NCBI GenBank assembly: GCA_003022005.1
Contig: PXRQ01000034.1
Coordinates: forward strand, 1-42,966
Reading direction: 5' to 3'
Origin: Halobacteriales archaeon QS_5_70_15
GTDB lineage: Archaea; Halobacteriota; Halobacteria; Halobacteriales; Haloarculaceae
DNA length: 42,966 nt
Below are positions 1 to 42,966 of this stretch, one piece after another. The position numbers and the translations under genes were made by a program. The notes beneath the pieces are model-generated. The model searched no databases, was not told the origin of the DNA, and worked only from the letters and a program-made list of their open reading frames with translations. Every line of letters starts with the position of its first letter. The stretch's first letter is position 1.

Positions 1-1
1 C

Positions 2-83
2 CCGACCGCTACGCGAACCCGGGCGACGTGAGCACGCGAGCGAAGCGAGCGCGCGCAGCGAGCCCCGGGAGCGTAGCGGTCGG
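2..83. repeat. Intergenic inverted repeat, GAGCGAAGCGAGC type
   Basis: Perfect 13-bp arms (CCGACCGCTACGC at 2-14, complement at 71-83) enclose a loop rich in GCGAGC/GCGCGC words. The core AGCACGCGAGCGAAGCGAG resembles the core of the element at 6861-6940. Purine-phased GAGCGAAGCGAGC stretches are common between haloarchaeal genes. It ends 8 bp before another, unrelated inverted repeat at 92-172. No coding frame is credible here. Function unknown; a transcription terminator or a mobile miniature element are both possible. Confidence 0.6.
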
Positions 84-91
84 CCCGTTTC

Positions 92-172
92 ATACGGTCG
101 TGCGTAGTCTTTTACCGTCGATACCCGACTCTGTCCGGGTTATCGCCGGTACATCGTTACGCACGACCGTAT
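92..172. repeat. Family-A inverted-repeat element, copy 1
   Basis: 81 bp with perfect 15-bp terminal arms (ATACGGTCGTGCGTA and its complement). The interior is itself imperfectly palindromic: ACCG, CGATA and CCCG blocks are mirrored on the other side, so the whole element can fold as one long hairpin. It is nearly identical in length and sequence to the copy at 11158-11238. It lies 115 bp beyond the stop of the ctaA-ctaB fusion. The minus-strand edge reads TGATACGG, as in most other copies. Confidence 0.85.
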
Positions 173-287
173 CAATCCCACCCGGCGATGGCTGTTCGGT
201 TAGCTGACCCGGATGGGGCTTTCGAGGCGGTATCCGCTGCCACTGATCCGGCTATCGGTCCGCCGGGAGTCCGGGGCGGTGACCGTC

Positions 288-1685
288 TCAAAACGCGAGC
301 GAATCGACGACGACCGCCAGTAGAAGTAACCCTAGATACGCGTTCGAGGCGTGGAAGGCGCGGAACGCCGCGCTCTCGCTCCGCTCGTAGTGGAGCCGAA
401 CGACGGCGGCCAGGAACACCGCACCGAGCCCCACGGTCGTCGCGGCGTAGAGCCACCCGAGTTCCGTGAGCGCGGAGAGCACGGAGGCACCGAGCAGCGT
501 CGCGCCGAGGTAGAGCAGGATGTGCTTTCGTGTCTCGGTCTCCCCGCGGACGACGGGCATCATCGGGAAGCCCCCGCGCTCGTAGTCGTCGCGGTAGGCC
601 AGCGCGAGGTTGTAGAAGTGCGCCGGCGTCCAGAGGAAGACCACGCCCGCGAGGACGAGCCCGGGGAGGCCGACCTCGCCGGTGACGGCGGCCCAGCCGA
701 TGAGCGCCGGGAGCGCCCCCGCGAACCCGCCGATGACGGTGTTCTGGACGGTGTTCGGCTTCAGCAGCAGGGTGTAGACGACGCTGTAGAACAGGATCGC
801 CACCAGCCCGAGCACGGCCGCGAGGAGGTTCACCGAGAGAAAGGCGACCAGCGACAGCACCGCCAGCGCCAGCCCGAAGGCCACGGCGTTGCGAACCGGA
901 ACCCGATGGGTGGCGACGGGCCGGTCGCTCGTCCGGTCCATCCGCGCGTCGACGTCCCGCTCGAGGACGTGGTTGAACGTGCCCGAGGCGCCGATGGCGA
1001 GGACGCCCCCGCCGAGCGTCGCCACGACCGTGCCCACGGAGAGCCCCGGCCCGGCCGCGAGCGCCATCCCGGCCGAGGCGACCAGGCACAGCAGCCACAT
1101 CAGCCGCGGCTTGGTGAGCCGGAAGTACGCCCACGCGGTCCCCTTCGCCCGGGCGAGGAGCGAGTCGTAGGCCGGCGACGGCGGGTCGGGCGCCCCCGCG
1201 GGAGCGACGGGTTCCTCCCCGTCGAGGGCCGGTTCGGGCCGTCCCTTCGGGCTGTCGTCGGTGCCGGTCTCGGCTTCGAGGTGCCAGGCAAGCGCCAGCA
1301 CGAGCGAGGAGAAGATGGCCGTCCCGACGAGCAGGTGACCGCCCGAGACGAGCGCGGGCGCCCCGAAGACGGCGACGGCACCGCCGACGAGCACCTGGAC
1401 AGGGTAGAGCAGCACGGCGGCGGCGAGCGCCAAGCGGACCCGACGGGAGGCACCGGACCGCCAGGCGGCGAACGCCCCGACGAGGACGAGCAGGCCGACG
1501 ACGGCCGCCATGACGCGGTGACCGACGGCGACCAGGAGTGCCGGGTCGACGGGTCCGGCGAGCGAACACCCGGGCCAGGTCCCGCAGGCCCGCGCGGCGT
1601 CGGCCAGCGCCGCGGTTGCCCCCACGACGACCAGGACGTAGACGCCGACGACCGCGGCCGAGAGCAGCCGGGTGAGACGCCTCAT
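288..1685 (-). CDS. ctaB: Heme A synthase / heme O synthase fusion (CtaA-CtaB)
   Basis: Makes heme A for the aa3 oxidase encoded next door. The N-terminal ~150 residues are a short, CtaA-like four-helix half with heme-ligand histidines in VGHRVMA and GGHLLVGT; half-size CtaA proteins are known in archaea. After an acidic linker, the C-terminal ~290 residues are a UbiA-type protoheme IX farnesyltransferase with the prenyl-diphosphate motif NHVLERDVDARMDRT and the second Asp-rich stretch YRDDYERGG. I chose the ATG at 1685 (465 residues, MRRLTRLL): the alternative ATG at 1715 overlaps the likely TATA box (minus strand ATAAGTAG, 1716-1723). Divergent from coxB, so the two can be controlled from one intergenic region. 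Annotation as ctaB alone, with an N-terminal extension, would also be fair. Confidence 0.9.
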   Translation of the reverse strand: MRRLTRLLSAAVVGVYVLVVVGATAALADAARACGTWPGCSLAGPVDPALLVAVGHRVMAAVVGLLVLVGAFAAWRSGASRRVRLALAAAVLLYPVQVLVGGAVAVFGAPALVSGGHLLVGTAIFSSLVLALAWHLEAETGTDDSPKGRPEPALDGEEPVAPAGAPDPPSPAYDSLLARAKGTAWAYFRLTKPRLMWLLCLVASAGMALAAGPGLSVGTVVATLGGGVLAIGASGTFNHVLERDVDARMDRTSDRPVATHRVPVRNAVAFGLALAVLSLVAFLSVNLLAAVLGLVAILFYSVVYTLLLKPNTVQNTVIGGFAGALPALIGWAAVTGEVGLPGLVLAGVVFLWTPAHFYNLALAYRDDYERGGFPMMPVVRGETETRKHILLYLGATLLGASVLSALTELGWLYAATTVGLGAVFLAAVVRLHYERSESAAFRAFHASNAYLGLLLLAVVVDSLAF

Positions 1686-1715
1686 AGGTCTCTCTACGTT
1701 CCTGTCGGGTGCCAT

Positions 1716-1768
1716 CTACTTATGATCCCCGTTTTCGCCCGCCTGCTCGCCTTTCGGCAAGTACTTAC
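1716..1768. promoter_or_regulatory. Divergent ctaAB / coxB promoter region
   Basis: AAGTACTTAC (1759-1768) is centred about 27 bp before the coxB ATG, the usual distance for a leaderless haloarchaeal transcript. On the other strand ATAAGTAG (1716-1723) sits about 34 bp before the preferred ctaAB start. Inferred from spacing and base composition only. Confidence 0.5.
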
Positions 1769-1790
1769 CGGGCCCATCCCAACCGCGGAT

Positions 1791-2576
1791 ATGGACCCGA
1801 AGCGAGCCGCGACACGGACGCTCGTCGGTCTCGCGTTCCTCGCGCTCCTGGCGGAACCGGCGGCCGCGCAGAACTCGCTCAACGAGGAGCTCATCACCGG
1901 GCTGAACGAGAAGCTGCTCTATGTCGCCATCCCGATCACCATCCTGGTCGAGGCCATCCTCATCTACACGGTCGTCCGCTTCCGCGAGTCGAACGTCGAG
2001 GAGGCCTCCCCGACCCGGGAGAACCGCCGCCTCGAGATCACCTGGACGGTCGCCACCGCCGTCATCCTCCTGTTCGTCGGCGTCGCCTCCTACCAGGTGC
2101 TCGGCGTCGAGGCCATCGGCGGCGTCACCGCCGCCTCGAACCCGAACGCCGACCAGGCCGCCGTCACGGAGGACTTCGAGGGCGCCGTCGGGCCCGAGCC
2201 CTCCGAGGAGAACGCGGTCGAGATCGAGGTCGTCGCCCAGAAGTACTACTGGACCTACAACTACAACGAGGCGAACGTCACCGGGCTCTCGACGAACGAC
2301 GAACCGCTCTACATCCCGAAGAACCGGACCGTCTACCTCCACATCACCTCGACCGATTGGCTCCACGCGTTCCACGTCCCCGACCTCGGACTCAAGCAGG
2401 ACGCGTTCCCCGGCCAGTACAACACCATCAAAACCGTCGCCTACGAGGAGGGCACCTACCAGCTCTACTGCGCGGAGTACTGCGGCGTGGGCCACTCGAA
2501 CATGCTCGGGAAGGTGACGGTGGTCCCGAACGAGGAGTATCAGGAGTACCTCGAGGAGAAGCGGTCCCAGGAGTAG
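1791..2576 (+). CDS. coxB: Cytochrome c oxidase subunit II (CuA subunit)
   Basis: 261 residues. Accepts electrons from a blue copper protein or cytochrome and passes them through CuA to subunit I. An N-terminal signal-like segment (LVGLAFLALL, ending AAAQ) is followed by two transmembrane helices (YVAIPITILVEAILIYTVV and a helix around AVILLFVGVAS). The soluble extracytoplasmic cupredoxin domain carries the full CuA ligand set: an upstream His in WLHAFHVPDLG and the CAEYCGVGHSNM motif (two Cys, Glu, His, Met). The start follows a TATA box at the leaderless distance; a longer open frame upstream has no coding character. The acidic insert (QAAVTEDFEGAVGPEPSEE) between helix 2 and the cupredoxin core is a haloarchaeal trait. 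Confidence 0.96.
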   Translation: MDPKRAATRTLVGLAFLALLAEPAAAQNSLNEELITGLNEKLLYVAIPITILVEAILIYTVVRFRESNVEEASPTRENRRLEITWTVATAVILLFVGVASYQVLGVEAIGGVTAASNPNADQAAVTEDFEGAVGPEPSEENAVEIEVVAQKYYWTYNYNEANVTGLSTNDEPLYIPKNRTVYLHITSTDWLHAFHVPDLGLKQDAFPGQYNTIKTVAYEEGTYQLYCAEYCGVGHSNMLGKVTVVPNEEYQEYLEEKRSQE

Positions 2577-2603
2577 CCCCGGCCCGGGAACCGCCGCGAT
2601 CTC

Positions 2604-2639
2604 GATCCCGACTCTCGCAGTGATCCCGACTCTCGCAGT
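2604..2639. repeat. Perfect 18-bp tandem duplication
   Basis: GATCCCGACTCTCGCAGT occurs twice without a gap (2604-2621 and 2622-2639) just after the coxB stop. The surrounding 215-bp gap otherwise holds only the promoter of the next gene. Probably a slippage product; no function evident. Confidence 0.8.
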
Positions 2640-2761
2640 TCTCGTCGTTCCTGCCCGCGCCCGATAGTTCTCCCGACCGCCCCGTCCTCCCCCCGTTCGA
2701 TTCCCCCGACTCCCGGTTTCCGTCCCGTTCGATCGGACGGACTCCGGCGGTCGACTGCAAG

Positions 2762-2768
2762 TATAAAG
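2762..2768 (+). promoter_or_regulatory. TATA box of the comDE-like operon
   Basis: TATAAAG, 30 bp before the ATG at 2792. The spacing suggests a leaderless or nearly leaderless transcript. Confidence 0.65.
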
Positions 2769-2791
2769 GGCCGGGGGATCGGGGTTCGACC

Positions 2792-3301
2792 ATGACGTGG
2801 GAAGGTGACGTCGTCGACGCGCTCGCCGCGAACGGGGTCACGACCGTCGCGTATCTGCCCGACACGGCCGTCTCGTCGCTGCTCGACAGCGTGGAGTCCG
2901 ACGACCGGTTCGACACCGCCCGGCTCTCCCGGGAGGAGGAGGGCGTCGGCGTCCTCGCGGGGACGTGGCTCGCGGGCGGCCGCGGCGCCCTGGTCTGTCA
3001 GTCGAGCGGGCTCGCGACGACGATCAACGCGTTCGCGTCGCTCTCGGTCCCCGCCCGGATTCCCCTGGTCGCGCTCGTGACCCGCCGGGGGGACCTCGAC
3101 GAGTTCAACGCCGCGCAGGTCCCGTTCGGCTACGGGCTGGAGGAGGTCCTCGACGCCATCAGGGTCCGCAACACCAGCCTCGAGGAGCCCGGGGAGGCCG
3201 GCCGGCGCGTCGGGATGGCCGTCCGGACCGCCTTCTCGACGCGGGAGCCGTACGCCGTCCTGCTGGAGTCGACGCTCACGGGGGCGAAGGATGAGTTCTG
3301 A
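2792..3301 (+). CDS. ThDP-dependent decarboxylase, ComD-like (pyrimidine-domain) subunit
   Basis: 169 residues, the length of the ComD half of two-subunit sulfopyruvate/phosphonopyruvate-type decarboxylases. The fold has the features of the Pyr domain of thiamine-diphosphate enzymes: the early YLPDT motif, the catalytic-Glu region SREEEGVGVLAG, and the conserved QSSGLATTINAFASL segment. It overlaps the start of the partner gene by 11 bp, so the two are surely cotranslated and should form one enzyme. In methanogens this pair makes sulfoacetaldehyde for coenzyme M; haloarchaea are not known to make coenzyme M, so the substrate here is open (another 3-substituted pyruvate is likely). Its own TATA box lies 30 bp upstream, so it can be expressed apart from coxB. 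Confidence 0.8.
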   Translation: MTWEGDVVDALAANGVTTVAYLPDTAVSSLLDSVESDDRFDTARLSREEEGVGVLAGTWLAGGRGALVCQSSGLATTINAFASLSVPARIPLVALVTRRGDLDEFNAAQVPFGYGLEEVLDAIRVRNTSLEEPGEAGRRVGMAVRTAFSTREPYAVLLESTLTGAKDEF

Positions 3302-3872
3302 GGATACCGACCGCCCGGCCGCCGACCAGTTCCGGTGTACGGCGGCGGTCCTCGAGGCGACGCCGGACGCCGCGGTCGTCTCGAACCTGGGCGTCGCCTC
3401 GTACGTCCTCGCCGGCGTCGAGGACCGGGACCGGAACTGCTACCTCTGGGGGTCGATGGGCGTGACGACGCCGGTCGGTCTCGGTATCGCGCTCGAGACC
3501 GACGAGCAGGTGACGGTACTGGACGGCGACGGCTCGACGCTGCTCTCGCTGGGTGCGCTCGCGACCGTCGCCCGCAACGATCCCCCTAACTTGGTGGTCG
3601 TGGTCTTCGACAACGCCGAGTTCGCGACCACGGGCGGCCAGCCCTCGGGCTCGGAACTGGTCGACTTCGCGGCCGTCGCCGAGGGGGTCGGCCTGCGGGC
3701 GTTCCGGGCCGACTCCGACGAGACCTTCCTCGAGGCGTACGCCGACGCCGTCGAGTACGACGGGGCGGCGCTGGTCGCCTGCCGGATCGAACCGGTCGAC
3801 CCCGAGAGCCGGCCGACGCTCGACTTCCCGCACATCGCGCGCCGCTTCCGCGAGTCGATCGACGGGAGGTGA
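3291..3872 (+). CDS. ThDP-dependent decarboxylase, ComE-like (diphosphate-domain) subunit
   Basis: 193 residues, the PP-domain partner of the preceding gene. The Mg/ThDP-binding signature is complete: GDGS (in LDGDGSTLLSLGAL) followed about 25 residues later by the Asn pair equivalent in VVFDNAEF. The segment YLWGSMGVTTPVGLGIAL is the usual active-site glycine-rich stretch of these decarboxylases. The ATG lies inside the end of the upstream gene. The TTGGQPSGSELVDFAAVAEG region matches the family's C-terminal part. Product best described as a sulfopyruvate decarboxylase-like subunit; the true substrate cannot be read from sequence. Confidence 0.8.
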   Translation: MSSEDTDRPAADQFRCTAAVLEATPDAAVVSNLGVASYVLAGVEDRDRNCYLWGSMGVTTPVGLGIALETDEQVTVLDGDGSTLLSLGALATVARNDPPNLVVVVFDNAEFATTGGQPSGSELVDFAAVAEGVGLRAFRADSDETFLEAYADAVEYDGAALVACRIEPVDPESRPTLDFPHIARRFRESIDGR

Positions 3873-4004
3873 TCGGACGGGACACGACGGACGGCGAGCG
3901 ACGGCCGATGGCGTGGCGCGTGATGGCGTGAAACACGGGGATGGTGCCTCGATCGTCGGCTTCGAGTAGGAGGGTTTTTCTCCGACGGTTCGCTAGTCGC
4001 GGGC

Positions 4005-4853
4005 ATGAGCCACGGATCGGACGAGGGCGGTCACCACCTGCCCGCGGTCGAGGACTGGCCGCGGGGGTTCGGCGAGGCGTCGTGGTGGCCGTTCGTCACG
4101 GCGCTCGGCGCGGCCGGCATCTACGTCGGCGCGGGACTGTTCGTCCTCGCGCGCGGCGACAGCCCGCTCGTGGACCCGATGTACGGCCCGTTGACCGTGA
4201 TCCTCTCCGTCCTGCTGTTCCTCGCCGGGCTGTACGGATGGGTCTACCACGCCTTCGTCAAGGCGTTCTGGGACGGCGAGGGCCACGGCACCGGGCTGAA
4301 GTTCGCCATGCTCCTCTTCCTGGGGACGGAGGTGGCGACGTTCGGCGCCGGGTTCGTCTACTACTTCTTCATCCGTGCGGACGCGTGGACGAACCTGCCC
4401 GAACTCGTCTCCAGCGGGCACATCTTCAGCAGCCTCGTCATCGCGAACACGGTCATCCTGGTGGTCTCCAGCGTGACCCTCCACTACGCCCACGTCGCGC
4501 TCCGCCGGAACGACCGGAGCCGGTTCCTCGGGCTGCTCGGCGTGACGCTCCTGCTCGGCATCGTCTTCCTCGCCGGACAGGCCTTCGAGTACTACGAGTT
4601 CATCGTCCACGAGAACTTCACCATCGCGGAGGGCGCCTACGCCTCGGCGTTCTACGGCCTGACCGGCCTCCACGGGCTCCACGTCTCGCTCGGCGCCGTC
4701 CTCCTGCTCATCGTCTTCGTCCGGGCGCTGTACGGTCAGTACTCGGCCGACCGCCACACCTCCGTCTCGACCGTCTCGATGTACTGGCACTTCGTCGACG
4801 TCGTCTGGATCTTCCTCGTGGTCGTCCTCTACGTCGGCGCCATCCTCGGCTGA
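4005..4853 (+). CDS. coxC: Cytochrome c oxidase subunit III
   Basis: 282 residues, seven predicted membrane helices, the normal subunit III architecture. Diagnostic segments include WWPFVTALGAAGIYVGAGL at the start, the Glu-containing helix LLFLGTEVATFGAGF, GQAFEYYEF, HGLHVSLGAVLLL and the C-terminal YWHFVDVVWIFLVVVLY. Subunit III stabilises subunit I and helps proton uptake. The start ATG is preceded by a T-rich stretch (GGGTTTTTCT, 3973-3982) about 30 bp upstream that may serve as promoter. It is followed by a striking pyrimidine tract rather than by another tightly coupled gene. Confidence 0.95.
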   Translation: MSHGSDEGGHHLPAVEDWPRGFGEASWWPFVTALGAAGIYVGAGLFVLARGDSPLVDPMYGPLTVILSVLLFLAGLYGWVYHAFVKAFWDGEGHGTGLKFAMLLFLGTEVATFGAGFVYYFFIRADAWTNLPELVSSGHIFSSLVIANTVILVVSSVTLHYAHVALRRNDRSRFLGLLGVTLLLGIVFLAGQAFEYYEFIVHENFTIAEGAYASAFYGLTGLHGLHVSLGAVLLLIVFVRALYGQYSADRHTSVSTVSMYWHFVDVVWIFLVVVLYVGAILG

Positions 4854-4874
4854 CTCCGAACCGGCCCCCACCAG

Positions 4875-4963
4875 CCCTCCTCTCCCCTCCACTTCTCTTT
4901 CCCTGTCTTTCCTTCCATCCCCCCTCCCTTCTCTTCGGTTTCTCTCCGCTTCCACCTTCCCCT
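4875..4963 (+). other. Polypyrimidine tract downstream of coxC
   Basis: 89 nt of the plus strand contain only seven purines (about 92% C/T), with many T runs of 2-3. It begins about 20 nt after the coxC stop and ends 76 bp before the next start. T-rich stretches terminate transcription in archaea, so a coxC terminator is the simplest reading; a triplex (H-DNA) forming tract is another. No coding frame. Confidence 0.6.
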
Positions 4964-5039
4964 ACCGGGGTCCCGGACGGTGCGCTCCCCCTGCCGACGC
5001 TCCGACAGGTACACTTCCCCCGGTTCCCTATCGCCGCCG

Positions 5040-6479
5040 ATGACGTCACGGACCCGTCCCCGGTCCCGGAACCGGCAGCGGTCGTCCCCGCGCTCGTGGT
5101 CCGAACGGGCCCTCCGATCCGGCCTGGCGGGGCTGTTCTCGCTCGTGCTCGGGGGTGTGCTCCTCGTCGGGCCGGCGCTCGCACACGGGGGGAGCCTCCG
5201 CTCCGCGCCGGCACGGTCGCTCTCGGTTCCGCTCTGGCTGTTCTTAGCGACCGGCGGCGGCGTCGTCGGTGCCTCGTTCCTGCTCGCCTCGTTCGTCACC
5301 GACCGGGCGTTCATGAGGCTCGTCCACGACTGGCGGCGCGTCCTCTCGCTCCCGGCCGTCACCGTGCTGGTCCGGGTCGCCAACGCGGTCGGCGTGCTCG
5401 GGCTGGTCGCCGTGCTCGCGGTGGGGCTGTTCGGCCCCGCAGGGCCGCTCCACAACCTCGGCGTGCTCGTCGTCTGGGTCGGCTGGTGGGCCGGCTTCGC
5501 CATGACGACCTACCTCGTCGGCAACACGTGGCCGGCGCTGAACCCCTGGCGGACCGTCGCCCGCTACCTCCCGACGCTCGACCGGCCGTACCCCGAGCGG
5601 TTCGAGTCCTGGCCCGCCGTCGTCGGGCTGCTGGGGCTCGTGTGGCTCGAGGTCGTGAGCCCGCTCGCGGACGACCCGCGGCTGCTCGCGCTCGTCGTCC
5701 TCGCGTACTCCGCCGTGACGCTGGCGGGCTGTGCCGCGTTCGGCCCCGACACGTGGTTCGACCGCGTCGACCCCGTCTCGCGGGTGTTCCGCTACTACGG
5801 CGCCGTCGCGCCGCTCCACCGCGAGGCGGGTCGCGTGAAACTCCGCATCCCCGGGACGAGCCTGGAGGACGCCGACCTCGTCACGACCCGGAGCGAGGTG
5901 GCGTTCGTCGTCGCGCTGCTCTGGGTCACCACCTACGACGGCCTCGTGGCAACGCCGCCGTGGCGGGACTTCGCGACCGCGGTCGTCGGGTTCGGCGTCC
6001 CCGCCGCCCTGCTCTACCCGGCGGCGCTGCTCGTCGGGTTCGGCGTCTTCTACGGCGCGTTCCGGCTCGCGATCCGCTCCGGTCGCAGCCGGGCGGAGAC
6101 GTACCTCTCCGCGTCGACGCTCGGTCGCCGGTTCGCTCCCTCGCTCCTGGCCATCGCCGCCGGCTACCACGTCGCGCACTACCTCGGCTACTTCGTCGAG
6201 CTCTCGCCGACGCTCCTGGGCGCGCTGACCAGCCCGCTCGCCCCGCCGAGTCCCGTCGCGGTCGTGCTCCCCGGCTGGTTCCAGGCGCTCGCGCTCGCGT
6301 TCGTCCTCGTCGGTCACCTGGTGGCGATCTGGGTGGCCCACGCCACCTCGTTCGAGCTCTTCCCCGGGCGCATCCAGGCCGTCCGGAGCCAGTACGCGCT
6401 CACGGCCGTCATGGTGTTCTACACGATGACGTCGCTGCTGATCGTCTCGAGACCGTACGCCGCCCCGCCGTTCGTATGA
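5040..6479 (+). CDS. Uncharacterised polytopic membrane protein of the cox cluster
   Basis: 479 residues from the ATG at 5040; an upstream in-frame ATG at 4980 would add 20 residues lacking family character. An Arg/Ser-rich N-terminus precedes a signal-anchor (LAGLFSLVLGGVLLVGPALAH) and roughly ten further hydrophobic helices. Conspicuous motifs are GNTWPALNPWRT, FGPDTWFDRVDPVSRVFRYYG and two His-rich helix starts (GYHVAHYLGYF and VGHLVAIWVAHATSFELFPG), which could bind a metal or heme. I do not recognise a function. It overlaps the following zinc-finger gene by 4 bp (ATGA), so the two are translationally coupled, and its position between coxC and coxA suggests a role in oxidase assembly or copper/heme handling (inference). 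Confidence 0.75.
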   Translation: MTSRTRPRSRNRQRSSPRSWSERALRSGLAGLFSLVLGGVLLVGPALAHGGSLRSAPARSLSVPLWLFLATGGGVVGASFLLASFVTDRAFMRLVHDWRRVLSLPAVTVLVRVANAVGVLGLVAVLAVGLFGPAGPLHNLGVLVVWVGWWAGFAMTTYLVGNTWPALNPWRTVARYLPTLDRPYPERFESWPAVVGLLGLVWLEVVSPLADDPRLLALVVLAYSAVTLAGCAAFGPDTWFDRVDPVSRVFRYYGAVAPLHREAGRVKLRIPGTSLEDADLVTTRSEVAFVVALLWVTTYDGLVATPPWRDFATAVVGFGVPAALLYPAALLVGFGVFYGAFRLAIRSGRSRAETYLSASTLGRRFAPSLLAIAAGYHVAHYLGYFVELSPTLLGALTSPLAPPSPVAVVLPGWFQALALAFVLVGHLVAIWVAHATSFELFPGRIQAVRSQYALTAVMVFYTMTSLLIVSRPYAAPPFV

Positions 6480-6778
6480 TGGACGGCGAGGAGACCTCCG
6501 CCGCCGACCGGAAGGCCCCGACCGAGGGCGACGGCACCGACGGGGCGGGCGCGGCGTTCGAGTGCCCGTACTGCGACCGGCGGTTCGCCCGCGAGACGTA
6601 CCGCGACCTCCACCTCGGGGGGGAGCACGAGGAACGGCTCGACGCGGGCGAGCGAGCGGCCTACGAGGCGGCCCACGACGCCGAAGTCGAGGAGATACGG
6701 CTGTTCCGACTCAAGGCGCTGGCGGTGCTGGTGCTCGTCTACTTCGGCTTCCTCGTCGTCTACGCGTTCACGCTGTAG
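6476..6778 (+). CDS. Membrane-anchored C2H2 zinc-finger protein
   Basis: 100 residues (99 if the second ATG at 6479 is used). After an acidic N-terminus comes one classical finger, CPYCDRRF with H-x4-H in HLGGEH, spaced C-x2-C-x12-H-x4-H. A charged, probably helical linker (ERLDAGERAAYEAAHDAEVEE) leads to one C-terminal helix, LAVLVLVYFGFLVVYAF, that anchors it in the membrane. The start codon overlaps the stop of the preceding membrane gene, so they form a pair. A single finger on the cytoplasmic side suggests a protein-protein or assembly function rather than DNA binding (inference). Related small zinc-finger membrane proteins are found by haloarchaeal cox genes. Confidence 0.8.
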   Translation: MMDGEETSAADRKAPTEGDGTDGAGAAFECPYCDRRFARETYRDLHLGGEHEERLDAGERAAYEAAHDAEVEEIRLFRLKALAVLVLVYFGFLVVYAFTL

Positions 6779-6860
6779 TCTCGGAACGCTCTCGGGTGCA
6801 GTGTTCCGGTGGATCGTCTTGGGGAGGAACGACACTCGGATATGACTGAAAGGGGGCGGC

Positions 6861-6940
6861 CGGCTTCGGGAAGCACGGTGACGCAAGCACCGAGCGAACG
6901 CAGTGAGCGAGGCGCGCAGCGAGCCGCGCGACCGAAGCCG
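6861..6940. repeat. Intergenic inverted repeat, GAGCGAAGCGAGC type, second copy
   Basis: Perfect 9-bp arms (CGGCTTCGG at 6861-6869, complement at 6932-6940) enclose a loop with ACCGAGCGAACGCAGTGAGC and GGCGCGCAGCGAGC, clearly related to the loop of the element at 2-83 although the arms differ. It fills much of the 270-bp gap 6779-7048, which shows no convincing gene. Confidence 0.6.
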
Positions 6941-7048
6941 TCGGGGGACCTTCATGCTGTTGTCGGACTTGACTCCGAACCCATCCCTCACAAGCACTCC
7001 CGACCCCGTACCGACGACCCTTTCAGACCACGGGCCCTCCGTCCCCGT

Positions 7049-7453
7049 ATGAGCGAAGGAGCGACCGGGCCGGCGCGGACGGCGAGCCCGTGGCCGGTCT
7101 TCGTCGCCGTCGGGCTCGCGGTCTCCGAGATCGGCGTGTTCCTCGACGGGCTCTACCCGCTCGCGGTCGCGGGGCTGTTGCTGTTCGTCGGGAGCGTCGC
7201 CGGCATCGTCAGCGAGGCGGGCTACGTCGACCGGCCGTGGCGGCTGCTCGGTGGTCTCGGCGCGGTGCTCGTCGTCGCCGGGGCACTGGTCGTCTACTCG
7301 CAGGTCGGGCCGGCGTTCCTCGCGGCGTTCTCGACGACGGACTCGGTCGTCTTCCGGGGGTTCGCCATCGCCGGGGCGGGCGTCGTGGCCGTCGTCGGCG
7401 GGCTCGTGGGCGTGTTCGTCGTCGACGCCGGACGCGAGCCGTTCCCCCGGTGA
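7049..7453 (+). CDS. Small four-helix membrane protein of the cox cluster
   Basis: 134 residues. The ATG at 7049 (MSEGATGPART) begins the part with protein-like composition; the open frame extends upstream through the repeat without coding character. Four hydrophobic helices are visible (WPVFVAVGLAVSEIGVFL, LAVAGLLLFVGSVAGIV, LLGGLGAVLVVAGALVVY and FAIAGAGVVAVVGGLVGVFVV) with short loops. Conserved haloarchaeal proteins of this size sit beside coxA; I cannot assign a biochemical role. Likely an accessory subunit or assembly factor of the oxidase by context. Confidence 0.65.
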   Translation: MSEGATGPARTASPWPVFVAVGLAVSEIGVFLDGLYPLAVAGLLLFVGSVAGIVSEAGYVDRPWRLLGGLGAVLVVAGALVVYSQVGPAFLAAFSTTDSVVFRGFAIAGAGVVAVVGGLVGVFVVDAGREPFPR

Positions 7454-7505
7454 CCCCGGGGTTCGATCAGTAACGTCTTAGTGCCGTCCCCACCTCGTTC
7501 CGGTA

Positions 7506-7913
7506 ATGGCATCGGCTGTCCCGTTCGACCGCGAGACCCTGCTCGACCTCGTGGTCAACGCGATCCCGCTCGGCATCATGCTGTTCTTCATGGCCGTCTT
7601 CCTCCTCGTGAACCCGTTCGGCTCGGACCCGGTCGGGACCGCCATCCAGCTCACCATCATCGGCGTGACGTTCCTCGCGCTGCTCGTCCTCACGTACGTC
7701 TCCGGGAAGGCCATCTCGGAGTCGGAGCGGGAGCTCGAGGAGATGGACCACGCGGCGGTCTCGGAGGCCGTCGGTGCCGGGGACGCCGTCGAGGCCGGAG
7801 CGGACGAGGAGGGTCCCGCCGGGGAACTCGGATCGGGTCCGGGGGCCGACGATACCGGGACCGACGAGGACCCCGAGGCGTCCGAGCGGAACACCGCCGA
7901 GACCGGGAGTTGA
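7506..7913 (+). CDS. DUF6684-like cox-associated membrane protein
   Basis: 135 residues. Two membrane helices (IPLGIMLFFMAVFLLVNPF and LTIIGVTFLALLVLTYVSG) are followed by an acidic, Gly/Ala/Glu-rich disordered tail of about 60 residues. I believe this matches the small haloarchaeal family DUF6684, usually found just upstream of coxA, but this is from memory. A TAACGTCTTA stretch at 7471-7480 lies about 30 bp before the ATG. Size and two-helix topology recall small accessory subunits of terminal oxidases, so a structural role in the aa3 complex is plausible. Confidence 0.7.
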   Translation: MASAVPFDRETLLDLVVNAIPLGIMLFFMAVFLLVNPFGSDPVGTAIQLTIIGVTFLALLVLTYVSGKAISESERELEEMDHAAVSEAVGAGDAVEAGADEEGPAGELGSGPGADDTGTDEDPEASERNTAETGS

Positions 7914-7982
7914 ACGGTCGGACGCCGCGTAAAGAAGGGGTAATCAGTCCCCCGGTCAGCCCCGCGTTTTGCCGGTAGTTTG

Positions 7983-7990
7983 TTTATAAA
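7983..7990 (+). promoter_or_regulatory. TATA box upstream of coxA
   Basis: TTTATAAA stands out in the 142-bp gap before coxA. It predicts a start of transcription near 8013 and a leader of about 40 nt, in contrast to the leaderless arrangement of other genes here. Confidence 0.5.
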
Positions 7991-8055
7991 GACACGGCCG
8001 TCGTCTCCCGGTTCGGAACACAACCTTTCTATGCCCGTGGTCCGGACTGTGGGAC

Positions 8056-9849
<1,794 letters not shown>

Positions 9850-10194
9850 CGCGGTCGATCCCTTCGCGTTCGTTCCGCGGCCGCTTCGTGACACCGTCCG
9901 GAACGTCGGTTCGACCCATCTGACCCTCGTGACCGGGTCGTCGCCGGGGGAACCGGGCCGTCCGGGAGGAGGGTGGCTCTCCGGACGTGACGTCGCACAC
10001 GTGAACGAGTGCCGTCCTCGGGACGGCCCGGTCGGATCCGCCATCTTCAACACCGTGCACGACAGCGACGACACATAGCCGTCAACTGGACGGGTACGCC
10101 GGCGACTCGACGTACCCGCAGGACAACACCGTGGCGTGGCTTCGCCACCACGACCCGGAATACTACGCCGGGTACGAACGTACTGTACGGACAG
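9850..10194 (+). other. 345-bp gap with a possible gene remnant
   Basis: No intact gene. A 7-bp-stem hairpin (CGTCCGG 9959-9965 with CCGGACG 9981-9987) may end coxA transcription. From about 10085 to 10180 one plus frame reads LDGYAGDSTYPQDNTVAWL then RHHDPEYYAGYERT, with protein-like composition and haloarchaeal codon use, but without start or stop of its own. It could be the residue of a lost gene; I do not recognise the family. Confidence 0.35.
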
Positions 10195-11104
10195 ATGTCG
10201 ACGTACAGGGATATTCGGGACCTGGGCCTTCTCGGCCTGCTGTGGGGGACTATCTTTCCGGCTACCGGGATCGGGCTCGCGACGTTCCCACCGCTCCTGT
10301 TGATGGCGTTGCGGTTCGACGTGGCCGGCCTGGTGATGATCGGGTACGTCGTTCGTCTGTGCGAGGACTGGTGGCCACGGTCCCGCGGTGACGCGCTTGC
10401 GATCGTCGCCGGCGGCGTGTTGTGGAGCGCGCTCGGCAACGGGGTCTGGTACATCGGCCAGGACCTGACCACGAGCGTCCTCTCGGGCCTGGCAACGGGG
10501 CTCTCCCGTTCTCACGGCCGGGTTCGCGTGGGTGGTACTCCCCACGGAGCAGCTTCGTCCCCTCTCGGTCGCCGGCCCGGGGATCGGCTTCGTCGGGGCG
10601 GTGGTTATGCTGGTCCCGTCCGGAGCGACGACGTTCACCGGGAGCCTGGTGGGCAAGGCCGTTCTGTTCGGGGGCGCGGGTGGCATCGCGCTGGCGAGCG
10701 TGCTGATCCGATACGTCGACCCGTCACTCTCCAGTCCGGTGCAGACGGCCTGGTCGGCGGCTCTCGGCGCAGTCCTGCTGCACGCCCCGAGCCCGCTCCT
10801 CGGAGAGACGTGGGGTGGCGAGGTGTCGGTGAGCGCCGGCGTGGCAGTCGGGTATCCCGGCGTCGTCTCGACGGTCGGTGCGTATCTGCTCTACTTTTCA
10901 CTGCTCGGGCGCCGGCCCTCGATCGGGGTGACACTCATGATGTATCCGGCGCCGGTCGTTGCCGCGGTAGCCGGATGGCCTCTGTTCGGCGAACCGATCA
11001 CGTCCCCCATGATCGGGGGATCCCTCCTCGTCGTCGGGGGGTTCGCACTGATGAAACGCCGGGAGATCCGGGCAGCACTCACGCGATACGGGATCGTCGA
11101 CTGA
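10195..11104 (+). pseudogene. EamA/DMT-family transporter, frameshifted
   Basis: Two overlapping frames together give a ~303-residue, ten-helix drug/metabolite transporter. The first part (from MSTYRDIRDLGLLGLLWGTIFP to LSGLATGL) and the second (VVLPTEQLRPLSV to ALTRYGIVD) join near 10500-10506, where one surplus base shifts the frame; read across, the sequence continues smoothly as TAGFAWVVLPTEQL. The C-terminal EamA repeat ends in the usual FGEPITSPMIGGSLLVVGG motif. The ATG at 10195 has no clear promoter. Either a recent pseudogene or a one-base sequencing error. Substrate unknown. Confidence 0.75.
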
Positions 11105-11157
11105 CAGCGGCTGTACAGGTCCGATACGAATAGTTCCGTCGAGTAGTACGGCTACTC

Positions 11158-11238
11158 ATACGGTCGTGCGTCGTCTTTTCCCGTCGATACCCGACCCTGT
11201 CCGGGTTATCGCCGGGACATCGTTACGCACGACCGTAT
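11158..11238. repeat. Family-A inverted-repeat element, copy 2
   Basis: 81 bp, the same length as copy 1 and differing from it at only a few bases. It lies between the convergent EamA and fumC genes; its last base belongs to the fumC TGA stop codon (minus strand TGATACGGTCGTGCG). Directly before it is a small hairpin, GAGTAG-N5-CTACTC (11141-11157). Position and fold suit a bidirectional terminator or a 3' UTR structure. Confidence 0.85.
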
Positions 11239-12572
11239 CAGTCCTCGCCGAGGATCCCCGGCCCGGTCATCCTCCGCGGGTCGAGCACCTGGTCGGCCTC
11301 CGCCTCGGTGAGGTAGCCCTCCTCGAGGACGACCTGGCGGACGGTCTTGCCCTCCTCCAGGGCCTGCTTTGCCACCTTCGCCGCGGCGTCGTAGCCGATG
11401 GAGGGGTTGAGCGCGGTGGCGAGCGCCATCGACTGCTCGACCTGTGTCTCCATCCCTGCGCGGTCTGCCTCTAATTTCGCCACGAACTTCTCGGCGAACG
11501 TCTCGGCGGCGTTCGCCAGCAGGTTCGCGGATTCGAGATAGTTGTGCGCGATGACGGGCTTGTAGAGGTTGAGGTCGACCTGTCCCTCCGCTGCGCCCGC
11601 GGAGACGGCCGCGTCGTTGCCGACGACCTGCTTGTGGTCGATCTCGCCCAGGCCGTTCCTGGGGCCGGAGGCGAGCAGCCGGAGGTCGTTGGCGATCTTG
11701 TTCAGGCTCCCGGCGACGGTGCGGAGCGCGCCGTGGGCCTCGCTCATCGCGTCGTGGGCGGCCTGGGCCTCGAAGTGGTCGTCCGCCTCGCGGAACTCGA
11801 TGCCGGTCTCCTCGGAGATGTACGCGGCGGCCGTCGCGGGGAACTCGGGGTGTGTGTTCAGTCCCGTGCCGACCGCGGTCCCGCCGAGCGCGAGTTCCGA
11901 GAGGTGCTCGCGGGTGTTCTCGACCCGCGCGATCCCCTTCTCTACCTGTGCCCGGTAGCCGCCGAACTCCTGGCCCAGGCGCACGGGCGTGGCGTCCTGG
12001 AGGTGGGTGCGGCCGGTCTTGACGACGTCGTCGAACTCGTCGGCCTTCTCGTCGAGGGCGCCGGCGAGCGTCTCCAGGGCGGGCAGGAGGTCCCGCTCGA
12101 CCGCCTCGAGCGCGGCGACGTGCATCGCGGTCGGGATCACGTCGTTGCTCGACTGCCCGAAGTTGACGTGGTCGTTCGGGTGGATCTCTCTCGTACCTAT
12201 CTCGCCGCCGTAGATCTCGGTCGCGCGGTTGGCGATCACCTCGTTGGCGTTCATGTTCGAGGAGGTCCCCGACCCCGTCTGGAAGACGTCGACCGGGAAC
12301 TGGTCGTCGTGCTCGCCGGCGACGACCTCGTCGGCGGCCTCGACGATGCACTCGGCCTCGTCCTCGGGGATCAGCCCGAGGTCGGCGTTGGCTCGCGCGG
12401 CGGCCTTCTTCACCACGCCGAGCGCCCGCACGAACCGGCGCCCGAACGTGATCCCCGAGATGGGGAAGTTCTCGACGGCCCGCTGTGTCTGTGCGCCCCA
12501 GTAGGCGTTCTTCGGTACCCGCATCTCCCCGAGGCTGTCCCGCTCCACGCGGTAGTCTCCGTCGTCGCTCAT
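11238..12572 (-). CDS. fumC: Class II fumarase lacking the catalytic GSS loop
   Basis: 444 residues from MSDDGDYRVERDSLG. Clearly FumC: AYWGAQTQRAVENFPISG, VFQTGSGTSSNMNANEV, HPNDHVNFGQSSNDVIPTA, TGRTHLQDATPVRLGQE and the C-terminal YKPVIAHNYLESANLLA are all present. However, the sequence runs from GPRNGLGEID straight into HKQVVGNDAAVS (junction at about 11636/11637). The expected segment between them, carrying the catalytic serine loop (GSSxMPxKxN) that is the family signature, is absent, about 26 residues, in frame. Family members are about 470 residues, which fits the loss. The product should fold but not have normal fumarase activity. Minus-strand TTTACGCC about 25 bp upstream is the likely TATA box. 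Divergent from ppc. Confidence 0.85.
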   Translation of the reverse strand: MSDDGDYRVERDSLGEMRVPKNAYWGAQTQRAVENFPISGITFGRRFVRALGVVKKAAARANADLGLIPEDEAECIVEAADEVVAGEHDDQFPVDVFQTGSGTSSNMNANEVIANRATEIYGGEIGTREIHPNDHVNFGQSSNDVIPTAMHVAALEAVERDLLPALETLAGALDEKADEFDDVVKTGRTHLQDATPVRLGQEFGGYRAQVEKGIARVENTREHLSELALGGTAVGTGLNTHPEFPATAAAYISEETGIEFREADDHFEAQAAHDAMSEAHGALRTVAGSLNKIANDLRLLASGPRNGLGEIDHKQVVGNDAAVSAGAAEGQVDLNLYKPVIAHNYLESANLLANAAETFAEKFVAKLEADRAGMETQVEQSMALATALNPSIGYDAAAKVAKQALEEGKTVRQVVLEEGYLTEAEADQVLDPRRMTGPGILGED

Positions 12573-12641
12573 GGACGAGGGCAGGCGTGCCAGGGGCGTA
12601 AAGCGTTCCGGATGGGTGCGACTCCCGCGGCTGACCGTTGA

Positions 12642-12661
12642 TTTACTCGAAGCCGTGTAAG
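12642..12661. promoter_or_regulatory. Operator-like site upstream of the ppc TATA box
   Basis: TTTACTCGAAGCCGTGTAAG in the fumC-ppc divergent region, directly upstream of the ppc TATA-like TTACTTTACC (12665-12674). It shares the octamer TTTACTCG with sites at 15364 and 35462, and fits TACT-N7-GTGTA, one mismatch from the TACT-N7/8-GAGTA motif reported for Halobacterium TrmB. Position upstream of TATA would suit activation. Confidence 0.45.
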
Positions 12662-12697
12662 AAGTTACTTTACCGCCTCGGCCGTTCGTGACACTCG

Positions 12698-15341
12698 ATG
12701 ACGGACGACACTGTCCTGCACACCCGGGACGTCGAGCGGGACGTCCGAGAGCTGGGGGCGATGCTCGGCGACGTGATCGAGGCACAGACCTCCCGCTCGG
12801 CGTTCGAACTGGTCGAGTCGGTCCGGAGCGACGCCATCGGCTACCGTCGGGGCGAGATCGAATCGCGGGACGGGGTTCGGCGGACGCTCTCGAACCTCCG
12901 GGGGAGCGAGTCGAGCGTCGTCGCCCGCGCGTTCACGACGTACTTCGAGCTGGTGAACGTCGCCGAGGAGCGCGAGCGGGTCCGCGCGGTCCGCGAGCGC
13001 GAGGCCGCCGGCACGCTCGACGACAGCATCCCGGCGGCGGTTCGAGCCGACGTTCACGGCACACCCGACCGAGGCCCGCCGGAAGACGGTGAAGGCGAAG
13101 CTCCGGAGCGTCGCCCGACAGCTCGAGGAGCTGGACACCCGGCGGCTGTCGTCGGGCGAGGAGCGCGAACTCGAGCGTCGGCTCGAGGCGGAGGTGACGA
13201 GCCTCTGGCAGACCCCGCAGCTCCGCGACCGACAGCCCGAGCCCACCGACGAGGCGCTCAACGTCCAGTGGTACCTCGAGACCACCCTGTTCGACGTGGT
13301 CGGCGACGTGTACGGCCGGCTCGAGCGCGCGCTCGAGGAGCGGTACGACGAGTCGGTCGAGGTGCCGAAGCTGTTCGAGTTCCGCTCGTGGGCCGGATCG
13401 GACCGCGACGGCAACCCCTACGTCACGCCGGAGACGACCGCGGAGACCCTAGAGCGCCAGCGCGAGGTCGTCCTCGGGCGGTACCGCGACGCCCTCGAGC
13501 GGCTCTCGGGCGCCCTCAGCCAGGACGCCCGGCGGGTCTCGGTCGGTCGGGCCGTCGGGGAACGCATCGAGACCCACGGGGAGCGGCTCCCGAACGTGGC
13601 GAGCGAGGCGGAGGAGCGCTACCCGAACGAGCCCTACCGGCGGCTGCTGGAGCTGATGCGCGAGCGGCTCGACCGCGTCGGCGGGATCCGTCCGGGAGGG
13701 TACCCCGACGAGGGGGCGCTGGTCGCCGACCTCGACGCGTTGGCCGAGGACCTCCGGACGAACGGGGCCGAGTCCGTCGCGGCCGCGCACGTCGACCCCC
13801 TCCGCCGCCAGGTCCGCACGTTCGGCTTCTCGCTGGCGAGCCTCGACCTGCGGGACCACCGCGCGAACCACACCGCGGCGGTGAGCGAGGCGCTGGCCCG
13901 CGAGGGCATCGACTACGACGCCATGGACGAGGACGAGCGGGTCGACCTGCTGACCGAGGCGACCCTCGAGGACGACCCCGTGATCGACGTGAGCGACACG
14001 GAGGGGCTCTCGGAGTCGGCCGCGCGCGTGCTCACGCTGTTCGAGCGCACCGCCGACTGGCAGGGCGAGTACGGCGCCGACGCCATCGACACCTACTGCA
14101 TCTCGATGACGGAGGAGCCGTCCCACGTCCTCGAGGTCCTGTTCCTCGCCGACCAGGCCGACGCCGTCGACCTCCCCGGGTACTCGGGGCTGGACGTCGT
14201 GCCGCTGCTGGAGACCGAGTCCGCGCTCGACGGCGCGCGGCGGATCATGGGGACGCTGTTCGAGAACGAGGCGTACGCGGCCGCCCTGGATGCCCGCGGG
14301 GACCTCCAGGAGGTGATGCTCGGCTACTCGGACTCGAACAAGGAGAACGGCTATCTCGCCGCCCAGTGGTCGCTCCACCACAACCAGAAGCGGCTCGCCG
14401 AGATCACCGACGACTACGGGGTGGAACTCCGGCTGTTCCACGGCCGCGGCGGCTCCATCTCGCGGGGCGGCGGCCCGATGAACGACGCGCTGCTGGCGCT
14501 GCCGAACGAGACGGTCACCGGGCAGGTAAAGTTCACGGAGCAGGGCGAGGCCATCGCCGAGAAGTACGCCCAGCCGAGCATCGCTCGCCGGAACGTCGAG
14601 CAGATGCTGAACGCGCAGCTCCGCGCGCGCCACGCCGCGCTCGAGGAGCCGACCGAGCAAGTGGACCCCGAGTGGGTCGAGGCGATGGGGACCGCCGCGG
14701 ACGCCGCCCGGACCGAGTACCGTGACCTCCTCGAGACCGAGGGGTTCGTCCGGTACTTCGAGGGGGCCACCCCCATCACGGTCATCGAGGACCTGAACCT
14801 CGGCTCGCGGCCGGCCTCGCGGAGCGGCGAGCGCACTGTCGAGGACCTCCGGGCCATCCCGTGGGTGTTCTCGTGGACGCAGGCGCGGTGCATCCTCCCC
14901 GGGTGGTACTCGCTCGGCACCGGACTCGGGGCGTACCTCGAGGACGGCGGGGGCCTCGCGGATCTCCGGGACATGTACGAGGCGTGGCCGTTCTTCCGGA
15001 CCACCCTCGACAACGCGGCCATGGCGCTGGCCCGGACGGATCTGGAGATCGCCGCGGAGTACGCCGACGTGGCCGACCCCGAACTGCGCGAGCGGTTCTT
15101 CCCGCGCCTGCGCGAGGAGTACGAGCGGACCGCCGAACTCGTGCTCGGGATCACGGGTCGGGAATCGCTGATCGACCGGGAGTGGCTCGAGGAGAACATG
15201 GAGCGGCGCAACCCGTACGTCGACCCGCTCAACCTCATCCAGGCCCGACTGCTCGACCAGTCACACCTCACCGACGCGGAGCGGCGCACGCTCCGGCTGA
15301 CGGTGAAGGGCATCGCCGCCGGCATGAAGAACACCGGGTGA
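12698..15341 (+). pseudogene. ppc: Phosphoenolpyruvate carboxylase, internal deletion and frameshift
   Basis: Carboxylates PEP to oxaloacetate. The first frame (MTDDTVLHTRDVERDVREL to LDDSIPAAVR) and the second (EPTFTAHPTEARRKTVKAK to the terminal IAAGMKNTG) join at about 13041-13046. Compared with haloarchaeal Ppc as I remember it, roughly 20 residues between LDDS and EPTFTAHPTE are missing, and the missing length is not a multiple of three. All catalytic parts survive beyond the break: His in TAHPTE, FEFRSWAGSDRDGNPYVTP, GYSDSNKENGY, FHGRGGSISRGGGP. As it stands no full-length enzyme can be made from one frame. The junction contains TCGAG, which may be a microhomology remnant. A TATA-like box lies 28 bp before the ATG. 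Confidence 0.85.
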
Positions 15342-15361
15342 CCGCTAGCGACCGTGAAAAA

Positions 15362-15385
15362 TATTTACTCGTAGACGAGTAAATA
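15362..15385. promoter_or_regulatory. Perfect palindromic operator, TrmB-like, upstream of usp
   Basis: TATTTACTCGT-AG-ACGAGTAAATA: 11-bp perfect arms with a 2-nt centre, lying between the ppc stop and the usp TATA box. It contains TACT-CGTAGAC-GAGTA, an exact match to the TACT-N7/8-GAGTA motif reported for Halobacterium TrmB. It is too short of a T-run to be an obvious terminator for ppc, though that is the alternative. Confidence 0.65.
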
Positions 15386-15395
15386 ATGCCGAAGA

Positions 15396-15404
15396 CTTAT
15401 ATAC
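15396..15404 (+). promoter_or_regulatory. TATA box of usp
   Basis: CTTATATAC, centred about 29 bp before the usp ATG and 11 bp after the palindromic operator. A strong archaeal TATA box predicting a leaderless transcript. Confidence 0.7.
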
Positions 15405-15428
15405 CCGCGTCGCCTACTCCGAAGTGAG

Positions 15429-15926
15429 ATGAACGTGAAGAAGCTACTCCTGCCCGTGGGCGGGACGGACTCCGACCGAACCGACGACTTCGTCGAGACC
15501 GTATCGAGCGTCGCCGAACCGGGCGAGACGACCGTCGGACTGCTGCACGTCTTCGACCGAGAGAACTACGCGGATCTGCGCGAGGCGATGAACGTCGACC
15601 CCGACTCGGAGGTCATGCCGGCGACCGTCGCCGAGCGGCGCGCGAGCGTCCGGACGCTCCGGGACGCTCTCGAGGCGCGCGGCTTCGACGTCGTGGTCCT
15701 GGGCGCCCTCGGCGACCGCGCGGACGGCATCGTCCGGGAGGCCGAGGACCGGAACGCCGACCTGATCGTCGTGGGCGGCCGCAAGCGCACGCCGACCGGC
15801 AAGGCCGTCTTCGGATCCGTGGCACAGGACGTCATGCTGAACGCGCCGTGCCCGGTCACCTTCGTCCGCGACGAGACCGGCAAGAACGCCGAGGGGACGC
15901 GCCGTGCGGCCGCGCCGACACGGTAA
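15429..15926 (+). CDS. Universal stress protein (UspA family)
   Basis: 165 residues, single Usp domain. It starts with the usual MNVKKLLLPVGGTDSD strand and ends with the nucleotide-binding region VGGRKRTPTGKAVFGSVAQ and ML-NAPCPVTFVRD. In ATP-binding Usps the glycine loop is G-x2-G-x9-G(S/T); here the first part is modified (GGRKRTPTG) but GS is kept, so ATP binding is likely but not certain. A 20-residue, Ala/Arg-rich tail follows. It has its own strong TATA box and a palindromic operator. A stress protein under a carbon-metabolism-like operator would link it to sugar status (inference). Confidence 0.88.
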   Translation: MNVKKLLLPVGGTDSDRTDDFVETVSSVAEPGETTVGLLHVFDRENYADLREAMNVDPDSEVMPATVAERRASVRTLRDALEARGFDVVVLGALGDRADGIVREAEDRNADLIVVGGRKRTPTGKAVFGSVAQDVMLNAPCPVTFVRDETGKNAEGTRRAAAPTR

Positions 15927-16021
15927 ACGTCGCCGCGCCGTCCCCGCTCGGAAGGTACCGCTGTACTGATTTCCCCTTCTCCGACCGTGCACCGCACCGC
16001 CGAGCGGCGCGTCCGCCCATC

Positions 16022-16097
16022 GCACGGTCGTACGTAGTCCTCCGCCGCCGACAGCCGGTACTTACCCGTGGACGGTGGATCGTTACGCCGACCGTAT
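16022..16097. repeat. Family-A inverted-repeat element, copy 3
   Basis: 76 bp, diverged arms (GCACGGTCGTACGTA; right edge TACGCCGACCGTAT). It lies between the convergent usp and glucokinase genes and its final A pairs into the glucokinase TGA stop (minus strand TGATACGGTCGGCG). Confidence 0.75.
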
Positions 16098-17071
16098 CAG
16101 CCCTCCGCGGATCCCGGTCCCTTCAGCAGCCGTCGGTCGCCGGTCCCCTCGGTCATCGCGCTGGCGAGGGCCCCCTTCACTACCACGTCGTCGCCGAGCG
16201 TCGTCAGCCTGACCTCGGGGATGTTCGACATGACGAGGTCGCCGAGCCGCTCGCGGATCGGATCGAGGACGAGTTCGGTGTTCCTGAGCGCGACGGCACC
16301 GCCGACGTACACCACCAGCGGCGCGTAGGCGTGGACGACCGCCGCGAGGCCGAGCGCGTTCCACTTCGCGAGCCGATCGATCACGACGTCCGCGAGGGGG
16401 TCGCGGCCGGCGGCCGCGAACACGTCCGCCGCGTCGAGGTCGGCGAGCGGGAGGTCCGTCTCGACCTCGAGGGTCGTGTGGAGGTGGCGGGCGTAGCGGG
16501 GGATGTTGTTCCCCGAGCAGTAGGCCTCCCAGTGGCCGTCGATGCCACAGCCGCAGGTCATCCGGCCCTCGTGGTCGACGATGATGTGTCCGACCTCGCC
16601 GGCGTTGCCGTCCCACCCCGAGAGGACGTGTCCGTCGACGCAGACCCCCGCGCCGATGCCCGAGGAGATGGTGAGGTAGGCCATGTCGTCGGGGTTCCGG
16701 TCGGCGTGGAACCGCTCGCCGATGACGCCCGCGTTCGTGTCGTTGTGGAGGTGGATCGGGCCGTCGACGAGGTTGCCGAGGGGGCCGGTCAGCGGGATCC
16801 ACTCCACGTTCGGGAGGTTCGCGGGGTTCTCGACGGCCCCCTCGGCGAGGTCGAGCGGGCCGATGGAGCCGACGCCGACGGCCCGTATCCCGCCCGGCGC
16901 GACGCCCCCCGCGTCGCAGGCCGACCGGAGCGCCTCGAGCACGGCCTCCGTCACGGCGATGCCCGAGTCCCTCGGCGTCGAACGCCTGTCCTGCCCGCGG
17001 ACGGTCCCCTCGTCGTCGGCAACGACCGCTCGTACGTTCGTCGCCCCCAGATCCACGCCCGCGTAGGCCAT
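16097..17071 (-). CDS. ROK-family glucokinase
   Basis: 324 residues. Phosphorylates glucose (or a related sugar) with ATP in the cytoplasm. N-terminal phosphate-binding motif GVDLGATNVRAVV; catalytic Asp in HNDTNAGVIGE; GIGAGVCVDG; and the ROK zinc signature EVGHIIVDHEGRMTCGCG followed by GHWEAYCSG, where the third usual Cys is His. A second phosphate/adenosine motif is seen in VVYVGGAVALR. Minus-strand TTAAGT at about 17095-17103 is a likely TATA box 27 bp before the ATG. Its products feed the alpha-glucosidase region nearby. N-acetylmannosamine or fructose kinase activity is a less likely alternative. Confidence 0.85.
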   Translation of the reverse strand: MAYAGVDLGATNVRAVVADDEGTVRGQDRRSTPRDSGIAVTEAVLEALRSACDAGGVAPGGIRAVGVGSIGPLDLAEGAVENPANLPNVEWIPLTGPLGNLVDGPIHLHNDTNAGVIGERFHADRNPDDMAYLTISSGIGAGVCVDGHVLSGWDGNAGEVGHIIVDHEGRMTCGCGIDGHWEAYCSGNNIPRYARHLHTTLEVETDLPLADLDAADVFAAAGRDPLADVVIDRLAKWNALGLAAVVHAYAPLVVYVGGAVALRNTELVLDPIRERLGDLVMSNIPEVRLTTLGDDVVVKGALASAMTEGTGDRRLLKGPGSAEG

Positions 17072-17126
17072 GTTCCAGCGGCCGGCCGGGGCCCACTTAA
17101 CTTGCCAGATTCACTCGCGGCCGGGT

Positions 17127-17204
17127 GTCCGGTCGTGCGTAACGATTACGCCGTCGATCTAGCGATGCCGGTCGCCCCCGACAGAGGACCATGCACGATC
17201 GTAT
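17127..17204. repeat. Family-A inverted-repeat element, copy 4
   Basis: 78 bp (left arm GTCCGGTCGTGCGTA, right arm GCACGATCGTAT). Unlike copies 2 and 3 it sits between two genes of the same direction, just downstream of the zinc-ribbon gene, whose TGA stop overlaps the element's edge, and upstream of the glucokinase promoter. Confidence 0.75.
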
Positions 17205-18045
17205 CAGTCCCCGAACGTGAACAGCCGGGCGTCACAGTCCGGACAGTAGAGCACGTCCGCCGGCTCCTCCTTCGGGCCGCCACAGCAGGCGGCGGCGGTC
17301 GTCGTCTCCTCGAGCGCCGCGCCGCAGTCCGGACACGTCTCGAGGAACGTCCGGAGCGCGGCGGCGGCCGCGAGGAGAGCCACGTCCGCCCGGCGATCCC
17401 GACGCTGCCGTCGCCGAGCACCACCCACTCCCCGTGCTCGCCGCTCACGGCGTCGGCCTCGTCCGCACGGGCGACCTCGTGGACCGCATCGGCGAGCGCC
17501 CCGGTGTCGAGTTCGGCGAGGTCGGCCGTCTCGGCCTCCCACTCCTCACGGAACCCGGGGTCGGGCGCGACCCGCTCCCGGTCGACGACCACGACGCCGG
17601 ACTCGACCAGCGCCGACAGGACCTCCTCGCCGCCGGGTTCGACGCCGTCGCCGAGCCCGTCCGGCTCCGAGACGGGGCTCGGGGTCCCTTCCCCCGTCCG
17701 CCCGTCCTCTCCCGGTTCGGTGCCCGTTCCCGGCTCGGCGATCGCCTCCCCCGGCGGTTCGCGACCGGGCACGTCGTGGTCGAACGGGTCGTACGGGAGC
17801 GGGAGCGCGGCGACCAGCCGGGGGGCGACCCACGGCGTCCCCGGGAGGACGTACCCCCGGAGGTAGACGAGTGCCGTGCCGGCGAGGAGCACTGGAAGGG
17901 CGGCGAGGCGTCGCCGTCGGGCGACCGCGAGCGCGGCTCCGAGGACGAGGACGGCGTTCGCGACGGTACACGGCCAGCAGCGCCGCTCGCCCGTGTGCTC
18001 CGGACGGCGGAGGGTGTGGACGAGTTGGTCGGTGGAGAGGCCCAT
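17204..18045 (-). pseudogene. Membrane protein with C-terminal zinc ribbon, frameshifted
   Basis: Starts MGLSTDQLVHTLRRPEHTGE with a CWPC motif, followed by two hydrophobic segments (CTVANAVLVLGAALAVA and LAALPVLLAGTALVYLRGY), then an acidic soluble middle (about residues 90-210). The frame ends early, but in the next frame the sequence continues as ADVALLAAAAALRTFLETC and then a CPDCG ... YCPDCDARLFTFGD zinc ribbon ending at the TGA within the repeat. Total length 842 bp, so one or two bases are off near 17380-17400. I do not recognise a function; four-Cys ribbons like this often mediate protein contacts. Could be a sequencing error rather than a real break. Confidence 0.65.
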
Positions 18046-18243
18046 CGGGTGGTGGTATCGCTCGGGGGCCGATGAGCGTTCCGGGACGGCTGTGGTCGAT
18101 GGTGGGTTGCTCCGAACGGAACGACGATCGGTGGTCCCGACTTCCCTCACAGAACCCGGACACATCCGCTATCATCCAGGGGGTTGAAGCACGACGAGCG
18201 GCTTCCCCGACGCGTGAGCGACACCGAAGGAGGAGCCCCGGAG

Positions 18244-19221
18244 ATGGAGTACACGTACCTCGGCGAGACCGGGCTCGAGGTTTCGCGCCTGTGTCTGGGC
18301 TGTATGAACTTCGGGAGCGGCGAGTCGTGGATGGTGAACGACCGCGAGCGGAGCCTCGAGATCCTGGACCGCGCGATGGACCTCGGGATAAACTTCCTCG
18401 ACACGGCGAACGTCTACTCGCAGGGCGAATCGGAGGAGATCGTCGGAGAGGCCATCGCCTCCCGTCGCCGGGACGAGCTCGCCGTCGCCACGAAGGTCCG
18501 CTTCCCGATGCGGGACGGGCCCAACGCCTCCGGGCTCTCGCGAAAGCACGTCATCGACCAGGCGTACGCCTCGCTCGACCGGCTCGGGACGGAGTACATC
18601 GACCTCTACCAGATCCACCGGTGGGACGAGAACGTCCCCCTGGAGGAGACGCTGTCGGCGCTGACCCACCTCGTCGACGAGGGGGTCGTGCGGTACCTCG
18701 GCGCCTCGACGATGACGGCCTGGCGGTTCGCGAAGGCGCTGTACGCCGCCGACGCGTGGGGGTACGAGCGGTTCGTCTCGATGCAGCCCGAGTACAACGC
18801 CGTCGACCGCCACGAGGAGGCGAACCTCCTGCCCGCGTGTGCGGCCGAGGGGGTCGGCGTGGTCCCGTGGTCGCCGCTGGCCGGCGGCTTCCTCACGGGC
18901 AAGTACGAGCGGGACGCCGAGCCGTCGGAGGGCACCCGCGCGGCCGACGACGAGTACACCGAGCGGCGGTTCACCGACGAGAACTGGGCGGTGCTCGACG
19001 CGGTGCGGGGGATCGCCGACGAGCGGGACGCGACGCCCGTGCAGGTGTCGCTCGCGTGGCTCCTCGCGACGGACGTGGTGGACGCGCCGATCGTCGGCCC
19101 GAAGCGGATCGACCACCTCGAGGAGTACGTCGGCGCGCTGGACCTGTCCCTGAGCGACGACACCATCGAGCGGATCGAGGCGCCGAAGACGCCCCGGTGG
19201 CCGGCCCCCGGGAAGGACTGA
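18244..19221 (+). CDS. Aldo/keto reductase
   Basis: 325 residues from MEYTYLGETGLEVSRLCLG (the longer frame from 18184 adds an unlikely 20 residues). TIM-barrel NADPH-dependent oxidoreductase. Catalytic tetrad visible: Asp in FLDTANVYS, the Tyr of the same motif, Lys in VATKVRF and His in QIHRWD. Cofactor region: IVGPKRIDHLEEYVGAL. Closest in motif pattern to the AKR family of Gcy/YajO-like sugar-aldehyde reductases. It lies directly upstream of the alpha-glucosidase in the same direction, with 112 bp between, so it may act on sugar aldehydes; substrate not determinable. Confidence 0.9.
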   Translation: MEYTYLGETGLEVSRLCLGCMNFGSGESWMVNDRERSLEILDRAMDLGINFLDTANVYSQGESEEIVGEAIASRRRDELAVATKVRFPMRDGPNASGLSRKHVIDQAYASLDRLGTEYIDLYQIHRWDENVPLEETLSALTHLVDEGVVRYLGASTMTAWRFAKALYAADAWGYERFVSMQPEYNAVDRHEEANLLPACAAEGVGVVPWSPLAGGFLTGKYERDAEPSEGTRAADDEYTERRFTDENWAVLDAVRGIADERDATPVQVSLAWLLATDVVDAPIVGPKRIDHLEEYVGALDLSLSDDTIERIEAPKTPRWPAPGKD

Positions 19222-19333
19222 CACCCCCCGACCGGGGCGTCGCGAGGCAACCGGCGGTTCGACACCGGTGTCCCCAGTACGGGTGACTCGCGGCGCGAGG
19301 AAGTCTTTTGAGCGGTACGTGGGAACGCCGGCC

Positions 19334-21037
19334 ATGGACGAGACCGACCCGACGCGCCCGCCGGTCCCCGAGCGGGCGTGGTGGAAGGAGGCGGTCGTCT
19401 ACCAGATCTACCCGCGGAGCTTCAACGACAGCGACGGCGACGGGATCGGGGACATCCCGGGGATCGTCGAGAAGGTCGACTACCTGGCCGACCTGGGCGT
19501 GGGCTGCGTCTGGCTCTGTCCGGTCTACGACTCCCCGAACCACGACAACGGGTACGACATCCGCGACTACCGGGCGATCATGGACGAGTTCGGGACGATG
19601 GCCGACTGGGAGGAACTGCTGGCGGAGCTCCACGCCCGGGACGTCCGGCTGATCATGGACCTCGTCGTCAACCACACCTCCTCCGAGCACGAGTGGTTCC
19701 GGAAGTCCCGGCGGCGCGAGGACGGCCACGAGGACTACTACTACTGGCGCGACGGCGACCCCGACGAGCCGCCGAACAACTGGAAATCCATCTTCGGGGG
19801 GCCGGCGTGGACGTACGATGAGACCCGGGAGCAGTGGTACCTCCACCTCTTCGACGAGACTCAGCCCGACCTGAACTGGGAGACCCCCGACGTCCGCGAG
19901 GACATCAAGGGGATGATCCGGTGGTGGCTGGAGAAGGGGATTGACGGCTTCCGGATGGACGCGATCAACTTCCTCTCGAAGGCCGAGGGCCTCCCGGACG
20001 GCGACCCGACGCGCGAGTTCGTCGGCTCGGAGCACTACAGCCACGGCCCGCGCATCCACGAGTTCCTGGGGGAGATCCACGGCGAGGTCGTCTCGGACTA
20101 CGACGCCGTGACCGCGGGCGAGATGGGGATGACGACCGTCGAGCGGGCCGCCGACTACCTCGGCAGGGGGGACGAGGGCCTGGACATGGTCTTCCAGTTC
20201 AAGCACCTCGAGGTCGACCGGGCGTCGGACGGCGCGTGGGACCCCGACGAGGAGGGCGAGTGGGGCCTCGCGGACCTCAAGGCGATCGTGACGCGGTGCC
20301 AGCACGAACTGGCGGCCGAGGGCTGGGACGCGGTGTTCGTGGGCAACCACGACCTGCCCCGGGTCGTCTCGCGGTTCGGCGACGAGGCGTACCGCGAGGA
20401 GAGCGCGAAGCTGATCGCGACGTTCCTGCTGACGCTCCGGGGAACGCCGTTCGTCTACCAGGGCGACGAGATCGGGACGACGAACGCCGAGTTCGAGAGT
20501 CCGGACGAACTGGACGACCCGATGATGACCGGGCTCTCCAGGGACCTCCTCGCGGACGGACGGCTCGCCTCCGAGGCGGAGGCCGTGGCGTTCGTCAACC
20601 ACCGGAGCCGCGACCACGCCCGGACGCCGATGCAGTGGTCCGACGCGGCACACGCGGGGTTCACCGACGGCGAACCGTGGTTCCGCGTCAACGAGAACTA
20701 CCCCGAAGTCAACGTCGAACGGGCGCTCGGGGACGAGGACTCGGTGTGGCACTACTACCGCCGGACGATCGATCTCCGGCACCGCGAGGACGCGCTGGTC
20801 TACGGCGCGTACGACCTCCTGCTCCCCGATGATGACCGGATCTACGCCTACACCCGGACGCTGGACGGGGAGACGCTGCTGGTCGTCCTCAACTGGTCGG
20901 CGGCGCCGGCCGCCTTCGAGGCCCCGACGGTCGGGACGGCCGACGCCGAACTCCTGATCGCCGACTACGACGACACTCCCCCCGATCCCGCCGGACACGA
21001 GTTCCGCCCCTACGAGGCGGCCGTCTACCGGCTGTGA
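19334..21037 (+). CDS. GH13 alpha-glucosidase (oligo-1,6-glucosidase-like), paralogue 1
   Basis: 567 residues, cytoplasmic (no signal peptide). Start at MDETDPTRPP, 28 bp after a TATA-like GTCTTTTGA. All four GH13 regions are present: DLVVNHTS (Asp109/His114), GFRMDAINFLSK (nucleophile Asp209), TAGEMGM (acid/base Glu263) and VGNHDLPR (Asp340). The N-terminal WWKEAVVYQIYPRSF and RTPMQWSD are typical of the alpha-glucosidase/trehalose-6-phosphate hydrolase subgroup. Hydrolyses alpha-glucosides such as maltose, isomaltose or sucrose. It is the same length as the gene at 23686 and shares a 66-bp identical block (19378-19443 with 23718-23783), so the two arose by duplication or exchange sequence. 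Confidence 0.93.
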   Translation: MDETDPTRPPVPERAWWKEAVVYQIYPRSFNDSDGDGIGDIPGIVEKVDYLADLGVGCVWLCPVYDSPNHDNGYDIRDYRAIMDEFGTMADWEELLAELHARDVRLIMDLVVNHTSSEHEWFRKSRRREDGHEDYYYWRDGDPDEPPNNWKSIFGGPAWTYDETREQWYLHLFDETQPDLNWETPDVREDIKGMIRWWLEKGIDGFRMDAINFLSKAEGLPDGDPTREFVGSEHYSHGPRIHEFLGEIHGEVVSDYDAVTAGEMGMTTVERAADYLGRGDEGLDMVFQFKHLEVDRASDGAWDPDEEGEWGLADLKAIVTRCQHELAAEGWDAVFVGNHDLPRVVSRFGDEAYREESAKLIATFLLTLRGTPFVYQGDEIGTTNAEFESPDELDDPMMTGLSRDLLADGRLASEAEAVAFVNHRSRDHARTPMQWSDAAHAGFTDGEPWFRVNENYPEVNVERALGDEDSVWHYYRRTIDLRHREDALVYGAYDLLLPDDDRIYAYTRTLDGETLLVVLNWSAAPAAFEAPTVGTADAELLIADYDDTPPDPAGHEFRPYEAAVYRL

Positions 21038-21405
21038 TGATCCGCTACCCGTGACGGGTACGGCGGCCCGTGACGGGTCGTCCACCGCCCCGGCGGGACC
21101 TTCGCCGTAACGGGAGCGCCAACATGCTCCGGTTCGGCCGGTTTCGGGTCGCCGGTTCGGCCGGTTCGTCGGTACCCGACGCGGCGTGCGAACGGCTCCG
21201 CCGGCACCCCGATCGCGGCTCGGCACTCGACTCCGGGAGGACGGTCGACGCGGACACCGGCCGTCATGCGGCGCTCCCGTCCCGACCGGCATCACCGCGC
21301 CCGGGAGTGGAGGGCTGTGATCTCCGCGGGCGGCAGCGGTGGCCCCCACGAGTGGGGTCCCGAACTTCCATACGTGGCCTCCGTGTCGGTGGGGGCACGT
21401 CCCCG
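21038..21405. other. 368-bp gap with short direct and inverted repeats
   Basis: No gene recognised. TACCCGTGACGGGTA (21046-21060) is a perfect palindrome just after the glucosidase stop; its core CCCGTGACGGGT recurs at 21067-21078. A 15-bp direct repeat CCGGTTCGGCCGGTT occurs at 21129-21143 and 21152-21166. The first may act as terminator. The remainder may include the lost start of the beta-glucosidase that follows. Confidence 0.5.
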
Positions 21406-23425
21406 ACCGGAAAGGTCTCCGACCTCGTCGACGCGCTGACCCGGGAGGAGAAACTGCAACTCGTCCACGGGGCGGTCGACCCGGAGGCTGAGGCAACCGG
21501 CTACGTTCCCGGCGTCGAACGGGCGGGCATCCCCCCGCTGAAGCTCGTCGACGGGCCGATAGGGATCCGGACGAACACCAAGCCCGCGACGGCCTTCCCG
21601 GCCTCGATCGCGCTCGCGGCGTCGTTCGACCCGGACCTCGCCCGGACGTTCGGTGCCGCGCTCGCCCGGGAGGCCAGAGCGTACGACCAGGACGTGATAC
21701 TCGCGCCCGGTGTCAACCCGATCCGCGTTCCCCAGCGGGCGGAACTTCGAGTACTACTCCGAGGATCCCGTCGTCGCCGGCGAGATCGCCGCGAGCGTGG
21801 TCGGGGGTATCCAGTCCGAAGGGGTCGTCGCGACCACGAAACACCACGTCGCCAACAACCAGGAACGGGACCGGTGCGGGGTGAGCGCGGAGGTGGACGA
21901 ACGCACGCCGGGAGCTCTACCTCCGTCCGTTCCGCCGGCCGGTTGAGGCCGGAACCGGAGCCGTGATGACCGCGTACAACCGCGTCAACGGGACCCACAC
22001 GAGCGACCACCGCCGGCTCGTCCCCGAGATCCTGGAGGGAGCGTGGGGTTCGAGGGGTTCGTCGTGTCGGACTGGCACGGGACCGAGAGCACCGTCGGCG
22101 CGGCGACCGGGGACCTCGACCTCGAGATGCCCGGCGTGCCCGACGTATCCCGGGGTGGTCTGTTCGGCGAACCGCTCGCCGAGGCGATCGAATCCGGGGC
22201 CGTCCCCGGGACGCGCCTCGACGACATGGTCGAGCGCGTCCTCGGCACGATGGAGCGCTTCGGCCTGCTCGACGACACCGCTCGGGACGCCGGGGCCGTC
22301 GACACGCCCGCTCACCGTGCCCTGGCGGAGCGGATCGCCGTCCGCGGGACGGTTCTGCTGGAGAACGACGGCGTCCTCCCGCTCTCGGAGGGCACCGACG
22401 TGGCGCTGATCGGGCCGCACGTCCACGAGGCGACGGTCGGCGGCGGTGGCTCCTCGGAGATCACCCCTCTCCACCGGACCAGCCCGCGGGAGGGGATCGA
22501 AGCCCGTGCGGGTGGGTCGGTGACGGTCACCCGGAGGGTCACGGAGACGGAGAGCGTCTCGCTGTTCGAGGAACTCCCGTTCGACTTCGGCGACGAGGAC
22601 GAGCCCCGCGACGAAACCGGACCCGCCCCGACGGTGAGTGAGGCGGTCACCGCCGCCGCCGGACGTGCGGACGTGTCCGTCGTGTTCGTCCGGGACGCCG
22701 CCACACGAGGGCCGGGACCGCGAGAGCCTCGCACCGCCCGGCGAGCGGGACGAACTGGTCGGCGCGGTGGCGGATGCCGCCGACCGGACGGTCGTCGTCG
22801 CCTCCAGCGGGCCCGCCGAGCTCCCGGGGCGCGACGCGGTGCTCGAAGCGTGGTACCCCGGTCGGGCGGACGGCCGGGCCATCGCCTCGGTCCTCTACGG
22901 CGACGAGGACCCGTCGGGACGGTTGCCCGTCACCTTCGCCCCCGGAGCGGACTACCCGACGACCGACCCGCGACGGTATCCCGGTGTCGACGACGAGGCA
23001 CACTACGAGGGGGTCCCCTCGTCGGCTACCGGCGCTTCGACGCGACCGGGACCGAGCCCACCTACCCGTTCGGGCACGGCGAGTCCTACGCGACCTTCGG
23101 GTACGGCGCGGCGACAACCGTCAACGAACGGACGGTCCGGGTGTCCGTCGAGAACGTCGGTGCTCGTGCCGGCCGCGAGGTAATCCAGGCGTACGTCCGG
23201 CCGCCCCGGCGGGGCGACGCCGCGCGTCCGGTTCGGGAGCTCGCGGGGTTCGAACCGATCCGCCTCGAGGCGGGCGAGACGCGGGAGGTGGACGCCGACC
23301 TCGAGGAACGGGTCGTCGGGCGGTACGACGACGAGGGGGGGTGGACCGCCGACCCGGGGATGTACGCCGTCGAGGTGGGTCGCTCGGCGGGCGACGTCCG
23401 GACGACCTCGACGATCGCGATCTAA
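21406..23425 (+). pseudogene. GH3 beta-glucosidase, multiply frameshifted
   Basis: Reading across frames gives a nearly whole GH3 protein: VDALTREEKLQLVHGA, PLKLVDGPIGIR, APGVNPIRVPQ | GRNFEYYSEDPVVAGE ... TTKHHVANNQE | AVMTAYNRVNG | GFEGFVVSDWHGT (nucleophile Asp) ... TVLLENDGVLPLS ... ERDELVGAV ... LPVTFAP | YPFGHGESYATFGY and a C-terminal fibronectin-III-like domain ending STIAI. At least five breaks occur (near 21735, 21905, 22045, 22705 and 23015), mostly losses of one or two bases, and no start codon is obvious. The number of lesions makes real decay more likely than sequencing noise. It lies between two intact alpha-glucosidases in the same direction, probably once part of one saccharide-use cluster. 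Confidence 0.88.
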
Positions 23426-23516
23426 GCTGTGATGTCGGACGCCGGTTCCGACCCCCGACGACGGGAGCGGTGTTCCGAAGCCGTCCCCTCGCGGAGGGTC
23501 ACTCCCCGGTTCCCTC

Positions 23517-23566
23517 CACGGAGGGGCCCCTCGGGTGTGACCCACGGAGGGGCCCCTCGGGTGTGA
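23517..23566. repeat. Tandem 24-bp repeat built on GAGGGGCCCCTC palindromes
   Basis: CACGGAGGGGCCCCTCGGGTGTGA is repeated exactly (23517-23540 and 23543-23566) with a CC spacer. Each copy holds the 12-bp perfect palindrome GAGGGGCCCCTC. Located about 80 bp upstream of the TATA box of the second alpha-glucosidase and 92 bp after the beta-glucosidase pseudogene. Could be a double operator or a terminator pair. Confidence 0.75.
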
Positions 23567-23646
23567 ACGTGAACCGAACGGCGGCCGCGGCGGTCCCCCG
23601 GGGCGGAGAGGTCGGGAGCGCGGCGTCGCGCCCACGGGACGCTCGA

Positions 23647-23654
23647 GTATAAAC
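23647..23654 (+). promoter_or_regulatory. TATA box of alpha-glucosidase 2
   Basis: GTATAAAC, about 35 bp before the ATG at 23686, predicting a leader of some 10 nt. Confidence 0.6.
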
Positions 23655-23685
23655 GACTTTGGGGGCAGTACAGGGATGGACTACC

Positions 23686-25389
23686 ATGGAGACCGGGCCG
23701 GACACGCTCGATCGCGAGTGGTGGAAGGAGGCGGTCGTCTACCAGATCTACCCGCGGAGCTTCAACGACAGCGACGGCGACGGCGTCGGCGACATCCCCG
23801 GCATCACCGAACGGGTCGACTACCTGGACGACCTGGGCGTGGACGTCGTCTGGCTCTGTCCGGTCTACGACTCGCCGCAGGCGGACATGGGGTACGACAT
23901 CCGCGACTACCGGGCGATCGACGACCAGTACGGCGACATGGCCGACTGGGAGGCGTTACTGGAGGCGCTCCACGCCCGTGGCATCCGCCTCGTCATGGAC
24001 CTGGTGGTGAACCACACCTCGAACGAGCACGAGTGGTTCCGGCGCTCGCGGCAACGCGAAGCGGGGTACGAGGACTACTACCACCGGGTCGACGGCTCTC
24101 CCGAGGAGCCGCCGAACAACTGGACCTCGTTCTTCGGCGGGTCGGCCTGGAGCTACGACGACGTGCGCGGACAGTGGTATCTCCACCTCTTCGACGAGAA
24201 ACAGCCCGGCCTGAACTGGCGCAACCCCGACGTGCGCGCGGACGTCAAGGCGATGATCCGGTGGTGGCTGGAGAAGGGGATCGACGGCTTCCGGATGGAC
24301 GTGATCAACCTGCTGTCGAAGGCCGAAGGGTTCCCCGATGGCGATCCGGACCCGGAGCGCGAGGGCCTGCCGATCGGCAACGAGCACTTCGTCAACGGGC
24401 CCCGGATCCACGAGTATCTCCGCGAACTCCACGACGACGTCTTCAGCGGGTACGACGTCATGACCGTCGGCGAGATGGTCGCGCTGACGGTCGAGGAGGC
24501 GAACGAGTTCCTCGGGTCCGACGGCGACGGCCTGAACATGGCGTTCCACTTCGATCACGTCTCGATCGACCACGGGGACGCCGGTCGGTGGTCGGTCGGC
24601 GACTGGGAGCTGACCGACCTCGAGGGGATCGTCGAGCGCTGGCAGACCGGACTCGAGGACACCGCGTGGGACGCGCTCTACTGGGAGAACCACGACCAGC
24701 CGCGGAGCGTCTCGCGGTTCGGCGACGTCGAGGACTACCACGCCGAGTCGGCGACGCTGCTGGCGACGTTCCTCATGGCCCATCGCGGAACGCCGTACGT
24801 CTACCAGGGCGAGGAGATCGGGATGACCAACGCCGACTTCGAGTCGCTCGAGGAGTGCCGCGACGTCGCGACGATCAACCGGGTGGAGATGGCCCTCGAC
24901 GCGGGCGAGATCAGTAGCTACGAGGAGATCCGTGACGTCGTCAACTACCAGAGCCGCGACAACGGCCGGACGCCGATGCAGTGGTCCGACGCGGCGAACG
25001 TCGGCTTCACCGACGGGGAGCCCTGGATCAAAGTCAACGAGAACTACCCCGATATCAACGTCGAGCGGGCGGTGGCCGACGACTCCTCGGTCTGGCACTA
25101 CTACCGTGCCCTGATAGGTCTCCGACACGAGGAGGACGTACTCGTTTACGGTGAGTACGAGCTCCTCCTCCCCGAGAACGAGCAGGTCTACGCTTGCGTC
25201 CGGACGCTCGGCGAGGAACGGGTACTCGTCGTCCTCAACTGGACCGACCGGGGTAAGGAGGTCGATCTGAGCGACGACGTGACCGACGGGGGCGCGTCGG
25301 TGCTGATCGCGAACTACGACGAGGTCGGGACCGACCTCGGGGCGCTCGACCTGCGTCCCTACGAGGCACGCGTCTACCGCCTCCCCTGA
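23686..25389 (+). CDS. GH13 alpha-glucosidase, paralogue 2
   Basis: 567 residues from METGPDTLDREWWKEAV. GH13 regions: DLVVNHTSNEHEWF, GFRMDVINLLSK (nucleophile Asp205), VGEMVALT (acid/base Glu263), WENHDQPRS (Asp337) and RTPMQWSDAANVGF. Relative to paralogue 1, region III has VGEMV for AGEMG and region IV has ENHDQP for GNHDLP, the latter being the commoner pattern in this subgroup; substrate preference may differ. The TGA stop is shared with the first base of a family-A repeat. It directly precedes the trmB and sugar ABC transporter genes, so it probably acts on the imported saccharide. Cytoplasmic. Confidence 0.93.
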   Translation: METGPDTLDREWWKEAVVYQIYPRSFNDSDGDGVGDIPGITERVDYLDDLGVDVVWLCPVYDSPQADMGYDIRDYRAIDDQYGDMADWEALLEALHARGIRLVMDLVVNHTSNEHEWFRRSRQREAGYEDYYHRVDGSPEEPPNNWTSFFGGSAWSYDDVRGQWYLHLFDEKQPGLNWRNPDVRADVKAMIRWWLEKGIDGFRMDVINLLSKAEGFPDGDPDPEREGLPIGNEHFVNGPRIHEYLRELHDDVFSGYDVMTVGEMVALTVEEANEFLGSDGDGLNMAFHFDHVSIDHGDAGRWSVGDWELTDLEGIVERWQTGLEDTAWDALYWENHDQPRSVSRFGDVEDYHAESATLLATFLMAHRGTPYVYQGEEIGMTNADFESLEECRDVATINRVEMALDAGEISSYEEIRDVVNYQSRDNGRTPMQWSDAANVGFTDGEPWIKVNENYPDINVERAVADDSSVWHYYRALIGLRHEEDVLVYGEYELLLPENEQVYACVRTLGEERVLVVLNWTDRGKEVDLSDDVTDGGASVLIANYDEVGTDLGALDLRPYEARVYRLP

Positions 25390-25491
25390 TACGGTCGTGC
25401 GCAACTGTTTTCGTTCGACACCACCGGCGTTTCGAGACCGCGGGGACCGGATCCGAGTCGGGACGCGAGAAAGGGCCACGCACGACCGTAC
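25389..25491. repeat. Family-A inverted-repeat element, copy 5
   Basis: 103 bp, the longest copy: outer arms ATACGGTCGTGCG and CGCACGACCGTA are kept but the interior differs and is expanded. The first base is the A of the alpha-glucosidase 2 TGA stop. It separates that gene from trmB. Confidence 0.8.
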
Positions 25492-25614
25492 GAACGGGCG
25501 GTTCGGCGGCGTTTCCGCAGCGTGCGCGCGCATCCGTTACGACCCACTCTTCCCCCGGGACGGGCGTTCCGTGCGACCGAACGGTTGAATACCGCCGGTC
25601 CCACAGTTGGAGTG

Positions 25615-26718
25615 ATGAATCCGGCGGAACTCGTCGAGACGCTGGAGCGGGCGGGGCTCTCGCCATATCAGGCCGACGCCTACGTCACGCTGCTGGGGTA
25701 CGGGTCGACGTCGGCGACGGAGCTCGCGTCGGAGAGTTCGGTGCCGAAACCGCGCATCTACGACGTCCTCGAGGAGCTGGAGGAGCGGGGGTACGTCGAG
25801 ACCTACGAGGCGGGGTCGCTCCACGTTCGCGCGCACAGTCCGGCGGACGTGATGGAGGACCTCCGCTCGCGCGCCGACAGGTTCGAGTCGGCCGCCGAGG
25901 AGGTGGAGGAGCGCTGGGAGCAGCCGGCTCTCGAGTCGAACCGGGCGAGCATCGTCAAGCGGTTCCGGACGGTGTACGAGCGAGCCTCGACGTTCGTCGA
26001 CGGGGCCGAACGCCAGGTCCACCTCTCGCTGACCCCCGAGGAGTTCGGGCGGCTCCGGCCCCGTCTGGCGGCGGCCCACGACCGGGGCGTCTCGGTCCGC
26101 GTGTCGATCCACACCAAGCCCGACGAGTCGCCCCCGGAGCTGGACTTCCGCGGGGCGTGCTGGGAGGCCCGCCACCGGCAGTTCCCCGCCCCGTTCCTCA
26201 CGCTGGTCGACCGACGGAAGACCTGCTTCGCCCACCACCCCGACGCGTTCGAGGAGTACGGCGTCCTCGTCGACGACCGGACCCACGCCCACGTCTTCCA
26301 CTGGTACTTCCGGACGGCGCTGTGGGACCTGTGGGACACGCTCTACGTGGCCACGGGGGACGGGCCGGTCGAGTACCTCGACATCCGGCAGTGCGCCCGG
26401 GACCTCGCGCCGCTCATCGAGGCGGGTGCCGCGGTCCGCGTGCGGATCGAGGGCTACGACATCGAGACCGGCGAGAACGTCGAACTGGAGGGCCGGGCGC
26501 GCGAGGCGATCGTCTCGGCGACGGGCAACCGGAACGACGAGGGCGGACCCTCGATGGCCGGGCAGGTGTCGCTGGTCGTCGGGACGGAGGACGGCTCGAC
26601 GACCACGGTCGGTGGCTGGGGATCGATGCTCGAGTCCGTCGAAGCGACCCACATCACCGTCCTCGACGTGACCGCCCTGGACGGCACCCGACCGGAGTTC
26701 CCGCCGTCCGGAGCGTGA
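25615..26718 (+). CDS. TrmB-family sugar-responsive transcription regulator
   Basis: 367 residues from MNPAELVETLERAGLSPYQ. Residues 1-75 are the TrmB winged-helix domain (YQADAYVTLLGYGSTSATEL, PKPRIYDVLEELEERGYVE), followed by a helical linker (DLRSRADRFESAAEEVEERW) and the C-terminal TrmB effector-binding domain, with VHLSLTPEEFGRL and the ending VEATHITVLDVTALD. TATA-like GTTGAATACC lies about 28 bp upstream. In Thermococcus and Halobacterium relatives bind sugars and control sugar transport or central metabolism. Its position beside the CUT1 transporter makes it the likely local regulator, and the palindrome at 26777-26794 a likely target. Confidence 0.88.
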   Translation: MNPAELVETLERAGLSPYQADAYVTLLGYGSTSATELASESSVPKPRIYDVLEELEERGYVETYEAGSLHVRAHSPADVMEDLRSRADRFESAAEEVEERWEQPALESNRASIVKRFRTVYERASTFVDGAERQVHLSLTPEEFGRLRPRLAAAHDRGVSVRVSIHTKPDESPPELDFRGACWEARHRQFPAPFLTLVDRRKTCFAHHPDAFEEYGVLVDDRTHAHVFHWYFRTALWDLWDTLYVATGDGPVEYLDIRQCARDLAPLIEAGAAVRVRIEGYDIETGENVELEGRAREAIVSATGNRNDEGGPSMAGQVSLVVGTEDGSTTTVGGWGSMLESVEATHITVLDVTALDGTRPEFPPSGA

Positions 26719-26776
26719 TCCAGGGTGCCGGCACCGGGTCGGCGCGAGGAGGAGTCGAACCACACGTAACTACCGC

Positions 26777-26794
26777 TTACAACAGCCGTTGTAA
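26777..26794. promoter_or_regulatory. Palindromic operator upstream of the sugar ABC operon
   Basis: TTACAAC-AGCC-GTTGTAA, perfect 7-bp arms, 12 bp upstream of the TATA box at 26806-26813 in the 120-bp gap between trmB and the substrate-binding protein gene. A site upstream of TATA suggests activation, or repression by a nearby bound protein. It does not match the TTTACTCG-type sites elsewhere in the window, so it is probably read by a different regulator. Confidence 0.6.
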
Positions 26795-26805
26795 ACACCC
26801 CACCT

Positions 26806-26813
26806 ATTTTATA
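26806..26813 (+). promoter_or_regulatory. TATA box of the sugar ABC operon
   Basis: ATTTTATA, about 29 bp before the ATG at 26839, in the most AT-rich part of this gap. Confidence 0.65.
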
Positions 26814-26838
26814 AACGAGTCCGAAGGGAGGTCAAGTC

Positions 26839-28317
26839 ATGCCAGATAATGACAAGACGCGTGATAGCACGATGAACGGCGTCTCGCGGCGCCGGTTCGT
26901 CGAGGCCGCGGGGGCATCCGGCATCGCCGTCGGTCTGGCGGGATGTATCGGCGGCGGTGGCGGCGGCGACGGTGGCGGCGGAGACGGCGGGGACGGTGGC
27001 GGCGGAGACGGTGGCGGTTCGGACGACGGGGAGATCGGTGGTACGGTGACCATCTCCTCGGGCGCCCAGTACCAGGACGCCGGAATGGCGGAGGCGCTTC
27101 ACGAGGCGGGGGTTCCGGATTCGGTCACCATCGAGATGACACGCCCCCCGCAGGACAGCGGCGGGAAACAACAGCAGCTCCGGACTGCGATCGACGCTGA
27201 GTCGTCCGACCCGGACCTCGTGTTGACCGACAACGGGTGGACGATCCCGTTCATCGTCCGGGATGACCTGGTCAACCTGGAGGAGGAGATGTCCGACGAG
27301 TTCATCTCCCGGGTCAAAGAGCAGGGCGTCCAGTCGATGATCGACACGGGGACTCACCCCGAGACGGGGGACCTGTACTCGATCCCGGCCTTCCCGGACT
27401 TCCCGACCGTCCAGTACCGGAAGGACCTGTTCAGGGAGGCAGGGTACAGCGATTCCGACTTCGATACCTGGAAGAACGACCCGCCGGATTGGTCGGAGTT
27501 CACGACGGCCGTCTCGGAGGCGCACGGGGCCTCCGACGCCGACTACGGACACGTCTGGCAGGGAAACGACTACATCGGACTGGCGTGCTGTACGTTCAAC
27601 GAGTACCTGACGAGCATGGGCGGCGCGTTCTTCGGGGGACCGGACAACCTCTTCGGCCCCGTCGGGGACCGTCCGGTCACCATCGGGGAGGAGGAGGCCG
27701 TCGATGGCATCGAGGTCGCGGTGGACACGATCCACGGTGAGGGGCTCGCACCGATGGACGTCTCGGCGGTCTCACCCCAGGAGGTGGCGGGGTGGATCGA
27801 ACCCGACACGAAGAGCATCTTCGAGAACGGGAACGCGGTCACCCAGCGCAACTGGACGTACGCCATCGGGGGCGCCGTCTCGGCGTTCCAGGACACCGAC
27901 ATGGAGCCCGGCGTGATGCCCCTCCCGGCGGGGCCGAACGGCTCCTGGCACGCGCAGGGCGGCTGGATCCTCTCGATGAACCCGTTCAGCGACAACAAGG
28001 CGTCCGCGAAGGAAGTCATCAAGGCGTGGTGGGAGGACTCGTTCCTCGAACACCAGTTCGACGCCGCGAACTTCATGCCGCCGAAGCCGTCGCTGTACAG
28101 CTACGTCGAGGAGAGCGACACGTACGGGCCGTACTTCGAGGCACTCGAGTTCTCCGCGCAGAACCTGATCCCGCGTCCCACCACCGCGGTCTGGCCGAAC
28201 CAGCGGACCATCGTCGCCACCGAGGTCAACGCGGCACTCCGCCAGGAGAAGTCGCCCCAAGAGGCGGCTTCGACGATGCAGGAGAAGATCGAGGCCATCG
28301 AGGACCAGGCCGCGTAA
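26839..28317 (+). CDS. Sugar ABC transporter substrate-binding lipoprotein
   Basis: 492 residues. Tat signal with twin arginines (SRRRFVEAAGASGIAVG) and lipobox GLAGC, so exported folded and lipid-anchored. A Gly/Asp-rich flexible linker of about 30 residues follows the Cys. The mature part is an extracellular solute-binding protein of the family-1 type (maltose/trehalose/glucose): PALPAFPDFPTVQYRKD-like region YSIPAFPDFPTVQYRKDLF, and PLPAGPNGSWHAQGGWIL near the hinge. First gene of a four-gene operon with both permeases and the ATPase. A gap of 141 bp separates it from permease 1, allowing excess synthesis of the binding protein. The sugar cannot be named. Confidence 0.92.
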   Translation: MPDNDKTRDSTMNGVSRRRFVEAAGASGIAVGLAGCIGGGGGGDGGGGDGGDGGGGDGGGSDDGEIGGTVTISSGAQYQDAGMAEALHEAGVPDSVTIEMTRPPQDSGGKQQQLRTAIDAESSDPDLVLTDNGWTIPFIVRDDLVNLEEEMSDEFISRVKEQGVQSMIDTGTHPETGDLYSIPAFPDFPTVQYRKDLFREAGYSDSDFDTWKNDPPDWSEFTTAVSEAHGASDADYGHVWQGNDYIGLACCTFNEYLTSMGGAFFGGPDNLFGPVGDRPVTIGEEEAVDGIEVAVDTIHGEGLAPMDVSAVSPQEVAGWIEPDTKSIFENGNAVTQRNWTYAIGGAVSAFQDTDMEPGVMPLPAGPNGSWHAQGGWILSMNPFSDNKASAKEVIKAWWEDSFLEHQFDAANFMPPKPSLYSYVEESDTYGPYFEALEFSAQNLIPRPTTAVWPNQRTIVATEVNAALRQEKSPQEAASTMQEKIEAIEDQAA

Positions 28318-28458
28318 CGCCACGAGCCACTCGTTTCGGCATCCGCGACATCAAAACGAAACATACGACAACGAACATAATGTTGAATAATAACACCGAC
28401 ACTGTACCGAGCATGTCGGCACGACTACCGTCGCCGACCGTGAGAGGTGGTGTGTTCC
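28318..28458 (+). other. AT-rich leader between binding protein and permease genes
   Basis: 141 bp. GTTTCG (28334-28339) can pair with CGAAAC (28358-28363), and a purine-rich/AT-rich stretch with ACATAATG and GAATAATAAC follows, unusual for this genome. A Shine-Dalgarno-like GAGAGGTGG (28442-28450) precedes permease 1, so that gene is probably translated from a leadered, cotranscribed mRNA. The hairpin may reduce readthrough or protect the upstream message. Confidence 0.4.
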
Positions 28459-29457
28459 ATGGCGACTGAACGGGCTCAGGCGACGCGCTCGCCGGGTTTG
28501 CTCGCGCGGGCAGGGACCTGGACCGAGAACATGAGCGAGCAGGCGTACGCGTATCTCCTGTTGGCGCCGGGGTTCATCGTCCTGCTGCTGTTCGCCTTCT
28601 GGCCGCTCGCGTCCGCGATCAGGACGTCGTTCTTCGCCGACGTCATCACCGGAAGCGGTCGTCTCGGGGAGTTCACGGGGCTCACGAACTACGTCCAGCT
28701 GCTCACGAACACCAACGCGCTGGCGCCGGCGCCGTTCCTGGACCCGTCGTTCCAGGTTCCGGTCCTCGGACAGGCGTTGTTCATGACGGTCCTGTTCGCC
28801 GTGCTCAGCGTGGTGGGCGAGACGCTGCTCGGGTTCCTCTATGCGATGCTGATGCAGGGGGACTACACGGGCCGAAAGCTCGTCCGACTACTCATCATCC
28901 TCCCGTGGGCGATCCCGATCGTCATCCAGGGGATGATCTTCTTCCTGATGTTCCGGCCGGGCTACGGGCTGTTGACCGAACCGCTCCAGAGCCTGGGGAT
29001 CTTCTCGAGCCTCCCGCTGAACACGACGTTCGACGGGTTCGTGATCGTGACGATCGCGGACATCTGGAAGACGTCGGCGTTCATGGGACTCCTGATCCTC
29101 GCCGGCCTCGAGAGCGTCAACCAGGACCTCTACGAGGTGGCCGACGTGATGGGTGCCTCGGGCTGGCAGCGGTTCCGGTACATCACGTTCCCGCTGGTCT
29201 TCCCGGTGTTGATGGTCGCGATGCTGTTCCGGACGATGGGCGCGCTGCGGGTGTACGGGATCATCGAGGCGACGAGCGTCGGCTGTACGACCGTCCCGTC
29301 GATGAGCTGTCTTGTCGTTGAGCTGATGTTCGGCTCCGCGTCGCTGTACGGCTCGGCGGCCGCCGCGAGCGTGCTGATCGCGATCGTGGTCGGACTGTTC
29401 ATTTCGGTGTACCTCGTATTCATCAAGCGTAGCAACCAGAGCCTGGGGTTCGCGTGA
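28459..29457 (+). CDS. Sugar ABC transporter permease (MalF/UgpA-like)
   Basis: 332 residues from MATERAQATRSPG. Six membrane helices, beginning with YAYLLLAPGFIVLLLFAFWPL. The cytoplasmic EAA loop, which contacts the ATPase, is EVADVMGASGWQRFRYITFP. Belongs to the CUT1 carbohydrate uptake group with its neighbours. A Shine-Dalgarno-like sequence precedes the start. The stop (TGA at 29455-29457) is followed after one base by the ATG of the second permease, so the two are tightly coupled. Confidence 0.94.
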   Translation: MATERAQATRSPGLLARAGTWTENMSEQAYAYLLLAPGFIVLLLFAFWPLASAIRTSFFADVITGSGRLGEFTGLTNYVQLLTNTNALAPAPFLDPSFQVPVLGQALFMTVLFAVLSVVGETLLGFLYAMLMQGDYTGRKLVRLLIILPWAIPIVIQGMIFFLMFRPGYGLLTEPLQSLGIFSSLPLNTTFDGFVIVTIADIWKTSAFMGLLILAGLESVNQDLYEVADVMGASGWQRFRYITFPLVFPVLMVAMLFRTMGALRVYGIIEATSVGCTTVPSMSCLVVELMFGSASLYGSAAAASVLIAIVVGLFISVYLVFIKRSNQSLGFA

Positions 29458-29458
29458 C

Positions 29459-30427
29459 ATGAGCATCGACGCGCGAAACCACGACGACGCGGAGGAGATG
29501 GGCGGCGGAAGCGACGGGGACGACGACTCGAAAACGCGGATCCAGCGCTGGGCCGGCGACTGGATGCGAAACCCCCAGAAGGCGTACGCAGTCATGGGGG
29601 TGTTCATGGGCGGGGTCCTGCTGACGACGTCGCTGTTCCCGCTGTACTGGCTGTTCGCGGTCGCGATGGCGCCGCCGGGACAGACCAACATCCCGCTGAT
29701 CCCGACGGAGATCGACCTGGCGGCGTTCATCGACGTCTTCGTTCAGATCCCGTTCGCGCGGTTCATGTTCAACAGCCTGTTCTACGCGTTTTCGGTGACG
29801 GCCTTCGTCCTCCTCATCGGGAGCTTCGCCGGCTACGCGTTCGGCCGGCTGAACTTCCGCGGGAAGACGCCGCTGCTCTTCTCGCTGCTGGTGCTGAGCT
29901 TCTTCCCGCCCGCGACGCTGTTCCTCCCGCTGTTCCGTGCGTTCAACCAGCAGACCCCGATGCTCGGGATATTCATGCTCCCGGCGGAGATCTACGCGAC
30001 GCCGGGCGCCGTCGTCGCTCCGCTCAGCGCGTTCACCATGCCGCTCGCGATCTTCATCCTGACGACGTTCTACGGGCAGATCCCGGACGGGCTGGAGGAC
30101 GCCGCGAGGGTCGAGGGGACGACGCGGATCGGCGCACTGTTCCGCGTCATCATGCCGCTGTCGGCCCCCGGGATCGCGACCGCCGGCATCCTCACGTTCA
30201 TCACGGTGTACACGGAGTTCTTCTTCTCGTTCCTGATGACCGGGGACAGCGCGGCCGAGTGGGCGCCCGTCGTCAACGGCGTCCTCGCGTTCCAGACGCA
30301 GTACACGACCCGGTACGACCTCCAGGCGGCGGCGAGCCTCATCGCGATCGTTCCGGTCGCGATCCTCGTCGTCTTCGCACAGGAGAAAATCATCAGCGGT
30401 CTCACGCAAGGGGCACTCAAGGAGTAA
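29459..30427 (+). CDS. Sugar ABC transporter permease (MalG/UgpE-like)
   Basis: 322 residues. Acidic N-terminus (DDAEEMGGGSDGDDD), then six helices starting with AYAVMGVFMGGVLLTTSLF. EAA loop: EDAARVEGTTRIGALFRVIMP. The C-terminus carries the usual VFAQEKIISGLTQGALKE, which in MalG-type permeases reaches into the transporter's inner side. One base after the first permease and 4 bp before the ATPase gene, so part of the same transcript. Confidence 0.94.
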   Translation: MSIDARNHDDAEEMGGGSDGDDDSKTRIQRWAGDWMRNPQKAYAVMGVFMGGVLLTTSLFPLYWLFAVAMAPPGQTNIPLIPTEIDLAAFIDVFVQIPFARFMFNSLFYAFSVTAFVLLIGSFAGYAFGRLNFRGKTPLLFSLLVLSFFPPATLFLPLFRAFNQQTPMLGIFMLPAEIYATPGAVVAPLSAFTMPLAIFILTTFYGQIPDGLEDAARVEGTTRIGALFRVIMPLSAPGIATAGILTFITVYTEFFFSFLMTGDSAAEWAPVVNGVLAFQTQYTTRYDLQAAASLIAIVPVAILVVFAQEKIISGLTQGALKE

Positions 30428-30431
30428 CACA

Positions 30432-31619
30432 ATGGCACGAGTCAAACTCACCGACGTGACGAAGGAGTACGGAAACGTAACCGCGGTCAACAACATGAAC
30501 CTCGACCTCAGGGACGGGGAGTTCATCTGCCTGGTCGGCCCGTCGGGATGCGGGAAGTCGACCACCCTGGAGACGGTCGCGGGGCTCACGAAACCGACGT
30601 CCGGGGAGATCCTGATCGGCGACCGCGAGGTGACCAACCTGCCGCCGAAGGACCGCGGCATCGCGATGGTGTTCCAGAACATCGCGCTGTTCCCGCACAT
30701 GGACGTCTACGACAACATCTCCTTCGGGCTGCGCCTGCGGAACTTCGAGAAGGAGGAGATGGACCGTCGTGTCGAGGACGCCGCGGAGATCGTCCAGCTC
30801 GAGGAGATGCTCGACCGGATGCCCGACGAGATGTCCGGCGGCCAGCGCCAGCGCGTCGCCATCGCGCGGGCCATCGTCCGCGATCCGGAGGTGTTCCTCA
30901 TGGACGAGCCGCTGGCGAACCTGGACGCCAAGCTCCGGGTGAGCATGCGGACGGAGCTCCAGCGGCTCCACAAACAGCTGGACACGACGATCATCTACGT
31001 CACGCACAACCAGGCGGAGGCGATGACGATGTCCGACCGGATCGCGGTGCTGGACGCCGGCGAACTCCAGCAGATCGACCCCCCGCTGGTCTGCTACAAC
31101 GAGCCGGCCAACCGCTTCGTCGCGGGGTTCATCGGCTCGCCGTCGATGAACTTCGCCATGACGGCGGTCGAGGACGACACGTTACAGGCCGACGGATACG
31201 AGATCTCGTTCGACACCACGGCCGTCGATGGGGTCGCGGAGGGCGATCAGGTGGAGACCGGTATCCGCCCCGAAGACATCTACCTCACGCAGAACATCGC
31301 CGAGGCGCGGAACCCGAGTACCCCCTTCGAGGTCGAAACGGACGTGCTCGAGCCGATGGGCGACGAGATCTTCGTCTACCTCAAACCGATCGGGGCGGAT
31401 ACCGACTCCGGGATGGGCGACATGGAGGAACGTCAGGGGCTGCTGATGAGCGTCGATCCCGACACCGACATCCGCGAGGAACAGTCGGTCGAGATCGTCA
31501 TCGACCGCGACCGGATCCACCTGTTCGACGTGTCGTCCGGCGACGCGCTCTCCCACGGAGTAGTGAAAGGCGCCAGGGCCGAAGCCGAATCGGGTGACGG
31601 CAGCGCACAGGCCGACTGA
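30432..31619 (+). CDS. Sugar ABC transporter ATP-binding protein (MalK/UgpC-like)
   Basis: 395 residues. Walker A GPSGCGKST (residues 36-44), Q-loop FQNIALFPHMDVYDN, signature MSGGQRQRVAIARA, Walker B VFLMDEPLANLD and switch His in YVTHNQAEAM. The C-terminal ~140 residues form the regulatory MOP/TOBE-like domain of MalK-type ATPases (ETGIRPEDIYLTQN, LEPMGDEIFVYLKP). It closes the operon. GGAG in the end of the preceding gene may serve as ribosome-binding site. MalK-type proteins energise uptake and can also pass signals to regulators. Confidence 0.95.
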   Translation: MARVKLTDVTKEYGNVTAVNNMNLDLRDGEFICLVGPSGCGKSTTLETVAGLTKPTSGEILIGDREVTNLPPKDRGIAMVFQNIALFPHMDVYDNISFGLRLRNFEKEEMDRRVEDAAEIVQLEEMLDRMPDEMSGGQRQRVAIARAIVRDPEVFLMDEPLANLDAKLRVSMRTELQRLHKQLDTTIIYVTHNQAEAMTMSDRIAVLDAGELQQIDPPLVCYNEPANRFVAGFIGSPSMNFAMTAVEDDTLQADGYEISFDTTAVDGVAEGDQVETGIRPEDIYLTQNIAEARNPSTPFEVETDVLEPMGDEIFVYLKPIGADTDSGMGDMEERQGLLMSVDPDTDIREEQSVEIVIDRDRIHLFDVSSGDALSHGVVKGARAEAESGDGSAQAD

Positions 31620-31737
31620 CTGCTCCTCGGCGAGACGCGGTTCCGGTGGTTCCACCGAGCGCTCGGTTCAGTACATCGGATCCACAGCAGCGAACGACGG
31701 GTCCCGTCGGAGGGGCGCTGTCGCTCACGAAGCGCGT

Positions 31738-31986
31738 CCCCGGACCTTCGACGACAGCGACGGCGACGGAGTCGGGGACACTGCCGCCATCACCGGGACG
31801 ATCGCCTGCTTCGCCGATCTCGGCGTCGACGTGGTCCGGCTCCGTCCGGGCGACGGATCACCGGACCTCGACACCGGGTACGATAGAAGCGATGGGGGAG
31901 CGATCGGCCGGGATCTCGGGAACACGGGCGACCTCGAAGAGCCCCTCCCGGCGCTGTATGCCCGCGGCATCGCCGTGCGCGAGTTT
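31738..31986 (+). pseudogene. Decayed N-terminal fragment of a GH13 alpha-glucosidase
   Basis: One plus frame reads PRTFDDSDGDGVGDTAAIT, then ADLGVDVVRLRPGDGSPDLD, TGYDRSDGGAI and LPALYARGIAVREF. This follows residues of about 25-107 of the two intact glucosidases step by step (PRSFNDSDGDGVGD, DLGVDVVWLCPVYDSP, GYDIRDYRAI, LEALHARGIRLVMD) with many substitutions, including loss of conserved Trp and Tyr. No start, no catalytic regions. A 17-bp stretch GACAGCGACGGCGACGG is still identical to the functional genes. Clearly a degraded third copy. Confidence 0.8.
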
Positions 31987-32148
31987 CGCAGGCGCGGGTG
32001 AACTCGTCGTCGAAGCCGTCAGGGAGCGCGACGACCGCCCGCTCCGGCACCCCGGAGAGGGCCCGGAGTCGAACCGGGAGACGGGATCGGTCGCGTGGCC
32101 GTCGACGACGGCCCGTCCGGGGACGAGCACCCCGGCGGCGACGTGGGT
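31985..32148 (-). pseudogene. Decayed duplicate of the pyruvate-kinase C-terminal domain
   Basis: On the minus strand, THVAAGVLVPGRAVVDGHAT and PVSRFDSG, then after a one-base shift LSGVPERAVVALPDGFDDEF. These align along their length with VHVAAEILASGRSVVEGSGT, GPLFRLEYGDLTGLPEGAIV and ALEEGFEGEF of the neighbouring pyk gene (its PEP-utiliser-like C-terminal domain). No start or remaining domains. It abuts the GH13 fragment on the other strand and lies 100 bp beyond the pyk stop in the same direction. Confidence 0.75.
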
Positions 32149-32247
32149 CCCCGAAGGCCGGAAGCCGAACCGCTACCCGTCCACGGCCGGTGACGGACGG
32201 AGCGGGAGCCGTTCGTGACCGCCGTGGCCGAACGCGACCGGTGCCCG

Positions 32248-34083
32248 TCAGTCCCGCTCGTGACCCGTCCGGACCGAGTCCTCGTAGAGGACGCCGCGCT
32301 CGGCGTCCAGCGTGACGGGCGACTCGTCCGACAGGACTCCCTCGTCCGGGAGGTCGGCGCCGCTGATCATGGGGATCCCCAGTTCCCGCGCGACGATGGC
32401 GGCGTAGTTCGTCTGTCCCGGCCGGGCGTCGACGATACCGGCGAGCTTCCGGGGGTCGCCGGAGAACTCCCCCTCGAACCCCTCCTCGAGGGCGACGATC
32501 GCCCCCTCCGGGAGGCCGGTCAGGTCGCCGTACTCGAGCCGGAACAGCGGGCCCGTTCCCGAGCCCTCGACGACCGAGCGGCCGGAGGCGAGTATCTCGG
32601 CGGCGACGTGGACCTTCAGCATGTTCGTCGTGTCGACCCCCTCCATCTCGGTCATCATGCCGGCGAGCGCCACGACCGTGTCGCCGCTGTCGGCGACGCC
32701 GGCCTCGAGGGCGGTCTGGACCGCCTCCTGGATGACCGCCTCCGCGCCGCCGGAGGTCATGGGGGTGTACTTCGGGACGACCCCCCAGGAGAGCCCGAGC
32801 CGTCGCCGGACCCCGTCGTTCGGCGTCGAGGCGACGACGGGGATGGTCGGCCGGTACTTCGCGGCCTTGAGCGCGGTGTATCCGGACTCGGTGGCCGCGA
32901 CGACCGCGCTCGCGCCGATGTCGCGGGCCATGTACCTGGCCGAGCGGGCGAGCGCGTCGGTCTGGGTTCCGCCGGTCGCCGGCACCATCCTCTCGAACAC
33001 CTCCGCGTACTCCTCGCTCCCCTCGACGTCGCGGACGATGCGGTCCATCGTCTCGACGACGGTCACCGGGTCCTCGCCGACGGCCGTCTCCGCCGAGAGC
33101 ATCAGCGCGTCCGTCCCGTCGAGGACGGCGTTGGCGACGTCGGTCGCCTCCGCCCGGGTGGGCCGGCGCTCCTCGACCATCGAGTCGAGCATCTCCGTCG
33201 CGGTGATGACGGGGGCGCCCGCGTTCACGCACTTCCGGATGATGCGCTTCTGGATGATCGGCACCCGTTCCAGGGGACACTCCACCCCGAGGTCGCCCCG
33301 CGCGACCATGACGCCGTACGCCTCGTCGATGATGTCGTCGAGGTTCTCGACGGCGTCGGCCCGCTCGATCTTGGCGATCACGGGGATGGAGGCGCCGAGC
33401 TCCTCCATCGTCTGGCTCACCCCGTAGACGTCCTCGCCGGTCCGGACGAAGCTCGCGGCGACGAAGTCGACCCCCTTCTCGACGGCGAGCTCGAGCTCGC
33501 GCCGGTCCCGGTCGGTGAGCGTCTCCAGCCCGAGGTCGACTCGCGGGACGTTGACGCCCTTGCGTCCCCCGAGCGGCCCGCCGGAGTCGACCCTGGCGTA
33601 CACCGTCTCGCCGTCGACCTCCGTGACCGTCGTCTCGATGCGCCCGTCGGCGAGCAGGACCCGGTCGCCCGGCGTGACCGCCGCGATGGAGGTCGAGAGG
33701 CCGATCTCCTCCGGCGTCGCGGTGTCGCCCTGGACGAACCGGACCGTCGAGCCGTCGGCGATGTCGATCGGCTCGTCCAGCGGCGCCGTCCGGACCTCCG
33801 GGCCCTGGAGGTCGAGCATGACGGCCACGGTCCCCTCGGCGGTGGCGTCGACCCGCCGGATCCCGTCGATCAGCTCCGCGCGGTGCTCGGTCGTGCCGTG
33901 GCTCGCGTTGAGCCGCGCGACCGACATCCCGGCCTCGACGAGCCCCTCGATCGTCTCGGCGTCGTCCGAGGCCGGTCCGAGCGTACAGACGATCTTCGCG
34001 TTGCGTACCCGGTTCGTGTCCTCGCCGTCCGGTGGTTCCCGCTGTCCGTCAGCCTCCGTCCGCCGGGCGTCGGGGTCGACCAT
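32248..34083 (-). CDS. pyk: Pyruvate kinase with C-terminal PEP-utiliser-like domain
   Basis: 611 residues. Converts PEP and ADP to pyruvate and ATP, last step of glycolysis. A polar ~25-residue extension precedes VRNAKIVCTLGPASDDAET; the codon for that Val is GTA, so the upstream ATG at 34083 is the start. Core motifs: ARLNASHGTTEHR, MLDLQGPEVRT, the signature IPVIAKIERADAVEN, ARGDLGVECPLE and ATEMLDSMVEERRPTRAEATDVANA. After about residue 470 comes a PEP-utiliser-type mobile domain (GSGTGPLFR, IVARELGIPMISG) in which the usual TSHAA is TNYAA, so the phosphorylatable His is gone. One base separates it from the preceding aldehyde dehydrogenase gene: a two-gene operon for lower glycolysis. Confidence 0.94.
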   Translation of the reverse strand: MVDPDARRTEADGQREPPDGEDTNRVRNAKIVCTLGPASDDAETIEGLVEAGMSVARLNASHGTTEHRAELIDGIRRVDATAEGTVAVMLDLQGPEVRTAPLDEPIDIADGSTVRFVQGDTATPEEIGLSTSIAAVTPGDRVLLADGRIETTVTEVDGETVYARVDSGGPLGGRKGVNVPRVDLGLETLTDRDRRELELAVEKGVDFVAASFVRTGEDVYGVSQTMEELGASIPVIAKIERADAVENLDDIIDEAYGVMVARGDLGVECPLERVPIIQKRIIRKCVNAGAPVITATEMLDSMVEERRPTRAEATDVANAVLDGTDALMLSAETAVGEDPVTVVETMDRIVRDVEGSEEYAEVFERMVPATGGTQTDALARSARYMARDIGASAVVAATESGYTALKAAKYRPTIPVVASTPNDGVRRRLGLSWGVVPKYTPMTSGGAEAVIQEAVQTALEAGVADSGDTVVALAGMMTEMEGVDTTNMLKVHVAAEILASGRSVVEGSGTGPLFRLEYGDLTGLPEGAIVALEEGFEGEFSGDPRKLAGIVDARPGQTNYAAIVARELGIPMISGADLPDEGVLSDESPVTLDAERGVLYEDSVRTGHERD

Positions 34084-34084
34084 C

Positions 34085-35430
34085 CTAGAGGATGACGCTC
34101 TTCGTCGTGGTGAAGGCTTCGATGGTGTAACCGATGCCCTCGCGGCCGATACCGGAGTCCTTCACCCCGCCGAACGGGATGTCGCCGAGGCCGTGGGACG
34201 GCGCGCCGTTGATGCGGACGCCACCGGCCTCGATCCGGTCGGCGACGCGCATCGCGCGGTCGTAGTCGGCCGTGAACACGGCGGCGTCGAGCCCGAGGTC
34301 CCCGCCGTTGGCGACCGCCAGCGCCTCCTCCTCGTCCGCGAAGGCGGTGACGACGGCGACGGGTCCGAACTGCTCCTCGTGGAGGATGCGGGCGTCGTGC
34401 GGGACTCCCGCGAGCAGCGTCGGCTCGAAGAACTGGCCGTCCCGCTCCCCGCCGCGGACGATCCTCGCACCCCGCTCGCCCCGGGGTTCCAGTTGTCGAC
34501 CTGCGCCTCCAGCAGGCCGACGACCTCGTCGTGGACCGACTCGTGGGCGAGGACGCGCGAGACGGCCGAGCAGCGCTGGCCCGCGTACTTGAACGACCCC
34601 TTCGCGCACTGGCCGGCGACGTCCGCGAGGTCGGCGTCCGGGAAGACCACGGCGGGCGCGTTGCCGCCGAGTTCCATGTGGAGGTTCGCCATCCCGGACT
34701 GCTTGGCGACGTGCTTGCCGGCGCTCGAGGAGCCGGTCATCGCGACGGCGTTGATGCGGTCGTCGCCCGCGAGCAGGTCCCCCACCTCCGAGCCGCGCCC
34801 GGAGACGAGGTTGAACGCGCCGTCGGGGAGCCCGACCGCCTCGATCGCCTCCGCGAGGATCGCGGCGCTCACCGGCGTCTTGCTCGCCGGCTTGAGCACG
34901 ACGCTGTTGCCCGCGGCCAGCGCGGGCGCGAGCTGGAGTGCCGTCGTCGAGAGGGGGTAGTTGTACGGGGTGATGCAGAGGACGGTCCCCACCGGCTCGG
35001 GCTGGACGATGGCCTTCCAGCCCTCGTGGCCGCCGGTCGTGCCCTCGACGAACTCGCCCTTCCGGTTCCGGGCCTCCTCGGCCGCGCGCCGGAACCGCTC
35101 GGCGGCCGAGTCGACCTCCCCCCGCGCCGAGGAGATGGGCTTGCCCGCCTCCCGGACGATGACGTCGGCCAGGCGGTCCTTCCGCGCCGCGATCTCCTCC
35201 GCGATCGCCGCCATCCACCTCGCCCGCTGGACGACGGTGGTCTCGCGCATCGGCCGCTTGGCGCGGTGGGCGGCCGCCAGCCCCGCCTCGGCCTGGTCCG
35301 CGCTGGCCGCCGCGGCCCTGGCGAAGATCCCGCCCTCCGCGAGGTCGGTCACCTCGATCGTCTCCTCGGCCTCCTCCCACCGGCCGTCGATGTACAGTTC
35401 GTAGGTCCGCTGCTCGAGTTTGGTAGCCAT
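34085..35430 (-). pseudogene. Aldehyde dehydrogenase (GapN-like), internal deletion and frameshift
   Basis: Frame 1 (MATKLEQRTYELYIDGRWEE to VDNWNPG) and frame 2 (ERGARIVRGGERD to FTTTKSVIL) join near 34474-34485. About 28 residues expected between NWNPG and the GARI strand are missing and the frame shifts. NAD(P)-binding and catalytic parts are in frame 1: PYNYPLSTTALQLAPALAAG, VVLKPASKTP, MTGSSSAGKHVA, MELGGNAP (Glu) and YAGQRCSAVSRVL (catalytic Cys). The set resembles non-phosphorylating glyceraldehyde-3-phosphate dehydrogenase, and its operon with pyk supports that; other aldehydes are possible. As written the enzyme is truncated after about 320 residues. Minus-strand CTTAACG lies about 25 bp before the ATG. 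Confidence 0.82.
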
Positions 35431-35461
35431 ACCCGACCCTTGGACCACCAGCGTTAAGAAG

Positions 35462-35481
35462 TTTACTCGGATTAGAATTAA
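35462..35481. promoter_or_regulatory. Operator-like site in the aldh / M24 divergent promoter
   Basis: TTTACTCGGATTAGAATTAA in the 58-bp divergent gap. It shares TTTACTCG with the ppc and usp sites; the second half is weaker (AGAATTAA against CGAGTAAA, 5 of 8). It also contains GATTA-N4-TAATC (35470-35483). AT-rich GTTAAGAAGTTTA (35454-35466) can serve as TATA for either gene. Confidence 0.45.
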
Positions 35482-35488
35482 TCATACC

Positions 35489-36652
35489 ATGTCTCCGCGC
35501 GATCCAGCGACGGGGAGCGGGCCTCGGAGCGAGGGGGGAGGCGGGGCGGACCTCCAACGGGACGGACGAGGGTGGCCGCCGGGCCGTCGTGAGCGCCTCG
35601 CGGATCTGCTCGAGGACGAGGGGCTCGAGAGCGTCTGGTTCGCCGACCCGGACACGTTCGCGTGGGCGACGGGCGGCTCGAACCTGGTCGACCGCAGGGC
35701 GGCCGTCGGCGAGGCCGCGGTCGGGTTCGACGGCGAGTGGACCGTCGTGACGAACGGCATCGAGGCCGAGCGGCTGCGCGATGAGGAACTCCCTGCGGGT
35801 GCCACGGTCGAGTCCTACGAGTGGCACGCGGGATCGCTGGCCGACGCGGTGGCCGAGCACGCCGAGACGCCCGCCGGGGCGGACTTCGACGTGCCCGGGT
35901 TCGACCGGGTGGATCCCTCACCGCTCCGGACGCGGCTGGCCGAGGCCGACGTCGAACGGTATCGGGACCTCGGGACCGACGCCGCGGCGGCCGTGGAGGC
36001 GGCCTGCCGTGCAGCGACGTCGGCGGACCGCGAGCACGACGTCGCCGCGCGGGTCGAGGCCGAACTCGCCGAGCGGGGCGCCGACGCGGGGGTCGTGCTC
36101 GTCGGCGGCGAGGAGCGTGCGCGGCGGTACAGACACTTCACGCCGACGGACGCGGCGCTCGGCGGTTACGCGCTCGTCGCCGTCACCGCCCGTCGGGACG
36201 GCCTCTACGCGAGCACCACCCGGACGGTCGCGTTCGACCCGCCCCCGTGGCTCGCGGGGCGTCACGAGGCGGCGGCGACCGTCGAGGCGACGGCGCTGGC
36301 GGCGACGCGGGCGTACGCCCAGCGGGACGGGACCGCGGCGGACGTCTTCGGGGCGATACGGGACGCCTACGCCGCGCTCGGCCACCGCGGGGAGTGGCGC
36401 GAACACCACCAGGGGGGCGCGACGGGGTACGCCGGCCGGGAGTGGCTCGCCACGCCGACGAGCGAGGCGCCGCTCGCACTCCCGGGGGCATACGCCTGGA
36501 ACCCGACGGTGCAGGGCGCCAAGAGCGAGGGGACCGCGCTCGTGACCGCCGACGGAGTGTGGTTCCTCACGACGGGTGACTGGCCGACAGCCGAGGTTTC
36601 GGCGGTGGGCTTCGAGGCGACCTTCGAGCGGCCCGCGGTGCTTCGGCGGTAG
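35489..36652 (+). CDS. M24-fold (aminopeptidase P / creatinase-like) protein
   Basis: 387 residues from MSPRDPATGSGPRSEGGG. N-terminal creatinase-type domain (ERLADLLEDEGLESVWFADPD) and C-terminal pita-bread domain (RYRDLGTDAAAAVEAACRAA, EREHDVAARVEAELAERGA region, HHQGGATGYAGREWLATP, NPTVQGAKSEGTALVTADG). In metal-dependent members two Asp, one His and two Glu bind metal. Here His (HHQGG) and one Glu (KSEGT) are seen, but the usual first Asp pair region reads TARRDGLYASTTRTVAF, with Thr where the second Asp is expected. It may therefore be a metal-free hydrolase like creatinase, or inactive. Divergent from the aldh-pyk operon. Confidence 0.75.
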   Translation: MSPRDPATGSGPRSEGGGGADLQRDGRGWPPGRRERLADLLEDEGLESVWFADPDTFAWATGGSNLVDRRAAVGEAAVGFDGEWTVVTNGIEAERLRDEELPAGATVESYEWHAGSLADAVAEHAETPAGADFDVPGFDRVDPSPLRTRLAEADVERYRDLGTDAAAAVEAACRAATSADREHDVAARVEAELAERGADAGVVLVGGEERARRYRHFTPTDAALGGYALVAVTARRDGLYASTTRTVAFDPPPWLAGRHEAAATVEATALAATRAYAQRDGTAADVFGAIRDAYAALGHRGEWREHHQGGATGYAGREWLATPTSEAPLALPGAYAWNPTVQGAKSEGTALVTADGVWFLTTGDWPTAEVSAVGFEATFERPAVLRR

Positions 36653-36707
36653 TCCACGCGCCGTCCCTCGGACGATGGACCCGCCGGCTCGACGGGTCGG
36701 CGCCCCC

Positions 36708-36881
36708 CTACTCCCCGGCGAAGTAGCTCGTGAAGAACCCCGAGAGGAACGCCGACACCGCGACGGCGAGGAGCAGGTCCGTCGTGTCGTATCTCCCGTC
36801 GCCGTCGGCCGTGACGACCGTCGCGACGACGCTGACGACCAGCGAGATGATACCGTTCAGCGTGTGCTTGCCGAGTCCCAT
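36708..36881 (-). CDS. Small two-helix membrane protein
   Basis: 57 residues from MGLGKHTLNGIISLVVSVV; upstream in-frame ATGs at 36908 and 36938 would add 9 or 19 residues of less typical sequence. Two helices (GIISLVVSVVATVV and LLLAVAVSAFLSGFFTSYF) are separated by an acidic DGDGRYDTTD loop. I recall similar conserved small haloarchaeal proteins without known role. It is followed toward 36653 by the end of the convergent M24 gene. Confidence 0.6.
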   Translation of the reverse strand: MGLGKHTLNGIISLVVSVVATVVTADGDGRYDTTDLLLAVAVSAFLSGFFTSYFAGE

Positions 36882-36975
36882 GCTCGACCCGTGAACTGCC
36901 CCGAACATACCGGTTTGCCTACCGGCGTTCGAGGCCACCGCGGCGGGCGGCGGGTCGGTCCGGGGGCGTCCTCTG

Positions 36976-37052
36976 AGACGGTCGTGCGTAGTCCGCGATG
37001 ATCGCCGACCCCGGTCGGGCGCTCGCCGGCAAATCGTTACACAAGACCGTAT
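36976..37052. repeat. Family-A inverted-repeat element, copy 6
   Basis: 77 bp: left arm AGACGGTCGTGCGTA, right edge TACACAAGACCGTAT. Interior with GATCGCCGACC and GGTCGGGCG blocks is again self-complementary. It lies 58 bp beyond the end of the broken pentapeptide/ion-channel gene and upstream of the small membrane protein gene. No stop codon of a live gene overlaps it. Confidence 0.75.
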
Positions 37053-37109
37053 GAGGGGTCCCCGCCACGACCGTCCGACTCGCGCCGTCCCCGTCCGACC
37101 GGGCCCGGT

Positions 37110-38328
37110 TCACCCGGTCGCCCGTCGGCCGAACACGAACATCAGGATGGCGAGCAGTACCACGCCCGCCGACGTCTCCGCGACGGCCAGCAGCCGACCG
37201 GCCGGCTCGATCGGGCTGAAATCGCCGTACACGAGGGTGGTAAACGTGAGTGAGCTGAACTAAAGGTTCTCGAACGGCGTCGCCGGTTCGCCCGCCCCGT
37301 CGGCCCGTGCGACGAGCCCGAACGCCCGGTAGACGAGCCCGCAGACCAGGACGATGACCGAACCCGATCCCAGACCCGCAACGGGTCTCGCCGTGCCGTG
37401 CCACCAGGTTCGGCACGAGCGACCAAAGGGTCATCAGCAGATCCCGGTGCCCGCGATCCTGCATGAACTGGACGTCCGTTCACCCGAGGAAGCACTCGCT
37501 CGCCAGCCGGGGCAGGCTGTTGTCCCGCGCCAGCGACTCGAGCCGGCCGTACACCTCCGCCGCCCGCCCGACGTCCGGCTCGCCGTCGTCCCGGGCGTAT
37601 CGTGGGTCGTACGCGCAGTACAGTCGCCGTCCGCGGCGGAGGACGGTCCCGAGCCGGTGGCGGAGGCTCCCGGCGTCCGACTCGTCGCGCCCGACTAATC
37701 GACGCCACGAGACGCCGCCGTCGGGCCATAACCGCGTCCCGCGGTCGATCCTCGCGTCGCCGAGCAGCGCGCCGTAGAGCCGCGCCCCGACCACATCGGC
37801 CCCGAGGAGTTCGGCCCGGTTGAGCCTGGCCCGCTCGACCGAGGGTCCGGAGAGGTCGGTGCCGATCAGGTGACCGTCGGTGCAGCCCAGTTCCAGGAGC
37901 GTCGCGTCGGCGAACGTGGCCCGGTCGAGCCGCGCGCCCGAGAGGTCCGCGGCCGACAGGTTCGCCGCCGAGAGGTCGGCACCGGCGAGGTCCACCCCGT
38001 GGAGGTCGGCCCCGACGAGCATCGCTCCGGACAGGTCCGCCCCGCGGAGCGACACCCGGTCGAGCGTCACCTCGTCCCCGAGTGACACTCCCGAGAGGTC
38101 CGCCCCGTCGAGCAGTTCGACGAACGAGCCGCCCTCCGAGGTCCGTCCCGGTTCCTCGTCCGGGTCGAGCCGCGCCGCGCGCATGGCGTCCGGCGACTTC
38201 CCTCCCGTATCCTCGGGGTCCGTGTGCCAGACACAACGGCCCGAGTCGGCGAGCGTCGGCCGGTAGCAGCAGCTCTGGCGGTCAGGGTCGTCGCCGTCCT
38301 CGTTGACCGCCGGGCCAGACGTAGCCAC
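37110..38328 (-). pseudogene. Pentapeptide-repeat / ion-channel fusion, broken
   Basis: The first 282 residues are intact: an N-terminal Cys/His-containing segment (SCCYRPTLADSGRCVWH) and then about twenty pentapeptide repeats of the A(D/N)LSX type (GADLSGVSLGD, LRGADLSGAMLVGADLHGVD, LAGADLSAANLSAADLSGAR). An in-frame TGA at 37480-37482 interrupts it. Beyond this, the same frame gives TDVQFMQDRGHRDLLMTLWS and LVPNLVARHGE; a frameshift near 37380 leads to SVIVLVCGLVYRAFGLVARA and a TAG at 37260-37262, then SLTFTTLVYGDFSPIEP, a K-channel-like selectivity filter, and the last helix VVLLAILMFVFGRRATG. So two stops and one frameshift split a haloarchaeal channel protein whose soluble part is a pentapeptide helix. 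Confidence 0.82.
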
Positions 38329-38771
38329 AGCGGCCCGGCGGTGCCCCCTCAGCGACCGACATGGGTCACGCCGGCGACACGGCCCCGGACACCGAGGACG
38401 AACCCGCGTCTCCCGTCCGGCGCGTCATCCTTGAGCGGACGTAACCGCTCGGTCGCGCGCAAGGGTGACGAACCGCGAACCGCGCGTTCGACGACCGAGC
38501 GCGGTAACGGTCACCGCTCGGCCGGGACCGTCTCATGTGTCGGGGGCGCGGTCAACGCGCCGAGCCCCGTGGGCGCGACGGTGACGGACGACACCGCCGA
38601 CACGCGGATGGGGGCCGGCCACGGACCCGGCGGCGTCCCGGAGACGGTCGCGTGAGTGGTCGAAGGTGACGTCCGCCCGCCGCCCCGGCGTCCCCGGCCG
38701 GTCGACACGATTCCCCGGTGGGCTCCCGGACGGGGACGGCGCTCGGCGGCGAAAGACCACGACCGTGCGTG
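38329..38771. other. 443-bp gap with an imperfect inverted repeat
   Basis: No gene seen on either strand. GTAACCGCTCGGTCG (38441-38455) is mirrored by CGACCGAGCGCGGTAAC (38492-38508) with a 2-base bulge. Between 38642 and 38774 there is a possible worn family-A element: AGACGGTCGCGTG at the left, CACGACCGTGCG at the right, the latter touching the kdgK TGA stop. Confidence 0.45.
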
Positions 38772-39725
38772 TCAGCGCGAGATGCCGCCGCCGGATTCCG
38801 CCATCACCCGCTCGACCTCCTCGGGGGTGACCGTCGCGGCGTCGCCGTCCAGCGTGCGCTTGAGCGCCGCTGTGGCGGACCCGTACTCGAGTGCCTCGGG
38901 GACCGTGTCCCCCTCCAGCCGGCTCGCGAGGAACCCGCCGACGAACGCGTCGCCGGTGCCGACGGGGTCCCGAGTCTCGGCGTCGTAGGTCCCCTGTCGG
39001 TGGATCTCGCCGTCGTGCCACGCGAGCGCGCCCGACTCGCCCAGCGTCACGATCACCGTCCCCATGTCGTGCTCGTCGGCGAACGCGGCCGCGACGGCCT
39101 CGGGTTCGCCGTCCCGTTCGAGCACGTCGGCGGCGTCCCGCTCGGCGACGACGAACGTGTCGACGAGCGGGAGGAGTTCCCGTACCGTCGCGCGGGCCTC
39201 CGCCGGCGACCAGAGCTTCGACCGGTAGTTCAGGTCGAACACCGTCTCGGTTCCCGCCTCGCGGGCCGTCTCGAGGAGGTCCGTCGTGGTCCCGACGAGC
39301 GTCTCCGAGAGCGCGGGCGTGATGCCGCTCGTGTAGAACGCCTCCGCCCCGCGGATCCGCGGGAGCGGGAGGTCGGCGGTCGTCGCAGTGGTCACCGCGG
39401 ATCGCGCGCGGTCGTAGACGACGTTCGTCCCCCGCGGCTCGCCGCCGGGTTCGAGGTAGTACGTGCCGACCCGGCCCTCGTCGGTCCACGCGACGTCGGG
39501 TTCGACGCTGTGGAGGACGAGCGACCGGGTGATCCGCCGCGCGACCGGGGTATCCGGGAGTTTCGAGAGCCACACGGCCTCGCGGCCGAGTTCCGCCACG
39601 GCGACGGCGACGTTACTCTCCGCCCCGCCGACGTGGACGTCGAGCCGGTCGGTCAGTTCGAGCCGTTCGCCGGGCGGCGAGGAGTAGCGCAGCATCGTCT
39701 CGCCGAACGTCACGAGGTCCGCCAT
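38772..39725 (-). CDS. kdgK: 2-keto-3-deoxygluconate kinase (PfkB family)
   Basis: 317 residues from [20 protein letters not shown]. Phosphorylates 2-keto-3-deoxygluconate in the semi-phosphorylative Entner-Doudoroff route used by haloarchaea for glucose. PfkB motifs: [18 protein letters not shown] near the N-terminus and [18 protein letters not shown] (anion hole and catalytic Asp) near the C-terminus. Substrate-side segments [34 protein letters not shown] and [10 protein letters not shown] are those of KDG kinases rather than fructokinases. The open frame continues far upstream, but this ATG matches the family start. Divergent from malQ, 136 bp apart. Activity on 2-keto-3-deoxygalactonate is possible. 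Confidence 0.9.
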
Positions 39726-39861
39726 ACCCGACTCCCCCGGCGGGCGAGCATAAATCCCGACCGTCCCGGCCGCCCGCTCGGAGGTCGTGCCCGGCGGACC
39801 GACGCGGGCCACCGTCCAGTCCGACCCCACACTTGAAACGGGGGGAGCGTGAACGGCGGTC

Positions 39862-41358
39862 ATGGACCTGGGACGCCGGAGCGGACTCTTCCTGCACCTC
39901 ACCTCGCTCCCCGGACCGGAGGGAATCGGGACGCTCGGGGCGGGCGCACGCGCCTTCCTCGAGTTCGCGGAGCGGGCGGGTGCGTCCGTCTGGCAGGTCT
40001 GTCCCCTGGGACCGACCGCCGGCATCCACGGGCACTCCCCGTACTCGCCGCTGTCGGCGTTCGCGGGCAACCCGCTCCTGGTGGACCTCGACCGGCTGGT
40101 CGACGCGGGGTGGCTCGAGGGGAGCGAGGTCGAGCCCCGCGCCGGGGTCGGGCCACACCGGGTCGACTTCGACGCCGTGATCGAGTACAAGACCCCCCGG
40201 CTCCGTACCGCGTTCGAGGGGTTCGAGGCCCGCGCGAGCGCCGAGGAGCGCGGGGCGTTCGAGTCGTTCCGCGAGCGGGAGGGTCACTGGCTCGAGGAGT
40301 ACGCGCTGTTCGTCGCCCTGAAACGCCGGTTCGACGATGCCGGCTGGACCGACTGGCCGAAGGGACTGCGCCGGCGCGACCCCGACGTGCTCGAGGAGTG
40401 GCGGGGTGAACTCGCCGACGAGATCGCGTTCCGCGAGTTCCTCCAGTTCTGCTTCGACCGGCAGTGGGCCGCGCTCCGGGCGGACGCCGCCGAACGGGGG
40501 ATCGACATCGTCGGCGACGTCCCGCTGTACGTCGGGATGGACAGCGCGGACGTGTGGGCGAACCGCGACGTCTTCGCGGTCGGCCCGGACGGCCCCGAGG
40601 CGGTGGCGGGGGTCCCGCCGGAGGGGGGCGAGGGCGGCCAGCGGTGGGGGAACCCGCTGTACGACTGGGACCACCTCGAGTCGACGGGGTTCGGCTGGTG
40701 GATCCGGCGGTTCGAGCGGACCTACGACCTCGTCGACGTCGTCCGGCTCGACCACTTCAAGGGGTTCGACAGCTACTGGGCGATCCCCGAGGCGGCCGAC
40801 AGTCCCGCGGAGGGGGAGTGGCGCGAGGCGCCCGGAGCGGCGCTGTTCGAGACGGTCCGCGAGCACCGCGGGGAGTTCCCGGCCATCGCGGAGGACGTCG
40901 GCCACCTCTCGGAGTCCGTCCACGGGCTCCGGCGGCGGTTCGACCTCCCCGGGATGCGCATCCCGCAGTACGCCGACTGGTGTGCGGAGGACCACTTCTA
41001 CCAGCCCCACACCTACCCGGAGGACGTCGTCGCCTACACCGGCACCCACGACACGGACACCGCGGTCGGGTGGTACCGCTCGCTCGGCGACGAGCAGCGG
41101 GACTGCCTGCACTACTACCTCGCCACCGACGGCCAGGAGACCCACTGGGACCTGCTCGACGCGGTGTGGGGGTCGTCGGCCGGGCTCGCGATAGCGCCGA
41201 TACAGGACGCCCTCGGGCTCGGTTCGGACGCGCGGTTCAACACCCCCGGGACCACCTCGGGCAACTGGGACTGGCGGGTCACCCGCGAGGGGTTGGACGA
41301 GGACGTGGCCCGGCGGCTCTGGGGGCTTACGGACCACCACCTCCGGACCCAGGTTTAG
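39862..41358 (+). CDS. malQ: 4-alpha-glucanotransferase (amylomaltase, GH77)
   Basis: 498 residues. Transfers alpha-1,4-glucan segments between maltodextrins, releasing glucose. Starts [20 protein letters not shown]; substrate loop [20 protein letters not shown]. Catalytic residues: Asp297 in [14 protein letters not shown] (nucleophile), Glu344 in [12 protein letters not shown] (acid/base) and Asp397 in [11 protein letters not shown]. Ending [15 protein letters not shown], as usual. TATA-like ACTTGAAAC lies about 30 bp before the ATG. Convergent with the alpha-amylase gene that follows, with which it can process starch-derived dextrins. Confidence 0.94.
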
Positions 41359-41742
41359 ATGGCTTCGGGGCCGACAGACGGCACGCTCCCGTCCGCGCGG
41401 CGTCGTGCCGTGCTCCCGCGGACCGCCGCGCGGCGACGGTCAGGTCACGCGGCGGGGTGGTCCCGTACTCGTACTTGAATTTCCGGGTTCGTGAACGGGC
41501 GATCGTCACGAGATCAGGGAACAGCCCCGAAAGTCGGATGATCCCCGGAGAGCCCCGTCCGGTTCTCACTCCCCGGACGAGCCCGGCGACCCCGGCGAGC
41601 CCCCGGAGCCCGTCGCGGCCTCGGGGTGTATCTCCAGCATCGATCTCGCGGGCTCGACCCGCGGAAGGTCGTCCGCCTCGGGAACCGCGTTCGGCTCCGG
41701 TCCGATCCACCGGCACCGACCCGTCGCCCCCGTGGTTCGTCC
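41359..41742. other. 384-bp gap; possible lost C-terminal extension of the amylase
   Basis: No separate gene recognised. On the minus strand, the frame of the alpha-amylase stays open after its TAG (41743-41745) and continues from about 41700 as EADDLPRVEPARSMLEIHPE and AATGSGGSPGSPGSSGE to a TGA at 41566-41568. Codon use is haloarchaeal. Either the amylase once ended there or this is a leftover of another gene. GGTTCGTGAACGGG and similar short words nearby have no evident meaning. Confidence 0.35.
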
Positions 41743-42966
41743 CTACCGACCGGCTTCGGCGGGCAGGACGGCCACGCTGTCGACCGAGAGTCCGTCGCCG
41801 TGCGCGACGGACTCGTCGGAGACGCGGTCGGTCGGCTCGACCGCTTCGCCCGGGAACGAGACCGTCGCCGGGTCGTCACCGAAGTTGCAGGCGACGACGT
41901 ACCGGTCGTGCTCCGCGTCCGAGCCCGCGGGGGTCGTCCGGGCGTACGCGACGACGCGGTCCGAGTCGGTCTCGAAGTCGACCCGCTCGAACCCGCCGGC
42001 GTAGCCGAGCGCGGGGGTCGCGTCGCGGGTTTCGATCAGCGACTCGTAGTACTCCAGCAGCGACTCGTCGGCGGCGTCCCAGTCGAGGGCACCGCGACGG
42101 CTGCGCATCCCGAGCTCCTGGCCGGAGTAGAGCATCGGGATCCCGGGGAGGGTGAGTATCGCGGCGGCCGCGGCCTCGGTGGCCGGTCGGCCGCACTCCT
42201 CCAGGTAGCGGCTCTCGTCGTGGTTCTCGAGGTAGAGCATGAACCCGGCGTGGTCGGGGAAACCGACCTCCTTGCGCTGCTCGACGGCGTCGACGACGGC
42301 CTCGCCGGGCTGGTGGCCGCCGCCCACCTGCCGGAGGGTGAAGTAGAGCGTGGTGTCGAAGTGGACCTCGAACATCGAGCCGTGGAAGTCCGCGATGTAC
42401 GGGATCGTCTCGTCGAGCAGGAGGAACTCCTCGTCCGTCGCCTTCACGCGGTCGTGGACCTCCCGCCAGAACGACCGGGGGACGGCCCACGCCATATCAC
42501 ACCGGAAGCCGTCGACGACCGGCGCCCACTCGTCGACCGCGTCCAGCAGGTGCCGGCGGACTTCCAAACTACTGAAGTCGAAGTTCGCGATGTACGGCCA
42601 CTCGAAGTACGTCTCGGGCTCGCCGCTCTCCTGCCAGTCGTACCAGTCGTAGTACTCGCTGTCAGGGTTGCCGTAAGCGTCCCGGAAGAAGGGGTGCTCG
42701 CGCGCGGAGTGGTTCAGCACGAGGTCGAAGAGGACGCGGATACCGTGCTCGTGGGCGCTCTCGACGAACGCCTCGAACTCCTCGCGGGTGCCGAGATCGT
42801 CCGCGATCGAGAAGAAGTCCGTGATGTTGTAGCCGTGGTCGAACTCGTCGTTCCGGAGCACGGGGGTGAGCCAGACGGTGTTGACGCCGGTGTCGGCGAG
42901 ATACGGCAGCCGCTCGGCGAGCGCGTCGAACGAGAAGTCGTCCTCGCCGGCGAACCCCCGGACGTA
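41743..42966 (-). CDS. Alpha-amylase family protein (GH13), partial
   Basis: 407 residues are visible; the gene runs off the window's end, so the N-terminus is missing. It enters the window as YVRGFAGEDDFSFDALAERL, the start of a GH13 barrel. Regions seen: GVNTVWLTPVLRND, DLVLNHSAREHPFF (Asp, His), GFRCDMAWAVP (nucleophile Asp), LLDETIPY (acid/base Glu), YLENHDESR (His-Asp), and IPMLYSGQELGM. The C-terminal beta domain is short and ends VAVLPAEAGR. Hydrolyses alpha-1,4-glucans; together with malQ (convergent) this is a starch or glycogen utilisation pair. Whether it is secreted depends on the absent N-terminus. Confidence 0.92.
   Translation of the reverse strand, partial: YVRGFAGEDDFSFDALAERLPYLADTGVNTVWLTPVLRNDEFDHGYNITDFFSIADDLGTREEFEAFVESAHEHGIRVLFDLVLNHSAREHPFFRDAYGNPDSEYYDWYDWQESGEPETYFEWPYIANFDFSSLEVRRHLLDAVDEWAPVVDGFRCDMAWAVPRSFWREVHDRVKATDEEFLLLDETIPYIADFHGSMFEVHFDTTLYFTLRQVGGGHQPGEAVVDAVEQRKEVGFPDHAGFMLYLENHDESRYLEECGRPATEAAAAAILTLPGIPMLYSGQELGMRSRRGALDWDAADESLLEYYESLIETRDATPALGYAGGFERVDFETDSDRVVAYARTTPAGSDAEHDRYVVACNFGDDPATVSFPGEAVEPTDRVSDESVAHGDGLSVDSVAVLPAEAGR

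Follow-up and report, generated by a model that had tools for sequence, protein, structure and literature searches.

The hairpin repeats of Halobacteriales archaeon QS_5_70_15 and its relatives are best read as nonautonomous transposons (MITEs) rather than RNAs. They very probably form a haloarchaeal family with TACGGTCGTGCG inverted repeats, which is apparently moved in trans by an IS630-family transposase and duplicates TGA/TCA. Nonautonomous mobile elements were one of several possibilities raised in a preliminary description of this DNA, and it is this one that is supported: the targets are duplicated, empty sites exist, longer elements carry identical ends, and other genomes hold many copies.

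Elements in the window and in other genomes

The window, i.e., the whole stretch of DNA analyzed, comprises positions 1–42,966 of contig PXRQ01000034.1 (assembly GCA_003022005.1). All six copies previously described were recovered where they had been placed (table 1). The arm ATACGGTCGTGCGTA, with up to three mismatches, has 11 matches within the window, against a mean of 1.32 and a maximum of 4 in 100 shuffles, which confirms the repeats. Each element can be written as TACGGTCGTGCG...CGCACGACCGTA, with a direct repeat of 3 bp, either TGA or TCA, outside both ends. Copies 1 and 2 are indeed nearly identical; the mobile unit is 79 bp rather than 81 bp, because the outer A...T of the arms first proposed already belong to the flanking 3-bp repeats, as their innermost bases. 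Judged by eye from length and arm motifs, copies 3, 4, and 6 are diverged representatives of the short subfamily (copy 4, also by eye, in opposite orientation). Copy 5 (101 bp) resembles, on the same grounds, the 107-bp subfamily of genome G002. An extended hairpin had been proposed for every copy. The predicted fold is strong in copies 1, 2, and 5 (-46, -46, and -43 kcal/mol) and weaker in copies 3, 4, and 6 (-32, -26, and -28 kcal/mol).

Table 1. Elements and adjoining genes in the window
Feature	Coordinates	Strand	Remarks
Copy 1, 79-bp MITE	93..171	no strand	Terminal inverted repeats perfect over 14 bp; flanking TCA at 90-92 and 172-174
Copy 2, 79-bp MITE	11159..11237	no strand	TCA at 11156-11158 and 11238-11240
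Copy 3, diverged short-subfamily MITE	16023..16096	no strand	Left 3-mer TCG, right TCA at 16097-16099
Copy 4, diverged short-subfamily MITE	17128..17203	no strand	Left 3-mer decayed (GTG), right TCA
Copy 5, 101-bp MITE, longer subfamily	25390..25490	no strand	Left TGA at 25387-25389, right 3-mer CGA
Copy 6, diverged short-subfamily MITE	36977..37051	no strand	TGA at 36974-36976 and 37052-37054
Fumarase gene (Lyase_1, FumaraseC_C)	11238..12785	-	Ends at copy 2; longest ORF, true start probably internal
ROK-family gene	16097..17071	-	Pfam-supported; ends at copy 3
Alpha-amylase family gene	23659..25389	+	Pfam-supported; ends at copy 5

All copies are intergenic, as had been stated, but copies 2, 3, and 5 start directly on the stop codons of Pfam-supported genes. 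The fumarase gene has its stop codon (TGA) in the right TCA of copy 2, the ROK-family gene in the right TCA of copy 3, and the alpha-amylase gene in the left TGA of copy 5. Copy 1 lies off any stop codon, in the gap after a UbiA-family gene (288-1715, minus strand), and neither flank of copy 6 serves as the stop of a supported gene. The right TCA of copy 4 may terminate a predicted ORF (17204-17542, minus strand), an assignment that is unproven because this ORF has no homologue at E ≤ 0.001. Fumarase orthologues from genome G005 and the 20 best-matching of 148 genomes end at the point where copy 2 sits or a few codons off, and no arm was found in the adjoining bases inspected beyond these gene ends.

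The family is not confined to the window. Arm matches per strand amount to 171/173 in genome G003, 131/138 in G002, and 47/43 in G006, compared with 2–3 in the control. Most MITEs are 74–111 bp long and a few 42–155 bp, which is too small for a transposase gene. Carriage of the 81-bp unit by plasmids was rejected, with zero matches among 72,556 plasmid records (E ≤ 1e-5). In viral contigs, no exact arm pair was detected, and 28 viral stretches carry one exact arm each. Altogether, three MITE families (A, B, and C) with different ends (TACGGTCGTGCG, TACTGTCGGACA, and TAGTGATTATTG) were analyzed.

Target duplication and the longer IS630-type partner

Transposons of the IS630/Tc1-mariner group usually duplicate TA. 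To characterize the flanks of the MITEs, we used 76 elements from the window and three relatives and excluded 12 with a 3-mer other than TSA (TGA or TCA) on at least one side. The flanks are identical in 60 of the 64 elements having TSA on both sides (P-value = 4e-14), and the remaining four combine TGA on one flank with TCA on the opposite flank. Every one of the 60 identically flanked elements shows TSA, with TAA/TTA accounting for 30% of noncoding TNA sites (P-value = 5e-10).

Comparison with related genomes revealed sites that lack the element and carry the 3-mer once. Three similar empty sites of the insertion at locus L257 have a single TGA each, and three empty sites of a 193-bp insertion (L115) have a single TCA each. 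The insertion at L261 is missing from the G458 and G366 orthologues, in which the TCA stop is retained. At L265, the empty site (four sites) reads GGA rather than TGA. One further comparison (L003 versus G381), which covers 1.3 kb and several elements, was excluded from this evidence. A TA duplication was rejected on the empty sites of the MITEs, whose junctions lack TA. Judging from site polymorphism among related genomes, these MITEs appear to have transposed in trans, presumably by a cut-and-paste mode.

The candidate mobilizer is found in elements of 1.04–1.15 kb, which have the same ends and flanks as the MITEs and encode parts of an IS630-family transposase. TACGGTCGTGCG is present at both ends of these elements in G298, G250, and G005; in G007, one end is exact and the other has one mismatch. 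Concordant TGA or TCA flanks were observed in all five long copies (two in G298, one each in G007, G005, and G250). The long partner is of IS630 type by its HTH and DDE_3 domains, yet it duplicates TGA/TCA instead of TA. The transposase parts in G298 match the NF033545 IS630, DDE_3, and HTH families. The DDE_3 score is 114 bits, and the N and C parts reach 101.5 and 89.5 bits against NF033545, whose cut-off of 100 refers to the whole protein. In G298, three single-base indels separate the transposase genes of the two copies, and the frame in G005 appears to be without its original N-terminus; no intact full-length family A frame was confirmed. Among ten IS relatives on plasmids (69–80% identity, ends set by eye), six have concordant TSA, two are flanked by TGA at one end and TCA at the other, one has TSA in neither flank, and one yielded no left end.

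The 79-bp element is similar to a single end of the long element, folded back. When the right half of copy 1 was aligned with the right end of the long element, leaving out the terminal inverted repeat, none of 1,000 shuffles matched its score. It looks as if the 79-bp type consists of two inverted copies of this right end, which would be why it forms a hairpin. Outside the terminal inverted repeats, no similarity between the 107-bp subfamily and the long element is seen. In five high-copy genomes (G002, G006, G366, G458, and G463), no match to the family A DDE domain was found and all IS630 matches are below the cut-off; therefore, the mobilizer there is missing, lost, or unseen. We infer that the HTH and DDE_3 transposase of the 1.04–1.15 kb elements would mobilize the MITEs in trans, each insertion doubling a 3-bp target that reads TGA on one strand and TCA on the other.

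Siting at gene 3' ends

Pooling families A, B, and C, 62 of 137 insertions lie on a predicted stop codon, a position held by 11% of noncoding TSA sites; in G005 the count is 18 of 29 (a nonrandom sample). These fractions are approximate, since gene calls came from a home-made, unvalidated caller, which left the ORF that may end at copy 4 uncalled. TGA is predicted more often than any other stop codon in these genomes. Because the three bases of TGA are duplicated, a gene struck at a TGA stop retains its stop codon: the codon would be restored ahead of the element and the protein left unaltered. Insertions in coding and promoter DNA, on the other hand, would be purged, and elements would therefore accumulate at gene 3' ends.

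A different possibility is that the transposition complex is guided to gene 3' ends or stops, by a larger motif, termination, or chromatin, and that survivorship plays no part. The excess on stop codons agrees with such homing, as does the preference of family C for stops over TSA sites 1–20 nt downstream (odds ratio 3.5, P-value = 0.03). However, this preference is not significant in the pooled set (1.5, P-value = 0.19), in family A (1.4, P-value = 0.57), or in family B (0.6, P-value = 0.39). Since insertions are almost as frequent at the downstream sites, the siting may reflect which random insertions survive. By eye, no motif was seen at insertion sites outside the duplicated 3-mer except for upstream codon periodicity, and MITEs are depleted in divergent spacers and in excess in convergent ones, as selection predicts. 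Homing as the sole explanation is inseparable from selection in these counts and was not adopted; we regard guided insertion as unlikely.

It is much less probable that the hairpins were recruited by the host and retained for their function in 3' UTRs, either as bidirectional terminators, as suggested in the preliminary description, or as RNA-stability elements. Their position directly behind stop codons, their stable folds (down to -46 kcal/mol), and, in many copies, a T4 run close to one end would suit this role. However, a T4 run occurs in the gene-facing 32 bases of 9 of 32 at-stop family A copies from three relatives, an orientation that would speak against termination, and orthologous gene ends occur without copies. 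Compensatory changes are also few: 1 of 21 pairs in G002 (28 copies) and 4 of 26 pairs in G005 (16 copies, one sequence each), both being raw counts at little divergence with covariation terms near zero.

The least tenable of the earlier suggestions, a REP-like or structured-RNA family with no tie to DDE transposition, accommodates palindromic, intergenic, multicopy elements and is already largely refuted by the target duplications, the empty sites, and the same-ended DDE transposon. The elements have no Rfam match at gathering thresholds, and the few compensatory changes give a structured RNA no support. REP/RAYT palindromes have no target duplication and a Y1 transposase partner; the present family, with its 3-bp duplication and DDE transposon, does not fit that description.

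Relation to known elements and implications

IS630-mobilized MITEs of about 100 bp and high copy number are known in bacteria (RUP, Correia/NEMIS), and these duplicate TA. The haloarchaeal elements share with the IS630-Tc1-mariner superfamily an HTH and DDE transposase, short terminal inverted repeats, and small size; ISY100 and IS630 target and duplicate TA (ISY100 almost always in vitro; PMC2170065), whereas here TGA/TCA is duplicated and the terminal TA is part of the element. ISHsp2 of Halomonas sp. ZM3, a divergent element of the IS630 family, is similar in its non-TA duplication and in its transposase, which is split over two ORFs. In contrast, it is bacterial and duplicates 4-bp TTAA, and the accessible text does not mention MITEs (PMC3606827).

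The MITEs of Haloquadratum walsbyi are likewise short, moved in trans, and match a transposon in their ends and duplication length, but the portion of the report consulted mentions neither IS630 nor siting at stop codons or a TGA duplication of 3 bp (PMC3119063). SMR-A of Haloquadratum is also alike in its length (∼110 bp), prominent inverted ends, many copies, and strong target preference. As described in the same portion, it inserts in PATE/IS605 palindromes, lacks a target duplication, and has ends unrelated to known transposons (PMC3119063); the present family is set apart from it by its duplication. In a literature search that covered few subscription papers and did not extend to ISfinder, no listed report described haloarchaeal IS630 elements that duplicate TGA as a 3-bp target or are sited at stop codons.

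We tentatively raise the idea, which we hold to be more doubtful than not by some way, that a haloarchaeal branch of IS630/Tc1-mariner switched from TA to the stop codon TGA and is steered to gene ends, with at least three MITE families benefiting. If several MITE families do home to stop codons, hundreds of copies per genome would be tolerable with little harm. A TGA-duplicating IS630 branch provides a naturally altered target, in both length and sequence, that structural and mutational work can address. In addition, similar hairpins behind many stops can be compared with empty orthologues in tests of archaeal 3' UTR effects. A target that is also the main stop codon would give transposons a simple route to harmlessness in compact genomes.

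Arm matches and related element families

All six hairpin elements of the preliminary description are present in the window, and its claim of a high density was borne out, with 11 arm matches (≤3 mismatches) against 1.32 expected and a maximum of 4 in 100 shuffles. No Rfam family reached gathering score in the window. Pfam analysis of positions 288-42966 detected cytochrome oxidase parts (COX1, COX3, UbiA), fumarase, PEP carboxylase, alpha-amylases, pyruvate kinase, glucanotransferase, a TrmB regulator, and an ABC sugar importer. Among the genomes compared (G-numbers), the closest by fumarase region is Halobacteriales archaeon QS_5_68_33 (G005, 86% identity over 923 bp); members of the Halobaculum gomorrense family reach up to 85%.

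A search beyond the window, as the same description proposed, revealed arms in other haloarchaeal genomes, several at high copy. Exact scanning with TACGGTCGTGCGTA found at least 118 stretches; among the 80 stretches listed, many bacteria had single matches, and in several haloarchaea the matches were paired, bounding elements of 79-108 bp. Whole-genome counts per strand (≤2 mismatches) were 171/173 in G003, 131/138 in G002, 47/43 in G006, 17/30 in G005, 9/9 in G007, 7/7 in G004, and 5/7 in G001, compared with 1-4 for the reversed pattern. In the order of Halobaculum gomorrense, 150 of 392 genomes had arm matches (≤1 mismatch), mostly one or two each, which is near control. Arm matches were found in 14 of 18 genomes of the G006 genus, the high-copy ones being G366 (78/65), G458 (37/46), G006 (44/40), and G463 (26/26). 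At ≤3 mismatches, G005 has 246/243 matches per strand (control 29/36), and those listed mostly carry the variant end TACGGTCGGTTGTA or TACGGTCGGTCGTA. This genome contains a 78-bp variant element and a further element type with TACTGCCGGCTG ends.

Two further families of miniature inverted-repeat elements (MITEs) were observed beside the window family (family A): family B, mostly 108-109 bp and also present in G006 and G366 regions, and family C, mostly 80 or 109 bp and also present in G002 and G366 regions.

Coordinates of representative elements (L-numbers are fetched loci; L003 is from QH_10_67_22)
Element	Locus	Positions	Ends
Family A, copy 1	window	93-171	
Family A, copy 2	window	11159-11237	
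78-bp variant, G005	L187	837-914	TACGGTCGGTTGTA
78-bp variant, G005	L194	1449-1526	TACGGTCGGTTGTA
78-bp variant, G005	L499	237-314	TACGGTCGGTTGTA
Family B	L003	277-391	TACTGTCGGACA
Family B	L003	1984-2096	TACTGTCGGACA
Family B	L003	6141-6256	TACTGTCGGACA
Family C	L003	4108-4196	TAGTGATTATTG
Family C	L003	7467-7555	TAGTGATTATTG
IS630-type element, G298	L179	1029-2175	family-A
IS630-type element, G298	L180	1040-2189	family-A

Target duplication and empty sites

We analyzed 76 paired elements, drawn from the window and from sampled parts of the G006, G366, and G002 genomes. TGA or TCA (TSA) occupied both flanks in 64, identical in 60 and not in 4 (P-value = 4e-14, assuming independent middle bases); the other 12, with a non-TSA triplet on at least one side, were set aside. 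Identical flanks were TSA in 60 of 60, though 30% of TNA sites in noncoding DNA are TAA or TTA (P-value = 5e-10). Of 29 G005 elements in a non-random sample, 16 had identical TSA flanks, 3 had discordant ones, and the other 10 fell into neither class. Family B (n = 46) had 26 concordant and 2 discordant TSA pairs and 18 others, including three TAA/TAA; in family C, 51 of 53 TSA-flanked copies were concordant (6 of 59 set aside).

The comparison with empty sites, also proposed earlier, yielded three similar sites for the L257 insertion, each with one TGA, and three with one TCA for the 193-bp insertion at L115. Empty sites for L265 read GGA, one base different, and the L261 insertion is absent at orthologous G458 and G366 sites, where the TCA stop codon is kept and the DNA beyond has diverged. 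One MITE family was found inserted into another at L250, L278, L289, L290, and L491, the many uninterrupted copies being clean empty sites; where family C is nested in family A, most uninterrupted copies have a single TGA/TCA at that position. The empty sites define the duplicated unit, and the terminal TA is therefore element sequence.

Insertion at gene 3' ends

Siting was scored against stop codons predicted with a home-made gene caller. Of the family-A elements, 34 of 76 lay exactly on such a codon, compared with 10.7% of TSA sites in noncoding DNA; for all three families together the count was 62 of 137 against 11.0% (P-value = 5e-24; TSA on both sides, five elements in coding sequence set aside), and in the non-random G005 sample it was 18 of 29. 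Usage of TSA sites 1-20 nt past the stop codon is almost as high (pooled OR 1.5, P-value = 0.19; A, 1.4; B, 0.6; C, 3.5, P-value = 0.03), so the safe statement is that insertions are enriched at gene 3' ends (0-20 nt; OR 7.4, P-value = 3e-28). Convergent and divergent spacers hold 24 and 7 of 66 elements, against a background of 110 to 162 (P-value = 1e-4). The element may seek out stop codons, or its insertions may simply persist at them. For copy 2, at the fumarase stop codon, orthologues in G005 and the 20 best-matching of 148 genomes terminate at this position or at most a few codons away, and the printed downstream bases contain no arm; the orthologues' stop codons are TGA in 16 of 20, TAA in 4 of 20, and TAG in G005.

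For two other proposed roles there was no good evidence of selection: for terminators, the gene-facing side has a T4 run in 9 of 32 copies located at stop codons; for small structured RNAs, double changes affect 1 of 21 pairs in the 107-bp type (28 copies) and 4 of 26 in the G005 78-bp type (16 copies; a single sequence each, no net covariation bonus), raw counts that at low divergence are weak either way.

A longer IS630-type partner

Two 1.15-kb elements in G298 have family-A ends and TGA/TGA or TCA/TCA flanks, and their transposase parts match the IS630 (NF033545), DDE_3, and HTH families. Relatives of 1.04-1.11 kb in G007, G005, and G250 share these ends, apart from a single mismatch at one G007 end, and have concordant flanks. 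The G298 copies differ from each other in their transposase gene by three single-base indels, and therefore neither looks intact. No intact full-length family-A transposase frame was confirmed, and a family-A DDE domain search gave no match in five high-copy genomes.

From 186 matching plasmid records, 12 loci were fetched, of which 10 contain close relatives (69-80% identity). Their flanks, read by eye from printed ends, are concordant TSA in six, TGA versus TCA in two, and neither in one; one left end was unlocated. The remaining two loci (36-47% identity) were left out of these counts. The transposase is encoded by two overlapping ORFs in four of five annotated close relatives and by one in the fifth. 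Family-C ends resemble IS630-type element ends on haloarchaeal plasmids, TAGTG ends of this kind occurring in most of the ten close relatives; a Natronococcus plasmid copy has family-A-like ends.

When compared with the right end of the longer element outside its terminal inverted repeat, the two halves of copy 1 were matched in score by 0 and 1 of 1000 shuffles, copy 2 by 3, and a Halobaculum copy by 0; copy 5 (101 bp) and a 107-bp G002 element showed no resemblance there. The likeness of the copy 1 halves makes the 79-bp hairpin look like a fold-back of a single IS end.

The proposal of non-autonomous mobile elements thus stands: they form a real and widespread MITE family, with a duplicated target, empty sites, and a longer partner. 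Searches of the accessible literature found no report of this haloarchaeal family. The Haloquadratum SMR-A repeats (~110 bp) are described as having no target duplications (PMC3119063), and could be relatives if a 3-bp duplication was overlooked there. The transposase that mobilises this MITE family appears to come from a haloarchaeal IS630 group, which duplicates TGA/TCA instead of TA.
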